A DNA stretch of 64,000 nt from Alteraurantiacibacter buctensis (GTDB lineage Bacteria > Pseudomonadota > Alphaproteobacteria > Sphingomonadales > Sphingomonadaceae): assembly GCF_009827655.1 (NCBI RefSeq), contig NZ_WTYV01000004.1, forward strand, positions 1 through 64,000, written 5' to 3'. Positions 1 through 64,000 of this stretch are shown here, piece by piece. Under the pieces are notes generated by a model. The model saw only the letters and a program-made list of their open reading frames with translations, searched no databases and had not been told where the DNA came from. Within the stretch, counting starts at the first letter, position 1. Every line of letters starts with the position of its first letter. Both the position numbers and the translations under genes were made by a program.

Positions 1-96
1 CCACCTGCGGCCAGCCATGGCGGCGGAGGCAATCTTGCACTAACAATCAACACGGACCACTCGGTGGGGGCCGATCAGTGCGCGATGACGTTTTGA
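1..96 (+). CDS. 3' end of an upstream gene (partial), low confidence
   Basis: Frame 1 is open from the window edge to a TGA at 94-96 and gives a plausible C-terminus (LALTINTDHSVGADQ). It would overlap the start of the next gene by 19 bases, which is common in phage-type gene blocks. The alternative is that this is the N-terminal part of the next gene displaced by a frameshift, because frame 3 is also open to the window edge but is Arg/Gly-rich there, like a shadow. There is too little sequence to name a family. Confidence 0.3.
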   Translation, partial: PPAASHGGGGNLALTINTDHSVGADQCAMTF

Positions 97-1874
97 CCGC
101 CATTGTGACCGGCGGTGGCGGGAAGGAACGACTTGTCGAAGCTGCGGACGCAATCCTGGACGCGGCGGAAGTGGGGCCGGGTGTGTTCAATGCCCTGACC
201 GAACAGGCCAACCGTCCCCGCTGGCGCGACAAGATTGCAGAACTCTACATCAACATGCTGCTGAGCGGGCCACAGACGCACGCGGTCAACATCGTGTCGA
301 ACACCCTCACGGCAATGGCCCAGCTCCCCGAGTTTGCGGGCGCGGCCCTGATTGGTCGGGCGCGGCAAGCCTTCACTCGCCAAGCGCTCGATCGCGTGCT
401 GGGTAGCGAAGTGGGCGCGCGGGCCTTCGGGCTGTTGCAGGGGGCCAGAGAGGGCGCGCGCATGTTCGCCCAGGGCCTTCGCACGGGTGAGCCTGCGGAC
501 TTCGTTAGCAAGGTGGAGGGCCAGCAATTCCGGGCCATTTCCGGCCTGAAGGGCGAAGTTATCCGCGTGCCCACTCGCCTGCTCACGGCTGAGGATGAAT
601 TTTTCAAGGGCGTTGCCCGTCGCATGGAACTGAACGCGCAAGCTGTGCGGGTGGCCCGTGGCGAGGGGTTGACGGGCGATGCCCTGCGGGCGCGCATTGC
701 GGAACTGTCGGCCAATCCCACCGATGACATGCTGGCCCGCGCGCTGGACTACGGGCGGTATCTGACTTTTCAGCGCAAGCTAGGGCCATCCGGTCAGGAC
801 ATCTCGAACTTTGCCAACCGCAATCTGGTCGCCAAGGTTTTCCTGCCATTTGTCCGAACGCCGATTAACCTGCTCAAGTTTGCTGTCGAGCGGTCGCCTG
901 CCGCGCCAATCCTGCGTGAATGGCGGAAGGATTTTGCCGCCGGTGGGGCAAGCCGGGACTTGGCGATTGCGCGGGCCACTATCGGGACGGGCATGGGGAT
1001 GCTGGCCTATGAGGCTGCTTTGCAGGGCTTCATCACCGGCTCGCCGCCGACCGATCAGGCGAAAGCCCGCCTGCTCTACGCTGATGGCTGGAAGCCCTAC
1101 TCAATCCGCATTGGTGACACATACTATTCGTATCGCCGCCTAGACCCGTTCTCGACCACGCTGGGCATGGGTGCCGATATGGCCCTGATGCCGGAAGGTA
1201 TGAGCGAAACCCAGCGGGAGAATGAGGCGGTTATCCTGACCGCTTCGATTATGGGCAACCTCGCCAGCAAAACGTGGCTGTCGGGGATCTCCGATCTGCT
1301 GGAAGCCCTGTCGGACCCGCAACGCAATGCCGAAAGGTTGCTGGAACGTCTGGCAGGCTCCTTCACGGTGCCCACGGGTGTCAATCAGGTGGCCCGCGTC
1401 ATGGACCCCACGCAGCGGGAAACGGACGGCGTGCGCGATGCCGTGCAGAACCGCATTCCCGGCCTGTCCGATAACCTGCTGCCGCGCCGTAATATCTGGG
1501 GCGCGCCGATTGTCGATCAGGGCGGGTTGGGGCCGGATATTGTCTCGCCCATCTGGCAATCGGAAGCGGCCCGCGATCCGGTCAACCTCGAACTGATGCA
1601 GTTGGATTATGCCCCCGGCTATCCGCAGCGGAAGGTTGGCGGGGTGGAACTGTCGCCTGAAGAATATGACGCATACCTGGCACAGTCCGGGCAGGCCGCG
1701 CATGATGAACTGGCGCGGCTGGTGCGCTCGCCCGAATGGCGGGCCATGCCGGACGATGACCGGATAGACGCGGCGCAACGGATTGTGCGGGAAGCGCGGG
1801 CCGATGCGCGGGCGCAACTGTTCGGTGGATCGCCTGCGGCTGACGAATGGGCAGATTTCGAGCCGGTGGAGTGA
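78..1874 (+). CDS. Phage-like large structural or polyvalent protein, start uncertain
   Basis: A 598-residue frame starting at GTG 78, with a G-rich stretch just upstream that could serve as a ribosome site. The frame is open to the window edge, so the true start may lie outside. The segment AELYINMLLSGPQTHAVNIV near residue 55 resembles proteins of tailed phages and mobile elements that are internal virion or large polyvalent proteins (family recollection, not a search). The rest is Ala/Arg-rich and mostly helical, with a Gly/Ala-rich region around residues 300-320 that could be membrane-active. No catalytic motif was recognised. It lies outside the ICE repeats, so it belongs to the host chromosome or an older prophage-like insertion. 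Confidence 0.5.
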   Translation: MRDDVLTAIVTGGGGKERLVEAADAILDAAEVGPGVFNALTEQANRPRWRDKIAELYINMLLSGPQTHAVNIVSNTLTAMAQLPEFAGAALIGRARQAFTRQALDRVLGSEVGARAFGLLQGAREGARMFAQGLRTGEPADFVSKVEGQQFRAISGLKGEVIRVPTRLLTAEDEFFKGVARRMELNAQAVRVARGEGLTGDALRARIAELSANPTDDMLARALDYGRYLTFQRKLGPSGQDISNFANRNLVAKVFLPFVRTPINLLKFAVERSPAAPILREWRKDFAAGGASRDLAIARATIGTGMGMLAYEAALQGFITGSPPTDQAKARLLYADGWKPYSIRIGDTYYSYRRLDPFSTTLGMGADMALMPEGMSETQRENEAVILTASIMGNLASKTWLSGISDLLEALSDPQRNAERLLERLAGSFTVPTGVNQVARVMDPTQRETDGVRDAVQNRIPGLSDNLLPRRNIWGAPIVDQGGLGPDIVSPIWQSEAARDPVNLELMQLDYAPGYPQRKVGGVELSPEEYDAYLAQSGQAAHDELARLVRSPEWRAMPDDDRIDAAQRIVREARADARAQLFGGSPAADEWADFEPVE

Positions 1875-1881
1875 GTGCGGA

Positions 1882-2073
1882 TTAGGCAGCGACTGACAAG
1901 CTTGGGCGCGTCAAGTTCCCCTTGAGCCGGGAAAGGCGATCCAATTCCATCGCTGCCTGATTGTCAGGTTTCCCAGCCAAAGTTGCCTCGACGATCTGGC
2001 GGATCAACTCTCGTTTGCGACTGTCGATCCGTTGCAACTCGCAAACTAGCTGATTTTCGCGCTCAAGTGTCAT
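1882..2073 (-). CDS. Small helical protein of unknown function
   Basis: 63 residues, highly charged (MTLERENQLVCELQRIDSRK), predicted as one or two helices with coiled-coil character. The internal ATG at 2073 was chosen over the upstream one because GGAGG sits five bases before it. It runs tail to tail with the phage-like gene. Family not recognised; it could be a small phage protein. Confidence 0.5.
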   Translation of the reverse strand: MTLERENQLVCELQRIDSRKRELIRQIVEATLAGKPDNQAAMELDRLSRLKGNLTRPSLSVAA

Positions 2074-2128
2074 ATCAGCCTCCATTAGCATTCAATATGC
2101 CTACTAAGGGCCTAAAATGCAAATCGTC

Positions 2129-3070
2129 CTAGGATCGCAAAGCGACCTGCGTGGCGATCAGGCGCGCTAGGACCCGGACGGTATCCACGTTCTGAGAACG
2201 GACATCCTGAGGGTTCCGTTTAAAGCGACCCGCAATATTCGACGTGGCTGTCACGACCCCCCAAACGCGATCTTCGAGGCCGACTATGATGGGGATTGCG
2301 GCGGCTGACACGTATTTTTGAACGTCAGTTTCGAGGATCTTCCCGCTAGGTGCCAAAAACCTGCCGTTCCACTCCGCGTCATATGCATTCGCAACAACTA
2401 CTTCCTCCGCGTCGGCCCACGCCCAACCAGTGAAACCCTCTTTGATCTTCCAGTTGCGCCCTTCGAGTTGCTCCGCTCCTCGCTCCGCCCAATGGACGGC
2501 AACGCGCTGCATTTGTTCTTCGCTATCAACCGTGGCTAAGCGGAAGACTGAGAACGCCCAGCGCTCTCCTACATCGAAGCCGATTGCGGCGTGTAAATTT
2601 ATGCTTCCAACAGCTAAGATAGCTCTCAATACGTCGTCTATCGGCGTTTCCCTAGGCAAGCTTTCACACGCTTCATAGATATCGGACTGCATCTCAAGAA
2701 GCGCACGCCTTTTGTCGTCCAATCGAAGCAAGCCATCCCGTTCAACAAGATATCTCTTGACCTCCGTTAGGTATGCTCGGGCGTCTTGTAACAAGTCCGG
2801 TGTCTCCCAATCGGCCAAGAGGAGCAGCACGCCACCTGAAAAGGCGGATGCGCCCCCACCCACGACGAGCAAACCTTTAAGGGTGACTAGGCCGTCACCT
2901 GACGAGGCAAATAATTTGCCTTCCATCGCGCCGCCTAGAGCACCGATAAATGCACCGCCCAAGATCAAGCCAATTTTTATTGCGACTTGCCAATAGCTCG
3001 ATTTTCGAAGTGAAGAAACCAAACGCCCCCAGAGTGCGGCCTCTGCTTCGACCAATTCAGAATCGGTCAT
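2129..3070 (-). CDS. Membrane-anchored GAF-domain protein
   Basis: 313 residues from the ATG at 3070, which has an AGGA-like site directly upstream; the longer frame to 3109 has none. Residues about 30-55 and 65-90 form two Gly-rich hydrophobic segments (IGLILGGAFIGALGG and LLVVGGGASAFSGGVLLLL), so the protein is probably anchored in the inner membrane. About 70 mostly helical residues follow, then a GAF-like sensory fold covering the C-terminal half, ending in RVLARLIATQVALR, a typical GAF last helix. No kinase, cyclase or EAL output domain follows. It may sense a small ligand and signal through a partner. The ligand is unknown. Confidence 0.6.
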   Translation of the reverse strand: MTDSELVEAEAALWGRLVSSLRKSSYWQVAIKIGLILGGAFIGALGGAMEGKLFASSGDGLVTLKGLLVVGGGASAFSGGVLLLLADWETPDLLQDARAYLTEVKRYLVERDGLLRLDDKRRALLEMQSDIYEACESLPRETPIDDVLRAILAVGSINLHAAIGFDVGERWAFSVFRLATVDSEEQMQRVAVHWAERGAEQLEGRNWKIKEGFTGWAWADAEEVVVANAYDAEWNGRFLAPSGKILETDVQKYVSAAAIPIIVGLEDRVWGVVTATSNIAGRFKRNPQDVRSQNVDTVRVLARLIATQVALRS

Positions 3071-3294
3071 TCCTGCCCCCCGTTCAATTTGCCCAGAATG
3101 CCAATGCAAGCGTTCAAGTCAAATCGACAAGCAGCGGACTCTTGCCCGGAGGTGCTGATTGGGGCTGGCGGAGGGGGCTTTCGTGTCTTTTGTGCCTAAC
3201 GTGCCAGGCTGCCCATCATGATTCTTGAGAATGGATCGCGTTGCGAGGCCCCGCGCTGCAATGTAGCCTTTGCGGAGGCGGCAGGGGACTGAAC

Positions 3295-3888
3295 ATGCTG
3301 GAGCGACCTCGTGAGGGCGAGAAACTTCGTGCTGGAGTAAACTGGTGGAAGTACGCGTTCTTCGTTGCCATCATCGCATTCGAACTCGCGAGGGAGTTTG
3401 CAGTCTTGGCTTCTTCCAACGGCGCTGAGGCAATTCGTGATGCAGACCTCTTTCATCTGGATGGCTATATCAGAGCGGAAGGAACATGGCGTCGTTCGGA
3501 TGGCGGTGAGCGCTTATTGCCTGGGACGGTGACAATTGAGTGCCTTCCCGAGATGGGGAAGTGCATAGAGGCGTCGGTGACTTTCGTGGATCAGTACGTC
3601 TCGACGCCGGAAATAGACTGGTTCGATGCTCGTTTCTCGGCCGATGCAGTCACATATGAAAACAATCGACCTGATTGCGCGCGATACCTTGTTCGGCTCG
3701 ATATCCCGCAGCGCCGTGTGACCGCCGTTCGAGAAAAGGTCCCCAATGCAAGCAACCCCTCTTGCGCTGTCCTTGAAGACAGGATCGAGATGGAGTTGGC
3801 AGACGGCCTAGACCCCAATCGCAGCTCGTTTGGCGAGCACAACGTTCCACTTTTGCGAGCAATAGCGGCTGTCGTGAACGCCTTTTAG
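3295..3888 (+). CDS. Hypothetical membrane-anchored protein
   Basis: 197 residues from ATG 3295, preceded by GGCAGGGGA; the ORF could be opened at 3241 but the later start has the ribosome site. One hydrophobic segment near residues 20-35 (YAFFVAIIAFELAREFAVLA) suggests a signal anchor. The outer part has four or more cysteines (for example PEMGKCIEA and PDCARYLV), consistent with a periplasmic beta-rich domain. Family not recognised. It lies divergently from the GAF protein and just outside the ICE left end. Confidence 0.55.
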   Translation: MLERPREGEKLRAGVNWWKYAFFVAIIAFELAREFAVLASSNGAEAIRDADLFHLDGYIRAEGTWRRSDGGERLLPGTVTIECLPEMGKCIEASVTFVDQYVSTPEIDWFDARFSADAVTYENNRPDCARYLVRLDIPQRRVTAVREKVPNASNPSCAVLEDRIEMELADGLDPNRSSFGEHNVPLLRAIAAVVNAF

Positions 3889-3990
3889 TGCGATCAAGGA
3901 TCCCGTGGTGATTTCTATGTGATTGCTGGCGCCGATATGCAGTCTCGGAACGCCACCTGCAAAATTGCAAAATAACTAATGTTTTCAGGG

Positions 3991-4036
3991 TGGTGGACGC
4001 ACTAGGGCTCGAACCTAGGACCCGCTGATTAAGAGC
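3991..4036 (-). repeat. attL: 46-bp core, 3' half of a tRNA-Lys(CTT)-like gene
   Basis: Read on the minus strand, the repeat begins in an anticodon loop with CTT, continues through a perfect T arm (CTAGG, TTCGAGC, CCTAG) and ends in TGCGTCCACCA, an acceptor strand with encoded CCA. An identical copy lies at 60995-61040. The sequence to the right does not rebuild a D arm, so this copy is not a working tRNA. Element DNA beyond the core supplies an imperfect inverted repeat: CTAGGACCC at 4015-4023 is matched by GGGTCCTAG at 4048-4056, which can fold over the crossover region. Confidence 0.85.
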
Positions 4037-4108
4037 CATGATCAGAGGGTCCTAGCACGTCCGCATGTGTCCAAAAATGGCGGAATTCTGGGATTCAGAG
4101 TCCGCATT

Positions 4109-4123
4109 GTTCTTGAAATGTTC
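4109..4123 (-). promoter_or_regulatory. SOS/LexA box upstream of the integrase
   Basis: GTTC-N7-GTTC with an 11-base period, the known operator type of alphaproteobacterial LexA, 43 bases before the integrase start. The same spacing occurs at five other ICE promoters. Confidence 0.65.
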
Positions 4124-4143
4124 GCCAGTATCCACTACAAAAA

Positions 4144-4158
4144 GCTACCTAAGGTAGC
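4144..4158. repeat. Palindrome GCTACCT-A-AGGTAGC at the integrase start
   Basis: A perfect inverted repeat with a one-base centre lies eight bases before the integrase ATG, where it would overlap the ribosome site. The arm AGCTACCTA recurs twice at the other end of the element (60908-60929), suggesting integrase or directionality-factor arm sites or an autoregulatory operator. Confidence 0.5.
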
Positions 4159-4166
4159 AGGTACAT

Positions 4167-5438
4167 ATGGCGAACAAAGTAGGTTTGACGGACGCTAAAA
4201 TCGCAGGGCTGAAGGCGCCGGCTGCGGGTCAGATTGAGCTCGCCGATGGTATCGTCCCCGGACTTAGGCTCCGCATGGGTGCCAGCGGTATCAAGACGTA
4301 CATTCTGCGCAAGAGGGTTCAGGGCAAGTGGTTGAATGTGACGATCGGACGCCATGGTCCGAGTTTCACCCTGGCCCACGCCCGCAAGAAGGCGCGCGAT
4401 CTGCTTGTCGATGTCGAGCAGGGCAAGAGCATCGCCAGAAAAGCGGGCGCAAAAAGAAAGGGATCAAAAGGCGTCGGGACAGTCGCGGAGCTCTACGAGA
4501 CGTACCTTGCTCAGCAGATCGAGGGCAAAAAACGGAGCGCGAGGGAGTTCGATCGGGTCTTCCGAAAGTACATTGAACCGGAGATTGGAGACCGGCTCGC
4601 GGACTCCATTACCCGAAGTGATGTGAGCCGCTTCGTTGAGAAGATTGCGTTCGAGCGGGGCAAGGAAACCCTGACGATGGCGCGCATCGTGTATCGCCAT
4701 CTTTCGACCTTCTACACGTGGGCGCTCACCAGACTTGAGCATATGCCAGCCAACCCCTGCCGGGATGCGTGGCGCCCGAAGCGGAATGAACCTCGAGATC
4801 GTGTACTGAGCGACCGCGAGCTAGCGGCACTATGGCAGTCTGCTGTCGAGGATGGCTATCCATTCGGTCATCTTGTGCAGATGCTTGTCCTTACGGCTCA
4901 GCGCCGGGGCGAGGTGCTCGATGCCGCGTGCGACGAGTTCGATTTCAAGGCGAAAGTCTGGACAGTTCCGGGTGACCGAGCGAAAAACGGCAAGGCGAAT
5001 GTGGTGCCGCTATCCGCGCAGGCCCTGGCAGTCATCACCGAGATATTCATGGCGGCTGGCATCGACCCCGACGAGGCCCACAAGCAATCCCAGATCCTGT
5101 TGGCATCGAAGGTCACCAATACGAACAGCGTCAGCGGACTATCGAAGGCCTGGAAGCGGATTAGAGCAAGCGTGGACGAGAAGCTCGGCTATGAGGCCGG
5201 TCACTTCACAATGCATGATATTCGACGGACGGTGGCAACCGGTCTCCAGCGTCTTGGTATACCCTTGGTGGTTTCTGAGGCGGTCCTCAATCACCAGTCA
5301 GGATCAGCTATGGCTGGCGTCGCTGGGGTCTATCACCGTCACCAGTATACCAACGAGAAACGCGAGGCGTTGGCGTTGTGGGGTAAGGAGGTAATGCAGA
5401 TCGCAGCCAAGTACCCAGCCGAGGCCAAAGACGGCTAA
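4167..5438 (+). CDS. int: P4-type tyrosine integrase of the ICE
   Basis: 423 residues, normal length for P4-type integrases that recombine at tRNA 3' ends. The N-terminal 90 residues are the DUF4102-type arm-binding domain, followed by a SAM-like core-binding domain (about 105-195) and the catalytic domain. The visible catalytic set is R246 or R247 (TAQRRGEV), H350 and R353 (MHDIRRT), H376 (LNHQSG) and the probable nucleophile Y389 (VYHRHQY). The gene lies 130 bases inside the left repeat and points inward, as usual for this class. An SOS box and a palindrome precede it, so excision is probably induced by DNA damage. It should cut the 46-bp core repeats. The AlpA-like protein at 38420 is the likeliest directionality partner (inference). 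Confidence 0.93.
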   Translation: MANKVGLTDAKIAGLKAPAAGQIELADGIVPGLRLRMGASGIKTYILRKRVQGKWLNVTIGRHGPSFTLAHARKKARDLLVDVEQGKSIARKAGAKRKGSKGVGTVAELYETYLAQQIEGKKRSAREFDRVFRKYIEPEIGDRLADSITRSDVSRFVEKIAFERGKETLTMARIVYRHLSTFYTWALTRLEHMPANPCRDAWRPKRNEPRDRVLSDRELAALWQSAVEDGYPFGHLVQMLVLTAQRRGEVLDAACDEFDFKAKVWTVPGDRAKNGKANVVPLSAQALAVITEIFMAAGIDPDEAHKQSQILLASKVTNTNSVSGLSKAWKRIRASVDEKLGYEAGHFTMHDIRRTVATGLQRLGIPLVVSEAVLNHQSGSAMAGVAGVYHRHQYTNEKREALALWGKEVMQIAAKYPAEAKDG

Positions 5439-5525
5439 TCTCAAAGGGGATCTCACCCACTACAAAACCGCCCAGCCACAAACCGCAGGACGATGGACCC
5501 GGCTCCGGCCATTTCGAGCCGATCT

Positions 5526-6182
5526 CTAGAAGCGCCAATGGCGAAGGACGTCGCGGACATATCCGGGCGTCTCGCCATTGCGGGGAATGCCGCCTGCGCG
5601 TTCTACCGCCCCTGGACCGGCATTGTAGGCAGCCACCGCGAGGTGAACCACGCCGAACTTGTCGAGCATCTGCCGCAGATACCGTGCAGCGCCGAAGATG
5701 TTAGCCATAGGATCGAAGCGATTGAAGACCCCGAGTTCTTTTGCCGTTGCGGGCATCAGCTGCCCAAGCCCCGCAGCGCCCGCCGGACTGACGGCCAAAG
5801 GGTTGTAGCGTGATTCCGTCCAAACGAGTGCATCGAGCAGGCCGGCAGGCAGTGAATACTTAGCTTCCGCCGCATAGATGTGGGGCAGGTAGCTTGCTCG
5901 CCTGAAGCCGGATGGGCCAGGTTGGGCCTTTGGCTCGTATCTGTAGGGCAAGTTGACGCGGCCAGTTTGTGGCATAGTCATAGCAGGTGCCGGGCCGCTT
6001 TGGGCGGATCGCCAGAGCCCATGCTCAACCAGCTGGAAGCCGTTTGATTCTGCAGCAATCCGGATGCCGTCGGAGTGGCTGGCGGGGGCTTCGATCATGG
6101 CTGGCGTGGGCAAGTCCTGGGCTCTGGCGGGGATAGCAGAGGTGATCGCGATGCCTGCGATCAAGATAGCTTTCATTCTCAT
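5526..6182 (-). CDS. Conjugation-type lytic transglycosylase
   Basis: 218 residues from the ATG at 6182 (AAGGA seven bases upstream); the open frame extends further but the signal peptide [21 protein letters not shown] begins here. The mature part carries an SLT fold in its C-terminal 130 residues: the catalytic Glu in [11 protein letters not shown], then [13 protein letters not shown] and [12 protein letters not shown], the standard signature. It cuts peptidoglycan in the periplasm to make room for the type IV secretion channel. It is transcribed away from the primase, with an SOS box and a TAGGAAAATG site between the two starts. Confidence 0.88.
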
Positions 6183-6213
6183 TTCTCGATCCTTGTATAG
6201 CCGAATCGAGTTA

Positions 6214-6246
6214 GAACATATAAAGAACATATGGCGTAGGAAAATG
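6214..6246. promoter_or_regulatory. Divergent control region: SOS box plus TAGGAAAATG site
   Basis: GAAC at 6214 and 6225 (GAAC-N7-GAAC, AT-rich spacer) is followed nine bases later by TAGGAAAATG at 6237-6246. The latter is identical, inverted, to the site at 37854-37863. It lies between the transglycosylase and primase starts, so both genes could be controlled here. Confidence 0.6.
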
Positions 6247-6306
6247 GTTTGGCGCTGGTGCAGAGCGGAGGCTGCACGGGGCGGGCACCGCAACCGGAGT
6301 AGGACG

Positions 6307-7236
6307 ATGCCCCCGTTAAACAATGCTCATCAACTCGAACGCCGCGCCCGCACCATCGTCGAAAGCCTTCACGGTACATGGCGTAGGGGCAAAGGCATGT
6401 GCTGCTGCCCCGCTCACGACGATCGTACTCCATCGCTGAGTGTGACCCTGGGGCGCAAAGCCATCCTGTTTCATTGCTTCGCGGGATGTCCGAATGAGGA
6501 TGTCATTGCGGCACTGGATCGCCAGGGCGTTCGCAGCCGCGACCTTTTCAACGGCGCAGACGCCAGGAGCATCGAGCGGCGAAGTCATGGCGATTTCAGC
6601 CCCAATGCACGGCGCTTGTGGCAATCGGCTACGGCGATCTCCGACAGCCCTGTCGCACGATACCTTGCGCAGCGCGGTCTTCTCCCCGCAGCCGATCAAC
6701 TCCGTTACCTGGCGCGCACGCCGCTCGGGCCGCGCGGCACCGCCCAATTTCTCCCCGCGATGCTGGCCGCAGTCACAACCGACATTGGCATCATCGCAGT
6801 ACACAGGACTTTTCTCGACATCGGAAGCGGCAAATTGGCAGGCTTTGAGCGGCCCAAGCGTGCACTAGGCAGCCTCGGCTGCGGTGCCGTCAGGCTTGCG
6901 CCTGCAAAGCAGGGGCGCCTGGGCCTTGCCGAAGGTATCGAGAGCGCCCTGTCAGCAATGCAGCTCTTCGGGGTCCCATGCTGGGCAACACTCGGAAACG
7001 AGCGCTTCGGCCTTGTTGCGATCCCGGAAAGCGTGCGTGAGCTCTATCTGTTCATCGACAATGACGCCGGGGGCGCTCTCGCAGAGGAGCGAGCGCTGAG
7101 GGCATATGCTGCGCCTAATCGTGTCATCCACTCACGAGCACCAGCGTCGCCCGGTTTTGACTGGAACGATGAGTTGAAGTCCCGGCTTGCCCGTAAATCT
7201 GATTCGTTGGGCAGAGGGGAGGGGGCCTTTGGCTGA
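6307..7236 (+). CDS. Toprim-domain DNA primase (DUF7146-like)
   Basis: 309 residues from ATG 6307, preceded by GGAGTAGGACG; the open frame runs back to 5953 but through the transglycosylase. Residues about 30-65 hold a zinc-ribbon or CHC2-like segment ([12 protein letters not shown], then HCFAGC). Residues 205-255 form the Toprim core: the acidic residue in LAEGIESA and the DxD-like pair in [11 protein letters not shown]. Such small primases in conjugative elements prime the complementary strand after transfer. The gene is first in a rightward run with the chimeric methyltransferase/TraD gene (40-base gap) and the relaxase. Confidence 0.82.
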
Positions 7237-7276
7237 TTGAGGCCTGCCAGCCGCAGGACCTCGTCAGGAGGTTCCC

Positions 7277-9502
7277 ATGTCCAATTCGTCTCTTGCCTTT
7301 GCCTTCGATAAACCATCACCGCCCGTTGTTGCGATGGCGGCCCAGACCATGGCTTCAGAGCTCGCAGCAGGCCGCGCGCTGTCACGCAGCGACATCAGCC
7401 GTATCATGACTGCGCACTTTGGAGGGAGTGATGCTCTCGGGCGATGGTCAGTTCGCGATGCTCACGCCGCGATCGAACTTGCGCAAGTTCAATACCTGCA
7501 AGCATCGGATCCGATCCGACTCTCGGCCCGGATCGAGGAAGCAGACCGGTTCTTCTGTTCCCTCGAGGCCCGAATTTCGACCCAGACCAATCGCAGTGAA
7601 GAGCAGATCGAATGGCAGCAGTTTGCAACACCGCCCCGCGTTGCCTGGCTTGCTGCCCGGGCTTGCGCGCTCGTCGCAGACGAGCTCGTGCTAGAACCGT
7701 CGGCCGGAACAGGGATGCTCGCGGTCTGGGCCTCCAAGGCCGGCACACGCCTTGCCTTGAACGAAATCTCGCCGCTGCGCCGCGACTGCCTGAGCGCTCT
7801 GTTTCCGGCTGCCCGCGTGACCCGGCATGATGCCGAGCTCATCGACGAATTGCTCGATCCGGCAATCGCACCCAGCGTCGTGCTGATGAACCCGCCATAT
7901 TCTCATGGGATCGAGCGGGGCCACGATGGTCGCACCGGGGGGAGGCATCTGCGCTCGGCCTGGAACAGGCTTGCCCCGGGCGGGCGGCTGGTTGCGATCA
8001 TGCCTGAATGGTTCGATTGCACCAGGTTTCTGGTGGGGCTGAAGGGGCCAGTGGCTCTGCGGCTCAATGCCGCGGTCGGGGCGACCAACGACGCCCTGGC
8101 CCGTGAGCTCATGACTGCGGACCTGTCGCGCGTGCATGCCATGATGCGCGGTACTATCGCCGATCCGCTGACCGCGCCGGAAGCCGCCCGCATGGCGGAA
8201 TCGATCCGGGCCGTTTTCAACGTGAACGCCAAGGCGCTCAAGCTGCTGCCGACTGCCGGACCTCGTTTCTCGGTCCGCCAGTGGATCGAGGACGGGGCCG
8301 ATAGCGCCCGAAGCGAAGGCTCGATCCTGTTCATCTCGGCTCGCTATGTCGACATGAGCGTCTGCGCGCAGCTGCTCACGCTCTGGCTCGACACGGCCAT
8401 GAACACGCTGATGACGATGCCCCGCACCCGCGATCTCAAGTGCTGGTTCTTCGTCGATGAGCTCGGCGCATTGCACCGCCTGCCGGCCCTCGAGAAAGGC
8501 TTGCAGACGGCGCGCAATTTTGGCGGCGCGATTGTTCTTGGCCTGCACGCCTATGCCAAGCTCAAGGAGGTCTACGGCGAGAACATGGCGATGACGCTGG
8601 CATCGCTCGCCCGAACCAAACTGATCCTTGGAACCGCCGACCGCGAGACAGCCACCTGGTGCTCCGACTTCATCGGCCATCGCCAGGTCAGGGACATGGA
8701 GGAGGGCTACACTTACGGCTACAACAATGCCCGTGATGCGGTCAGCCTCACCCCGCGCAAGCACATCGAGCCGCTCCTGCTGCCCGACCAGCTGATGAAC
8801 CTGCCGCGCCTGTCAGGGTACATCAAGTTCCCCGACGGCTTTCCTGCTGCGCCGGTCAAGCTGAAGCCCGTCGACCGACCCAAGCGGGCGGAGACCTTCA
8901 TCGCCAGGGTCAAGGAAAGCCCGAAGGCAAGGGGCACGGTGCCCCATCCGGGGGCGGAGCAGGCAGAGCAGCCGATAGCGCCGACAGGTAGCGAGCATCC
9001 CTCGTCCAACGATGACGGAGCGGGCAAGCCGGTCGTCCCAAAGCAAGGAGAGCTTGCCCTGGATCAGGGACCGAAAGTCGCGCCGAGACAAGAGCCTGAC
9101 GCGCCAGCCAAGGACCTTGAACGGGCAGTGGAACGCACACCCGGCAAGACGTCGAAGAAGCGGGAACCGGCAACTCGCTCCGGCCAGGAGAAGGCAGGCA
9201 AGGCCAGGAAGGAGCGGTCGAACACCAGAACCGATGCCCCGCCGCGAAAGGCTGGACCTTCCGCCCGCCCGCTTCTCCCGACGGGCGAAGCCTCAGCGAC
9301 TCCGGATCAGTCAGCTTCTGCCAAGGGTGCTGCCCGGCCCGGCGCGCCCGACACTAAGGCGCTGCAAGAGAGCAAGCCGGATACCCCGAAGAGCCAAGGT
9401 TCCAGCGATGCTGCTGCGCGCAAGCTGATGCTTGAGGATGGATTGCGGGAGCATGAGCCTCCGCCGATCACTGGTCCCGATCTTGGCGACATGGAGATGT
9501 GA
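7277..9502 (+). CDS. Chimeric gene: strawberry-notch methyltransferase N-part fused in frame to TraD C-part
   Basis: 741 residues. Residues about 1-262 match the N-terminal methyltransferase of the conjugative-element strawberry-notch proteins (motif I EPSAGTG near 138, catalytic VLMNPPYS near 204, then IMPEWFDCTRF); the helicase part that normally follows is absent. From about residue 265 the sequence changes to the C-terminal half of a TraD/VirD4-type coupling protein: Walker B in CWFFVDELGALHRLP near 391, then the TALASLARTKLILG-like and ATWCSDFIG segments, then a 200-residue Pro/Ala/Lys-rich tail. TraD's membrane helices and Walker A are missing. A several-kilobase in-frame deletion with the junction near 8065-8090 explains this. 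Without Walker A the coupling function should be dead, although the methyltransferase may survive. The stop lies just before the relaxase. Confidence 0.8.
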   Translation: MSNSSLAFAFDKPSPPVVAMAAQTMASELAAGRALSRSDISRIMTAHFGGSDALGRWSVRDAHAAIELAQVQYLQASDPIRLSARIEEADRFFCSLEARISTQTNRSEEQIEWQQFATPPRVAWLAARACALVADELVLEPSAGTGMLAVWASKAGTRLALNEISPLRRDCLSALFPAARVTRHDAELIDELLDPAIAPSVVLMNPPYSHGIERGHDGRTGGRHLRSAWNRLAPGGRLVAIMPEWFDCTRFLVGLKGPVALRLNAAVGATNDALARELMTADLSRVHAMMRGTIADPLTAPEAARMAESIRAVFNVNAKALKLLPTAGPRFSVRQWIEDGADSARSEGSILFISARYVDMSVCAQLLTLWLDTAMNTLMTMPRTRDLKCWFFVDELGALHRLPALEKGLQTARNFGGAIVLGLHAYAKLKEVYGENMAMTLASLARTKLILGTADRETATWCSDFIGHRQVRDMEEGYTYGYNNARDAVSLTPRKHIEPLLLPDQLMNLPRLSGYIKFPDGFPAAPVKLKPVDRPKRAETFIARVKESPKARGTVPHPGAEQAEQPIAPTGSEHPSSNDDGAGKPVVPKQGELALDQGPKVAPRQEPDAPAKDLERAVERTPGKTSKKREPATRSGQEKAGKARKERSNTRTDAPPRKAGPSARPLLPTGEASATPDQSASAKGAARPGAPDTKALQESKPDTPKSQGSSDAAARKLMLEDGLREHEPPPITGPDLGDMEM

Positions 9503-9539
9503 GCATGTCGCTGGGATCCTCGGCATGGGGGACCGCCCC

Positions 9540-12467
9540 ATGCTGTCGGTAGCCAATGTCCGCACCGCCGGCGGCGCGGCCAACTACTTCGCTGCCGACA
9601 ATTACTACACGCGGGCTGATGCCGATCGCTCGGGTGAATGGCTAGGGAAGGGCGCTGCGGCGCTCGGGCTCAAAGGGGCCGTAGACGCGCGGCAGTTCGA
9701 GGCAATCCTCAAGGGGATGTTGCCTGACGGAAGCCGCGTCGGCAGTGACAACCGGGCGCACCGGGCGGGGACCGATCTCACCTTTTCGATGCCGAAAAGC
9801 TGGTCGGTCCTCGCTCTGGTGGGCGGCGACAAACGGATCCTCGACGCCTACGCCGCGGCCGTCCGGGAAACCCTGCGCTGGGCCGAGAAGAACCTTGCCG
9901 AGACCCGCATGGAGGTGCGGGGCAAAGAACGTGCCGTCCAGACCGGCAACCTTGCGATCGCGCTGTTCCAGCACGACACCAATCGCAACCAGGAGCCCAA
10001 CGCCCACTTCCATGCCGTCATTGCCAATGTGACGAGAGGGACCGACGGCAAATGGCGGGCGCTGCGCAACGACAAGCTCTGGCAGCACAATACCTTGCTC
10101 AATGCCATGACGATGGCGCGGTTTCGTTTGAGCGTCGAAAAGCTCGGCTACGAGGTCGGTGAGTTCGGCAAGCACGGCAATTTCGAGGCCGTCGGGGTGC
10201 CCAAGGCGGTCCGCGATGCGTTCAGTTCCCGGCGAGCGGAAATCCTGGAAGCGGCCGCCCAGATGAACTTCTCAGGGCCAGGCGTTCTCGATGCAGCAAC
10301 CCTGATGACCCGGGCCGACAAGGGGCGGATCGAAGACCGCGATGCGCTGACGCAGCAGTGGCAGGAAACGTCCGCAAGGCTGGGCTTTGATCCCGCCACA
10401 GTGACTGCCAGAGCCAATGCTCGCAGTACGCAGGATCTTGGCAATGTGATCGGTGTTAGGCCCACGATCCGCGCGATTGCCCGCAATGTTCAGGCCCTTG
10501 CAACCTCCCTTGCTGAGCGGCTCGGCCTGCGCGAAAATGACCCGTTGATACCTGCCCGGCTGACCAATCGCAGCGTCGAGCAGGTCGCTGCAATTCATGC
10601 GGTCGCCTCGGCTGTCCGGCACCTTGGCGAGCGGGAGGCGGCCTTCACGCGGGCCGACATCTACCGTGCAGCGCTTGGTTTTGCGCTCCCGACTTCGCTT
10701 GCAGACATCGAGCACCGCGTGGACCAGCTGCTCCGCCAGGGGCATCTGGAGAAGGGCAAGGGGGCCGACCGGGAACTGCTGACGACACGCGACGCTATCA
10801 GCCTCGAACAGCGCATCATTGCCGGGGTTGAAGACGGGCGCGGCGCCGCGCCGGCGATTGTCTCTCCTGAGCTTGCGGGGACCCGTCTGCAAGCCCTGTC
10901 CCAGATCAAATACGGCCTGACCTTGAACGCGGGACAGGAAGGGGCAGGGCGTCTGCTGCTTGCCTCAAACAACCGCATTGTCGCAATTCAGGGCGTTGCG
11001 GGAGCGGGCAAGAGCACGGTCCTCAAACCTGTCGCCGATATCCTGCGCGAGGAGGGCAGGGGTGTGCTCGGGCTCGCGGTGCAGAACACGCTGGTCCAGA
11101 TGCTCGAGCGCGATACGGGTATTCCATCGATGACGGTGTCGCGGTTCCTCGCTCGGCACCGCGACCTCCTGGAAAGGGCCGATGCGGACCGTCTCGCCGA
11201 GGCGCGGGCCGACATGCGCGGCACCGTCGTGCTGCTCGACGAGGCCTCGATGGTCGGCAATGCCGACAAGGAGAAGCTGGTGCGCCTCGCCAACCTGCTC
11301 GAACTCGGCCGCTTTGCGAGCATCGGGGACCGCAAGCAGCTGGGTGCCGTCGATGCTGGAAAGCCGTTCGATGTGATGCAGCAGGCCGGCATCGAGACTG
11401 CGGTGATGGGTACCAATCTTCGCGCACGCAGCGAAGGCCTGCGTCAAGCTCAACTGGCAGCGCAAGAAGGGCGCATCGAAGACGCCATGCGCCATTTGGC
11501 ACCCCAGGTGATCGAGGCGGGGAATGATACTGTTGTCGAAGCTGCTGCAGCCTGGCTGTCCCTGTCGACAGCCGAGCGCGAGGCAACCGCAATCTATGCC
11601 TCAGGCCGAAACCTGCGCAGCGCCGTGAACGATGCGGTGCAGACCGGCCTTAAAGCGAGCGGCGAGCTTGGTCCTGAAACCATGCAGCTCCGGACCCTTT
11701 CGCGCGTCAATGTGACCCGCGAGGAGCTGCGCTATGCGAGCACCTATGCGCCCGGCATGGTGGTCGATGTCGCGCGGCGTCAGCGCAGCCAGGGCCTTGC
11801 AGCAGGTAAATACCGGGTGGTTGGAACCGATGTGGCACGCGAGCGAGTCACGCTGGAGAACGAGCGTGGTCGCCAGTTCGAGTTTCGTCCGGGTCAGATC
11901 AGGCCGCAAGGTGAGCAGGATCCGCTGCGCCTTTTTGAAGTCCGCGCCCTCGACATTTACACCGGGGACAAGATCCGGTGGACCCAGACCGATCACCATC
12001 GGGGCCTGCTCAATGCCGACCAGGCCCAGATTGTTGCAGTCGACAAAGAGGCTGTCGTGGTGAAGACATCCTTCGGCGCAGAACACAGGCTGGAGCAGGG
12101 CGACCCGATGCTCCGCCGTCTCGATCTCGCCTATGCTCTCAATGCCCATATGGCTCAGGGGCTCACATCGGATCGCGGTATTGCGGTAATGGATAGCCGC
12201 GAGCGCAATCTCGCCAACCAGCAGACATTCCTGGTGACAATCACGCGGCTGCGCGATGGCTTCACCCTCTATGTCGACAATGCTGGCAAGCTCGAGGCGG
12301 CGGTCGAGCGCAATGCCGGCATGAAGCGCTCGGCGCTGGAAACAGTCGATCTCCTCCGCGATGCGGCATCCAAAGGGCAGGCCAAAGATCGTGTGGCTCC
12401 TGAGCAGACACGTAAACCGCCAGAGCTTGATCGGTCGATCACCAAGCCCTTCGAAATCGGCATCTAG
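9540..12467 (+). CDS. traA: MobF-family conjugative relaxase/helicase
   Basis: 975 residues from ATG 9540 (GGGGGA seven bases upstream); the family begins MLSVANVRTAGGAANYF. The N-terminal relaxase has Y22-Y23 in DNYYT as nicking tyrosines and a metal-binding histidine set H145, H156, H158 (NAHFHAVIANV). The C-terminal half is a RecD-like 5'-3' helicase: Walker A GVAGAGKST near 485, Walker B VVLLDEAS near 564, and a late motif ALNAHMAQGLTSDRG. It nicks oriT, binds the 5' end covalently and unwinds the transferred strand. It appears intact, unlike the coupling protein upstream. oriT was not located; the gaps at 12468-12537 and 6183-6306 are candidates. Confidence 0.92.
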   Translation: MLSVANVRTAGGAANYFAADNYYTRADADRSGEWLGKGAAALGLKGAVDARQFEAILKGMLPDGSRVGSDNRAHRAGTDLTFSMPKSWSVLALVGGDKRILDAYAAAVRETLRWAEKNLAETRMEVRGKERAVQTGNLAIALFQHDTNRNQEPNAHFHAVIANVTRGTDGKWRALRNDKLWQHNTLLNAMTMARFRLSVEKLGYEVGEFGKHGNFEAVGVPKAVRDAFSSRRAEILEAAAQMNFSGPGVLDAATLMTRADKGRIEDRDALTQQWQETSARLGFDPATVTARANARSTQDLGNVIGVRPTIRAIARNVQALATSLAERLGLRENDPLIPARLTNRSVEQVAAIHAVASAVRHLGEREAAFTRADIYRAALGFALPTSLADIEHRVDQLLRQGHLEKGKGADRELLTTRDAISLEQRIIAGVEDGRGAAPAIVSPELAGTRLQALSQIKYGLTLNAGQEGAGRLLLASNNRIVAIQGVAGAGKSTVLKPVADILREEGRGVLGLAVQNTLVQMLERDTGIPSMTVSRFLARHRDLLERADADRLAEARADMRGTVVLLDEASMVGNADKEKLVRLANLLELGRFASIGDRKQLGAVDAGKPFDVMQQAGIETAVMGTNLRARSEGLRQAQLAAQEGRIEDAMRHLAPQVIEAGNDTVVEAAAAWLSLSTAEREATAIYASGRNLRSAVNDAVQTGLKASGELGPETMQLRTLSRVNVTREELRYASTYAPGMVVDVARRQRSQGLAAGKYRVVGTDVARERVTLENERGRQFEFRPGQIRPQGEQDPLRLFEVRALDIYTGDKIRWTQTDHHRGLLNADQAQIVAVDKEAVVVKTSFGAEHRLEQGDPMLRRLDLAYALNAHMAQGLTSDRGIAVMDSRERNLANQQTFLVTITRLRDGFTLYVDNAGKLEAAVERNAGMKRSALETVDLLRDAASKGQAKDRVAPEQTRKPPELDRSITKPFEIGI

Positions 12468-12522
12468 CGTCCTGCTGTCCCCACGCGTCCGCACATGGCC
12501 GGTTGACGATAAGTTCTTTATT

Positions 12523-12537
12523 TGTTCTCATTAGCCC
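12523..12537 (-). promoter_or_regulatory. SOS/LexA box upstream of the 12538 gene
   Basis: GTTC-N7-GTTC with an all-A/T spacer, ending directly before the ATG at 12538 and ten bases after a TTGACG hexamer at 12513, so LexA binding would cover the promoter. Confidence 0.6.
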
Positions 12538-12777
12538 ATGCCCCGAATCTCCGACGATATCCTCCTCACCCATCTCGAAGTCGCGCTGGCCGTTGCGCCG
12601 GAGCACACGCTCGTCCGTCTCAATGCCGATGATCCACGCGCCCAGCGCAGCGCCAGGGTTGATCTGGCTCGTCATCTTGTCGAGCGCATGCGCGGTTTCA
12701 CCATCGAAGGCGACAGCCATGGCTGCCCAGGCGCGCAATCGTGCCTATTTCCGGGCGATCTGTCGCCGATCGGATGA
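12538..12777 (+). CDS. Small protein of unknown function under an SOS box
   Basis: 79 residues beginning MPRISDDILLTHLEVALAVA, amphipathic and helical, with no recognised domain. The residues after about 60 (GCPGAQSCLF) look unlike the rest, so the tail may be shortened or shifted. An overlapping minus-strand frame exists, but the plus-strand frame has the better amino-acid composition and directly follows an SOS box. It may be a small regulator of the conjugation genes (inference). Confidence 0.45.
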   Translation: MPRISDDILLTHLEVALAVAPEHTLVRLNADDPRAQRSARVDLARHLVERMRGFTIEGDSHGCPGAQSCLFPGDLSPIG

Positions 12778-12800
12778 ACTGGTAGTCTTGTCGAGGAGGG

Positions 12801-12998
12801 TTACTGGAGTGGCCGGTCCGGGGCGTTGGAGCTCAGCTGGCCAATTCGCTCGGCGATAGCCTGCCATGTCCGAATGCCTGCCTCGTCGCCAGCAAGTGCG
12901 AGAGCCCCAATCTGTTCGGCGACGTGCAAGGGTGCCTTGTCCCCATGGGCTCGCAGGACATGGTTGGCGCAGGCCCAGAGCTCCCAGTCGCTGAGCAT
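12801..12998 (-). CDS. Small DUF6961-like protein
   Basis: 65 residues (MLSDWELWACANHVLRAHGD), a compact helical protein common in sphingomonad conjugative elements and similar to DUF6961 as I recall the family. Its ATG overlaps the stop of the gene before it (TGATG), so the two are translationally coupled. It is the last gene of a three-gene minus-strand operon. Function unknown. Confidence 0.65.
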   Translation of the reverse strand: MLSDWELWACANHVLRAHGDKAPLHVAEQIGALALAGDEAGIRTWQAIAERIGQLSSNAPDRPLQ

Positions 12999-13303
12999 CA
13001 GCCGAGCGCGCTGATGGCCGCGCCAATCGTCGCGTAGAGACCATAGGCGACGAAGGCTGCGGCAAGAATGAATTCGAGGCGGAGTTTGAATGCAGTCGGA
13101 CGAGGCTGTCCGGCGGGCCATATCCGGTCGCAGGCAAACCCGTTGAACCCCGAACGCTCCCCGACCACTTCGACACGAGAGCCGATGAATTTGCGTACCT
13201 GGCGGGTGTTGTCGAGTTCCCAAGTCCCGCCACCGTCAGTTCGCAGCACCGGTCCGTTGGCCGCCCATTCGACGATGCCGGTCAGATGCGTGGTGCTGTT
13301 CAC
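12998..13303 (-). CDS. DUF5818-like protein with a C-terminal membrane segment
   Basis: 101 residues. The GTG start at 13303 overlaps the upstream TGA as GTGA; the longer frame to 13444 runs inside the nuclease-like gene. Residues about 5-65 look like a small OB-type beta barrel (TGIVEWAANGPVLRTDGGG, then SRVEVVGERSGFNGF). Residues 80-98 are hydrophobic (FILAAAFVAYGLYATIGAA), giving a C-terminal anchor. Role unknown; it probably works with its two operon neighbours. Confidence 0.6.
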   Translation of the reverse strand: MNSTTHLTGIVEWAANGPVLRTDGGGTWELDNTRQVRKFIGSRVEVVGERSGFNGFACDRIWPAGQPRPTAFKLRLEFILAAAFVAYGLYATIGAAISALG

Positions 13304-13728
13304 CGGCAAGCCGGGCCTTTCCAGTAGCGATCCCAGCGCAGGACAGTGCCGGTCTTGATCATGGCGCATGACAGATCGGCACCTGACGGCAGACGGCACC
13401 AGGCAGCGGTCCTGTTTCCGCCTGCGGATCCCTCGGAGCGGCATGTGAGACGCGGACCTCTGACTACCACGTGACCGGTCGAGATCGTTCCGCGCGCCCC
13501 GCCCATCAGCCGTACCAGCGCATCGCGCGCCTCAATCGCCGTGGCATCGGGGCAGGGCTGGTTGGTGCGGCAGGTGCCGTCCATTTCTCGCGCAGCGATG
13601 CCGGCGATCCGAAGGTGAGGGCCTTCCGCGCACCAGACCGGACCGTCACCATCCCAGACGTGGGTCGGTGTGCAGGTGAAGGTCTGACCGGAGGCGACGA
13701 TGGATGCTGCAAGCAAGGCAAGTATCAT
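13300..13728 (-). CDS. Secreted thermonuclease-like (SNase-fold) protein
   Basis: 142 residues with a short signal sequence (MILALLAASIVASGQ) followed by a staphylococcal-nuclease-like core: VWDGDGPVWCAEGPHLRIAG and an AREMDG segment, then EARDALVRLMGG. Six or more cysteines suggest a disulfide-stabilised periplasmic protein. The Asp-Gly-Asp resembles the SNase metal site, but the full Arg-Glu-Arg catalytic set was not established, so it may not be an active nuclease. It heads a coupled operon of three and lies beside the repressor. Confidence 0.65.
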   Translation of the reverse strand: MILALLAASIVASGQTFTCTPTHVWDGDGPVWCAEGPHLRIAGIAAREMDGTCRTNQPCPDATAIEARDALVRLMGGARGTISTGHVVVRGPRLTCRSEGSAGGNRTAAWCRLPSGADLSCAMIKTGTVLRWDRYWKGPACR

Positions 13729-13737
13729 ATGGCTCCC

Positions 13738-14379
13738 TTAGAGTGCTCGTCCGAACCAGAGAACCCGCCCGACGATATTGAGCGTCCGCTTCTCGAGACC
13801 GCGCCAGCTTGGATAGGCTGGGTTGTCGCTCAGAACCGACGCGCGCTTGCCCTGCGGTTCGAGGGCAATCCGCTTTACGCTCAGCATGTCGTCCATCCGC
13901 AGGACATAGATCCCGTCTCTCAGGCGCGCCTGGCCGTCCCCGAGATCGACCATGACTTCGTCGCCATCATGAAGGGTAGGCTCCATGGAGTCGCCATGCA
14001 CGGCGATGATCGACAGGCTCGATGCCTTGCTCGCTGTCAGCCGGCGCAGCCACTTTTCGTCGAAGCCGAATTGCGCGGATTTGGCTTCCATCTCAGCGAG
14101 AGCGCCGTGGCCGGCTGATGCCTCGACATTGAGCAAAGGCACATGGACCAGTTCGACGACTGGGCCTGAACGACGGGCAGGGGCACCGAGAATTTTCTCA
14201 TCGACCCCGAAGAATCGCGCAAGTACCGAGCGATCCTGCTCGTCCAGCTGCCTCGGGCTGCCGCGCCGAATGTACTGCTGGATGTAAGCGGCATTGCGCC
14301 CCAGCAGGCGCGAAACCGAGGAGTAATTCACTCCTCGTTGCTGGATCAGTTCGTCCAGGGCTCTCCGTGCGTCGTCCAT
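13738..14379 (-). CDS. S24-family self-cleaving repressor (LexA/CI-like)
   Basis: 213 residues from ATG 14379 (AGGA upstream); a GTG at 14403 is an alternative. Residues 1-65 are a helix-turn-helix domain (SSVSRLLGRNAAYIQQYIRR). A linker with an Ala-Gly pair (VEASAGHGA) is the likely cleavage site. The S24 peptidase has Ser131 in HGDSMEPTLHDGDEV and Lys169 in MLSVKRIAL. RecA-stimulated self-cleavage would inactivate it during DNA damage. It is transcribed away from the small HTH gene at 14486, with palindromic TAGGA-type operators and an SOS box in between. Matching sites occur before the tra operon, the primase and the 37924 regulator, so it probably holds the ICE quiet. Confidence 0.88.
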   Translation of the reverse strand: MDDARRALDELIQQRGVNYSSVSRLLGRNAAYIQQYIRRGSPRQLDEQDRSVLARFFGVDEKILGAPARRSGPVVELVHVPLLNVEASAGHGALAEMEAKSAQFGFDEKWLRRLTASKASSLSIIAVHGDSMEPTLHDGDEVMVDLGDGQARLRDGIYVLRMDDMLSVKRIALEPQGKRASVLSDNPAYPSWRGLEKRTLNIVGRVLWFGRAL

Positions 14380-14404
14380 GACTGCCAGTCCTATCGCAAG
14401 CACC

Positions 14405-14460
14405 TAGGAAAATCGATCCTAGACTCTAGGAAGCCTTCCTAGTAAGAACATAACAAGAAC
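14405..14460. promoter_or_regulatory. Repressor operators and SOS box in the divergent promoter
   Basis: Two TAGGA/TCCTA palindromes: TAGGA-N7-TCCTA at 14405-14421, and CTAGGAAGCCTTCCTAG at 14426-14442 (seven-base arms). Directly after is GAAC-N7-GAAC at 14446-14460. This is the only place where the TAGGA motif is palindromic, as expected of the strongest sites in an autoregulated repressor. Confidence 0.72.
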
Positions 14461-14485
14461 GCAAGCCTAAAGCGAGTCGAGGGCG

Positions 14486-14674
14486 ATGGAGCTACTGGAG
14501 CAGATCGAGGCATATCTGGCGCGAACCCAGACGTCGCCAAGCACCTTCGGCAGGTTGGCAGTTGGGGACCCAAGGCTGGTGTCCGATCTGAAGTCGGGTC
14601 GGCGGCCTCGCCGGCGCACCGAAGAGCGCTTGCAGGGGTATCTAAACGCAATCGGCTCAGTTGATGAAGTCTGA
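14486..14674 (+). CDS. Small HTH-type regulator, Cro-like
   Basis: 62 residues (MELLEQIEAYLARTQTSPST) with a short helix-turn-helix-like core, GRLAVGDPRLVSDLKSGRRP, and Arg-rich contacts after it. GAGGGCG precedes the start. It is divergent from the S24 repressor across shared operators, which is the position of a Cro-type or activator gene. A Cro-like role is inferred from position only. Confidence 0.65.
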   Translation: MELLEQIEAYLARTQTSPSTFGRLAVGDPRLVSDLKSGRRPRRRTEERLQGYLNAIGSVDEV

Positions 14675-14835
14675 CAGACTGTGCGATGCATTCGCAACCG
14701 TTAGGCTCGCGTTAAGTCAGCACAACACAGGTTGAGGACAGGTGTTCGTGAGCGCGTCACGGGTAGGCTTGGCCGCGCTCCATCGCTAATCACGGAGCTA
14801 ATAAGGGTTCCGGCGGTCTACCTTTTGTGTAATAA

Positions 14836-14857
14836 CGCAAATGCACAGACATTTGCG
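14836..14857. promoter_or_regulatory. Palindromic operator CGCAAATG-N6-CATTTGCG before the restriction cassette
   Basis: A perfect eight-base inverted repeat with a six-base spacer, ending nine bases before the RHH gene start. The position suggests autoregulation of the whole RHH-methyltransferase-McrBC transcript by the RHH protein, or by a host factor. The preceding 160 bases (14675-14835) hold no gene I can support. Confidence 0.6.
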
Positions 14858-14866
14858 GGGCAGGCC

Positions 14867-15109
14867 ATGCGTTTCACTGACACCAAGAGCGAAACCCTGA
14901 ATCTCCGGGTTTCCCCGACATTCAAGCAGGCCTTGAAAGAAGCCGCGGATCATGAGCAGCGCAGCATGGTGAACATGCTAGAGGTGTTGCTGGGTGACTA
15001 CTGCGATAGCAAGGGGATCGTACCCCCTGGATCGACAACCACAATGACCCCCGCACCAAAACCGACGCGTTCGAGCCGCAGGTCAGAGGCTGGAGCGGCT
15101 GCAGAATGA
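14867..15109 (+). CDS. Ribbon-helix-helix regulator of the restriction cassette
   Basis: 80 residues from ATG 14867 (GGGGCAGG upstream); the frame can be extended but without a start site. A beta strand plus two helices (SETLNLRVSPTFKQALKEAA, then SMVNMLEVLL) is the RHH pattern of MetJ/Arc or antitoxin-type repressors; the tail is Thr/Pro-rich and flexible. Its stop overlaps the methyltransferase start (ATGA), so expression is coupled. With the palindrome just upstream, it probably times methyltransferase and nuclease expression when the element enters a new cell (inference). Confidence 0.65.
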   Translation: MRFTDTKSETLNLRVSPTFKQALKEAADHEQRSMVNMLEVLLGDYCDSKGIVPPGSTTTMTPAPKPTRSSRRSEAGAAAE

Positions 15110-16200
15110 CCTTTCGCTATATTGGCTCGAAATCGAGGCTGGTCGACCAAATCATCGATTACATAGGGGAGCCTAAACCTGGGGGCTTCTTTGTAGACGC
15201 CTTCTGCGGCACCGGTGTAGTAGCCGAGGCCGCATCTGCTCAAGGTTGGAATGTACGGATAAACGACAGCTTGCACTCGGCAGTTATTTCCGCCGGGGCA
15301 CGACTTATCAGCCGTGAACAAGCTACGTTCAAGAAACTCGGCGGCTATTCGGGTGCCATTGCTAAACTCAATGCCGCAAAGCCTGTGTTTGGCTTCATGT
15401 GGCATGCATACAGTCCGGCATCGTTTGGCTTTTGTGGTCTCGAGCGGCGTTACTTCACTGAAGAGAATGCTGCACGTATCGACGCCATGCGGACCCTGAT
15501 CGCATGCTGGCGAGCTGCCGGTGACATTAATGAAGTCGAAGAGCGGCTGCTAATTGCTGACCTCTTTGGCGCCCTCAATCGCGTAGCAAATATCGCTGGG
15601 ACCTTCGGGTGTTTTCTCTCCAAGTGGACGAGTCAGTCTCGAGGAAAGATCGACATGCGCTGCCGGGAATTGAAATCTAACAATGTTCTCGTGGATGCCT
15701 CGGTTGGCGATGTTTTCGACGTAGGCAATGAGGTCCAAGACTTAGTGTACCTCGACCCACCATACACAAAGCGCCAGTACGCCAGTTACTATCACATTCT
15801 TGAAACCGTGGCTTTGGGAGACGAGCCAGAGGTCGAGGGCGTAGCAGGTCTGCGGCCGTGGAAAGATCGAGCATCAGACTTCTGCTACAAAAGCCGTGCA
15901 CTTAAGACTCTATCACATTTGGTGCAGAGCTTGAGGGCTTCGAAAGTTCTTTTGTCGTATAGTAGCGAAGGCCACATATCCATGGATGGTATGAAAGAGG
16001 AGCTCTCAAAAATTGGAAAGTTAACTATACATCCACTTGGATCAGTAGGTCGTTACCGTCCCAATAAAGCGGCAAGCAAGTCTGCATCGGATGTAAACGA
16101 GTTTTTGGTTATTATTGAGAAGCCTCAGGTTTCTTCGGGTAGTTTTCAGGTCGGAACCTTTACCGGCGCGAAATCCGTTCTTGTGGAGAACTATGTATGA
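15106..16200 (+). CDS. D12-class adenine-specific DNA methyltransferase
   Basis: 364 residues. The start YIGSKSRL, SAM motif I FVDAFCGTG (near 32) and catalytic VYLDPPYTKRQY (near 216) place it in the D12/Dam-like N6-adenine family, in which the FokI- and LlaI-type methylases also fall. It starts inside the RHH stop (ATGA) and its own stop overlaps the next start by four bases, so the genes form one operon. It would protect one strand or one site type from the McrBC-like nuclease downstream. The region is richer in A and T than the tra genes, a sign of separate origin. The target sequence cannot be read from the DNA. Confidence 0.88.
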   Translation: MTFRYIGSKSRLVDQIIDYIGEPKPGGFFVDAFCGTGVVAEAASAQGWNVRINDSLHSAVISAGARLISREQATFKKLGGYSGAIAKLNAAKPVFGFMWHAYSPASFGFCGLERRYFTEENAARIDAMRTLIACWRAAGDINEVEERLLIADLFGALNRVANIAGTFGCFLSKWTSQSRGKIDMRCRELKSNNVLVDASVGDVFDVGNEVQDLVYLDPPYTKRQYASYYHILETVALGDEPEVEGVAGLRPWKDRASDFCYKSRALKTLSHLVQSLRASKVLLSYSSEGHISMDGMKEELSKIGKLTIHPLGSVGRYRPNKAASKSASDVNEFLVIIEKPQVSSGSFQVGTFTGAKSVLVENYV

Positions 16201-18428
16201 GCGCTCCCCGGCCGTTTGAAGCTGAGTGCCTCGCTCTGGCAGAAGCAGCTCTTACCGAAGTTTGTGGCGGCGCGCATGGGACGGCCAGCTTTGAGCTCCG
16301 ACTGCAGGTATTAGAAGCTGCTTCGGCTCGCTTTGGCGGCTTTGACCTAGCATCGTATCATGAGGCGTTCGGCATTCGCAGCAAGAGGCGACCTGGGGAG
16401 CTGATGGCGCTTGCCGCACCGGTCGCCAGTGCAATCCAACGATCGCCAATCCATCACGCTCTTGCATTGAGCGCACTTGCTAGGGAATCCTTGCATGAAC
16501 ATAACCGGAAAAACACCGGCGCCTATCACACAGACTTCCGACTAGCCACGAGGCTGGCGCAGCTGGCAGCGCCAAAACTGACTCATGAAAGCCGGGTGAT
16601 CGATCCGGCCTGCGGCGCGGGTATTCTGTTGGCTGCTCTGACCCACGCGGTGTGCGGCCTAGATCGGGCTAAAGCGGCTGAGTGGCTAGCCCGCGGCGTC
16701 AACGCAGCTGACTTGTCGGCCAACTCGTTGCGGGCCGCCCTACTGAGCCTAGCGTCCTTTACCGATGATGTCGCCGTCCTCAAAGCCATGAGAGCACGTT
16801 GGCATTGCGGCGACAGCCTAATTGCGGATCGCAAAATCTGGGCGTCCATGTCTCCTGATGGCTTCGATGCCGTGATCGGCAATCCCCCTTGGGAGAAGGT
16901 TAAACTGTCTCGGCATGAGTTCCTAAAATCTTCAGGCACCCAGCGTCACTACGGAGCCCAAATTCATGGACTCGACGAACAGCGCTTCGCCCAAAACCGC
17001 GACGAAGTTGCGAGTTATTCACGTGTTCTGCTCGAGCGCTATCCCGATTTAGGTAACGGCGAACCCGATCTTTATATTGCCTTCACCGACCTCTTTTTTG
17101 AGCTCTGCAAACCGAAGGGGATCGTAGCTGCGCTCGTGCCCGGTGGTCTAATTCGCTCCCAAGGCACCCAGGCCATACGCCAGAAGATCATCAATGCGAG
17201 CCAGAGCGTGTCCATGTCGATCATCGACAATCGCGCTCGGTTCTTTGCGATCGATACACGATTCAAGTTTCTCGCGGTCGCTCTGGTCAAAGCTGGCTCA
17301 GTAAAATGCAAGCGTGAGCCTATCCAACTCTTGCACGAACGCGGCACAGCGAAGGGCTTGGAAACGACAGGAGCAGCAACGATCGGCCGCACTGCCTTGG
17401 CTTCTGTAAGGGCTGATCTAAGTTTGCCTGAGGTGCGCAGTGTTGCCGAATGGAAGCTCTTCTGCAAGATCGTAGAGGCAGGCATTCCGTGGGATGAACC
17501 GGGCTTTGGCTGGGCACCAAAGTTCTGCCGCGAAGTCGATATGACTAAAGAGCGATCGAAATTTCTGAATCATGCAGGTTCTGGAGCCATGCCACTGATT
17601 GAGGGGCGCATGGTCCAGGCTCATCGATTTGGGGTGAAAGGGCATGTGTCGGGCACAGGCCGTAGGGCTGTGTGGGACGCCTACCCCATTGGCGGCTCAC
17701 AGATCTCACCACAGTTTTGGATTCGCCGCTCGGATATGCCCAAGGCAAGCCAGTATAGGACGGATTTGGTGCGGGTGGGCTTTTGCGACGTTGCGGGTCA
17801 AACCAATGAACGTTCGCTGATGGCCGCCCTGATTCCTCCCGGCGTGGTCTGCGGCAACAAAGTCCCCACGATCCTTTTCCCTGATGACCTTACCGAAGAT
17901 AGGCTGTTGGTCTGGACAGCAATAGCCAACAGCTTTGTCTTCGATTGGATGTTAAGGCGCGTGCTCACAACCACCGTGAATTACTTCCTGCTGCAAAGTG
18001 TGCCGCTGCCTAGGCTAGCCATAGAAGGCTTGCCGTGGAAAAAGCTGGCAAGCGCAGCCCGCGAACTGCGAACGATCGACAACGCTGGAGCTTCGCGCGA
18101 GACGTATGAACGCATGGCCCAGCTTCGCGGGGAAATTGATGCTGAAGTGGCCGTAGCCTATGGGTTAGATGTGAAGGACATGGAATTGGTACTGCAAGAC
18201 TTTCCAATTTTGGATCGAGGCCAAATTCCACTAAAGGGCGAAGCCAGATCGACGATCACACGAGACAGCGCGTTGGTAGCCATGGCAAAGCGCACAGGGG
18301 GGAGGTCTACAGTCTGGGCTCGTCGTGCGGCAGAGGCAAAAGCGCTTGGGGCCCTGGCTTACGTCCCATCGGAAATCGCCTTGGGCGGAGAAGAGATTGA
18401 AGAAGGGGGAAGCCAAAGTCATGGCTAG
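16197..18428 (+). CDS. Eco57I-like N6-adenine methyltransferase
   Basis: 743 residues. Motif I VIDPACGAGILLAA near 136 and motif IV VIGNPPWEKVKL near 229 define an N6-adenine methyltransferase of the Eco57I/type IIG/PglX-like group. The C-terminal 400 residues would be the target-recognition part, with segments such as SQISPQFWIRRS and VCGNKVPTILFP that occur in this group. No PD-(D/E)xK nuclease was seen at the N-terminus, which is helical and about 110 residues long, so it is probably modification only. The stop overlaps the next gene's start by eight bases. A second adenine methyltransferase in one McrBC-type operon suggests an asymmetric or two-part target. Confidence 0.85.
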   Translation: MSAPRPFEAECLALAEAALTEVCGGAHGTASFELRLQVLEAASARFGGFDLASYHEAFGIRSKRRPGELMALAAPVASAIQRSPIHHALALSALARESLHEHNRKNTGAYHTDFRLATRLAQLAAPKLTHESRVIDPACGAGILLAALTHAVCGLDRAKAAEWLARGVNAADLSANSLRAALLSLASFTDDVAVLKAMRARWHCGDSLIADRKIWASMSPDGFDAVIGNPPWEKVKLSRHEFLKSSGTQRHYGAQIHGLDEQRFAQNRDEVASYSRVLLERYPDLGNGEPDLYIAFTDLFFELCKPKGIVAALVPGGLIRSQGTQAIRQKIINASQSVSMSIIDNRARFFAIDTRFKFLAVALVKAGSVKCKREPIQLLHERGTAKGLETTGAATIGRTALASVRADLSLPEVRSVAEWKLFCKIVEAGIPWDEPGFGWAPKFCREVDMTKERSKFLNHAGSGAMPLIEGRMVQAHRFGVKGHVSGTGRRAVWDAYPIGGSQISPQFWIRRSDMPKASQYRTDLVRVGFCDVAGQTNERSLMAALIPPGVVCGNKVPTILFPDDLTEDRLLVWTAIANSFVFDWMLRRVLTTTVNYFLLQSVPLPRLAIEGLPWKKLASAARELRTIDNAGASRETYERMAQLRGEIDAEVAVAYGLDVKDMELVLQDFPILDRGQIPLKGEARSTITRDSALVAMAKRTGGRSTVWARRAAEAKALGALAYVPSEIALGGEEIEEGGSQSHG

Positions 18429-19017
18429 CAACGCCGGCCAAGTGGCCCGTATTCTGTACAAAGAAATTGTTCCTGGAGACCTCAGGAAGATCCTCGCTCA
18501 ATCAAATGATGCCGATACAGGTGGCGGCGCTCGCGATTTTAGATTTGGCTCGTACGATTTGCTTTTGCCAGTCATCAAGCAGATGTTTCCAAACACGATC
18601 AAAGAAAATCGGAAACGTAATGGATCTGTAATTCAGATTGACGTGTTCCAGGGGAAGTTCTTCTGGCATAATGTTAGCAACCAGGTTGTCAGCAAAGACT
18701 CATTTTTTGAACCGCCAACCGATGTGCGCCCCTCGGAAGGGCGCATCACGCGAGTACATGAGTATGGCTGCTTCGATACCAGCCGTGTCCCCAGTGGGGG
18801 CGCTGGCAACCGGGTTCTGCTGTTGTTGATCCAGCTAACTGACGGATCAGTATGGCCTTATTATGCTGAGGAAAAGACGCTCCGCACGCCGGGGGTTTGG
18901 GACCCCGTGGTGGCTAAAGAAATCTTGGACTGCTTGGACGCCGTGCGTCCCAGTAACCGTGCCGTAATCGGATATAGGGATTTCACTAATGCGGGTCGTT
19001 ACTGCAATGGCAAGTGA
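18421..19017 (+). CDS. Unknown protein of the McrBC-type cassette, possible DNA-binding subunit
   Basis: 198 residues from ATG 18421, overlapping the methyltransferase end; a G-rich run lies upstream. No family was recognised. Visible features are an N-terminal helix (NAGQVARILYKEIVPGDLRK), a GGGARDFRFGSYDLLLPVIK segment and a beta-rich second half with many aromatics (QGKFFWHN, SVWPYYAEEK). It sits between the methyltransferase and a McrB-like ATPase that lacks an N-terminal DNA-recognition domain, and its stop lies within the ATPase gene. A reasonable inference is that it supplies site recognition as a separate chain; the alternatives are a nuclease subunit or a small regulator. Confidence 0.6.
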   Translation: MASNAGQVARILYKEIVPGDLRKILAQSNDADTGGGARDFRFGSYDLLLPVIKQMFPNTIKENRKRNGSVIQIDVFQGKFFWHNVSNQVVSKDSFFEPPTDVRPSEGRITRVHEYGCFDTSRVPSGGAGNRVLLLLIQLTDGSVWPYYAEEKTLRTPGVWDPVVAKEILDCLDAVRPSNRAVIGYRDFTNAGRYCNGK

Positions 19018-20143
19018 TGATTGCCGGCAGGCATTAAAGCTTCTCGCGCGCTCGCGAAACGTACTGGTTTCAGGTGCGCCGGGAACTGGTAAATCGAGGC
19101 TCTTGGCAGAAGTTGCGCTGGCTTTTGAGACAGCCTTTGGCTTAGCCCCTGCAGGGGGGGCGCCTCAACACAACCCTGTTGGAGGCATCCCCATCCCACC
19201 TGCGGCAGGTGGGACTGCCCATGAAATTCCGGCTCCCACCAAGATGAACCGAAAGGTTTTTCGAACAGTATTTCACCAGAACTCTAAATACCGCGATTTT
19301 GTTTCTGGCATCACGCCGGCAGTTAATAAGACTGCAGGGAGTCCAGATTTCGTAATCGTTAAAGGTACTTTATATCGAGCTAGCGAACATGCAAAGGTTG
19401 CCAATGGGGCTGCGCTCTTAGTCATCGATGAGATCAATCGAGGGCCTGCTGTGCAAGTATTTGGTGGCGCCATTGTGGCCATCGAATCTGACAAAAGATT
19501 GGCCGCTGATGGCTCTAGGCGGGCCGAGACCCAGTTTTTTGAGATCCTTGATCCAGTCAGCGGCGATGTGATTGAGTACGCTTTGCCCCACGACCTATAC
19601 ATCTTGGCAGCGATGAACCAGGCAGATGCCTCTGTTGAGCCTCTCGATGTAGCGTTTTTGCGCCGTTGGGAGCCGTTGCGGCTGGAACCCGATGAAAAAA
19701 CCTTGAGAGCCTACTACGGCCTTGGAGCGAGGGGCGCACATGCGCTGCCCGAGGAACCTGTCAACTCGGCTGATGCTTTGGAAGCTTCAGTAAGAGCGTG
19801 GGTCGCTGTCAACGAGCAAATCGCCCTCGGCAGAGGCCCTGAGTTCCAGATCGGCCATGGCGTACTCATGTCGGACGTGAAGCCTCAGGCACTGTCATTG
19901 AACGAAGCTTTGGGGATGCTTTGTGTTGGATGGGCCAAAGTGCGGGCCCACATCGAAGAGGTATTCTTCGGCGATACCCGAGGAATTGCTGCCACCCTCA
20001 ACGCGTTGGATGGCCCGCTCTTCAATCCCTTTAAATTCAGCGAGACAACTTTTGCCGACGACCTGCGGTTCCGGCTTGAAGGCCCTACAAACTTCAACGA
20101 GGAAAACCTCTATGCGGCCCTCAGGGCCTTTGCGAGGGGGTAG
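18989..20143 (+). CDS. McrB-type AAA+ motor ATPase/GTPase
   Basis: 384 residues. Start ATG 18989 has AGGGA eight bases upstream; ATG 19007 is possible. Walker A GAPGTGKS near 29, Walker B LLVIDEINRGP near 145, and AAMNQADASVEPLDVAFLRR, the McrB-type sensor and arginine region (N-T-A-D in the classic GTPase). The AAA+ core starts almost at residue 1, so the DNA-recognition domain of E. coli McrB is absent. It should form a hexamer that drives the McrC-like nuclease. GTP versus ATP cannot be told from the sequence. Together with the two methyltransferases this recalls LlaI and LlaJI, in which McrBC-like motors are joined to methylases. Confidence 0.87.
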   Translation: MRVVTAMASDDCRQALKLLARSRNVLVSGAPGTGKSRLLAEVALAFETAFGLAPAGGAPQHNPVGGIPIPPAAGGTAHEIPAPTKMNRKVFRTVFHQNSKYRDFVSGITPAVNKTAGSPDFVIVKGTLYRASEHAKVANGAALLVIDEINRGPAVQVFGGAIVAIESDKRLAADGSRRAETQFFEILDPVSGDVIEYALPHDLYILAAMNQADASVEPLDVAFLRRWEPLRLEPDEKTLRAYYGLGARGAHALPEEPVNSADALEASVRAWVAVNEQIALGRGPEFQIGHGVLMSDVKPQALSLNEALGMLCVGWAKVRAHIEEVFFGDTRGIAATLNALDGPLFNPFKFSETTFADDLRFRLEGPTNFNEENLYAALRAFARG

Positions 20144-20146
20144 CGT

Positions 20147-21451
20147 TTGGCGCACACTCGCATTCGGTTGTCGCTTGTAGAGTATGGCTCACCAGTCGAT
20201 CTGAGTCATGAGATCGCAGCATCTGTCGGCGTGGATCGCGCCAAAGCGAACAGCCTGCTGACTGACGCAGGTGCCCGCGCTGCTTCAAGCCTTGGGTTAA
20301 ATTACAACCCAATCAGTGTGGATGGTAAGGGTGCGCGAGCCATCGACTTTGCAGGTCTCATCCGCTTGGCCCCCTCTGTCGAATTGGAAGTGGCACCGAA
20401 ATTCTTGGGGCTTGATGAAGCCGACTCTGCTTGGCGAGAGGACTTTTTCTTTCTCTCCACACTTTCCCGGCATGGCCGGCTCTTGGCCACGGAGCGCTTG
20501 TCAGCTGCAAGTGGCGCACCTCGTGACCTTTCCACTTTGGTGGCCAGATCGATCACGAGCATGTACGATTCGCGGAAGCGAAGACCTCTCCGCAGTTACC
20601 GCAGGGTCAAGGAGGCTGACTTCTTTATTGATGGGGATCCAGATCCATTGGACCTCATTTTTCCTTCGCCTGATGGTTTCGAACAGGAGCTAACCCGCTT
20701 TGATCGGCGCAACGGGTGGAACGCCGACATTGTGGCCGCCGCTAGAGAGCTACTGCCCGAGGTGAGCGACCCATCAGTTGTCAGCGCTTTGGTGCGACTG
20801 ATTGAAGATTTATCCCCACAGAACACTCCAAGCAATCGCCGAAAGCCGATTCCAGCAAGGCACCGGGCCTGGAAGCCGCTGCACGAGCTCTCAGTCGACG
20901 TGCTTGGAGGCCTTGGAATTAGCTACAAGCAAGGCAGCGCACATGCCCCTGGCTATCTCGTCAGCACTTGGCGTGTTTGGGAGGACCTGTTGACGCTGGC
21001 AACGCGAATGGGCTTTGGTCGTTCAGCTGTCATGCCGCAAAAGGGCTTCCAACTGGGCACTAAGACCAATTTCAGCACAGGCAAAGTGGGCAAACTATCA
21101 GTTTATCCTGACTGCGTGCTTTTGGCTGATGGTTCTAGGCCTACCATGCTATTGGACGCCAAATATAAAGGTCACGTAGAAAAGAGTCAGCTTCGTATTA
21201 GCGAGGCTGATATCTACGAATCTCTGGCGTTCTCGCGAGCCACTGGCTGTAACCTTGTGGTGCTCGCTTATCCCGCTCAGCCAAACGAACCACCTCGACC
21301 TGTTGGCACATGCGTTGTTTTCGAACGGGCGTTGGTTGATGACGTGCACATTGTGGGTATAGAGATCGAAGGTAGATTTATCTCCAGAAAGGGAGCTCTA
21401 CGGGAGTTCTCTGCTAACTTGTCTGCAGGCATTTCCGGACTAATACTTTAA
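20147..21451 (+). CDS. McrC-type restriction nuclease subunit
   Basis: 434 residues with a TTG start (GAGGGGG upstream), three bases after the McrB-like stop. The N-terminal 150 residues match the McrC McrB-contact region in pattern (LIRLAPSVELEVAPKFLG). The C-terminal nuclease has the PD-(D/E)xK layout: YPDCVLLADG, then MLLDAKYKG near residue 337, with an acidic residue and Lys. Residues before about 60 are extra. It would cut DNA when the McrB-like motor collides with or meets the recognised site. It ends the cassette and no terminator was evident in the next 100 bases. Confidence 0.86.
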   Translation: MAHTRIRLSLVEYGSPVDLSHEIAASVGVDRAKANSLLTDAGARAASSLGLNYNPISVDGKGARAIDFAGLIRLAPSVELEVAPKFLGLDEADSAWREDFFFLSTLSRHGRLLATERLSAASGAPRDLSTLVARSITSMYDSRKRRPLRSYRRVKEADFFIDGDPDPLDLIFPSPDGFEQELTRFDRRNGWNADIVAAARELLPEVSDPSVVSALVRLIEDLSPQNTPSNRRKPIPARHRAWKPLHELSVDVLGGLGISYKQGSAHAPGYLVSTWRVWEDLLTLATRMGFGRSAVMPQKGFQLGTKTNFSTGKVGKLSVYPDCVLLADGSRPTMLLDAKYKGHVEKSQLRISEADIYESLAFSRATGCNLVVLAYPAQPNEPPRPVGTCVVFERALVDDVHIVGIEIEGRFISRKGALREFSANLSAGISGLIL

Positions 21452-21553
21452 AACAAAGTATATGAGTACGAGTCTTCAGGCGTCCATCAAATTGTCCTAG
21501 CCCAACTGGTGTGTTTCCCCTATGTTCCAATGAGAAACGTGACGGATGCGATT

Positions 21554-21772
21554 ATGGCGAACCTAGATACTGAAAGCGCCCAGACGCCCGGATCTCCCAA
21601 GTGGGAAGGACTGTCTGAGATTGATCAGGCAATCCGCGACAACCGCTTGATGGAGTATCGGATCAAGAAGTCTTGGGCCGACCCCTGGGCGCGCAGTCTG
21701 ACGATAGCGGTCCTAGTCGTCATTGCGGCTGGTTTTTCGTACTTGGCTGGCGCGTCTTTCGGACTGTGGTGA
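21554..21772 (+). CDS. Small single-pass membrane protein
   Basis: 72 residues from ATG 21554. Residues 1-45 are cytoplasmic and charged; residues 50-70 (LTIAVLVVIAAGFSYLAGAS) are one membrane helix. The stop lies inside a hairpin shared with the end of traG. Unknown family. Its position at the tra end suggests a conjugation accessory such as an entry-exclusion or stability factor, but nothing in the sequence proves that. Confidence 0.5.
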   Translation: MANLDTESAQTPGSPKWEGLSEIDQAIRDNRLMEYRIKKSWADPWARSLTIAVLVVIAAGFSYLAGASFGLW

Positions 21773-21789
21773 CCGTTGCAGGTCACCAC
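21766..21789. terminator. Convergent hairpin between the 21554 gene and traG
   Basis: Perfect nine-base stem GTGGTGACC / GGTCACCAC with a GTTGCA loop. Both stop codons (TGA 21770 and the traG stop at 21783) lie in the stem. There is no strong U tract, so it may act as a bidirectional transcript end or RNA stabiliser. Confidence 0.6.
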
Positions 21790-24485
21790 TCCTTCACATC
21801 ATCCGCTGCTTCTGCACTTGCACCTTGGGCTCCCTCGGTGATCGCGTCCAGACGTCCCCTAGAGCCGGTAATCTTCTGGCGACCGGCCGCCCGAGCCCTT
21901 TGCACCTCTTCATGAAGATCGCCGGCACCTACGCGGGGCACTGAACCGGAACCCCCGCCGCCGGTCTGTGCCCGGCCGCGCACTGAGCCTGCGCTTGAGA
22001 TAGCCGTTCGGGATACGGGCAGTCCGGGCGCGAGTACGAGACGATCGTCGATTCCGTCGCGAAGCTGCTCTGCATAGCTTTCAATGAACTTTGCCTGCAA
22101 TGCCTGGCCTTCAGGGCTGAGCTGGAAAGTGACATCGTCGAACCGCGCATTGCCATAGAAATCGCGGTTGCTTTCGATCTCGGCGAGACCCCATTCGCGG
22201 TAGGCTTGGGACAAATTGAGGCTGCCTGCAGCGCTGTTTCCCTCGAAGAAGGACGCCTGGCTCTCGAGACGATTGGCAAGCTCCTCGGCTCGGCGAGCCT
22301 CGATAGTGAAGCTCTGGGCTTCTGTCAGGGAAGCATTCATGCCGCTCGCGGTGCTCGAGATTGAGGAGCTTGATGAGGTGCTGACCGATCGGACGAAACC
22401 GTCGCGAGTGCTCGACCAATTGCGGCTGTCAGACATCTGGGACAGGCTCCCAAAGATCCGGGAACGGTCTTCGGATGCGATGCCGATGTCGCTGTCTGTC
22501 CAAGTGCGTGTCCCACTGCCCTTCAGGCCGACGTTGGCCGAAGCTACTCCATTTGAAATTCCCGCTTTGGCGCCCGCCTCGCCACCCAGGAACCAAGCGG
22601 TAGAGATGTCATCGGCGGCCCTGCGCGACAGCCCGAATTGCCGCTGCAGATTGGTCGATGCCTGGTCGACCTCGCTGAATGCAGTCTGGATGCTGTCGGA
22701 GTTCGAGGTGCCGCTCGCACTCTCGAAGGATGCGCCCCGGCTGAACTGGTCTCTTAGCTCGCGGAACTTCGTGACAGCGCTGGCCGTCGATTCCGTGGCG
22801 ACATTGGCATAGGTCTCGCTGTTGGCGCGGGCCTGCGATGCCATCGTCGACAGGCGTGCGGTGAACTCCTGGCCCAGCGTCGGAGTGAAAGGATAGCTGG
22901 ATGTCGGGATTTGGTCGTAGCTGCCGTCCGGAAAGCTCGTGGTCATTGCCCCAGTGTCGCTGAATGTCCGCGTCTGCGGCGCACCGTAGGTGAAGCTCGG
23001 CGCAATCGTTCCTTGTGCGAACTGGCGGGTGAGGACGCTCGAGTTTTCGAAGCTGGTGTTGCCGAGCGAGACGTTGCCGGTACTCGCCTCCCGGGCCGCT
23101 TCCTCGGCCGCGTTCTGGCTCGGGTTGAGGTAGCTCGTGGCGTGGTGGGAAATCGCCATGGCGCCCTTGGCCACACCGCCTGCCAGGAACGGCACCGATG
23201 CGATGAGATAGCCGGCCAGCAGACCGATATCGCTGTTGACGTCGGCCATGCCGGTAAAGCTCGCCAGGCTGAGCCCGTTACTGCCCGTGACTGCGCTCAT
23301 GTCAGCCGCGCCCTTGTACATCAGCATCATGTGGAGGATCACAAACAGCGGCCCCCAGGCCGCGAGGTAGAAGAAGCCCGTCACATAGCCCTTGAGTGCG
23401 ACGGGTCCCGTCTTGGGGAGCAGGAACAGCGGGAAAAGCACCGGAAACAGCGCGTAGAAAAGCACCGTCAGCACGACGTTCAGGAGTGGGACCCACTTCA
23501 TCGCGTTGCTCGCGATTGAGCCATAGGTCCGTTCGGTCTGAATGTCGGCGCGGGTCTGGGCGTAGACGTCGACATTGCCCGTGCCGCTGCTGCCGGACAT
23601 CGAGTGCATGGCCTGGCTCATCGCGTTGATGGTCAGCGTCTGCTTGAAAATCTCGGTCGCGTTGGCCGAGACGCCGGTCAGGTACTGATAGGCTACCGGC
23701 AGGTCAGCAAAGAGCTTCGCCTTGGCGAGCGCGGCTGTCTGGTTGGGGTAAAGCTGACGGCCGAACACAGATCCCATCGCGTCGACCAGCCCGGTCCATT
23801 GCGCATTGAGCGTGTCGTAGGCCTCGCGGCAGGTGACAATGTTCGAGCTCACCTGGCCTGAAGTGGCATCCCGAGTCAGGAAGCGTTGCGCGCGCGCCTG
23901 GCTCCCCGGCGCGATCGTCGCCCAGATGTCCCCAGTTTCCGCGAGCTCCTTCATCGAGTAGCGGCCGAGCAGCACGTCGTAGAACACGCATTGCCGAAAA
24001 TGCTCGTCGAGATTGGCAGCAAACTCCGGATCGGAAATCCGCAAGGACCGCGTCGCATCGTAGAGCCGAGCGCCGTAGATCATCCCGTTCTTCGAATAAT
24101 TGAGATCTCCGGGCAGGCCGAACACCACTTCGGCCGAGCCCGTCAGATAGTCGCCGACCTGGCTGGTGAAGCTCGCCATCAAGGCGAGGCCCAGCGGGAC
24201 GTTGCTGACATTGGCCGGGGCAAGGCTTGGGTTGAGCCGATCGGTCACATGGACATCGAGCCGCGGCACCATGAGGCAGGAGTAGATGAGCGTTGCGCCC
24301 AGGAACCAGTTGATCCAGGCGCGCCAGTCCTGATTGAACGCAAGGGTGAGGGCGGACAGGCCAAGCCCCATCACCATCACCACCTGGAGCAGGCTCTTGT
24401 AGCCGCCGTTGCCGGTCCAGGCGGCAACCGCCTGGAAGACGTTGACCAGATAGTCCCCGCCGCCGACCGTGAAAATCTCGACCAT
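21783..24485 (-). CDS. traG: TraG, mating-pair stabilisation protein
   Basis: 900 residues, near the usual F-type length. Membrane helices occur at about 35-75 and in a cluster at 330-450 (VLTVLFYALFPVLFPLFLL, TGFFYLAAWGPLFVILHMML). A long periplasmic or cytoplasmic Ser/Ala-rich C-terminal tail follows (570-900). In F-type systems TraG is needed for pilus assembly through its N-terminal half and for mating-pair stabilisation and entry exclusion through the C-terminal part. It is the last gene of the tra operon here, 33 bases after traH. Confidence 0.88.
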   Translation of the reverse strand: MVEIFTVGGGDYLVNVFQAVAAWTGNGGYKSLLQVVMVMGLGLSALTLAFNQDWRAWINWFLGATLIYSCLMVPRLDVHVTDRLNPSLAPANVSNVPLGLALMASFTSQVGDYLTGSAEVVFGLPGDLNYSKNGMIYGARLYDATRSLRISDPEFAANLDEHFRQCVFYDVLLGRYSMKELAETGDIWATIAPGSQARAQRFLTRDATSGQVSSNIVTCREAYDTLNAQWTGLVDAMGSVFGRQLYPNQTAALAKAKLFADLPVAYQYLTGVSANATEIFKQTLTINAMSQAMHSMSGSSGTGNVDVYAQTRADIQTERTYGSIASNAMKWVPLLNVVLTVLFYALFPVLFPLFLLPKTGPVALKGYVTGFFYLAAWGPLFVILHMMLMYKGAADMSAVTGSNGLSLASFTGMADVNSDIGLLAGYLIASVPFLAGGVAKGAMAISHHATSYLNPSQNAAEEAAREASTGNVSLGNTSFENSSVLTRQFAQGTIAPSFTYGAPQTRTFSDTGAMTTSFPDGSYDQIPTSSYPFTPTLGQEFTARLSTMASQARANSETYANVATESTASAVTKFRELRDQFSRGASFESASGTSNSDSIQTAFSEVDQASTNLQRQFGLSRRAADDISTAWFLGGEAGAKAGISNGVASANVGLKGSGTRTWTDSDIGIASEDRSRIFGSLSQMSDSRNWSSTRDGFVRSVSTSSSSSISSTASGMNASLTEAQSFTIEARRAEELANRLESQASFFEGNSAAGSLNLSQAYREWGLAEIESNRDFYGNARFDDVTFQLSPEGQALQAKFIESYAEQLRDGIDDRLVLAPGLPVSRTAISSAGSVRGRAQTGGGGSGSVPRVGAGDLHEEVQRARAAGRQKITGSRGRLDAITEGAQGASAEAADDVKEW

Positions 24486-24518
24486 GTCTGTTGTCCCGCC
24501 TCGCTGTGGTTGGCCCGG

Positions 24519-25967
24519 TCAGTGGGTGAGGGCGCGGCTCTGGACGCCGCGCGACCAGTCCAGCGATGCGGCCATTCCGGGCGACATCGAGGCGGCCAGC
24601 ACATTCTCGATGAAGGCCGTCTTCTCGATGATCTGCAGCACGGCATTGACCTTGAGATGCGTGTTGGCCTGCCGGTCTGCGAGCGCATGACGCACGACAT
24701 TGACCTGGTTCTGCCACATCGCGATCTTGGCTTCGTCGGCGCCGATGAAGCTCGACATCGAGCGGCCCGCCTCGCTGACGATCCTGTCGAGCACGGCAAA
24801 CAGCAGGTCGACACTGGCGATCTCGGCCAGGGTCTCCCGGTCGTCGGTCGGCATGCCCCGGCCGTAGGCCGCCTGGACGGTCAGGATCTTGTAGAGCGGG
24901 ATGGACGCGACCTGGAGCAGCTCCTTCTGCTCTTCGCTGATCGCGGTATCGTCTCGGATCGCCTGAACCATGCCGCCAATGAGCGCCCCTACGCGCGGCC
25001 GCAGCGCTTTCGATGCCGGCAAGCTGAGCGACTTGAAGTCCGGGTTGAGGCACTTCTCCGTCTCGTCGCAGTCAAAAATGAGGACGTTGCCGTTCGTCGT
25101 GCCATCCAGCAGCGAGGTGACGAGCGTGGATGAGGCTTCACCGACGATCGGCACGAACTTGCCCGGCTCGTCGTCCTTGGGCGGCACGTAGATGATCGTG
25201 CCCAGCAGCGTCATGGCGTATTCGGCGAGCTCTTCGTCGAACCGGCCGCCCGGCGAGAAGAACGCCGACTTCTTGAGGATCGTCCAGGTGTAGTTTCGCG
25301 GCACGCCGGGATTAACGTCGTCATATTTGCCCGACCCTTGCGCGGTCGTGCTCGAGCGCTGCCCCCTGGTGCCGCACCCATGCTTGGCCGCGGCATAGTC
25401 GGTGAAGATCCCTTCGGAGTTGCCGATCGCTTCGCAGATCGCCTTGTCGGCAAGGTCGCCCTTCGGCCAGATTCCGCCCACCAGACCCTGCGCCATCTCG
25501 CAGGAGTTGATGTTGAGGTTGTTCATGAGCTGAGCCTTCTGGCTGAACTCCTGCATGATCTTCGAGCATTCCGGGCAGACCGTGTCGATCGCCAGGCTGA
25601 AGGCGAAGCCGACAGCATTGTTCGCGACTGCCTTCAGCATCGCGACGATCTCGCTCGCGTTGATGAAGCTGAAGGACCCGGCGAAGATGTCGATGCCGCC
25701 GCAACCGGCGCGGGCGCGCGGCAGCTGGAGGTTGGCGATGTTGGTCGTCTTCTGCGGAAAGCGCGTCCAGACATTGCCGAGGCTGTAATAGCCGGCCGAC
25801 TGCCCCTGGAACGCGGTCGTTCCGTTGACGTTGGCAGCGCCGCCGACATCGTTCAGAAACGAGTCCATCGAACTGCCAACATCGGCCGATGCGCCCGAAA
25901 GCGGAAGGGTGAGGGGGAGGGCGGCGGCAAGGAGCGCAGCGACGGCTCTTTTCATCTTAGTAGTCAC
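24519..25967 (-). CDS. traH: TraH, pilus assembly protein
   Basis: 482 residues with a signal peptide (AALLAAALPLTLPLSGASA). Cysteines in RAGCGGIDIF, VCPECSKIM and HGCGTRG and the overall layout match F-type TraH, a periplasmic/outer-membrane-associated protein of the pilus retraction and assembly complex (with TraF, TraW, TrbC and TrbI). The C-terminal half is helical and coiled-coil prone. Its start overlaps the traF end by a few bases. Intact in length. Confidence 0.88.
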   Translation of the reverse strand: MTTKMKRAVAALLAAALPLTLPLSGASADVGSSMDSFLNDVGGAANVNGTTAFQGQSAGYYSLGNVWTRFPQKTTNIANLQLPRARAGCGGIDIFAGSFSFINASEIVAMLKAVANNAVGFAFSLAIDTVCPECSKIMQEFSQKAQLMNNLNINSCEMAQGLVGGIWPKGDLADKAICEAIGNSEGIFTDYAAAKHGCGTRGQRSSTTAQGSGKYDDVNPGVPRNYTWTILKKSAFFSPGGRFDEELAEYAMTLLGTIIYVPPKDDEPGKFVPIVGEASSTLVTSLLDGTTNGNVLIFDCDETEKCLNPDFKSLSLPASKALRPRVGALIGGMVQAIRDDTAISEEQKELLQVASIPLYKILTVQAAYGRGMPTDDRETLAEIASVDLLFAVLDRIVSEAGRSMSSFIGADEAKIAMWQNQVNVVRHALADRQANTHLKVNAVLQIIEKTAFIENVLAASMSPGMAASLDWSRGVQSRALTH

Positions 25968-26808
25968 GTCCAGCTTCCTTCGATGTGAGGAGGTAAATCC
26001 GGTCCTGCAGCTCGTCGGCGCTCATGACGCCGTAGCCGATCGGAATGGGGCGACCGGTCTCCGCGTCCCAGAGGACGACCGCTGGCGTGACCTTGGGCTC
26101 GAGCCCCATGCGGCTGCGCTGGTTGGTCTCGACCGTGTAGTTAGGGAAATGCCGCGATGGGCCGCCATCGGTGGAAATCGCGCGCACCGCGATATGCCAG
26201 GTCGAGGCAACGCTTTGCACGATCGGTGACATGACTTCGCAGGCGCCGCAGCTCTGGGCGAAGAAGTAGAACAGCCCGTAGCGCTCGGAGAGCTGGGCCA
26301 TCGCAGCGTTCCGTTCCGCGGTTCGAGAATCCTGCCACTGACGCTTGCCGAGCGTCGAAACCGGGCGCTGCAGCGTGTAGTCGAGCTCGGGATCCTGCCA
26401 GATCGCCCGCTGCCAGACGTCGCTGAAGAGTGAAGCCCGGTCGAGCTGGGCGCGCTGGAAGCGGATATAGGCCGTAACATTCGCCGGCGTCGGCTCGAGG
26501 ATCGCCTTGGCCTTCAGTTCCCGCAAGGTCGCCGTGATCGCGTCAAGTTGGTTGGTCGCGCTGGCCGCAGGCGCGGGTGCGGGTGTGTTCTGCTCCGGCG
26601 GCTTGGGGCGTTCGCAGTAGAACCAGTATCCGAGCCGCCGCTCCTCGCAGTAGAAGCTGTCCGGGCGCTCGGCCGACAGCGCACTGGGCGGCGCATCGGC
26701 TCGGGTTGCGGTACTCTGGGCGAGCGCCGGGGAGGACAGCGAAACGGCGTTGGCAATCGCACAGGCGGCAAGCAGCCGCCACGCGGCCTTACTGGCGGGC
26801 GCGGGCAT
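25957..26808 (-). CDS. traF: TraF, thioredoxin-like pilus assembly protein
   Basis: 283 residues from the ATG at 26808, where a signal peptide starts (LLAACAIANAVSLSSPALA); the longer frame to 26931 lies in traN. The C-terminal half is a thioredoxin fold with FAQSCGACEVMSPI near 188, a CxxC that many F TraF proteins lack. Along with DsbC this may handle disulfides of the Cys-rich TraN, TraH and TraU in the periplasm. It overlaps traN by 20 bases. Confidence 0.87.
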   Translation of the reverse strand: MPAPASKAAWRLLAACAIANAVSLSSPALAQSTATRADAPPSALSAERPDSFYCEERRLGYWFYCERPKPPEQNTPAPAPAASATNQLDAITATLRELKAKAILEPTPANVTAYIRFQRAQLDRASLFSDVWQRAIWQDPELDYTLQRPVSTLGKRQWQDSRTAERNAAMAQLSERYGLFYFFAQSCGACEVMSPIVQSVASTWHIAVRAISTDGGPSRHFPNYTVETNQRSRMGLEPKVTPAVVLWDAETGRPIPIGYGVMSADELQDRIYLLTSKEAGRDY

Positions 26809-28516
26809 AGTAGTCCTCGATCTTCTGTTGGATGTCCTGGGTGGCCTGCAGCTCGTCAGGCAGGCGAGCGGCGTCGGTGAACTCGGCATAGACCTCGCTG
26901 AAATCCATTTTCGAGAGGTCGAGCCGGGCAAATTCGTCGATTGTGAAGCCCTGGCATTGCTCGGTCTTCGGCTTGCCCCAAGGCTTGTTCAGCTGCAGGC
27001 GCCCCTGTTCCTGCAGGATCCGCGAGAGCTTGGATTCAAAGCAGCAGTAGACCTTGCGCTTGGTCAGGCACACGCCAAGAAAGGAGGATGAGCAATAGGT
27101 GCCGACGTAGGCGCATAGACCTTGGGCATCCTTCTGATGCAGCAGCATCTCTTCGCGGCTGCAGCCCAGCGCTACGAGCAACTGGATGCCCGGAATAAGC
27201 GGGAAGCCCTTGCCCTTGCAGCAGTTGAGAATACCAAAGACCTTGGACGAGCAGCTTTCGCGCGTCCCTTTGAACAAGGTGAGATTGTCCGGATCGAATT
27301 CGCGGCGCGCCTGGTTCATCGCGTTCAAGGCGACGGCCGCGTCCTTGAACTCGTCGTTGGCCTCGCGCTGGATGGTCTCGCATGAGCCACCGATACAGTA
27401 GACATCGCCGTCGCAGATAAACTGGTTGGTGTTCGCAGGCTGGTCCGGAACCGGGCAATCATAGACCCGCTCCCAGGTGCGGCAGGGCTCGCCCGCGAGG
27501 CAGTCTTCGCGCACCAGCTTGCAGCCCGGAGTGGCTTCAAGCGTCTGGCAGTCCTGTGCCTCGATGAACTGTGCGCAGCTGTAACTGCGGCTCCACGCCC
27601 AACAAGGCTGCGTCACTGCAATGCCATCGATGATGCGGGTGACCGGATCGCTGTCTGTGCACGTCTCGGTGTCCTGCTGACATGAGGTGTCGGCGGCGAG
27701 GCCAGCACACTGGCTTTCATCGCGCTTGGTGGTGACGACGTTCTCGCCCGTCACCGTATAGGGCGTCGCGCCCTCGACCGGTGCGGTGCAACTGACGAGA
27801 TCGACCCTCAGATCGCCGGAGTTGCAGCCCCAGTAGATCCCGAAATAAGGATTGCACAGGTTGATCGGGTAGGACTGCGTGACCGTGCACTGCGGCGCGG
27901 GGTATCGGTTGCAGTTGTAGACCGAAGCCGGATCAACCCCGCTGCCGCCAACGCAATAGTAGCCGTAGACCTGACGCTGCTCGACACGCGCGGTCAACGT
28001 CATGGGGCAGGTCCGCGTTCCCTGTGTCGCCGTATAGCCGACATTGCAGGTCGCCATGTAGCGCGCCGTGGTTCCGCTGGCCGGCGGCAAGGGCACGCAG
28101 CGTCCCTGCGAGCCGCCGATGGCCATTCCGCTCGTATAGGCGAGCGGGTCATCGCTGATCACATTGCTGCGCGCGATCGTTGCATCTAGATCCTGCGGCG
28201 CAAACCGGGCACGCCGGTCCATCGAATCCCGCATGGCCTTGTAGCCGGTGTTGGTCGTCGTCTGGCTCGCCGCCTCGCGGCTCATCCGGTCCGGATCATC
28301 AAAATAGCCCGATTGGCTTGGCGTTCCGCCAAAATTGGGGATGCGGTTTGCATCGGGGTTGGTCGTTGCCGCGCTTTGTGCCGAGGCAGCCTTGTCCCGC
28401 CCAAAAGCCTTGCCGTCGGCTTTGGCGGCATCGGTTGTGGTCTGGGCGTGAAGCGGCCCGGTCAGGGTGACCAGGAGCGCACTCAAGCACGCGACAGATA
28501 GTGATTGCCGTTTCAT
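26789..28516 (-). CDS. traN: TraN, mating-pair stabilisation adhesin
   Basis: 575 residues with a signal peptide (LSALLVTLTGPLHA). More than 30 cysteines, with clustered repeats such as CAQFIEAQDCQTLEATPGC, are the mark of the outer-membrane TraN that contacts recipient-surface proteins. The C-terminal third has the conserved FGILNCCKGKGF and YCSSSFLGVCLTK segments. Its start overlaps the trbC stop (ATGA). Apparently intact. Confidence 0.9.
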   Translation of the reverse strand: MKRQSLSVACLSALLVTLTGPLHAQTTTDAAKADGKAFGRDKAASAQSAATTNPDANRIPNFGGTPSQSGYFDDPDRMSREAASQTTTNTGYKAMRDSMDRRARFAPQDLDATIARSNVISDDPLAYTSGMAIGGSQGRCVPLPPASGTTARYMATCNVGYTATQGTRTCPMTLTARVEQRQVYGYYCVGGSGVDPASVYNCNRYPAPQCTVTQSYPINLCNPYFGIYWGCNSGDLRVDLVSCTAPVEGATPYTVTGENVVTTKRDESQCAGLAADTSCQQDTETCTDSDPVTRIIDGIAVTQPCWAWSRSYSCAQFIEAQDCQTLEATPGCKLVREDCLAGEPCRTWERVYDCPVPDQPANTNQFICDGDVYCIGGSCETIQREANDEFKDAAVALNAMNQARREFDPDNLTLFKGTRESCSSKVFGILNCCKGKGFPLIPGIQLLVALGCSREEMLLHQKDAQGLCAYVGTYCSSSFLGVCLTKRKVYCCFESKLSRILQEQGRLQLNKPWGKPKTEQCQGFTIDEFARLDLSKMDFSEVYAEFTDAARLPDELQATQDIQQKIEDYYARARQ

Positions 28517-29277
28517 GGAACCTGCCTTTCAAGGTGGGCGAGGTGCTGGGCCGCAAGCAAAGCACCGGGGCCACCGCCGCGCGCGAAAGTCTCGAGCGCG
28601 TAAGAAGCGCTGACATTGCCGCTCATCCTGTCGTGCGGCGGGACCTGCGTTCGGCAATCGAACCCGTCGCACAGATCGAAGTCGCTGCTGGTGACCACGT
28701 AGGTGGGTACGGCCTCGATTTCGAAAGCACGGAAGAGCCGCGGGTCGATGCCGACGCCGTCCAGTTGCTCGCCGGGCTTTGCCACTTTGGCCACTGCGGC
28801 CGTGAGGGCCTTGGCGCTGTTGCCGGGCAGACCGCGCAAGGCGACGATACCGCCAGCTTTGGTAACGTCGTCGATCAGCGCGCGCAGCGCGGTCGGCGGC
28901 ATCGAAAGCGAAGCAAAAGCGATGAACCTTGGCGCTTCGCCCATGCCTTCGCTGGTCATGGTGCCGGCGTCGGCAACCATCCGGTCAAAGTCGAATGTGA
29001 TGGCAGGATCAGGCTTCGCACTTGCGGCGGCCTCACGGGCGTATCGGCGAGCATGCAGCTCCGCCTCGTCGGAGCTCGTCCTCGCCTCGCGCGCCAGAGC
29101 TTCGGCTCTGGCGCGGGCATTGGCGGACAGCGCGTCGGCATCGGAAGCGCCCGCATTGGCCCGAGCCCGGATAGCGGCAAGATCGAGGTCCGGTTCGGCC
29201 GTCTGTGCAAATGCTCCCACCAAAGCGGCAAGGCTCGAAAGCGAGGCAACTACAAGAAGATGAGGAAGCTTTTTCAT
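28513..29277 (-). CDS. trbC: TrbC, F-type pilus assembly protein
   Basis: 254 residues from ATG 29277, which overlaps the traU stop as ATGA. Signal peptide (LLVVASLSSLAALVGAFA), an Ala-rich helical stretch (residues 30-90), then the TrbC fold: RFIAFASLSMP, GGIVALRGLP and AVPTYVVTSSDFDLCDG, a thioredoxin-like shape. In F this family works with TraW at the outer membrane; TraW was not found in this operon, so TrbC may have lost its partner. Confidence 0.86.
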   Translation of the reverse strand: MKKLPHLLVVASLSSLAALVGAFAQTAEPDLDLAAIRARANAGASDADALSANARARAEALAREARTSSDEAELHARRYAREAAASAKPDPAITFDFDRMVADAGTMTSEGMGEAPRFIAFASLSMPPTALRALIDDVTKAGGIVALRGLPGNSAKALTAAVAKVAKPGEQLDGVGIDPRLFRAFEIEAVPTYVVTSSDFDLCDGFDCRTQVPPHDRMSGNVSASYALETFARGGGPGALLAAQHLAHLERQVP

Positions 29278-29900
29278 AGCGCGCAGCAATTCCGCTTGCG
29301 CCAGACCAGGTAGCCCATGTCCTCGCCAATGGCGGGATAGACCTGGCCTGCCGACATGAAGGTGGTGGAGGCACCAATGGGCGCGCAGGCGTAGCGGCCC
29401 TTGGTCTGCGGATTGGGATTAGTGGCCTGGAAGCGGTATTGCTGCTTGCGCATCACCGGCATCAGGTACTTGCCGCAAAGCCCTTTGCTGCCCATCGTCC
29501 CCCAGGCGACGAGCTCGCGGTGGAGCTTGTAGGAGAAGCGGGCGAGCGCGAGCCGCGACGCCTGGACATGGCCAATCGTTGCCGAGACATTGCCGTTGAG
29601 CGGATACATCGTGCCCTGGCAGCCCGCGCACCAGAACAGCTCGTCGGTCGGCAGCTTGGCCGTCGCTGCCACGCAGTCCGCTGCACAGGCCGCAAGTGCC
29701 AACGGATTGGCGAACAGCACCGCCTCGGGATTGATGATCGCGGTGAGCTCACTGTCCTGCCAAAGCGGATCGATCTCGGTGATGTAGAGGATGTCGATCG
29801 AGCCGGACTCGAGGCACAGGAAATCGGCGACGATCTCCATCCAGTAGATCAGCGGATAAGCATACCAATGGACACGCGCGAGCGCAATGTCCGCACCGGC
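29274..29900 (-). pseudogene. traU: TraU C-terminal part, N-terminus deleted
   Basis: About 208 TraU residues remain: VHWYAYPLIYWMEIVADF, the DPLWQD segment, NPEAVLFANPLALAAC, LFWCAGCQGTMYPLNG and the end YLVWRKRNCC. F-type TraU proteins are about 330 residues and begin with a signal peptide and a Cys-rich region, all absent here. Upstream of about 29895 the frame continues only as a Pro/Arg-rich shadow through the end of traC. No start codon or secretion signal serves the remainder, so pilus assembly should fail. The loss also removed traW, which normally lies just upstream. Confidence 0.75.
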
Positions 29901-29968
29901 TGGCTGACGGGCTGTTCGTCTTCGGACGGGTCGGTCCGGTCGAAGGGGGTGACGAGGTGGAGAGACAT
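29849..29968 (-). pseudogene. N-terminal stub of the gene after traC (TrbI position)
   Basis: ATG 29968 starts MSLHLVTPFDRTDPSEDEQP, which reads like the cytoplasmic N-terminus of a bitopic Tra protein; AAAGGA lies 11 bases upstream. After about 25 residues it runs into out-of-frame traU sequence and stops at 29849. In F-type operons trbI and traW come between traC and traU, so this is probably the first 20-25 codons of trbI or a similar gene, joined by deletion to mid-traU. Identity is inferred from position. Confidence 0.5.
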
Positions 29969-29997
29969 GAAGATAGGAATCCTTTGATGAAGGGGTG

Positions 29998-32541
29998 TCA
30001 GCGGTTGGCGAAGGCGATGCGCTCGATGGCATCGGCGAGCTGGTGGCCGCGGGCGATCTCGGCATCGATGGCGGCGAAGGTCTGGGGCGAACTCGAGAAG
30101 AGCGTTGCCGAATAGTCATCGAGCACGAGCCGCCCGATCGCCTCGGTTTCCGGCCCCTTGATGAACACCTCGGAATAGTCGCTCCCGGAGCGCTTGAGGC
30201 TGCGGATCAGCGTCTCGGTGCGATCATCCATGTCGAGGCGCTTGCTCGCCTTGAAGTCGGCGATAGTCTCCGGCTTCTGCTGCAGGATCAGCATCCAGTC
30301 GCTGTTTTCGAGCGCCGCTGTCGCCCCGTCGGACTTGTAGTAGTCGTTGAGCGACTGGGTTGCGGTCGCCAGCGCACCGCCATATTTGCGGCAGGTGCGG
30401 GCGTAGGTTTCGACGAATTCACCCATCGAGCCGCCCTTCAGCATCGACCAGGCTTCATCGATCAGCAGGAGCTTGCGCAGCGACCGCGGGCTTCGCGTCA
30501 TCGCCTGGCTGGTCATGAACATGATCGCGGAGAGCACCACGCTGCGCAGATCCTCACGGCTCGCGAGGTCCGACATCTCGAAGACGGTGAAGTCGGCATC
30601 GAGGTCGAGGCTTGCCTGGCCTTCGAAGAAGGCCCCGTAGGTCCCGCCCGCCATGTAAGGGGCAAGCGCAGTCGCAATGTCTGAGGCGGTGTCATGCCCA
30701 AGACTGGCCAGCGTCTCGCCAACTGTGGTGACCGTCGCAGCGGCACCATGTTCCGCCCAGACGAGATTGACCGCCCGGTCGATAAGCCCGCGCTCGGTAT
30801 CGGTCAGCTTCGCGCTGTGGCGAGCCATTTGCCCGACGATCGCCTTGATCATCCCGAAGCAGTCGAGACGGTAGTCTTCGTCCTCGGCCGCGCGGGTCCC
30901 ATCGATCATCGAAAACGGGTTGAGACAAAAGCCCGCTTTCATCGTGAACTCGACAAAGCGGCCGCCCTGCAGCTTGACCGAATGCTCGAAGCTGCGGCCG
31001 TCGTCGATCACGACCACCTGCGCGCCGGCGCCGCGCAGGGCCGCGCACATCTCCTGGAGCAGCACCGATTTGCCCGATCCCGACTTGCCGCAGATCGCGA
31101 CATTGTGGTTGCCCGCGTCGTTCTCGAACGGCGACCAGAAGAAGGGCTGGCCGCGCCGCCCGACGAACAGCAGGTGAGGATGGGCGCTTCCAAGATACTC
31201 ACCCTGCATCGGTGCGATATTCGCGGCAGTGGTCGACAGGACGGTCTTGAACCGCTTCAGCCGCTCCATGTCGGCCCCGAGCCCGTCGGCTAGCGTCAAC
31301 GGCATCGCCGCGAGAAGCCCTTGGAGCTGGAGATAGCGCTCGTCGGTGAGATCCCAGCCCGCCGCCTTGTAGATCGACTTGATCGCGCGTTCGTGGCGAT
31401 CGCCTTGCCCTGCCGGCGAATAGGTCGTCACGCCGTAGAACACCCGCACGAGGCGGCGGCCTTCTTGGAGCTCGGCCTGAACGTGTTGCCACTCGGCGGC
31501 CTGTTCCCCGATCCGGGGCAGGAACCGCGCGCTGCGGGTCCCGGCTAGGCTGGTCGTCCGCATGAACTTGAAGCCGGCCTTTGCCGATGCCGCTTCCTGG
31601 TCCGGATAGACGAGACAGAGCATGGTGGCGGCCGGGCAGGGGAAGCGCAGCTTGTCGGTGAAAAGGTCGCCGATCAGCCGCGCGCATTCCCACGGGGCCC
31701 AACGCGATGGCATGTTGCGCACGGCAAAATGCCGGACGTCGAAGGCATCGGGATAGACCGTCCCGATCTCGGGTACTCCGTCGTTGACCTTGCCGGTGGG
31801 ACGAAAGCGCTCGGTCACGAGCCGCATGCGGTCTTCGGCCACGACCAGTTCGATGTCGTGGCGGATCGCCTGGGAGGCGATTGGATCGTTCGGATTGTAA
31901 GGCACCGCATCGTCCTGCGGGGCGGTGGTTGGCGAGGTCAGATCATCGATGACAGCGATGAGCGCTTCCGGCCCGACTTCGACCACGCCGAGGTTGAGCG
32001 ACTTCAGCATCGCCATCAGGCCCTCGCGGGTCTGCTTGAGATCCTCGTTGCTGACCGACTTGGTCGTCGGCACGCCGACCGAGACGATGACCTGGTGATG
32101 CCGCGCGTGGAAGGGGGCGTCCGGCGAGCCGGATTCCCAAACGAGCGAATAGAGCCGCCGCGCCCGGTGTCGGGCAATCGCCTCGTAAACCCCGCCCTGC
32201 ATGTAGCGCGGCGCGAACCACGGGCCGACGATCCTGCTGATGCGCGGACTGGCAAGGTGGAGCACCTGAAGGCAGGCACCTGCTGGCAGGCCTTCCGAAA
32301 AGAATTGCCCGAGGATTTCCCCGGTGCGCTCGTCAGCGCCGATCAGCGGCGTGACCGAGAGGACAAAGCCCTTGGAGCGTGCGTTGAAGTACAGCCGGGT
32401 CGCTGGATCATAGACCCGGTAGGGCAGCCAGTCGGAAAGCATGTCGACCATGAGCTGCGGACGGGCCTTCTCGGCGTGCTCGGCATCCCCCAGCAGTCCG
32501 CTGAGCAACCGATCGACGACGGACTTGAGTTGCTCGGCCAT
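29998..32541 (-). CDS. traC: TraC, VirB4-type assembly ATPase
   Basis: 847 residues. Walker A ICGKSGSGKSVLL near 487, Walker B KLLLIDEAWSML near 697, then the conserved ATATQSLNDYYKS segment; the N-terminal half is the VirB4-type membrane-proximal domain (WLPYRVYDPATRLYFN). It energises pilus assembly and secretion at the inner membrane. A GTG just before the ATG and the traV stop give a GTGATG overlap, so translation is coupled. It appears complete, in contrast to the coupling protein at 7277. Confidence 0.92.
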   Translation of the reverse strand: MAEQLKSVVDRLLSGLLGDAEHAEKARPQLMVDMLSDWLPYRVYDPATRLYFNARSKGFVLSVTPLIGADERTGEILGQFFSEGLPAGACLQVLHLASPRISRIVGPWFAPRYMQGGVYEAIARHRARRLYSLVWESGSPDAPFHARHHQVIVSVGVPTTKSVSNEDLKQTREGLMAMLKSLNLGVVEVGPEALIAVIDDLTSPTTAPQDDAVPYNPNDPIASQAIRHDIELVVAEDRMRLVTERFRPTGKVNDGVPEIGTVYPDAFDVRHFAVRNMPSRWAPWECARLIGDLFTDKLRFPCPAATMLCLVYPDQEAASAKAGFKFMRTTSLAGTRSARFLPRIGEQAAEWQHVQAELQEGRRLVRVFYGVTTYSPAGQGDRHERAIKSIYKAAGWDLTDERYLQLQGLLAAMPLTLADGLGADMERLKRFKTVLSTTAANIAPMQGEYLGSAHPHLLFVGRRGQPFFWSPFENDAGNHNVAICGKSGSGKSVLLQEMCAALRGAGAQVVVIDDGRSFEHSVKLQGGRFVEFTMKAGFCLNPFSMIDGTRAAEDEDYRLDCFGMIKAIVGQMARHSAKLTDTERGLIDRAVNLVWAEHGAAATVTTVGETLASLGHDTASDIATALAPYMAGGTYGAFFEGQASLDLDADFTVFEMSDLASREDLRSVVLSAIMFMTSQAMTRSPRSLRKLLLIDEAWSMLKGGSMGEFVETYARTCRKYGGALATATQSLNDYYKSDGATAALENSDWMLILQQKPETIADFKASKRLDMDDRTETLIRSLKRSGSDYSEVFIKGPETEAIGRLVLDDYSATLFSSSPQTFAAIDAEIARGHQLADAIERIAFANR

Positions 32542-33350
32542 CACTTGGGCTCCTTGGGCTGCGAGGTGCTTTCGGTCGGCAGAGCGCCGTTCCGGATCGC
32601 TGGTCGGATTGCGGCCTTTGCGGCATCGATCGCCGCGGCGCTCGGGAACACCGGAGCGCTCTGCCCCGCCTCAGGCCGAGGGGCTCGATCACGCGGGGGA
32701 GGCGAGGTGTCGAACCCCTCGACCGCCGGTGCCTTGGCACCGGCAACGGCCTCGCGCGCCGTGGAGGGGAGGACCAGCGGCGAGGCATCCGAAGTTTCAG
32801 TGAGCAAATTGGGGGCTTCTGCGGCCAGGGGCTGGACGGCCCTGGTTTCGGCAGTGCCAGCAGACGAGAAGGGCGACAGGTCGTCAGAGGCGTCCGTGTG
32901 TCCGTCCGCGTCAGCTTGTGATGCGACTGCCTGAGCAGCTTTCAGTTGCCGACGCACCTGGCGCATCAGGGATCCGCCCTGATCCTCGCCCGCTTTGCGG
33001 CGCAGCTCGGCGGCCCAGCGCGGATTTTCGACAACCGTCCAGGCGACCGCTTCGTCGTGCAGTGTCCCAGCTTCATCGACATGGGCGGGGAAGACGACGC
33101 GCAAGGTGCGTTCCGCCGTGCGGGCAGTGTCGGCATCCACGACGCCAGCCCTCTGCCGCACGTCTGATTGCGTGAGCACTTCAGCTGACCGATTACCGGT
33201 CGCCTTGGCATCGATCACATGGGTCGGTGCGCAGCCGCCTTTCGGAGCGCGGCAGGTGAAATCGCCCTCCACATTGGTGCCGAACGTGGCGCAGCCACTG
33301 GCAAGCCCAGACAGGCAGGCGCAGGCAAGGAGACGTGTCGAAAACCGCAT
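32541..33350 (-). CDS. traV: TraV, core-complex lipoprotein
   Basis: 269 residues with a lipoprotein signal: lipobox LASGC at residues 16-20. The Cys pair region (FTCRAPKGGCAPTH) is typical of TraV, which links TraB and TraK in the outer-membrane core. The C-terminal half is a Pro/Ala-rich flexible region, longer than in F TraV (about 170 residues). It overlaps the traC start by one base. Confidence 0.88.
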   Translation of the reverse strand: MRFSTRLLACACLSGLASGCATFGTNVEGDFTCRAPKGGCAPTHVIDAKATGNRSAEVLTQSDVRQRAGVVDADTARTAERTLRVVFPAHVDEAGTLHDEAVAWTVVENPRWAAELRRKAGEDQGGSLMRQVRRQLKAAQAVASQADADGHTDASDDLSPFSSAGTAETRAVQPLAAEAPNLLTETSDASPLVLPSTAREAVAGAKAPAVEGFDTSPPPRDRAPRPEAGQSAPVFPSAAAIDAAKAAIRPAIRNGALPTESTSQPKEPK

Positions 33351-33354
33351 GGGA

Positions 33355-34257
33355 CTATCCTTTGGGAGCAGGGGTGGGGGCGGCGCGCAGGAACTCCCGG
33401 AGCACGGCGGCAGGCCGGAAGCCCTCGAGAACAGCGCCGTCGGCGGGGCGTACGATCACAGGCGTGCCGCCAAAGCCGTGTGCCCGGGCAAAGGCCTCGT
33501 TGGCATCGAGCCCGCTCGTGTCGCAGGGTTTGGGATTGGCGAGCGCCAGACCCGAATAGGCCATGTGCAGCGCCAGCTCAGGCCGCGGCGAGCACAGCAC
33601 CCGTTCGGCATCGCGCCGGCTGTCCGCCCCGAAAATCGAGATCGGCCGTTCTTCGACCCGTGCCCCGATCGCCTTCAGCTCTGCCTCGAGCTTCTTGCAG
33701 TAGCCGCAGTGGAAGTCCGAGAAGACAACGACGCGCGGACCATTGGCAGGCCCCCAGGTGATCGCGCCTTTGGCCGGAAGGTCGCCGAGCGGGACATGGC
33801 GCGGCGGGGTGTTTCGAGCAGACGCCGCAGTGGGGGGTGGATCGCCTTCTGCTTGCGTCTCGGGATTGCTGCGCCGCGCTGCCCCCGCCGCAAGCAGGTC
33901 CGGATTGAGGGCGAGCAACCGGGCAGCCGTCAGATCCTGACGGGCTTCCATGTCGTAGACCCGGCCGATCACCAGATACTTGGCGGACCGGTCGACGTAG
34001 AAGAGCGTCGATTTGGACGCGACTTCGCACAGACCGCCAAGGCCCTTGCAGTTGATCGCGTCGATCGGGGTCTTGGGCAGGCGCAGCTTGAGTGCTTCGC
34101 GCACCTTCGCGGTGTCTGGAGCAGCAGTAGGGGCTGCAAGGCTTGCCACACCCCATCCGGTCGCAGCCGACACGGCGATGATTGCCGCCAGCCCAGCTCC
34201 GGCGCGCAACCAGCGGCGCCGACGGTTGTCCTGCTTGAGGAGAGTATTTTCGATCAT
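33355..34257 (-). CDS. DsbC-family disulfide isomerase of the tra operon
   Basis: 300 residues: an N-terminal cytoplasmic stretch with an Arg cluster, one membrane anchor (LAAIIAVSAATGWGVASLA), a DsbC dimerisation-like region (SKSTLFYVDRSAKYLVIGRV) and a thioredoxin fold with SDFHCGYCKKLE near 183 and a cis-Pro segment FGGTPVIV. It would shuffle disulfides in TraN, TraU, TraH and TraV. Membrane anchoring replaces the usual cleaved signal. It overlaps the traB stop by four bases and is followed by traV after four bases. Confidence 0.88.
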   Translation of the reverse strand: MIENTLLKQDNRRRRWLRAGAGLAAIIAVSAATGWGVASLAAPTAAPDTAKVREALKLRLPKTPIDAINCKGLGGLCEVASKSTLFYVDRSAKYLVIGRVYDMEARQDLTAARLLALNPDLLAAGAARRSNPETQAEGDPPPTAASARNTPPRHVPLGDLPAKGAITWGPANGPRVVVFSDFHCGYCKKLEAELKAIGARVEERPISIFGADSRRDAERVLCSPRPELALHMAYSGLALANPKPCDTSGLDANEAFARAHGFGGTPVIVRPADGAVLEGFRPAAVLREFLRAAPTPAPKG

Positions 34258-35594
34258 TGGGAGTTCCTCACGTAGACGCCGTCGAGGAACACGATCTCGA
34301 CATCGATGCCGGTCGGCATCTCCACGACGGGTTGGTACTGTTCGGCGCGCTCGATCAGGTATTTGCTGACCGTGTCGGCGGCATCGGCGGCGCCCTGGCC
34401 GAGTCCGCCGCCCAGGATGTCGCTGCCTGAGAGCTTGGAGCGACTGCCGTCGGGGTTGGTCGTGGCGCCGGAGAACACGCTGTTGGCATTGGCCGAGAAG
34501 CCGCGCCCGAAGCCGCCGACGATCCCGGCCAGCAGCGCTTGGCTGACGAGGCTGCCTTCGCGGCTCACGACGCGGCCGCGGACCCCGGACTTGCCGGCGA
34601 AGCTGATGAAGCCTTTGACCTCACTCACCGCGACCCGGCCGCCGGGCTGATCGCAGGTCATGCGGGCGAGTTTCACATAGACCTTCTCGCTGCTGAGATC
34701 GCCGCGCGCCGCGCCGTTCACCACGCAGCCCTGGATCCGGGTGGTGAGAACCTTCCCGTTCTGAATGACCGACCGGGCTGGACCGGTGATCCTGAGGACC
34801 ACGGGCAGCGGATCGGTCTGGCTGACGACGCCTGCCGAGGCATCGACGCCGACAATCACCCGGGCCGAAGCGTAGGAATTTGGGGGCAGGTAATCCGGCG
34901 AATCTTCGACGACGACCGGGGGCGCGTCGGGGCGGCCCACTCTGAGACCGTTGGTGCCTGCCTTGTCGGAGCTGAAGCTCATCAGCTTCACCTCGCCCGG
35001 AGAAGGGATCATGCCGCCTTGCGGCTCGCCCGCTGTGGGCACACCGCCTGGCTGGGACGAACGGGCTCGCGCGTCATAGCCGCCCGCCTGTGGCCCATAG
35101 GCCGGTGGCGGTACAGCGGATGCCGTCGTTGCGGGCTGCGCGGCAAGCCGTGTCTTCAGCTCAGCGTTCTCTGCAGAAATGGCATCGATCGCGGCCTGTC
35201 CGTCGACCCGCATGGCCTGGTTTTCGGTCTTGAGAGCCGCCAGCTGCGCTTCAATCTCCGTCCGCGGGATGCTCCCATCCTTCAGTGCTTTCTGTTCGCG
35301 GGTGACGGCATCGAGCCGGTTGCCGTAGGTCGCGACGAATTCGCGCTGGGACAGATCGCGGTTGACGAGGCCTGCCGTGTCGATCGTCTGCGCCGCATTG
35401 GGATCGCCGGTCGTGGGCTTGTTCTCGCCGCCAAGAATGAACCAGCTTCCGCCAAGCAGTGCGAGTGCTCCCAGCGACCCCAGCAGCAGCTTCTGTCGGC
35501 GCGCAGTGCGGGCGTTGAGTCCGGAAAGTTCGGACGGCGCGGCGCTCTCGGCCTGCAGAGGGGCCGTGCTTGGCGTATTGGCTGCATCAGTCAT
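34254..35594 (-). CDS. traB: TraB, VirB10-like core scaffold
   Basis: 446 residues from ATG 35594. Cytoplasmic N-terminus, one membrane helix near 40-55 (GSLGALALLGGSWFILGG), a coiled-coil region (REQKALKDGS to ENAELKTRL), a Pro/Gly linker, and a VirB10-like C-terminal beta barrel (SYASARVIVGVDASAGV, GFGRGFSANANSVF). It spans both membranes and couples the ATPases to the outer pore with TraK and TraV. The start overlaps the traK end. Confidence 0.9.
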   Translation of the reverse strand: MTDAANTPSTAPLQAESAAPSELSGLNARTARRQKLLLGSLGALALLGGSWFILGGENKPTTGDPNAAQTIDTAGLVNRDLSQREFVATYGNRLDAVTREQKALKDGSIPRTEIEAQLAALKTENQAMRVDGQAAIDAISAENAELKTRLAAQPATTASAVPPPAYGPQAGGYDARARSSQPGGVPTAGEPQGGMIPSPGEVKLMSFSSDKAGTNGLRVGRPDAPPVVVEDSPDYLPPNSYASARVIVGVDASAGVVSQTDPLPVVLRITGPARSVIQNGKVLTTRIQGCVVNGAARGDLSSEKVYVKLARMTCDQPGGRVAVSEVKGFISFAGKSGVRGRVVSREGSLVSQALLAGIVGGFGRGFSANANSVFSGATTNPDGSRSKLSGSDILGGGLGQGAADAADTVSKYLIERAEQYQPVVEMPTGIDVEIVFLDGVYVRNSQ

Positions 35595-36345
35595 GACCGG
35601 TCTCTCCGCTTGCGCCGACAACAAAGGCCGTGGTGCTGGCCCCGGGTTCGAGCTTCGGTTCGGCGATCGAAAGCGCGAGCGTGTCGCGGGGTGCGAGATC
35701 GCGCTCGGCGAGCGTCACGGGTTTCGATCCGCGATTGTGGATGCGGACGACCTTCCCGGTGAGGCTGGCACCGCGATAATCGGCGATGAGCTGGATCTCG
35801 AGATCGCCGACCCGTGCAGGCATGGCCGCCCTTTGCCGGACCTCAAAGCCGTCGACAGTCCGGTCATTGGCCATCGCCTGGATGAGCCTGACGGCGCTTG
35901 TTTCGAGCGGCGTCTGGTTTTCCCAATCCGCGGCGCGGTTCTTCGCGATCGCCGGGTTGGTCACGAAGATCTGCGCCGCCGGGATCTGCTCGACCCGGCA
36001 CGCGATCTTGTACACAAAGCCCTTCTTGGTGGTGGCGAAGAAGCTGATGGACCGTGCCGCGTAAGTTTCCGGCACCGACACGTAAATGTCGCCGCGCACC
36101 GGCTCGTTGGTCACGGCAAAGTCGTTGTACGGCGTGCCGGTCGAGATCTTGGAGACGCTGGCGAACTGGTCGTCGACCAATGCGAAGCGGGTGAGTTCGC
36201 GCGCCGAAACGCTGCATTCGAGTCCAGCGCCATCTGCGGCCTGTTTGAATTGGTCGGCCGCATGGGCGGGGGTGGATGCTACGGCCAGCAGCGCTGCCGC
36301 GCTCAGAAGTGAGACCCGTGCCTGGGCCCCTGTTTGGTAAGCCAT
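35587..36345 (-). CDS. traK: TraK, VirB9-like core protein
   Basis: 252 residues with a signal peptide (LLSAAALLAVASTPAHA). Beta-rich secretin-like domain (SFFATTKKGFVYKIACRVEQ, AAQIFVTNPAI) as in F TraK. It forms the outer-membrane ring with TraV and the TraB C-terminus. A GTGATG sequence overlaps the traE stop, as at traC. Complete. Confidence 0.88.
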   Translation of the reverse strand: MAYQTGAQARVSLLSAAALLAVASTPAHAADQFKQAADGAGLECSVSARELTRFALVDDQFASVSKISTGTPYNDFAVTNEPVRGDIYVSVPETYAARSISFFATTKKGFVYKIACRVEQIPAAQIFVTNPAIAKNRAADWENQTPLETSAVRLIQAMANDRTVDGFEVRQRAAMPARVGDLEIQLIADYRGASLTGKVVRIHNRGSKPVTLAERDLAPRDTLALSIAEPKLEPGASTTAFVVGASGETGHD

Positions 36346-36917
36346 CACTGGGCCTCCTTCGATTTGTCCTGTGGGGGGAGCTGGGCGAAGCCAGCCAGCG
36401 CCAGGCGCAGGCCGCGATAAGTCCAGCTGAAGCGGAAGCGGCGCTCGTCACTCGCAATCACCTGCGCGCCGACAAACGTCTTGAGCGTGCCCGTAACATC
36501 CGAGGTGAGGCCCTTGGGATCGACAGTCATCGACCGGATCACGAAAGCCTGAGTGACGTCCGATCCCCGTTGCTCTTCGACTATCCGCACCAGCTCGGCC
36601 TTGAGGCGGCCATAGCTTGCTGGATCAGCAAGCTTCAGGATCTCGTTCATCCAGTAATCGAGACCCTCGGGGCTGCGATTGAGGAGAACAAGGGCCGCAT
36701 CGCGGGTGACGAGCTCGAGATAATCGGCATCGACCCCGGCACTGCTCACGGTGAGCGTTTTGGGGACGGTCGGCACCAGCACCACTTCGCGATCCCGGGT
36801 AGCGGCAAGGCTCCCGGCGATGACCAATGCGAGGCCAAGGCCGGCGCTGGTCAGCGCAAAGAGGTTTCGCTGGCGCAGCAGCGATTGCTGACGTTCATGG
36901 GATATGTCGGAAAACAT
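36345..36917 (-). CDS. traE: TraE, VirB5/VirB8-region pilus assembly protein
   Basis: 190 residues from ATG 36917 (MFSDISHERQQSLLRQRNLF). One N-terminal membrane helix (ALTSAGLGLALVIAGSLA) and a periplasmic domain with DREVVLVPTVPKTLTVS, typical of F TraE. Ten bases downstream of traL. Complete. Confidence 0.88.
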   Translation of the reverse strand: MFSDISHERQQSLLRQRNLFALTSAGLGLALVIAGSLAATRDREVVLVPTVPKTLTVSSAGVDADYLELVTRDAALVLLNRSPEGLDYWMNEILKLADPASYGRLKAELVRIVEEQRGSDVTQAFVIRSMTVDPKGLTSDVTGTLKTFVGAQVIASDERRFRFSWTYRGLRLALAGFAQLPPQDKSKEAQ

Positions 36918-36927
36918 GGGCTTCCCC

Positions 36928-37215
36928 TCAACCGGCAAGCAGTCGGCAGTGAGAAGGCGGCGTTGCCTTGAGACCCAGAAATCCTGCAGGCAGATACCAG
37001 TATGCTGCATGGGCTACCCAGGAGCTGGCGCGTCCTGCTTTTGCCTTTCGCAATGCGAACCAGGCGCCGAAGGCGACTATGATGCCGATAAAGATATGCT
37101 GGGTGAGGATCCCCCAGGTGAAGGGGGCCAGCATTCCCGCGAACTCGTCGATGGTCCAGAAGCCGATAAGCTCCGGGTCATCGAGACGCCGGGGAATGAT
37201 GTAAGGGTCTGCCAT
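36928..37215 (-). CDS. traL: TraL, VirB3-like membrane protein
   Basis: 95 residues: IIPRRLDDPELIGFWTIDE followed by two hydrophobic segments (APFTWGILTQHIFIGIIVAF), the compact TraL pattern. Inner-membrane partner of TraC in pilus assembly. It lies 27 bases after the pilin gene. Confidence 0.88.
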   Translation of the reverse strand: MADPYIIPRRLDDPELIGFWTIDEFAGMLAPFTWGILTQHIFIGIIVAFGAWFALRKAKAGRASSWVAHAAYWYLPAGFLGLKATPPSHCRLLAG

Positions 37216-37242
37216 GGCGACGCCGCCTTCCCGTCCGACCGT

Positions 37243-37572
37243 TCAGATGACCGCGGTCACGACCGAGGTGACGATCGGAACACCGGTGCCGACGCCGATG
37301 CCGACACCCACCGGAACGGCGACCTGGCCGAGCGAAAAGCGCCCGGACGCCAGACCGATCAGGCCGCCAGCGAGGCTGAGAACCGTGATGATCTTACCCC
37401 CGGAGCCTTCCAGAAAGTCGGTGAACTTGGTGAGGGCAGGAGTGAAGGTCGTGTCAGCGCCAGCATAGGCGGCGCTCGCCGCAAGCGCCGCGACGGCGAC
37501 CGGGATGGCAAAGTTGATGGCCTTGCCAAGACCATTGGCGCTGGCGCGCCGGGGAAGGGTGAGAGACTGCAT
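37243..37572 (-). CDS. TraA-type pilin
   Basis: 109 residues with a long leader ending AALAASAAYAGA, then a short acidic mature start (TTFTPALTKFTDFLEGSGGK) and two hydrophobic helices separated by SGRFSLG. This is the F-pilin layout: about 64-70 residues after leader cleavage. First gene of the tra operon, so its promoter at 37600-37680 drives all of it. The leader may need a peptidase other than the missing operon-encoded one. Confidence 0.88.
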   Translation of the reverse strand: MQSLTLPRRASANGLGKAINFAIPVAVAALAASAAYAGADTTFTPALTKFTDFLEGSGGKIITVLSLAGGLIGLASGRFSLGQVAVPVGVGIGVGTGVPIVTSVVTAVI

Positions 37573-37611
37573 GTGAAGCTCCGGTTGGAGGGGTGGTCAC
37601 AGCGTTCTTGC

Positions 37612-37659
37612 GTTCGCTGTGTGTTCCACATGCATCTAGGAAATGTTCGTAGGAAAGTG
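37612..37659. promoter_or_regulatory. tra operon control region: SOS box and two TAGGAAA sites
   Basis: GTTC at 37612 and 37623 (11-base period, SOS box on the minus strand), TAGGAAATG at 37637-37645 and TAGGAAAGTG at 37650-37659, 13 bases apart. They lie 40-87 bases before the pilin start, where the tra promoter must be. Confidence 0.62.
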
Positions 37660-37834
37660 TCGAGCGGGAATCCCGCCTGGAGGTGGAAGAATGCGGACGC
37701 ATCTTTTGCAGTCCGACGCCCCAAACCAGCGATAACGACGCTAAACCAGTTATTTTATGTCGGTAAAAACCGCCGCAATTGACGGGATTTGGCGACGACT
37801 CGGGTAGAGGACCTGAGTCGCCTCTAAACGAGAT

Positions 37835-37863
37835 GTTCCGTGTATGTTCTTTTCATTTTCCTA
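37835..37863. promoter_or_regulatory. SOS box and TAGGAAAATG site before the 37924 regulator
   Basis: GTTC at 37835 and 37846 (N7 spacer), then CATTTTCCTA at 37854-37863, the exact inverse of the site at 6237-6246. It sits 61 bases before the HTH gene start. Confidence 0.6.
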
Positions 37864-37923
37864 CATGGGATGCTTCGCGTTATGCCTGCGAGTCGCACCA
37901 GTGCGCAAAGCTAGGAGACAACC

Positions 37924-38385
37924 ATGTACCATCCAACCGCTGCCGCCAGACCAGCCAATGAAAGCCTGGCCCGCGTTCTTGCCCATGCGATCGAAGCCGC
38001 CGGCAAACCCCGCCACAGGATTGCCAATGAATGCGGCATGCATCGCGAGACCCTGCTTCGCCTTGCGCGCGGCGAGCGGCCTATCGGGCTCGACGAAGCA
38101 GCACGTGTGCTCTCCGCCTGTGGAGCGCAACCTCGCGCATCCATGATTCTCGCGCTCGCCGGGCAGGAAGATCTCGCTTGCGAGTGGATGCATGGCGAGA
38201 TGGGCGAATTTCTCGAAGAGTTCTTCACCAGCCTGCCCCTTCATCTGCAGCGGACCCTGGGACGCCGGATTGAGGATCTGCGGCCGCGGTGGGCTAACGG
38301 CACCTCACAGCTCGTGGCGCGAATGCTGGCAAAGCACATCGATGATTTTGTGGGCCGCGACATCGCAATGTCGCTGTCCCGGTAA
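37924..38385 (+). CDS. HTH transcriptional regulator, probable tra or excision control
   Basis: 153 residues from ATG 37924 with AGGAG upstream. Residues 17-65 are a Xre-like helix-turn-helix (RHRIANECGMHRETLLRLAR, then RPIGLDEAARVLSACGA). The C-terminal half (residues 75-150) is a helical domain with EWMHGEMGEFLEEFF. It is divergent from the tra operon and carries its own SOS and TAGGAAAATG sites, so it may be an activator released by the same signal that relieves the S24 repressor (inference). Confidence 0.72.
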   Translation: MYHPTAAARPANESLARVLAHAIEAAGKPRHRIANECGMHRETLLRLARGERPIGLDEAARVLSACGAQPRASMILALAGQEDLACEWMHGEMGEFLEEFFTSLPLHLQRTLGRRIEDLRPRWANGTSQLVARMLAKHIDDFVGRDIAMSLSR

Positions 38386-38419
38386 ATCCTTGAGTTCGGA
38401 GGGGACCGAACCCACGCGA

Positions 38420-38671
38420 ATGAGACCAGCAATGCCGCATGCAACACAAGATGAAACGCAGACGCCTCAACCGCCCGAAGTATTGCCGCCGGCACGGCTT
38501 TTGCGCCTGCCGGAGGTTATCGCCCGCGTCGGACTACGGCGCTCCGCCATCTACCAGCGTATGAGCGAAGGGCGCTTCCCAAGGTCGCGATCGCTCGGCC
38601 CCAAATGCGCAGTTTGGGTTGAGGCAGAAATTGACGAGTGGATCCGCGCTGTATCGCGAATTCCAAACTGA
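38420..38671 (+). CDS. AlpA-family regulator, likely excision factor
   Basis: 83 residues; ATG 38420 or 38432. The central LLRLPEVIARVGLRRSAIYQ plus GRFPRSRSLGPKCAVWVEAE and IDEWIRA is the AlpA/MerR-like winged-helix pattern. AlpA-type proteins in P4-like elements activate or direct integrase excision, so this is the best candidate for the recombination directionality factor. It lies 34 bases after the HTH gene, probably in one transcript. Confidence 0.75.
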   Translation: MRPAMPHATQDETQTPQPPEVLPPARLLRLPEVIARVGLRRSAIYQRMSEGRFPRSRSLGPKCAVWVEAEIDEWIRAVSRIPN

Positions 38672-38719
38672 TAACGCAATGATCTATTCGGTTAGGATTC
38701 CTCGCGCTAAGCTGTGCCA

Positions 38720-39024
38720 ATGGTTTACCGTTACCCCCTTGACAATTCTCTCCATCCCGAAGCCCTGAAAGAGAAGCAGCGCTCATTGCGCGAGGCTTCC
38801 AGACGCCCTTAGCACTTCGCGTTCACCGGGCGCTATCATGGCTTCGACGTGCGGAAGCAGAGGATCAAGACTATGACGTCCGCTTCATCCTTCTCTGGAT
38901 CGGATACAACGCGGCCTATGTCGATGCGTCAGCCAGCAGCTCTGCACCGGAAGGCGAACGCGGCCTGTTTCAGGCATTCTTCTCAACCTTGGTGAAGTTC
39001 GACGCACGCCACCGGGTCTACGAT
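38720..39024 (+). pseudogene. HEPN-like hypothetical gene, frameshifted and cut by IS630 sequence
   Basis: ATG 38720 starts MVYRYPLDNSLHPEALKEKQ; after about 25 codons a one-base shift near 38792 moves the reading to LALRVHRALSWLRRAEAEDQ, FILLWIGYNAAYVDAS and FFSTLVKFDARHRVYD. This is the pattern of a hypothetical family of HEPN-like helical proteins found in mobile elements (family recollection). The rest is missing because the sequence switches to an IS630 transposase at about 39024. Not functional. Confidence 0.6.
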
Positions 39025-39896
39025 GCTGCGGCTCGCTTTGGGGTGGCGCCCTCGACGGCGATCCGCTGGCATGATCAGCGGCGCACGACCGGAAACATTG
39101 CCCCAAAGCCCCAAAGTGCCGACATGCGATCACGCCATGTCGAAGCGCGGCGGGAGGACATTCTCGCGCTCTGGGAAGCGCGCAAGGACATCTCGCTTGA
39201 GGAGTTGCGCGCGGGTCTGATCGAGATCGGCCTGAACGTCTCTGTGGCCGGGCTTCACCGCTTCTTCGCTCGTCGCGGCATGACGCGCAAAAAAAGACGA
39301 GCCATGCCATTGAGCAGGACCGGCCCGACGTCCTGAGCCAGCGGCAGTCGTGGTTCGATGGCCAGCTCGACCTCGATCCCGAACGGCTCGTGTTCATCGA
39401 TGAGACCTGGACCGCGACCAACATGACCCGCAGTCATGGCCGCTGCGCCAGAGGCGAGCGGCTGCGCATGGGCTTCCCGCACGGGCACCGAAAAACCACC
39501 ACGCTGGGGGCCGGGCTGCGCATGACCGGCATGGTCGCGCCAATGGTGCTGGACGGCCCGATCAACGGCGACTGGTTCGAAGCCTATGTCACCCAGGTGC
39601 TCGTGTCCGAGCTGCGGCCCGGTGACGTTGTCATCATGGACAACCTGTCCAGCCACAAGCGGGCATCGGTTCGCGATCTGATCGAGAAGGCTGGCGCAAC
39701 GCTGCGCTTCCTCCCGCCCTACAGCCCCGACTTCAACCCCATCGAAAAGGCCTTCTCCAAGCTCAAGGCCATGCTCAGAAAGATCGGCGAGCGGACTGTG
39801 AACGGCCTCTGGAACCTCATCGGCAGGCTCGTCGATATCTTCCAACCAATCGAATGCGCCAACTACTTCACATCGTGCGGTTATGATCTGGACTGA
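39025..39896 (+). mobile_element. IS630-family transposase, N-terminus and ends missing
   Basis: The frame starts mid-domain at AARFGVAPSTAIRWHD (helix-turn-helix) and runs to 39336. An A7 slippery run at 39289-39295 then shifts reading to the second frame, which carries the DDE domain: LVFIDETWT (first Asp), VVIMDNLSSHK (second) and LPPYSPDFNPIEKAF (Glu). Two frames joined by a poly-A slip are normal for IS630. About 20 N-terminal residues and the left inverted repeat are absent. Immediately after the stop at 39896 comes an IS5-type end. Confidence 0.82.
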
Positions 39897-39897
39897 T

Positions 39898-40450
39898 CGA
39901 AAACCGCTCTAGGCTTAGGACTCACTGATCACAGCCAGAAGAGCACGGTGGCGGCCAGTGCTAGTGCGGAGAAGCCGACGGTTGGCGGTCATATCGCGTT
40001 GCCACGCGGCGCCAGTCCTTCAGGCGGCCGAACATGATCTCGATGCGGTTACGCCGTTCGTACCGCGGCTTGTCGTATTTGACAGGCAGAGATCGGGATT
40101 TGCGGCCCGGAAGGCACGGTTTGATGCCCTTTTGCTCCAGCGTATCTCTGAACCAGTCAGCGTCATAGCCGCGGTCGGCGAGCATCCACTTGGCCTTGGG
40201 CAGATCGTCAAGCAAGGCAGCTGCACCGGTGTAATCGCTGATCTGGCCAGCCGTGATGAAGAAGCTTAAAGGGCGGCCGTTTGCATCAGTCGCGGCGTGC
40301 AGCTTCGTGTTGATGCCGCCCTTGGTCCGTCCAATCAGGGGCCCGAGATCCCTGTTTACCCCAAGGCTGGAAGGCGTGCGGCCGGCCTTGAGATAGGTTG
40401 CGTCGATCATGTCGGCCTGCGGGTCGGCTTTCTGGTCTATAGGGCCCCAT
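39898..40450 (-). mobile_element. IS5-family transposase, 3' part, with terminal repeat
   Basis: Minus-strand DDE transposase C-terminal half: MIDATYLKAGRT (first Asp), GRTKGGINTKLHAATDANGR, MLADRGYDADWFRD and RIEIMFGRLKDWRRVATRYD. A late frameshift separates the last residues (GFSALALAATVLFWL, stop at 39929). The terminal repeat CGAAAACCGCTCTAGG at 39898-39913 is matched, with one mismatch, inverted at 42273-42288. The 5' half of this copy is missing; the sequence upstream of 40450 is not transposase. Confidence 0.75.
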
Positions 40451-40610
40451 GGCAGCCTGCCTGCCGACCGCCGGCACCGGAGATGGTTCCACCGCCATCT
40501 CCGGCCTCCGGTTCCGCTTCGCTCCACCTCCGTCCGGACATGACGGCGACGAGCTTATTGTACTAACAAACCGCTCGGTCCGCTCCGTGGGGGCAGATCA
40601 GATCCGCACG

Positions 40611-41798
40611 TCAGCCGTGCGGGCGCATAACCACCTTAATGACGCCTTCTTCCTTGTCCCGAAACTTGGCGTACATTTCCGGCGCGTCCTCGAGGCTTGC
40701 CGGGTGGGTAATCACGAAACTGGGATCGATTGCACCGGCTACGATCTTTTCCAGCAACGGCTTGGTGTAGCGCTGGACGTGAGTCTGACCGAGTTTGATC
40801 GTCAATCCCTTGTTCATTGCCGCCCCAAGTGGCAGCTTGTCGGCCACGCCGACATATACGCCGGGGACGGACACCGTGCCTCCCTTGCGACAATTCATGA
40901 TGGCTTGGCGCAGCACATGCACCCGATCAGTGGCGAGCATCAAGCTCGCCTTGACCTTGTCCATCACCGCATCGGCTGCGCCGTGAGCTGCGGCCTCGCA
41001 GCCGACCGCATCGATGCAGCTGTCCGGGCCACGTCCCTTGGTCCGCGCCTGCAATTCGTCATAAACATCGGTCTCGGCGAAGTTGATCGTTTCGGCGCCG
41101 CCCGCCTCGGCCATGGCGAGCCGCTCGGACACCTCGTCGATCGCGATCACCCGGCCCGCGCCCATCATCAGGGCCGATCGGATGGCGAACTGACCGACTG
41201 GGCCGCAACCCCAGATCGCGACGGTGTCGCCGGGCTCGATCTGCGCGTTCTCGGCGGCCATGTAGCCTGTGGGAAAGATGTCGGACAGAAACAGCGCCTG
41301 CTCATCCGTAATGTTGTCGGGGATTTTGATCGGACCGACGTCGGCCATCGGCACGCGCAGATATTCCGCCTGACCGCCGCAGTAGCCGCCCATCATGTGG
41401 CTGAAGCCGAACAACCCTGCGGGCGAATGGCCCATAGCCTTTGCTGCCATCTCGGCGTTCGGATTCGTCCGGTCGCAAGCTGCAAACAGGCCTTTCTTGC
41501 AGAACCAGCAATCGCCGCAGCTGATCGTGAAGGGTACGACGACACGATCGCCGATCTTCAGGTTCGTCACTTCGGAACCGAGCGCCACGACCTCGCCCAT
41601 ATTCTCGTGGCCGAGGATATCACCTGCCTCCATCGTAGGCTGGTAACCATCGAGCAGGTGAAGGTCGGACCCGCAAATGGCGCATGCCGTCACCTTGATG
41701 ATGGCATCACGGGGATGCTTGATCTCGGGATCTGCGACGGTGTCGACGCGGACGTCACCCTTACCGTGCCAACATAGTGCGCGCATAATCTTCTCCAT
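40611..41798 (-). CDS. Zinc-dependent alcohol dehydrogenase, formaldehyde-dehydrogenase-like
   Basis: 395 residues. Catalytic zinc site [11 protein letters not shown] (Cys) and GHENMGEV (His-Glu), structural zinc cluster [15 protein letters not shown], and a Rossmann fold near 190 ([20 protein letters not shown]). The [20 protein letters not shown] segment and the long insert with [20 protein letters not shown] resemble glutathione-independent formaldehyde dehydrogenases and related long-chain forms. The substrate is not certain. It is bracketed by two halves of IS5 transposase genes in the same orientation (39898-40450 and 41870-42288), so it was probably delivered or rearranged by IS5. It belongs functionally with the stress cargo. 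Confidence 0.82.
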
Positions 41799-41869
41799 TC
41801 AGAAGAACCGGTCCGACCGTCAAACCAGTCCGAAGACCTTAACGCGCTTGGACGTGATCGGGTCCCGCC

Positions 41870-42288
41870 TTTTTGCGCCGCCAGAGCAGCGGTGCGCTTT
41901 CACATAGCTGCTGTCGATCTGGCCGGTCTCGGCGATCCACCCTTCCTCGGTCAGCGCCGCCAGGATACAGTTCCACACGCCGCGTCGGCTCCAGCGGGTC
42001 CAGCGATTGTAGATGGTCGTCGAGGGACCATAGTCGCTCGGGCAATCGGCCCAGCGACCGCCGCACTTCAGCATGTGCACGATACCCGATATCACCCGCC
42101 GATCATCGACCCGCCAGGCCCCCGGCTGGTTCTTCGGCAAGTACGGCTCGATCGCCGCCCACGCCGCATCCGACAACCAAAACAACGATCCCGCCATGCC
42201 CAGACCCTCCTCAACTGGAGACTCCTGAATCAGCACGCCGTTGCAGAATCAAGCTTCTGATTGGGTTTGGACCCTAGAGCGATTTTCG
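41870..42288 (-). mobile_element. IS5-family transposase, 5' part, with terminal repeat
   Basis: Starts MAGSLFWLSDAAWAAIEPYL (ATG near 42197) and runs through the helix-turn-helix and RWTRWSRRGVWNCILAAL to the first catalytic Asp region QIDSSYVKAHRCSGGAKR, then ends at about 41870; the rest of that reading frame is unrelated. The terminal repeat CCTAGAGCGATTTTCG is at 42273-42288. The transposase differs in sequence from the 3' piece at 39898, so two IS5 copies, not one, left these halves. Confidence 0.72.
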
Positions 42289-42429
42289 TAACGCGCGCAA
42301 TCGAAAGCGGGTATCACGTTACCGCCCATTTGCCGTTATGGTCGGCCCCATTTCTGCTAATCACGAATGACCAGATTCAGCGAAACCCGTCATTCAGCAG
42401 TACAGTAGCGATTGGCGGTGACGTCCCCC

Positions 42430-42600
42430 CTGTTTTTTCATCCGGTTTGAGCGAGAGTTTTCCGGCCCTTTAGAGCCTTCGGGCAAGGAGCTGGGACATG
42501 AAGAAGTCGAAGTACACAGAAGAGCAGATTGCGTTCGCGCTGAAGCAGGCTGAGACGGGCACGCCGGTGGCGGAGGTGATCCGCCGGATGGGGATTTCGG
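42430..42600 (+). mobile_element. IS3-family orfA remnant
   Basis: ATG 42498 (AAGGAG upstream) gives MKKSKYTEEQIAFALKQAET followed by PVAEVIRRMGISEQ, the start of an IS3-group OrfA HTH. The sequence breaks off after SEQ, so only 34 codons and the left terminus remain. The right part is gone. The segment 42289-42429 holds no gene I can support. Confidence 0.65.
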
Positions 42601-43032
42601 AGCAGACGGATGAATTGGCTGCGCTGCCCGTACTTAATCCAGACCAATGGCCGGAACGGCTTAACGGCGGTTCAGCGCATTGACGCTCAGACAAGGTATG
42701 CGCCGTCCCGACCGACCTTGCAGGGCAGCCCCGTGCTCAGCCTCGTTGCCTTCATCAAATCGGGTACGCTGTAGCCACGAAAAAGCCCACTGAGATTGGG
42801 GCACTAACGGCGGGCAGCGGTTCGGTGTTCACGAGTAAGCGTGGCGGATGGTCAGCGATTGGCCGTCCGCCACGCCGCGTATCACACGAACACGGCGCAT
42901 CTGACGGGCACTCAAACCCTGAGCCGCGTCAACCGCGGTGACACATCGCCGGCTCCCGCTTCCAGATTCGACCCATTCCAGCGTGTGGTTGAGATGCACC
43001 TTATGGAACGTGCGTTCGGCCAGATTTACGAC
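42601..43032. other. Non-coding stretch with a 10-bp hairpin
   Basis: No convincing gene; only short frames. An inverted repeat GCGTGGCGGA / TCCGCCACGC (42839-42848 and 42866-42875, 17-base loop) could be a transcript end or the relic of an IS terminus. No promoter motif for the UvrA gene is expected here because that gene ends at 43033. Confidence 0.5.
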
Positions 43033-45735
43033 CTATAGTGCCGCCTTGAGATAGCGGGCGGTGAGACTGCCTTCCGCTTCCGCAACGACGCCAGGGACGC
43101 CGCTAGCAACGATACGGCCCCCATCTTCACCGGCCCCCGGTCCCAGGTCGATGATCCAGTCCACCTGTGCGATGGCGCGCATGTCATGTTCGACGACTAC
43201 GACGGTATTGCCGGCGTCTACGAGGCCCTGCAGGTGTTGCATCAACCGGTCGCCATCGGAGGGGTGAAGCCCCGATGTTGGCTCGTCGAGGATGTAGATC
43301 GTGTTACCGCGTTGAGCGCGTTGCAGTTCAGTCGCCAGCTTGATGCGCTGCGCCTCCCCGCCAGACAGCTCGGTCGCCGGCTGACCAAGCCTCAAATAGC
43401 CAAGACCGATCTCCCGCAACACGTCGAGGGAGCGCATCACCGATGCCTCGCCAGCGAAGAAATCGCACGCATCGTCGACCGTCAGTTCGAGCACCTGGGC
43501 GATATTGCGCCCGTTCCATTCGACTTCGAGCGTTTGCGGGTTGTAGCGAGAGCCATGACAGGTCGAGCACGGGGCAAAAACGCTCGGCAGAAACAGCAGC
43601 TCCACCATGACGTATCCCTCGCCCTCGCACACAGGGCAGCGGCCTTGCGCGACGTTGAACGAGAACCTTCCCGGGCTGTAGTGCCGCCGGCGGGCGAGCG
43701 GCGTCTCAGCGAAGATCCGTCGCACATGGTCGAACATGCCGCTGTAGGTGGACAGGTTCGAGCGCGGCGTGCGGCCGATCGGTTTCTGATCGACCCGCAC
43801 CAGCCTGCGAACATGCTCCATGCCTGCGACAAGGCGTCCTTCAGTGTCGTTCTGCGCAACATCGAGCAGCGGATCGATAACCTGCTCCTCGGCGACCGGG
43901 GAGTTGCCGAGGTATTCCGTGACGAGTTCGGGCAGCGCCTGACTGACGAGACTGGATTTGCCCGATCCCGAAACGCCGGTGACAGCGGTGAAGCAGCCGA
44001 TGGGAAACTCGACGTCGAGACCTTGAAGATTGTTACGCCTGATCCCTTCAAGGCGTAGCCATGCCTTGGGATCGCGCGGTGTGCGCTCACTGCGCAGCGG
44101 CTCTGCGAACAGGTAGCGGCGGGTGATCGAAGTCTCGACGTCGGCAAGCCCCTCTATCGGCCCGCTGTAGAGGACTTCTCCGCCCTTTTCCCCGGCTCCT
44201 GGCCCGACATCGACGAGCCATTCCGCGCGGCGGATCACGTCGAGATCATGTTCGACGACGAACAGGGAGTTGCCCGCCGCCTTGAGACGCTCGAGGATGG
44301 TGAGCAAGGCTTCGCCATCTGCCGGGTGCAACCCTGCCGAAGGCTCGTCAAGCACATAGACCACGCCGAAAAGCTGTGACGACAATTGCGTGGCGAGCCG
44401 CAAGCGCTGCAGCTCTCCGGAGGACAGCGTCGGCGTGCTGCGGTCGAGCGATATGTAGCCAAGGCCAAGATCGATCAGCGGCTCGAGCCGCTCGATCAAT
44501 TCGCAGGCAAGGCGTTGGGCGGCGATCCGCTTCTCGTCGGAGAGATTGGGCGTGCGGCGCACGTCGGGCGCGCCCCTGTGCGCAGAGCCGCCCGCGGCAA
44601 CCCGTTGCTCGACCGCTGCATCGCGGGCCGCTTTCTCCAGAACATGGCCCTTCGAGGGGGCGGAGACCGCCCCATACGCGCCTTGCGCGACGGGCATCAG
44701 CAAGTCCTTCAGCTTGAGCACCGTCAGGTCGCCGAACTCGGCGATGTCGAGGCCCGCGAACTTCACGGATAGGGCTTCGCGCTTCAGGCGCTTGCCGTCG
44801 CAGGTCGGGCAATCGCGGCCGATGATATATTGCGAGACGCGCTTCTTCATCAGCGCGCTTTTCGTGTTGGCGAAGGTTTCCAGCACATAGCGGCGCGCGC
44901 CGGTGAAGGTGCCCTGGTAGCTCGGCTCCATGCGGCGCTTGAGCGCCGCCCGGGTCTGTTCGGGCGTCAGGCCCGCATAGACCGGCACCGTCGGCGCCTC
45001 TTCGGTGAAAAGGATCCAGTCGCGATCCTTTTTCGGCAGCTCGCGCCACGGCGTATCGACGTCATAGCCGAGCGAAACGAGGATATCGCGCAGGTTTTGC
45101 CCATGCCACGCCGTTGGCCAGGCGGCGATCGCCCGGTCGCGAATGGTGAGGCTGGCGTCAGGAACCATGGTCTCTTCGGTCGCGTCATAGACGCGGCCGA
45201 TGCCGTGGCAGGTCGCGCAGGCCCCCGTGACCGTGTTGGGGGAGAAATCCTCCGCATAGAGCATGGGTTGATGGCGCGGATATTCTCCAACGCGCGAATA
45301 GAGCATCCGCACCAGGCTGGAGAGCGTCGTCATGCTGCCGACCGAGGAGCGCGCGTTGGCCGAGCCGCGCTGTTGCTGCAACGCGACCGCAGGCGGCAAT
45401 CCGTCGATCGCGTCGACCTCCGGCACGCCGGCCTGGTCGATAAGGCGGCGGGCATAGGGCGCAACCGATTCCAGATAACGCCGCTGTGCTTCGGCATAAA
45501 TGGTGCCGAACGCGAGCGATGATTTGCCCGACCCCGATATGCCGGTGAACACCACGAAGGCGTCGCGCGGTACGTCGACGTCAACATTTTTGAGGTTGTT
45601 CTGGCGCGCGCCGCGAACCTGCACGCAAGCGGGCGGCCCCGCATGCCCATGATCGGTGGCCGGCGTCGTCGCGTGTATATCCTTGTTCTTCAATTCAGTC
45701 TTCCTGCCATATCCGCCCGTGCGGCCCGTGTTCAT
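43033..45735 (-). CDS. uvrA2: UvrA2-type excinuclease ABC ATPase
   Basis: 900 residues (a TTG at 45693 with AGGA upstream is an alternative start). Two ABC cassettes: Walker [14 protein letters not shown] near 68 and [13 protein letters not shown] near 590; signatures LSSGELQRL and LSGGEAQRI; Walker [11 protein letters not shown] and [10 protein letters not shown]. Zinc fingers [16 protein letters not shown] and CPVCEGEG. The order is that of UvrA. Its length matches the shorter class II UvrA2, which is associated with mobile or resistance loci and may lack the UvrB-contact region. No uvrB or uvrC is nearby, so it must use host partners or bind damage alone. Confidence 0.88.
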
Positions 45736-45906
45736 TACGGTCGGGGTAGCAGATGAATGCTTTTCCGACGCGATACATCCAACGGTTGTTACCGCATCGC
45801 GGCGCCTTGCCCAGTTGCCATGGCGCGCTTCATCATGGCCGGGATCGGGCCATGATGAAGGCCGGGTTGTCGATCCGGGCGCATCGCGCCGCTTCGGATC
45901 GGCGGG

Positions 45907-47085
<1,179 letters not shown>

Positions 47086-47272
47086 AGGGTCTGATCTCGT
47101 GGCACCAACGCCGTGCTATAGAACGCGCGAGCCTCAAGAGCAATGATGGCACCAACGCTGCACGCACCCAATTCCTTCAAGAACAGAGTAACTCTTGGAT
47201 CGCGTGGACCAGCGCCGGCCTCTGCAGGTCAACGAGCACTTGCGATTTTATCTCTACTGGCCCTACGCTTCG

Positions 47273-47297
47273 GGAACTCCAGCGTGTCTAAAAAGTT
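47273..47297 (+). promoter_or_regulatory. EcfG-type promoter before the hemerythrin gene
   Basis: GGAAC at 47273-47277, 17 bases, then GTT at 47295-47297 (consensus GGAAC-N16/17-CGTT, one base off), 22 bases before the ATG at 47319. Confidence 0.55.
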
Positions 47298-47318
47298 TAA
47301 CCGTCGAAGGAGCTTCCC

Positions 47319-47843
47319 ATGGCCACCACAAAATCGTCTTCCAAAGCAAAGCCCAAAACCGGCGCGCGTGCCACGCGAAAGGCGAGCACGGCGCAGAAGC
47401 GACCGGCTGACGCGATCAAGCTGCTCAAGGACGACCATAAGGAGGTCAAGGGCTGGTTCGAGGAATTCGACAAAACCGACGATGATGCGCGCAAGCAGGA
47501 ACTGGCAGACAAAATCTGCATGGCGTTGACGGTCCACGCGACGATCGAGGAAGAGATTTTTTATCCGGCAGCATACGAGGCGCTCGACGATGATGATCTG
47601 CTTGATGAAGCCGAGGTCGAACACGCAAGCGCTAAGGCGCTGATTGCCGAAATCCAGGGCAGCCAAGTAGGTGAACCGCTGTTCGACGCCAAGGTGACGG
47701 TGTTGGGCGAATATATCGATCATCACGTCCAGGAGGAGGAAAAGGAACTCTTCCCCGAATGCCGCGCCAGTGACATGGACCTCAAAGCACTCGGCGAGCA
47801 GCTCGCGGCGCGCAAGGCGGAGTTGATGGCTGCCCAAGGCTGA
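47319..47843 (+). CDS. Hemerythrin-like HHE protein
   Basis: 174 residues, GAAGGAG before the ATG. A basic Ala/Lys N-terminus (residues 1-28) precedes the HHE four-helix bundle: LLKDDHKEVKGWFEEFDK, LTVHATIEEEIFYPAAY, the HASAKALIAEIQ helix and YIDHHVQEEEKELFPE. The His and Glu ligands of a di-iron site are present. Such proteins in stress islands bind oxygen, nitric oxide or iron. The next gene, alkB, starts 12 bases later and is probably co-transcribed. Confidence 0.85.
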   Translation: MATTKSSSKAKPKTGARATRKASTAQKRPADAIKLLKDDHKEVKGWFEEFDKTDDDARKQELADKICMALTVHATIEEEIFYPAAYEALDDDDLLDEAEVEHASAKALIAEIQGSQVGEPLFDAKVTVLGEYIDHHVQEEEKELFPECRASDMDLKALGEQLAARKAELMAAQG

Positions 47844-47855
47844 TGTCAGGCCAAG

Positions 47856-48407
47856 GTGAATGATGATCTCTTCGGCCCGGCCATTCCTGGCCTGTTCCTG
47901 ATTGAAGATCTCGTTGATGAGGCCGCTCAGCCGAGCCTTATCACCGAGATCGAGGGAACGTCGCTTGCGCCTTTCAGGTTCCAGCAATGGACTGGAAGGC
48001 GCGAGACGGCCTCTTACGGGCTTCACTACGATTTCACCGCGTCTACGTTAAGTGAAGCCGAAGCTTTCCCTCCTTGGCTCGACAAGCTGGCAAGGATGGT
48101 CGAGGCGAAATGTGAACTGCGGTGCCGATCCATTGTTCATGCCTTGCTGACCCGCTATCCGGTGGGCGCGGCGATAGGTTGGCACCGTGATCGTCCAATT
48201 TTCGGAGAAGTGTTCGGCATCTCGCTTGGCACCGAGGCCATCCTCCGATTGCGCAGGCGACATCCGGCCGGGTTCTCACGCTATTCTCTGCCTCTTCGGC
48301 CCGGCTCGCTTTACAGGTTGAGCGGTGAGGCCAGAAACGAGTGGGAACACAGCATTGTCCCGCTCACACAGCTCCGTTGGTCGATAACGCTGCGGACGCT
48401 CGCTTAG
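47856..48407 (+). CDS. alkB: AlkB-type Fe(II)/2-oxoglutarate DNA dealkylase
   Basis: 183 residues with a GTG start. Iron ligands His and Asp in GWHRDRPIFG (about 109-111), the distal His in EWEHSIVP (about 165), and 2-oxoglutarate Arg residues in RWSITLR. YGLHYDFTA and the RLRRRHP segment resemble the small ALKBH-like bacterial proteins. It removes methyl groups from damaged bases. The stop overlaps the mfd stop by four bases, tail to tail. Confidence 0.82.
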   Translation: MNDDLFGPAIPGLFLIEDLVDEAAQPSLITEIEGTSLAPFRFQQWTGRRETASYGLHYDFTASTLSEAEAFPPWLDKLARMVEAKCELRCRSIVHALLTRYPVGAAIGWHRDRPIFGEVFGISLGTEAILRLRRRHPAGFSRYSLPLRPGSLYRLSGEARNEWEHSIVPLTQLRWSITLRTLA

Positions 48408-51400
48408 GCCATCACTCGCTTCCTTCCGACCGCTTCCGAGTCTGGTACCGTGTCAAACTCTACCATCTCCAGCAGAATTTCCTCTACCCTGGCCAATCGC
48501 GCGTGCGGATCGCTCATCTTCTCGCGGACCAGGAAACGGCCGTCCACCAATTGGGCGCTGGGGTGGGGCGATGACTTTGGCGGTGCACCGCGCGGGTTTA
48601 ACGCGATGGCAGCGCGCCCGGCGTCAATCCTTTCGAAACCAAGCATTTGCGCAAGAAGGCGTACCCTTGCTACAGACAGCAACACTTGCGTCTCCGCCGG
48701 CATAGCGCCGAAGCGGTCTTCCAACTCCTCCTCGAAGTTATCCAGAACGGCGAGATCTGTCAGCCGCGCCAATTTGACATAAAGCTGCAGCCGCAGATCC
48801 ACTTCCGGGATCCAGCTTTCGGGCAAGGCGCCATGGGCTCCTAGTCTCAAGTCAGGCGCGGGGAGCGCGCTGGTCTCGCCGCGAGCCTCGCGGAGAGCCG
48901 CTTCCAGCATGTGCTGGTAAAGCTCGACGCCGACCAGTTTCATGTGCCCGGTCTGGCTGTCGCCCAGCAGATCTCCGCCGCCGCGCAGATCGAGGTCGCG
49001 CGCGCTGATTGCAAACCCGGCACCAAGGCGATCCAGCGCTTCGAGTGTCCGCAAGCGCTTCGCAGTCGCCTCGCTGATCGGATGACCGGTGTCCGTGAGC
49101 AGCATGATCTGCCCGCGCCGACTGCCACGTCCGACCCTGCCTCGAAGCTGATGGAGCTGCGACAGACCGAACCGGTCCGCACGCCAAACGATCATTGTGT
49201 TTGCGCGGCGGATGTCGAGCCCTGCCTCGATAATGTTGGTGGCAAGCAGCACGTCGCCTCGACCGTCTGCGAACTCGGTCATTACGGTATCGAGTTCTGC
49301 TGCGGGCAGCTTGCCGTGCGCGCAGACCACCGTGAGTTCAGGCGTCAGCTGGCCAAGCTTGGCTTCGATCGCCGCCATGTCCGCGATCCTTGGCACCACG
49401 ACAAAGCTTTGCCCCCGCCGGGCCCGTTCCCGCAGCAGCGCGGCCCGGACGCGTGTATCGTCCCACTCGCCCACCACCGTGCGGATTGGGTGCCGCCGCG
49501 CAGGCGGAGTTGCGATAACCGATAGCTGTTGTAAGCCCACCAGCGCGTTCTGGAGCGTCCGGGGAATCGGTGTGGCGCTGAGCGCCAGGAAATGGCCGCT
49601 ATGCAGCGCACGCAGTCTTGCCTTGTGGGCCGCACCGAAGCGTTGCTCTTCATCGAGAATGACCAGCTGCAGGCTGCGAAACCTGACGCTCTTGCCAGCG
49701 ACGGCGCTTGTGCCGACGACGATCCCGATCGACCCGTCGGCAAGACCGGCCAGCGCTGCGCGCTTTTCGGCGGGCGTCGATGAGCTTGACAGCATTGCGA
49801 CAGTCACGCCGGTCCCCTCGAACCGGGCCCGGAACAGTTCGTAGTGTTGGCGCACAAGCACAGTCGTCGGCGCGGCCAGCACGACCTGCCCGCCGGCCAG
49901 CGCGGCAAACGCCGCAGCGCGCAGCGCAACCTCGGTCTTGCCGTAACCGACATCGCCGATGACGAGCCGGTCCATCGCGGTGCCGGAAGCGAGGTCGGAG
50001 CGGATGGCGTCGATGGCGCGGGTTTGGTCTGCCGTTTCCGAATAGGGGAAACCAGCCACGAACCGTTCGTAGACATCCGGGTCGGCCGCGATTGCCGGTA
50101 CAGTTCGTGCCGCACGCTGATGGGCCAGCGCAATTAGCGCTTTGGCTGTCTCAGCAAGCTCGCCGTCAAGCGTCTCGCGGCGTTTGATCCAACTCGACCC
50201 GTCCAGCTTGTCAAGAGCCACCGCCTCGGGGTCGGCACCGTAACGCCAGATGCGACCGGCATCGCTGACCGGTACCAGTCGGCGAGCTGCGCCAGCAAAT
50301 TCAAGCGCGATGGCGTCCTGCGCGCTGCCCTCCAGCAGGGGCAAAGGTTCGATCCCGCTGATTACCGCAATGCCGTGATCCTCATGGACGACAACGTCGC
50401 CGCAGCGAAGGTCGCCCAATCCATCGAACCCGTTTTCTTGATCAACCGACCCAGCTTCAGCTTCCGCACGGCTACCGAGCAAATCAGCTGCGGTAACGGC
50501 GATGATCTTGTCCCGTACAAAGCCTCTGTCGCACGGCATTTCAAGTGCCGCGAACGCACCTGATGGGAGCGCTGCGACGTCTGCCCAACTGGCGAGCATG
50601 ATGCAGTCGCGCTTCAATTTTTTGGCAATACGCGGACGCAGGAACCGCAGATCGCGGTCGCTGCCCAGCAAGATGAGGCGGGCATCCCTCTCCAGCAGGG
50701 GCACTACGAACCGGGACAGGGCACCCAGTGGAGCGCGCTCCTCGACGAACCGCGAAATGGCCCCAATGTCGTCGGTGGCCCAGTCGAGCCGGTCGTGGCC
50801 GGTCGTTGCCGCACGCCATTCCTCCTCGCCGATCATGTCGGCGGGGACTCGGCCATGCCGTGTCACATCCGCGGCAAGGGCCAGCAGCCCGCGATGGCGC
50901 GACGCAACCTTGTTGTCGAGGACCAGGGCCGCGCCTGCTGGGCAATGAGCGAGGAGCGTTACCCCGCCCACTGCGCTTGGCTCAGCCACACGGCCGATTT
51001 CGACGGCAGTCAGATCGTCCAGGCTGCGCTGGTCAACCGGATCGAAGCTACGCAGGCTGACAATCCGTCCATCGGCTGCTTCGCTGCGAACCGGCAGCGT
51101 ACGATCGGCCGGAAAGACATCGGCAACATTACCCCGCACCGCGACTTCACCGGGTTCGTCCACCCGGTCATCGACGATATACCCCAGTGCTTCGCAATCG
51201 CTTTCAAAGCTTTCGAGATCGAGCAGATCGCCCACACCGAGGACCGGCGGAGCGGGGTCGAACGCCTCGGGCGCAGCGTAACGGCGCGCAATGGCTTCGG
51301 CACTAGCCAGCACGACGCACGGCTTCTGGCACGAACCCTGAACCGTGCCGCGGATTTGCCGCAAAGCTGCGACGCGCGCACCGGCATTTCCCGGCGATGC

Positions 51401-51580
51401 GGGAGCCTCTTCGCCGGGTAAGGCGTCACTGGCGGGGACCAGCACGACCGCAGCTTGGGGGGCAGCCGCCTTGACGGCGGCGGCCAAAGCCACCGCCGTC
51501 TGTTCGCTATCGGCAATGTAAACCAGATCGCCGTGCTGCAAATGCTCGGCGATCCATGTGGCAATCGCTGCCTGGCTCAC
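48404..51580 (-). CDS. Second Mfd-like transcription-repair coupling factor
   Basis: 1058 residues, shorter than typical Mfd (about 1150). The N-terminal UvrB-like module is weakly similar (PGNAGARVAALRQI, GNVADVFPADR, a fragment of the conserved region). An RNA-polymerase interaction-like beta domain follows (GDVVVHEDHGIAVISGIE), then the RecG/Mfd translocase: Walker A GDVGYGKTEVAL near 543, Walker B VILDEEQRFG near 643, SATPIPRTLQNALVG and LHQLRGRVGRGS. The TRCF domain at the end is present. It begins six bases after katE, so it is co-transcribed. Its role with UvrA2 is plausible; the cell's own mfd is elsewhere. Confidence 0.85.
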   Translation of the reverse strand: MSQAAIATWIAEHLQHGDLVYIADSEQTAVALAAAVKAAAPQAAVVLVPASDALPGEEAPASPGNAGARVAALRQIRGTVQGSCQKPCVVLASAEAIARRYAAPEAFDPAPPVLGVGDLLDLESFESDCEALGYIVDDRVDEPGEVAVRGNVADVFPADRTLPVRSEAADGRIVSLRSFDPVDQRSLDDLTAVEIGRVAEPSAVGGVTLLAHCPAGAALVLDNKVASRHRGLLALAADVTRHGRVPADMIGEEEWRAATTGHDRLDWATDDIGAISRFVEERAPLGALSRFVVPLLERDARLILLGSDRDLRFLRPRIAKKLKRDCIMLASWADVAALPSGAFAALEMPCDRGFVRDKIIAVTAADLLGSRAEAEAGSVDQENGFDGLGDLRCGDVVVHEDHGIAVISGIEPLPLLEGSAQDAIALEFAGAARRLVPVSDAGRIWRYGADPEAVALDKLDGSSWIKRRETLDGELAETAKALIALAHQRAARTVPAIAADPDVYERFVAGFPYSETADQTRAIDAIRSDLASGTAMDRLVIGDVGYGKTEVALRAAAFAALAGGQVVLAAPTTVLVRQHYELFRARFEGTGVTVAMLSSSSTPAEKRAALAGLADGSIGIVVGTSAVAGKSVRFRSLQLVILDEEQRFGAAHKARLRALHSGHFLALSATPIPRTLQNALVGLQQLSVIATPPARRHPIRTVVGEWDDTRVRAALLRERARRGQSFVVVPRIADMAAIEAKLGQLTPELTVVCAHGKLPAAELDTVMTEFADGRGDVLLATNIIEAGLDIRRANTMIVWRADRFGLSQLHQLRGRVGRGSRRGQIMLLTDTGHPISEATAKRLRTLEALDRLGAGFAISARDLDLRGGGDLLGDSQTGHMKLVGVELYQHMLEAALREARGETSALPAPDLRLGAHGALPESWIPEVDLRLQLYVKLARLTDLAVLDNFEEELEDRFGAMPAETQVLLSVARVRLLAQMLGFERIDAGRAAIALNPRGAPPKSSPHPSAQLVDGRFLVREKMSDPHARLARVEEILLEMVEFDTVPDSEAVGRKRVMA

Positions 51581-51585
51581 GGCAC

Positions 51586-53763
51586 TCAGGCCATGGCATC
51601 CAGGTCAACCGTCGCTTCTCGCGGCCAGAACCGCAGGGGTGCGCAAGCGACAACAAAGGCCTTGGCATCCTTGCCCGATCCCAGCGCAAGACAACCCTCG
51701 TCGAGCTCGGGCGGAATGCGTGCGGCGGCAAACAGCGGCTCGGCATCCGCGCCGACTCCGATGAACTTGCAATGCGCAAAGGCGTCGGACACAAAATCCT
51801 TGGCTGCGGCATCCTGCGCCAACAGGGCCGCACCCTCCGCCGACGGCAGCACCGCCACCGCATCGTAGAGCACCGATGGACCGCCATCGATCTTCTGCTT
51901 TGCCGCGACAGCATCGCCGTTGTCGAGGACGACACCGCCGATCTTGGGCGCGATCACTTCCCATACCGCGCCTGCGGCTTCGACTGCGCCAGTCAGCGCC
52001 TCGAGCAGAGCTCCGTCCGACCCATCGGTCAGCAGGATGCCAAGCTTGCGGCCCTTGAAGCTGTCCGGACCGTTAGCGAGAATGCTGAGCTTGTCCGAAG
52101 TGGGCAGGTCAAGCGTGGGCTTTGCAGCTTTTGCGGGATCGGGCAGTGCCATTCCAAGGCCATTGGCCACCGTGGCCGCCAGATTGTCGTCGATGTTGCG
52201 CAAGTGCGAGACAGCGCGCGCACGGATGTCGACGCGGGTCACTTTGCTCAATTCGAACACCAGTGCATCGCCGAGGTGCTTCTGTTCGATCGGCTGCTGG
52301 CTGAGATAGAACATTCGCGCCTGGCTGTAGTGATCGGCGAAGGTCTCCGACCGGAGACGGGCTTTCGGGCTTTCGACGTCAGCGGTGAAACTCTTGAAGC
52401 CGAGTTCCGGATTTTCACGCGGACCGCCTTCGGGTCCCCACGAGTTTGGCTCGTAGTTGGCTCGCCCCTTGGGATTGATCATGGCCATATGGCCGTCCTG
52501 CTGGAAATGCATTACCGGGCAGCGCGGAGCGTTGACCGGGATGTGGGTGAAGTTCGGCCCGCCGAGGCGCTTGAGCTGTGTGTCGAGGTACGAGAAGTTG
52601 CGCCCGTGCAGCAGCGGATCGTCGCTGAAGTCGATGCCGGGGGGTACGTTGGCCGTGCAGAACGCGACTTGTTCGGTCTCAGCAAAGAAGTTGTCGACAT
52701 TGCGATTGAGCGTGAGGGTACCGATCAGCCGGACGGGGACGTCTTCCTCAGGGATCAGTTTGGTCGCATCGAGATGATCGAACGGCAGCGCATCGGCGGT
52801 AGCCTGGTCGAAGAGTTGGACGCCGAGGTCCCATTGCGGAAAGTCGCCGCTGTCGATTGCTTCCCACAGGTCGCGCCGGTGGAAGTCGGGATCGGCTCCA
52901 TTGACCTTGACGGCCTCATTCCACACCACCGATTGCAGGCCCTGGCGCGGCTTCCAGTGAAACTTGACGAAGGTGGACTTGCCTTCGGCATTGATGAGAC
53001 GGAAACTGTGGACGCCGAAGCCTTCGATCGTGCGATATGACCGCGGAATGGTCCGGTCGGACATCTGCCACATTACCATGTGCCAAGCCTCGGGCATGAG
53101 GCTGGCAAAATCCCAGAAGTTGTCATGTGCGGACTGCGCTTGCGGGAAGCCGCGGTCGGGCTCCTCCTTGACTGCGTGGACTAGGTCAGGAAACTTGATT
53201 GAATCCTGAATGAAGAAAACCGGGATGTTGTTGCCCACGAGATCCCAGTTGCCCTGCGCCGTGTAGAGCTTGACCGCGAACCCGCGCACATCGCGCGCGA
53301 GATCAAATGAACCGGCCCGGCCGGCAACGGTTGAGAAGCGGACAAAAGTCTCAGTTTGCTGACCGACCTTCGACAGCACGTCTGCAGTGGTAAATTCGGC
53401 GAGGCTGTCGGTCAGTTCGAACACGCCGTGGGCACCGGTGCCGCGCGCATGGACAACGCGCTCGGGAATGCGTTCGTGGTCAAAATGGAAGATTTTCTCA
53501 CGGAGCTGAAAGTCCTCAAGCAAAGTCGGGCCGCGTGGTCCGGCGCGCAGACTATTCTGCCCATCGCTGACAGGGATACCCTGCTGTGAGGTCATGGTTG
53601 TGGCAGGATCGCCGGTAGTCTGATGGGTCTCGCCGCCGTTGCCCTGGGCCTCAGCATAACTGGTCGGCACGTCTGACTGCGGCGGCAGTTTGGGTGCCTT
53701 CTTCGGCGTCTCGCCCTTTTGCTTCGATTTGTCAGAACGGGGGGTTTTGTCAGGCTTCGGCAT
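51586..53763 (-). CDS. katE: Large-subunit catalase HPII
   Basis: 725 residues from the ATG at 53763 (AAAGGA upstream); an N-terminal Lys/Pro-rich extension, then [16 protein letters not shown] with the catalytic His, the heme pocket with [13 protein letters not shown], and a C-terminal flavodoxin-like or class-I amidotransferase-like domain ([20 protein letters not shown]). This is the long-subunit monofunctional catalase class. It converts hydrogen peroxide to water and oxygen in the cytoplasm. It overlaps the PRC-barrel gene by 14 bases and is followed by mfd, so the three share a transcript. Confidence 0.93.
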
Positions 53764-54397
53764 GGAACAATCCTTTGGCAGTAGAGGCGAACGAGAGATC
53801 ATTGGAGTTTGACGCGAGCGCCGGAGGCGCAACGGCAGGCCAGGCTTTCTCGTCGATTGGCGGAATGGCCGTGATTTGCTCGGGGCTCAGATCACAGTGG
53901 AGGCCATCACTATCGAACGCGAGATCGGCAGGTGCTATCGCACGCAAGGTTTCGCCGGCACCGCCCACCCCGCCTTGGGATATAACGACATAACTTAATG
54001 CGCGGCTTTCGCAGTCGTGCATGGTATCGACTACTGTCCCGACCTTTTCACCGCTGCTGTCAAAGACATTTGCGCCGATTGCGGACGCACCTGAATAAAG
54101 CGAAGGCACATGGGCGCGCGCCCGGCTGCGCTGCTCCGCGTTTTCGCTACCAGTTTCGTGCCGGGCCTGCCGCCCGAGCCAGCGCCAAACTCCGAACAAA
54201 TTGACAAGCAACAGAAAACCGTTGGTGATCGCCAGGCTTGGCTGTCCGGTGGTCAGGCCCACTCCAGCCCAGGCGATCGATCCGATGGTAAAGACGACAA
54301 ATCCCCATCCCGTGATTTTCGTTCCCAGATTGGCGGCTGTCATCATCGCCGCAATCATGGTCGCAGCCGAAGCAATCCAGGCGGCGACATCAGACAT
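53750..54397 (-). CDS. PRC-barrel membrane protein
   Basis: 215 residues. Three hydrophobic helices in residues 1-75 ([52 protein letters not shown]), then a PRC-barrel beta domain ([44 protein letters not shown]). PRC-barrel proteins are common in alphaproteobacterial stress loci, but the ligand is unknown. It is upstream of katE with overlapping ends. Confidence 0.75.
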
Positions 54398-54443
54398 TGC
54401 GGTACAACTCCCTAGTCGCGCCCACGGTAAGGCACGGGAACCA

Positions 54444-54611
54444 TCAAATGGGCCGACTTAAGTCGCTGTCGACATGGAAAAAGGTATAGACCTCGCTCGC
54501 GGGACGATTGATGGTTACGCTGCTGGCTAGCAACCGGCGGGAACCCTTGGCGTCCTTTGACGTCGCAATTGGTGCGTCATCGTGGGCATGGGTTTGAGCT
54601 TCGTCAGACAT
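54444..54611 (-). pseudogene. SRPBCC-family gene, N-terminal stub
   Basis: MSDEAQTHAHDDAPIATSKD then RRLLASSVTINRPASEVYTF is the start of a cyclase/SRPBCC domain of the type often found beside alcohol dehydrogenase in stress loci. After VYTFF the frame goes into unrelated sequence (about 54475), so 130 or more residues are missing. It lies between the EcfG-type promoter and the PRC gene, so transcription should pass through it. Confidence 0.6.
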
Positions 54612-54620
54612 GCCCACTGT

Positions 54621-54645
54621 AACAACTGGCAGCAACGACAGTTCC
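54621..54645 (-). promoter_or_regulatory. EcfG-type promoter, leftward, facing SRPBCC-PRC-katE-mfd
   Basis: On the minus strand GGAAC (54645-54641), 17 bases, then GTT (54623-54621); the consensus is GGAAC-N16/17-CGTT with T instead of C. It is 10 bases before the SRPBCC stub. Confidence 0.55.
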
Positions 54646-54685
54646 AACGAATGTGCGGATTATAATGCGTGTGCAACCGTCACGT

Positions 54686-54711
54686 GGAACTAATAGTACA
54701 GCGACATCGTT
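54686..54711 (+). promoter_or_regulatory. EcfG-type promoter, rightward, facing the thioredoxin-reductase-like gene
   Basis: GGAAC at 54686-54690, 17 bases, CGTT at 54708-54711: a perfect match to the alphaproteobacterial general-stress sigma factor promoter. It is 40 bases from the leftward one, so the region is a divergent stress-promoter pair. Confidence 0.7.
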
Positions 54712-54759
54712 CTTTCCTGCGACTGTTCGTGCACGCGGAGGGCTTGGGTCATCCACACA

Positions 54760-55707
54760 TATGACGTTGCCAATGTCGGAGCCGGCCCTGCCGGCCTGAG
54801 TGCAGCCTTGTACGCTGCGCGATACTGTCGCTCTACGATCGTGCTGCATGATTGGGCTTCGCGCGCCGCGCGAATACCGCTTACACACAATGTGCCCGGC
54901 TTCGACGCCGGAATCGCGGGACCCGACCTGCTCGCGCTTATGACCCGCCATGCCGAAAAGTTCGGAGCGACTTTGGTAGAGGCGCATGTGGACCTTGTCG
55001 CCAAGGCCGACGGTTATTTTACATTGGTCGACGTCCAAGGGGTGAAGTGGGCCGCGAGGTCCGTCATCCTTGCTACCGGTCTCAAGCTTAATCAGATCCC
55101 GCTTGAGGGCGATGTACATGAGGCAGCCATCGCGCATGGAGTGCTGCGCTATTGCCCGGTGTGCGACGCGTTCGAACATAAGGACTCCCGAATTGCTGTC
55201 CTTGGCTGTGACCTCTCAGGTGCGGCGGAGGCTCTGGTTTTGTCAGGCTATTCGAGAGATGTGACGCTCCTTCCGCGCCGTGATGTCGAACTGACTGATG
55301 CGGAGCTAGGCAATCTCGAACGGGCTGGCATCAGTCTCATCACAGAGTCGGTGTCACGGTATGAACCGACAACGAACGAGATGGTCCTTCACTTTGGTAG
55401 CAATAACAATCCTCTTGCATTCGACGTGTTATATCCCGCGCTCGGTTGTCGCCCGCGGAGCCGTCTCGCCGCTCAACTAGGCCTTCCTCTCGACAAATTG
55501 GGCAAGGTTGCCGCAACAGCGCCGTTTGGCACGGATGTGCCGGGCTTGTTCTGCGCCGGCGATGTGGTGGACGGGCTTGATCAGATCAGCGTTGCGATGG
55601 GACACGGAGCGGTTGCCGCAACCAAGGCGCATAACTGGTTACGCGAGCGCGACGGAGATACGGCAGAAGCAGTGCTTGACCATGGTAGGGGGGACGGCGA
55701 TGAATAG
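54760..55707 (+). CDS. Thioredoxin-reductase-like flavoprotein, start uncertain
   Basis: The frame encodes the FAD-binding start YDVANVGAGPAGLSAALYAA, then GVLRYCPVCDAFEHKD (the redox CxxC), the second Rossmann SRIAVLGCDLSGAAEALVLS and GDVVDGLDQISVAMGHGAVA. Its length (about 315) fits thioredoxin reductase-like proteins, but the His-rich end differs. There is no ATG, GTG or TTG in frame between the stops at 54691-54696 and TTG 54808, so either an unusual start is used or a base has been lost near 54755 (ATG 54761 is one frame off). A perfect EcfG promoter lies just upstream. It probably reduces a small thiol protein under stress. Confidence 0.72.
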   Translation, partial: YDVANVGAGPAGLSAALYAARYCRSTIVLHDWASRAARIPLTHNVPGFDAGIAGPDLLALMTRHAEKFGATLVEAHVDLVAKADGYFTLVDVQGVKWAARSVILATGLKLNQIPLEGDVHEAAIAHGVLRYCPVCDAFEHKDSRIAVLGCDLSGAAEALVLSGYSRDVTLLPRRDVELTDAELGNLERAGISLITESVSRYEPTTNEMVLHFGSNNNPLAFDVLYPALGCRPRSRLAAQLGLPLDKLGKVAATAPFGTDVPGLFCAGDVVDGLDQISVAMGHGAVAATKAHNWLRERDGDTAEAVLDHGRGDGDE

Positions 55708-55785
55708 CCGCGTAATCAAAGCGACGCTGCCGTATCCAGGCAATTACCCCTCGTTATGCGAACCAGCGACGGCAGTGCACATCAC

Positions 55786-56550
55786 ATGACGTTGCGCTGG
55801 CCCTCGACTTTATGGATCGTCCGCCACGGACAAAGCGCCGGCAACGTCGCACGCGATCTCGCTCATGCCGAAGGATTGGCGTCCATAACGCTCACTCACC
55901 GCGATGTGGATGTGCCGCTATCCGATCTGGGGCGCGAACAGGCGACTGCGCTTGGTAATTGGTTCGCCGCGTTCCATCCAAGCGACATGCCGGACGTATT
56001 GCTCTCTTCGCCCTATATCCGCGCGGTCGAGACCGCCGAACTGTTCCGGGCTGCGGGAGGGTGCAACCGCGATGAACCGATCTGTATTGACGAGCGGCTT
56101 CGCGAGAAGGAATTCGGCATCCTCGACGGCTTGACGACGGCGGGGGTGGGGCAGCTGCAGCCAGAGCAGGCGGCGTTCCGCCAATTGCTGGGCAAATTCT
56201 ATCATCGTCCTCCCGGCGGCGAATCCTGGATCGATGTCATCTTTCGGCTGCGCGCGCTGATGGACACTGTTTCGCTCCATCATGGCGGGCGGCGGGTGCT
56301 GATTGTCGCTCATCAGGTCGTGGTCTTGTGTCTTCGCTATGTTCTGGAAAACCTGTCGGAAGCGCAAGTTCTTGCCATCGACAAGGAGGGCGACGTCGCC
56401 AATTGCGCGATTACCGAATATCGGCTTGACCCGGAGCAGGGCCGCGACGGCAAACTGGTTCTTGTTCGTTACAATGTCACCGCTCCGCTGACTGAGCAGG
56501 CAACGCCGATCACATCCGCGCGCGACCAAATGGTAGCTGCACGTGGCTAG
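55786..56550 (+). CDS. Histidine phosphatase / phosphoglycerate-mutase-like
   Basis: 254 residues from ATG 55786 (ATG 55756 is possible). Catalytic RHG in LWIVRHGQSAGN, the PLSDLGREQATALG segment, SSPYIRAVETAELFR (Arg) and the general acid EREFGILDG-like sequence (LREKEFGILDG), later VLIVAHQVVVL with the second His. Substrate unknown: candidates are sugar phosphates or a signalling phosphohistidine protein. It is separated from the TrxR-like gene by 78 bases and overlaps the next gene by eight bases. Confidence 0.82.
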   Translation: MTLRWPSTLWIVRHGQSAGNVARDLAHAEGLASITLTHRDVDVPLSDLGREQATALGNWFAAFHPSDMPDVLLSSPYIRAVETAELFRAAGGCNRDEPICIDERLREKEFGILDGLTTAGVGQLQPEQAAFRQLLGKFYHRPPGGESWIDVIFRLRALMDTVSLHHGGRRVLIVAHQVVVLCLRYVLENLSEAQVLAIDKEGDVANCAITEYRLDPEQGRDGKLVLVRYNVTAPLTEQATPITSARDQMVAARG

Positions 56551-57424
56551 CAAGGTCCTCTCGCTGGATAGCGACTGGTTGCGGGCGCACCCGCTGCCCG
56601 TGCCCGATATCGCGGCCGACAAAAACAGTCGTGGACGGGTTCTGGCGATTGGCGGATGTGCAACGGTCCCAGGCGGTATCCAGCTGACCGTCGAGGCTGC
56701 GCTCCGCGCAGGGGCGGGAAAGATCCAAGTTGCCACAATTGAAAGCGCGGCGCTCGCGCTCGGGGTCGCCATGCCGGAAATCGCGGTGTTCTCGTTACCT
56801 GAGACAGATACCGGCGAAATTGCCTTGACGAGTGCAGGCGCGCTAAGCGACCTGGTAGGACGGTGCGACGCCGTCGTGGCTGGCCCGGCAATGTCCGACG
56901 CCAAAGCGGCCTCAGGACTGACCGGCCACTTGCTGACCCTGTGTGAAGCGCAAATGATTCTCGATGCAGCGGTGCTCATGAACCTTTCCGATCATACGGA
57001 CCGTTTAAGTGCACTTCCGCGCCCGGCGGTCTTGACGCCGCACATCGGCGAACTGGCGGCCATTCTGGGCTGCGCAGCGGCTGACATCGAGAAAGATCGC
57101 ATTGCGGCCGTCAAGGAGGCCAGTGATCGGTTCGGCGCCGTCTGTGTCCTCAAAGGTTCCACAAGTCTTATTGCCGAACCCGGCGCAGACGTGTTCGCTT
57201 ATGCCGGAGGTGGGGTCGGGCTTGCCACCGGCGGCTCAGGCGATGTCCTTGCAGGAATTGTGGCAGGCCTTTGCGCCCGGGGAACGCCCCAGCTCGAAGC
57301 TACGCTGTGGGCAGTTTGGCTGCATGGAGAAGCAGGACGACGCTGCGCGGAGCAGATCGGACCGATCGGCTTCCTTGCCCGCGAATTGCTTGCCCACCTT
57401 CCGGGCCTCATGCGCGCTCTGTAG
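56543..57424 (+). CDS. nnrD: ADP-dependent NAD(P)H-hydrate dehydratase
   Basis: 293 residues with a GTG start. A carbohydrate-kinase-like fold (YjeF C-terminal family): VLAIGGCATVPGGIQLTVEA, AVVAGPAMSD, PAVLTPHIGELA and GGSGDVLAGIVAGL, where the last carries the catalytic Asp and the anion hole. It repairs NADH and NADPH hydrates that form under heat or acid, using ADP. The epimerase partner domain is absent here. It completes the run from the TrxR-like gene and fits a stress role. Confidence 0.88.
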   Translation: MASKVLSLDSDWLRAHPLPVPDIAADKNSRGRVLAIGGCATVPGGIQLTVEAALRAGAGKIQVATIESAALALGVAMPEIAVFSLPETDTGEIALTSAGALSDLVGRCDAVVAGPAMSDAKAASGLTGHLLTLCEAQMILDAAVLMNLSDHTDRLSALPRPAVLTPHIGELAAILGCAAADIEKDRIAAVKEASDRFGAVCVLKGSTSLIAEPGADVFAYAGGGVGLATGGSGDVLAGIVAGLCARGTPQLEATLWAVWLHGEAGRRCAEQIGPIGFLARELLAHLPGLMRAL

Positions 57425-57453
57425 GAGTGCGGACCGTAATTCGCAGCCTAAAA

Positions 57454-57470
57454 TGCCTGTGCAGCAGGCA
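57454..57470. terminator. Weak hairpin between nnrD and the 57482 gene
   Basis: TGCCTG - TGCAG - CAGGCA, a six-base stem between two converging genes. No U run follows, so it is only a possible terminator. Confidence 0.35.
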
Positions 57471-57481
57471 ATTGTCATCTC

Positions 57482-59686
57482 CTACCAGGTCACGCGCAGG
57501 GAGCCTCGCGCCGGAACCAGGAATTCACGCCTGCCTGCCTGTGAGCGGCCAACCAGTTCGGTAGCACCCGAATGAACCTGTATGCGCTGGCGGGCGGAAC
57601 CGTCGGGTATGATGGCGAGCAATGCCTCGCACGTCTCACCGCCGGACAGATGGAGGATGATCGAACGAGGCGATGTGCGTTCGCTCGCCATCAGAAAATG
57701 GTCGCAGTAGAGTTTGAATGGCGCGCCCTCGACGTGACGAAACATCCTCGAGGCAAAGACCAAGGCTGCCCCGGCGCCATAGATTTCCTGTCCAACCTGG
57801 CCCGCAGGCTGCCCATCGGGATAAAGATCCTCAAGCGGGAAAGGGAGTTCACGGTCGATGTGCCCGTTGCGGATGTCCGTGGCCAGAGCGTCCTCGGGCA
57901 AGACGTCGGGATAATAAAACCATGCGTTGCTGACGGCGTAGCGGCTATATTCGGAAAGCAACATGCGCACCCCTTCATCAAGGTCGGGGCCGCTGTCCTT
58001 CAAGCAGCTTTCGATCGCCACAAATGCATCGAAACACTCATACATGGCCGCATAAGGCGCATCGTGCAGGCAAGTCGGCTGGAAAAACATGGCATAATGC
58101 CGCGCGTTGCGGAATTTCGGATTCCAGATGATGCAATTGTGCAGAAAGCTGGCCAGATACACATATGCTTGCCGGAGATAATAACCCTCGTCCGTCACGT
58201 TCCAGAGGCGCATGCAGGCCGCTGCGCCCCAGGCAGTGAGATTGGTCTGATAAGCCAGTTCAAACCGCATTCCCCGAGAGGCATCGATGGCTGCCTTTGC
58301 CTCGTCCAGATAGCGCTGCTCGCCGCACAACTGGAAGGCAAGCAACATGACGTAAGCGTACAATCCGCCTACGTCGGTTTGTCCCAGACCATCCTCGTTT
58401 CGGGCTGCCACGATAATCGAGAAGTCGCGCACATCGAACTGGATCGGCCAGTGGTACGAGAAATGCGGCGCGGTTTTGCACGCGAACTCAAGCGAGCGCA
58501 GGAAGTACCGCTTTGCGATCGGGTCGCCGTCAATTGCGAGACGGCCCAGATTGACGAGGGGGTGAAACAGATACCAGCTATCCACCGCGTTCTTGTTCTT
58601 GTCTTTGCCGACGTTGGGAAGGTAACGCCTTAGTGAGGGCAGTTTGCTGTCGAAGAATTTGTTTAGGCCCGCCGCTGTTTCGACGCGGAAGGGCAACCTG
58701 TCTCTTGACCAATGCTCAAAGTCGGACAGCGCCGCAAGGATAGAACTTTGAACCATGATGTCGGGATATTCGCTGGCAGTGTAGGGATGAACGTAGCGGT
58801 GACCGTAGTGGCTGATGGTGGCCTTGGGCGAGGTTTCGAGTGCACGAACCGTCTGGCGTGCTCGTGACTCCCAGTCGCGAAATTGCACCGGCGGGCGCTG
58901 AATGCGCCGGTATGCCGCGGCCTTCATCTGCAGAAAGCGCCGAGCTGACGCGCACTCGTCGCGATCACCGTCGTGGTGGAAGACGATTTTGGCATCGCTG
59001 ACAGTGATCCACTTGCCCTTTGGCAGTGGAACGAGCGCGGGCTGCCCCTTCTGGAGAGGAGTCGGCAGGAGAAAACCGATCTCTGGCCATCGGCCCCCCG
59101 CTGAGCCATCAGGTGTGGTTTCAGTGATCTCAAAATAGGGGTTCAGGCTGGTCAGATCCTGACAATAGACCACACTGCCGAAGTTGGGCTTTTCGTAGGT
59201 GAAATAGCAGACCGCGTCGTTGTGCCCCCGTTGGGCGGCCTCCATGCATCCGCGCGATGCGGCAGGATCAAGGTTTTTGCCCAACGGATAAAGATCCCGC
59301 GGCATATGCGTGATCAGCAGGTCTGCGCGCGGCCTGAGCTCATGGTGAACTGACAGCAATGGCAAGTCGTCGTTGTACAGCTCGATCTTGATGCGATGCA
59401 TGGCCGCCGCGGATTCTGCTGACAGCCGGACCGCAGCCCCGTCACGTCTGACGGCGACAGCGGAAATTCCGCCGGGGCAGTGGGCCGCGCGGACGGCAAG
59501 TCCGGCAACGCCATCCCGCTTGGCTATTACTCAGATGGCATCCTTTCCACGAAACACCTCGGCATCCAGGCCCGGGCAAGACAAATCCTGCAGGCCATCC
59601 ATCGTTCCGGCGCGCAATTCGTCATATAGCGCCAAGGTACTGGTCGATAATCCCGCTAGCGACGAACTGTCGTGATCTCCCGTCAT
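57482..59686 (-). CDS. Large protein of unknown function, interrupted by an in-frame TGA
   Basis: One continuous frame from ATG 59686 (GGAG eight bases upstream), with a single TGA at 59531-59533, reads on in the same phase to 57482. If the TGA stands for a lost Trp codon, the product is about 733 residues; as it stands, a 51-residue peptide is made and a shorter 639-residue protein could start at ATG 59401. The N-terminal part is beta-rich (GGISAVAVRRDGAAVRLSAE). The middle and C-terminal parts look like an alpha/alpha toroid, as in glycan-processing enzymes (YHWPIQFDVRDFSIIVAARN, WGAAACMRLWNVTDEGYYLR), with a beta cap at the end. No catalytic residue is identified. It is the last large cargo gene. 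Confidence 0.55.
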
Positions 59687-59944
59687 CTGCCAAACTCCGA
59701 ATTTGCCCCAGCATTATGTGCTCAGGATTTCAGGAGACGCTCGTTCACCGCCTCGTCCACGCCGGCGCGCGCATTCAAGAAACGTCGTCACCCGGCATAA
59801 TTCGAGGCCGCGCCAATCGTTCCGCTCAAGGCTGGAATTATTGGTAATCCGCGAGGTTCATTGTTGGTCATTCGAATGCCGGAAGTGCTTTCGTAAGATC
59901 ATCGGCGTGCGGCGTTCCGAATCAATGAGTAAAGGATTTCGTCA

Positions 59945-60555
59945 ATGGCCATTCTCGATAAAGTCATTGCTGCCCTCACCCCGCCTGAATCAGCGAAGAC
60001 CGGGCGAGCGCCCGCTCGCTCGCGGAAGAGTACGCGCAACGTGCGCCGTGGCTGGCGATGGTGCTCGACCATCACCGGCAGATCGACGGCGCCTTTGCCG
60101 CAGTCAAAACCGCCAACAGCGCAACTGATCGGCGCGTTCGCCTGAGGGAGCTCGGCGCGTTGCTCACGGGACACTCTATCGCGGAGGAAGGTGTGATCTA
60201 TCCCGCGCTGTCAGACAATGGCGATACTGGACATGCGACGATGGCCTATACTGAACAGGCTGTCGCCAAAATTCAAATGGGTCTGCTTGAGCGCATGGAC
60301 CCAATGAGCGAGGACTTCGCGCACAAGCTTGGGCATCTTGAAGGGGCCGTGAAGCATCATGTCTACGAAGAGGAAGGTGAGTGGTTCATCGAGCTGGTCG
60401 ATAATGCGCCCGACGCAGACCATGAGATGATCGCCAAGCGGTACAGTGAAGAATTTGCGCGCTACACGTCGGACGGAGCCGGTGCTGACACGGTTCGCGC
60501 GGCGAGCAATGTCACCGCTGATCTGCAGAATCAGTCTTCGTCCAGTCAGATCTGA
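59945..60555 (+). pseudogene. Second hemerythrin-like gene, frameshifted
   Basis: ATG 59945 (AAAGGA upstream) encodes MAILDKVIAALTPPESA, but from about 59992 the homologous reading is in the next frame: DRASARSLAEEYAQRAPWLA, VLDHHRQIDGAFAAVK, GHSIAEEGVIYPAL and VKHHVYEEEGEWFIEL. The second frame also opens at ATG 60058. A one-base change separates them, so it is either a pseudogene, an internal-start protein missing its first helix, or a sequencing error. A near-consensus EcfG site (GGAAT-N17-GTT, 59834-59858) precedes it. The 240 bases upstream hold no other gene. Confidence 0.6.
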
Positions 60556-60725
60556 CTCCTTGCATGCCGCAGATCGACAGCAGCCGACGCGTCTCTGCCG
60601 CAGCGGGCGCTCGCTTGGATAGGAGTCGGCGCTGACCGTAGCTGGATAAAGCGGCGTTTGCCCCGAGCGAACCAGCGCCCTATTCATCGTTCCGGCGACA
60701 AACATCGAAGGGCAAGACCGCAACG

Positions 60726-60896
60726 ATGAGTGCCGCTCAGGAACGGGTGGTGTGGCGTGAAAAGACCCCGGATTTTCAGTTCAAGGTTGCCCAGAAGGTT
60801 GCCGCCAATGAGATGTTCGGCTTCCTGCTGCCAACGGACCCCGACCTGATCGCGCGGGCGCGATGGCGAATCACCATAAATCCCAAAAATATCTGA
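60726..60896 (+). CDS. Small ORF of unknown function near attR
   Basis: 56 residues (MSAAQERVVWREKTPDFQFK, ending RWRITINPKNI). There is no clear ribosome site and no recognised family. It overlaps only a shadow on the other strand. It could be a remnant of a gene shortened at the element's right end. The rest of 60556-60994 shows nothing I can support except the AGCTACCTAG repeats. Confidence 0.3.
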   Translation: MSAAQERVVWREKTPDFQFKVAQKVAANEMFGFLLPTDPDLIARARWRITINPKNI

Positions 60897-60907
60897 GCGA
60901 AAATGAA

Positions 60908-60929
60908 AGCTACCTAGGGAGCTACCTAG
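60908..60929 (+). repeat. Two AGCTACCTAG repeats near attR
   Basis: AGCTACCTAG at 60908-60917 and again at 60920-60929 (12-base period). The same AGCTACCTA is at 4143-4151 inside attL, in the same orientation, so both ends of the element share it. Candidate arm-type binding sites for the integrase or AlpA. Confidence 0.5.
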
Positions 60930-60994
60930 CGAGAGTTCGCTGCTTTCAGTGACCTCTCGCTCTGAGTATAAAATCCTGAAATATTTGAGAATTT

Positions 60995-61040
60995 TGGTGG
61001 ACGCACTAGGGCTCGAACCTAGGACCCGCTGATTAAGAGC
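60995..61040 (-). repeat. attR: 46-bp core, tRNA-Lys(CTT)-like 3' half
   Basis: Identical to 3991-4036. To its right, on the minus strand, GGACGCA precedes the core by six bases and would pair with TGCGTCC of the acceptor, but the D arm is missing, so no complete tRNA can be drawn. The chromosome-side copy therefore looks like a degraded tRNA gene, or an older att scar from an earlier element. Confidence 0.8.
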
Positions 61041-61337
61041 GGCTTTGCGTCCACATGCGTTCGCTAGTGTCCGCCGAATTTGGTGCACCCGCAAATTTTT
61101 CAAGGTGAACTGCGCCGAGCAATTGATGGTGATGGCAGATGCCTGCTGCCTAACATCCGATCCGAGGTTAAGCCCACACCTTGCTGATTTATAATGGCGT
61201 CACCAACGATCTGACCAAAGAAGATACCGGCCGTAACTCACTGAGTATCCGATGCAGATCCCGCGGAGGCAAAGCCAGCGGATCGACAAGCCTGGCTGCC
61301 ATCCACGTGATCTCAGGCTACGGTATCTTGGCCGTCA
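61041..61337. other. Non-coding stretch right of attR
   Basis: No gene is supported. GTCC-N-CATG and a nearby GTGTCCGCC resemble the DNA that follows the core on the left side (GTCCGCATGTGTCC), hinting at a second element end. The open frame at 61181 looks random. Confidence 0.4.
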
Positions 61338-61610
61338 TCAAAGGTGATAGACGGAGCGGGCGTCCCGCCGCCGTTTGCACCCGCCTTCGTAGAAAAACAT
61401 GAGATCGGCGCCGAGATGCAAGGCTTTTTCATGTGCTCGCGGTGCCACAGTGACCAGCCGGGCTTTCAGCATGTCGCCGGCATCCTTCTTCATCTGATTG
61501 CAGTTGGCCCTGAGGTCGTTGGCCGACCAGATCGTATCGGCATTCATCCCGGCAAGCTCATCAACATAGCTGCACGCTGTGATCAGACTGCGGGCCCAGC
61601 TTGGAAGCAT
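61338..61610 (-). CDS. Hypothetical 90-residue protein
   Basis: ATG 61610 with GAAGG close upstream gives a charged, mainly helical protein (MLPSWARSLITACSYVDELA, then NQMKKDAGDMLKARLV). Three cysteines; no known domain. It sits right of the ICE, convergent with nothing obvious. The opposite strand also has an open frame here, so the coding strand is not certain. Confidence 0.35.
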   Translation of the reverse strand: MLPSWARSLITACSYVDELAGMNADTIWSANDLRANCNQMKKDAGDMLKARLVTVAPRAHEKALHLGADLMFFYEGGCKRRRDARSVYHL

Positions 61611-61846
61611 TATACCTTCGCCGCCAGTGCTGTCTCGGGTCACGCCCTGACACAGGTCCTTGACCCGCTGACGGCTACCTTCGGAGGATTCTCCCGTACC
61701 GGAAACATCGCATTCGTGGATGCGGCAGTCATCCCCCGGTTCAGGGGATTGTGACTTGTGAGAATGCCCTGTTCAGGGGGTGGCGCGAATCCACGGCATC
61801 GCTAAGTCTTGTTTGCTAGGCAGTAATACGGGGCCGGGTAAGTTTC

Positions 61847-63985
61847 ATGAGATCGCCGGCGACTGTAATGATCGGGCTGGTTCTCGCCGGACTTCTGGCC
61901 GGGGCTGTCCTGATACAAATGGCGACCAGTCGGCCATGGCTGGCCCTCGCGTTTACCGCAGATGATTCCGGTATCATCCATGTGACGCCTGCGTCCGGCG
62001 TTGATGGCTCTGCGATCGTTTCCGGGCCGATCGCTGCCATCCGGGTGAGCGACGGCAGAAGAGTTGCGATCGAGGCTGGCGATCTGATCGAAGAGCCGGA
62101 CACGCTGGCGACCTATGCCGATATGCGGCGCTTCTTTGCGCGACAGTCGATGCTTGCGGGGGTGGTGAGCGGCCCGAGTGTTTCGATCGAAACGGCAGGT
62201 GCCAGGCCCGCGCAGCAGACGACCCTTTCACCGGCGCGAATGCGGCCCATCAGCGATCTTCCTGCCGCCTTCTGGGTGCAGATGCTGGTTGGACTGGCAA
62301 GTTTCCTCATCGGCGGCTGGGTCTGGGCGCTGCGGCGCAGCGATACGGCTGCCCGCCTTTTCGCCCTGGCGAGCCTTGGCATTCTTGTTTTCACCTTTCC
62401 TGCCGCGCTTTACAGCACCCGCGAACTCGCCATCGACGGCGACCTGTTCCGCGCCCTTTCGGTGATGAACCACGGCGGCGCGCTGCTGTTCGGCGCGGCG
62501 ATGATTGCCCTGCTGCTGCGTTATCCAAGGCCTCTGGTTCCGGCCCGTTGACTATGGGCGCCGTTCGCGTTGTTCGGGGCATGGTGGCTGGGTGACAGCC
62601 TGCAGGTGTTCGATGGCCCCCCTGCCGGTTCGCACCTGCCGACGATGCTGGAGATGCTCGGCATCCTTTTTGCAGCGGCGGGACAATATTGGCGCTCGCG
62701 CGGTGATCCGGCGGCGCGGGCGGTAGTGCGCTGGTTCGGCCTGTCGGTCGCGGTCGGGGCAGGGGCATTCGTCTTCACGGTCATTGCGCCCAGCCTGGTC
62801 GGGCTGACGCCGGGCTTGCCGCAGGGTTATGCCTTTGCCTTCTTCCTCCTGATCCACATCGGCATGGCCATCGGGGTCGCGCGTTACCGGCTGTTCGATC
62901 TCGATCGCTGGGCCTTCCGCATCCTGTTCTACATGACCGGCGCCGCACTGCTGATCGCGGTGGACGCGGCGCTGATTTCGTGGATCGCGCTTGAGCGTGC
63001 GCCGGCTTTCGGGCTGGCGCTTGTAATGGTAGGCTTCCTGTACCTGCCGCTGCGGGACATCATCGCGCGCAAGCTGTTCCGGCGTGATGCAGAGATCGAG
63101 GCAAGTTTTCAAGACATGCTCGCCATAGCGCTTGCAGAGGACGAGGCGGAGCGCATGGACCGCTGGCGCGGCTTGCTTGAGCGGGTGTTCCAGCCGCTGA
63201 AGATAGTCGCCGGTCAAGTGATTGGCGCGCCCATGGTGATTGAAGACGGCGCAGCCCTGGCGATCCCCGCCACCGGTCCGCTGCCGCCGCTGCGCCTGGA
63301 ACATGCCATGCACGGTCGGTGCCTGTTCGGTTCGCGCGAACAGGCCAAGGCGAGCGAGTTGTGTTCGATGCTATCCCACGCCATCGCCAGCCGTCTTGCC
63401 CACGAACAGGGCGTGGCGGAAGAACGCCAACGCATCACCAGCGACATGCACGACAATATCGGGGTGCAACTGCTCGGCGCGCTGCACAGCCGCGATCCGG
63501 TCCGCAAGGACGAGCTGATCCGCGACACGCTCGCCGATCTGCGCGAGATCATCAACAACAGCGCTGGCGAGCGGCTGACCCTGGCCGAACTGATGGCTGA
63601 CCTCAGGGTAGAGATCGCCGATCTGCTGTCATCGACCGGTATCGGGCTGGTCTGGCAGGTGGACACCCGGGCCGAACTTCCGCCGCAATCAGTAGCCGCA
63701 ATGCGCTCGATCCTGCGCGAGGCCGTGGGCAATGCCCTGCGCCATGCGGAGGCCACCACGGTCGGCATACGGCTGGGTGACGTGGCGAGCGGCCTTGTCC
63801 TGATGGTTGCCGATGACGGCAACGGCTTCGATCCCGAAACCGCGCCAGCGGGCAACGGCCTGCGCAACATGCGCTCACGGGCCACGGCGCTCCACGGCAC
63901 GATGAAGGTTTCGCGGGGCGCTGCCATGGGGATGCGCGGAACGGTGATCGAGGTTCGCTTTCCGCGCGAAGGCGTCGCGGCGTGA
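61847..63985 (+). pseudogene. Membrane histidine kinase (HisKA_3), frameshifted
   Basis: The first frame (61847-62551) has a signal anchor, a periplasmic or PDZ-like region and helices (WVQMLVGLASFLIGGWVWAL) and stops at 62549. One base out of phase the homologous reading resumes as LWAPFALFGAWWLGD from about 62553 and continues to 63985: more membrane helices, the phospho-acceptor ITSDMHDNIGVQLL and the HATPase N and G boxes (REAVGNALRHAE, VADDGNGFD, GNGLRNMRSRA). This is a complete NarX-like kinase apart from the shift. Sequencing error or true inactivation cannot be told apart here. Confidence 0.75.
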
Positions 63986-64000
63986 AATCCGTGCTGATCC
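63982..64000 (+). CDS. Start of the probable partner response regulator (partial)
   Basis: GTG 63982 overlaps the kinase stop as GTGA and begins MKSVLI, a typical receiver-domain first strand. Only six codons are in the window. NarL-type is inferred from the HisKA_3 partner. Confidence 0.5.

What the first reader, a model, noticed from the sequence alone, without database searches (positions are those of the whole stretch)
4109..37849. Six SOS (LexA) boxes sit at backbone promoters of the ICE
GAAC-N7-GAAC (or inverse GTTC-N7-GTTC), always with an 11-base period, occurs at 4109-4123 (integrase), 6214-6228 (transglycosylase/primase), 12523-12537 (12538 gene), 14446-14460 (repressor divergon), 37612-37626 (tra operon) and 37835-37849 (HTH regulator). 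This is the established LexA operator type of alphaproteobacteria. All six lie in short intergenic regions upstream of backbone genes, and I noticed none in the restriction or stress cargo. The element would be switched on by DNA damage through host LexA at integration, priming and transfer steps together, in addition to its own self-cleaving repressor.
Basis: partly seen in the sequence, partly recalled or inferred. Interest (0 to 1): 0.85.

Follow-up and report, generated by a model that had tools for sequence, protein, structure and literature searches.

The report
DNA-damage switches on mobile-element promoters
A self-transmissible DNA element carries six copies of its bacterial host's DNA-damage control site in front of its own integration, priming, regulation and transfer genes, and related loci carry them at matching positions, so DNA damage probably tells the element when to move.

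Summary
In 7.4 kb of intergenic DNA six were found, 0.22 expected (0 of 2000 shuffles reached six). By sequence it is the host's LexA operator: it precedes lexA in 30 of 30 genomes examined, and recA, uvrA, uvrD/pcrA, radA and rmuC here. Position is conserved: repressor divergon 30 of 30 loci, primase/transglycosylase 30 of 30, integrase 10 of 11 at 59% identity or more (window's own locus counted in each), pilin/HTH gap 61 of 62. Eight sphingomonad plasmids with homologous transfer operons lack it there (0 of 8). Beside four of six boxes lies a second motif, TAGGAA/TTCCTA, clustered at the element's S24 repressor gene; I infer it is that repressor's operator. Best explanation: a double lock, host LexA plus element repressor, both opened by RecA after DNA damage. 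Binding and induction are inferred, not shown. Direct LexA control of an integrative element is known (SGI1); this wiring looks like a new variant.

The parts
4109..4123 (+). LexA-type box GTTCTTGAAATGTTC, centre 51 bp before the integrase ATG
   Evidence: 10 of 11 integrase loci of 59% identity or more, own included, have it at -51/-52
6214..6228 (-). LexA-type box GTTCTTTATATGTTC between divergent transglycosylase (SLT) and Toprim primase genes
   Evidence: 30 of 30 primase loci, own included
12513..12527 (+).
   Evidence: 17 of 17 loci (9 genomes) in which the 12538 gene was found
14446..14460 (-). LexA-type box GTTCTTGTTATGTTC in the repressor divergon
   Evidence: 30 of 30 repressor loci, own included
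37612..37626 (+). LexA-type box GTTCGCTGTGTGTTC, centre 47 bp before the pilin gene that opens the tra operon
37835..37849 (+). LexA-type box GTTCCGTGTATGTTC, centre 82 bp before the HTH/AlpA regulator genes
14417..14431 (.). TCCTAGACTCTAGGA, 7+1+7 palindrome, candidate operator of the element's S24 repressor
   Evidence: read directly; TCCTAGAC core seen in many of the 20 divergons printed (function inferred)
14405..14441 (.). cluster of three TAGGAA/TTCCTA motifs (14405, 14427, 14436) next to the repressor gene
6237..6242 (+). TAGGAA motif 8 bp from the primase box
37637..37655 (+). two TAGGAA motifs (37637, 37650) beside the tra box
37858..37863 (+). TTCCTA motif 8 bp from the HTH box
4167..5438 (+). 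tyrosine integrase
   Evidence: Pfam PF00589, PF13356
5526..6179 (-). lytic transglycosylase (SLT)
   Evidence: Pfam PF01464
6310..7236 (+). CHC2/Toprim primase-like protein
   Evidence: Pfam PF13362, PF01807, DUF7146
12538..12777 (+). 79-aa protein of unknown family behind the relaxase gene
   Evidence: no Pfam or PHROG hit; conserved with its box
13738..14379 (-). S24 (LexA/CI-like) repressor
   Evidence: Pfam PF00717, PHROG CI-like repressor, Ser/Lys dyad and Ala-Gly hinge
14486..14674 (+). 62-aa protein divergent from the repressor (Cro-like role inferred from position)
   Evidence: 54% identical copy in the second element; no family hit
21783..37572 (-). F-type T4SS (tra) operon from pilin to TraG
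   Evidence: Pfam TraG_N, TraC_F_IV, TraL; pilin TrbC/VirB2 just under its cut-off, 27.2 against 27.9 bits
37924..38671 (+). HTH regulator (37924-38385) and AlpA/excisionase-like regulator (38192-38671)
   Evidence: HTH_31 just under its cut-off, 25.7 against 27 bits; Phage_AlpA 68.8 bits; PHROG excisionase and transcriptional regulator
3991..4035 (.). left 45-bp direct repeat (reads as a tRNA-Lys 3' end), element boundary
   Evidence: identical copy at 60995-61039; tRNA identity by eye, ARAGORN called none
60995..61039 (.). right 45-bp direct repeat, element boundary

Best explanation
The six boxes are operators of the host LexA repressor. In the quiet state LexA holds down the integrase, transglycosylase/primase, 12538, repressor-divergon, tra-operon and HTH/AlpA (excisionase-like) promoters; at four of them a second operator (TAGGAA/TTCCTA), probably bound by the element's own S24 repressor, adds a second lock. 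DNA damage makes RecA filaments that trigger self-cleavage of LexA (established for LexA) and, by inference, of the S24 repressor, so excision, priming and pilus building are released together. Shown here: site presence, non-chance placement, identity with the host SOS operator, positional conservation over related loci, absence at the homologous operon of eight plasmids. Inferred: binding, repression, cleavage of the S24 protein, joint induction.
For: Enrichment in intergenic DNA, 0 of 2000 shuffles. Same motif at host lexA, recA, uvrA, uvrD/pcrA, radA, rmuC, mmcB and a radical-SAM/UDG-linked repair gene and at lexA in 30 of 30 genomes (best 30 of 115 with a match, own included). A matrix trained on 11 host boxes ranks five of the six element boxes first to fifth in the window and the sixth seventh. 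A second element of the same genome (TraG 69%, TraC 70% identical) has boxes at near-equal offsets. Related loci, own included: 30 of 30 repressor loci, 30 of 30 primase loci, 10 of 11 integrases of 59% identity or more; 61 of 62 pilin/HTH gaps (42 of 43 dereplicated), with only 11 further hits in 1.288 Mb of the rest of those 62 loci. Half-sites invariant while N7 varies. 0 of 8 plasmids with homologous tra operons. S24 repressor keeps GDSM, VKR and an Ala-Gly hinge.
Against: No binding or expression data. 37612 scores lower (15.1) in the matrix scan than one coding stretch of the cargo (16497, 15.5), and two of the 50 matches filed as coding score 16.8 and 22.4, within the element range, though at least the latter is probably misfiled. 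The N7 of the pilin box is nearly invariant, so another factor or the promoter may shape it. 1 of 62 gaps (L133) lacks an exact site, 16 of 62 have only one or none, and the truncated integrase locus L282 has none before the integrase. Only 1 of 19 more distant integrases has a box within 400 bp upstream. 50 of the 100 listed genome matches fall in coding sequence, so the bare motif is weak evidence. No relative was tallied for all six sites in one element.
Confidence: 0.88

Rival explanations
1. The boxes are operators of the element's own S24 repressor (or of its HTH regulator) that happens to share LexA's specificity; host LexA is irrelevant.
For: All six sites are on the element, and boxes travel with the S24 repressor gene. 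I did not look for that repressor on the plasmids that lack the boxes.
Against: The same motif precedes lexA in 30 of 30 genomes and host repair genes; none of the 11 host repair boxes has TAGGAA/TTCCTA within 40 bp. A whole-genome search with the LexA DNA-binding domain family found only lexA, not the S24 repressors. A separate palindromic motif lies at the repressor gene.
Confidence: 0.07
2. The motif marks conserved promoter elements (-10/-35 regions) of the element rather than a repressor site.
For: N7 is AT-rich and partly conserved (TATATAT at primase, GCTGTGT or GCTGTAT at pilin), and boxes lie 18 to 110 bp before the nearest backbone start codon.
Against: The fully invariant letters include both GTTC half-sites while N7 varies; in L162, L163, L165, L166, L167 and L169 the pilin box is inverted and lies at -87 to -98 with a different N7; host SOS genes share the motif.
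Confidence: 0.03
3. Chance matches.
For: 1.51 expected in the window by whole-window shuffles; the coding match at 55363 may be one of these.
Against: 0 of 2000 intergenic shuffles and positional conservation.
Confidence: 0.01

Closest known systems
SXT/R391 ICEs (SetR repressor)
   Same: Integrative conjugative element with an S24 repressor that SOS inactivates (PMC4542580, passages seen).
   Different: In the passages seen the SOS signal acts through SetR and then SetCD; here the host LexA operator itself stands at six promoters, and the regulators beside the tra promoter are HTH and AlpA types.
SGI1 sgaDC promoter
   Same: Direct LexA repression of an integrative element's promoter, with gel shift and SOS-induction data (PMC9927553, passages seen).
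   Different: There six putative sites were listed in the backbone, two in promoter regions, and the activator promoter was the one validated; CTG-N10-CAG box. Here the six intergenic sites are all at backbone promoters, including integrase and tra operon.
Integron integrase LexA boxes
   Same: LexA control of a recombinase gene (PMC3108266, search listing and start of abstract only).
   Different: Cassette capture by an integron, not conjugative transfer.
CTX phage (LexA plus RstR)
   Same: Double control by host LexA and an element repressor (recalled; papers seen only in the listing).
   Different: Filamentous phage, not a conjugative element.

Membership tests
Alphaproteobacterial LexA operator | Direct repeat GTTC-N7-GTTC | tested here: met
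   motif in print in PMC8565304 (passage)
Alphaproteobacterial LexA operator | Same motif at host lexA and recA | tested here: met
   (lexA 30 of 30 examined)
Alphaproteobacterial LexA operator | Lies in promoter regions and is conserved there | tested here: met
Alphaproteobacterial LexA operator | Bound by LexA; genes induced by DNA damage | not testable with these tools
   needs gel shift and RNA-seq
Integrative and conjugative element | Integrase, relaxase, coupling protein and T4SS between direct repeats | tested here: met
   excision and transfer not tested
SXT/R391-like SOS-induced ICE | S24 repressor with Ser/Lys dyad and Ala-Gly hinge | tested here: met
   (sequence features only; cleavage not tested)
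SXT/R391-like SOS-induced ICE | SetCD (FlhDC-like) activators | tested here: inconclusive
   one search gives HTH and AlpA for the regulators by the tra promoter; not every gene of the element was scanned

The most novel reading that the evidence does not exclude
A family of integrative conjugative elements of Sphingomonadales is a plug-in module of the host SOS regulon: its backbone promoters read host LexA directly, most of them also read the element's own cleavable repressor, and the pair acts as a two-key lock that also keeps the transfer genes silent in a new recipient before the element's repressor has built up.
Probability: 0.45. Interest if true: 0.75.

Novelty: new variant of a known kind. 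Interest (0 to 1): 0.62.

Why it matters
In the two best-described cases that I saw, SOS reaches the element through its own repressor (SXT) or through one validated LexA-repressed activator promoter (SGI1). Here host LexA boxes stand at six backbone promoters of one element, and each of these promoters keeps its box in related loci, while eight plasmids with a homologous transfer operon lack it there. That suggests a testable link between integrated life style and host LexA control, and predicts that DNA-damaging conditions raise excision and transfer of such elements among sphingomonads.

Tried and rejected
Chance: rejected. Operator of the element repressor instead of LexA: judged unlikely. 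Solved-structure relatives of the S24 repressor by sequence: none at E 0.001. Pfam/PHROG families for the 62-aa divergent protein and the 79-aa 12538 protein: none. A paper on Sphingopyxis granuli TFA (PMC6472365, passages only) lists lexA, recA and radA as induced under anoxia; its main text holds no 'conjugal', 'type IV secretion' or 'integrase', so it neither supports nor refutes. Searches for print on LexA boxes in sphingomonad ICEs (open-licence library only; 15 of 43 hits shown and 10 of 26) showed no such report by title or start of abstract; most full texts were not read. A single-strand fold of the repressor operator array gives strong hairpins, as palindromic operators would anyway.

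Weak points of my counts. The related loci were the best-scoring 30 of each of four searches, or 80 of 323, so they lean to close relatives, and each set of 30 contains the window's own locus. I did not check that each related locus is an integrated element. 18 of the 80 TraC loci could not be judged for the pilin/HTH gap. Only 8 of 98 plasmid records were examined; one of these (L332) has another gene arrangement there. The 11 host boxes for the matrix were chosen by me by gene function. Of 20 genes next to host intergenic boxes that I scanned, 8 or 9 are repair or DNA-metabolism genes; the others include ffh, coproporphyrinogen oxidase, a GNAT, a patatin-like protein, a D12 methylase, an integrase and one without a family. 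Gene borders come from my own simple predictor, which probably misfiled at least one site (C15:799894) as coding. The Ala-Gly count is of the dipeptide anywhere in the protein; its place in the hinge was seen in the 8 element sequences printed.
Full report
What is there. An integrative and conjugative element lies between 45-bp identical repeats at 3991-4035 and 60995-61039, which read by eye as the 3' end of a tRNA-Lys gene (ARAGORN calls none in the window). Backbone: integrase 4167, transglycosylase 5526(-), Toprim primase 6310, TraD/TrwB-like 7277, TrwC relaxase 9525, S24 repressor 13738(-), F-type T4SS 21783-37572(-), HTH and AlpA-like regulators 37924-38671 (pilin and HTH hits lie just under their cut-offs). 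Cargo includes a D12 methylase/Eco57I/McrBC block at 15106-21451.

The boxes. Exact GTTC-N7-GTTC occurs seven times in the window against 1.51 expected. Six are intergenic: 4109, 6214, 12513 (not 12523), 14446, 37612 and 37835. The seventh, 55363, is coding cargo. In the 7,438 bp that I class as intergenic, six are seen and 0.22 expected; none of 2000 dinucleotide shuffles reaches six and the maximum is three; the 56,562 coding bp hold one. Other spacings give 0 to 5 in the window.

They are the host's LexA operators by sequence. The motif is in print as a LexA motif of Alphaproteobacteria (PMC8565304, passage). The genome has 101 exact matches against 50 for the reversed pattern. Of the 100 places listed, 50 are coding and 50 intergenic by my predictor. 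Genes next to intergenic ones include lexA (80 bp), recA, uvrA, uvrD/pcrA, radA, rmuC, mmcB, a ribonucleotide reductase and a radical-SAM/UDG-linked repair gene; others are ordinary genes. lexA has the box in 30 of 30 genomes whose locus was returned, out of 115 with a match. A matrix from 11 host boxes gives the element boxes 15.1-22.2, host boxes 11.4-21.2 when left out one at a time, and the 50 coding matches a mean of 9.6, with the highest at 22.4 (probably misfiled) and 16.8; in the window the element boxes rank 1, 2, 3, 4, 5 and 7, a coding stretch at 16497 being sixth.

They are conserved in position. A second element in the same genome (C16) has boxes before pilin (-48 against -47), HTH (-82 against -82) and repressor (-71 against -74). 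Over the sets of 30 loci (own locus included in each): repressor divergon 30 of 30, at -66 to -83; primase 30 of 30, at -82 to -109; integrase 10 of 11 of 59% identity or more, the miss being L282, a truncated integrase with other DNA upstream, and 1 of 19 more distant ones; behind the relaxase, 17 of 17 loci (9 genomes) where the 12538 gene was found, and 0 of 22 loci of the relaxase set without it. In the pilin/HTH gap 61 of 62 judgeable TraC loci have at least one box (42 of 43 dereplicated) and 46 of 62 have two or more; 11 further matches occur in the other 1.288 Mb of these loci; spacings N4 and N10 give 28 and 11 hits in the gap and the other spacings 0 to 2. In L162, L163, L165, L166, L167 and L169 the box on the pilin side is inverted and moved, with a different N7. 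In dereplicated repressor (17) and primase (20) sets the eight half-site columns are fully conserved (1.00) against 0.84 and 0.87 for N7 and 0.75 and 0.65 for 20-bp flanks.

They seem to go with integrated elements. 98 plasmid records encode a TraC relative. In the eight that I fetched none has the box before the tra operon; two matches in L332 lie inside traC and traN genes. I did not check each related locus of the other sets for integration.

A second motif. TAGGAA/TTCCTA occurs 10 times in the window, seven of them in the same promoter regions. Within 40 bp of a box it occurs at 4 of 6 element boxes, 0 of 50 coding boxes, and 6 of 44 other intergenic boxes, of which five are second-element or primase copies of this kind and in the sixth the letters are inside the box itself. 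The repressor gene has three next to it, and the perfect palindrome TCCTAGACTCTAGGA at 14417-14431; the core recurs in related divergons. I take it as the operator of the S24 repressor; this is inference. The integrase and 12538 promoters lack it.

Mechanism. The S24 repressor keeps the GDSM serine, VKR lysine and an Ala-Gly hinge (VKR and an AG dipeptide in 32 of 32 sequences, D.M in 30 of 32). LexA cleavage upon RecA activation is established; for SetR of SXT the same signal is described (PMC4542580). So DNA damage should open both locks at once, releasing integrase, the AlpA/excisionase-like regulator (PHROG 'excisionase and transcriptional regulator'), primase and tra operon. A possible further use is that host LexA restrains the transfer genes in a fresh recipient; this is speculation.

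What is known. Direct LexA control of an integrative element promoter was shown for SGI1 sgaDC (PMC9927553, passages), and LexA control is reported for integron integrases (PMC3108266, listing only). I found no report of this for sphingomonad ICEs in the open-licence library (listings, mostly not full texts). Hence a new variant of a known kind: the parts are known; the number of LexA-marked promoters on one element and their conservation over related loci are what looks new.

Noticed in passing
window 4144-4158: Perfect palindrome GCTACCTAAGGTAGC just before the integrase gene, kept in L282 where the LexA-type box is missing and in altered form in L281 and L293; possible autoregulatory or arm site.
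   Followed up: partly
G000:C17:75783-75803 (L061): A third, about 95% identical copy of the att repeat some 14.8 kb beyond the right end suggests a second island in tandem.
   Followed up: no
G000:C16:70080 and G000:C10:28085: Two further primase copies in the same genome keep the LexA-type box and the TAGGAA motif. The C16 copy is about 36 kb from the second element's T4SS and may belong to it; the surroundings of the C10 copy were not examined.
   Followed up: partly
window 37846-37860: The HTH box is followed by a third half-site-like TTTC in the same 11-bp phase (GTTC-N7-GTTC-N7-TTTC), seen in many relatives too.
   Followed up: partly
window 37612-37626 and relatives: The N7 of the pilin box is nearly invariant (GCTGTGT or GCTGTAT) although the motif leaves it free, which LexA binding alone does not explain.
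   Followed up: no
window 43033-45735: Cargo encodes a 900-aa protein with UvrA DNA-binding and ABC domains; no exact LexA-type box lies near it.
   Followed up: no
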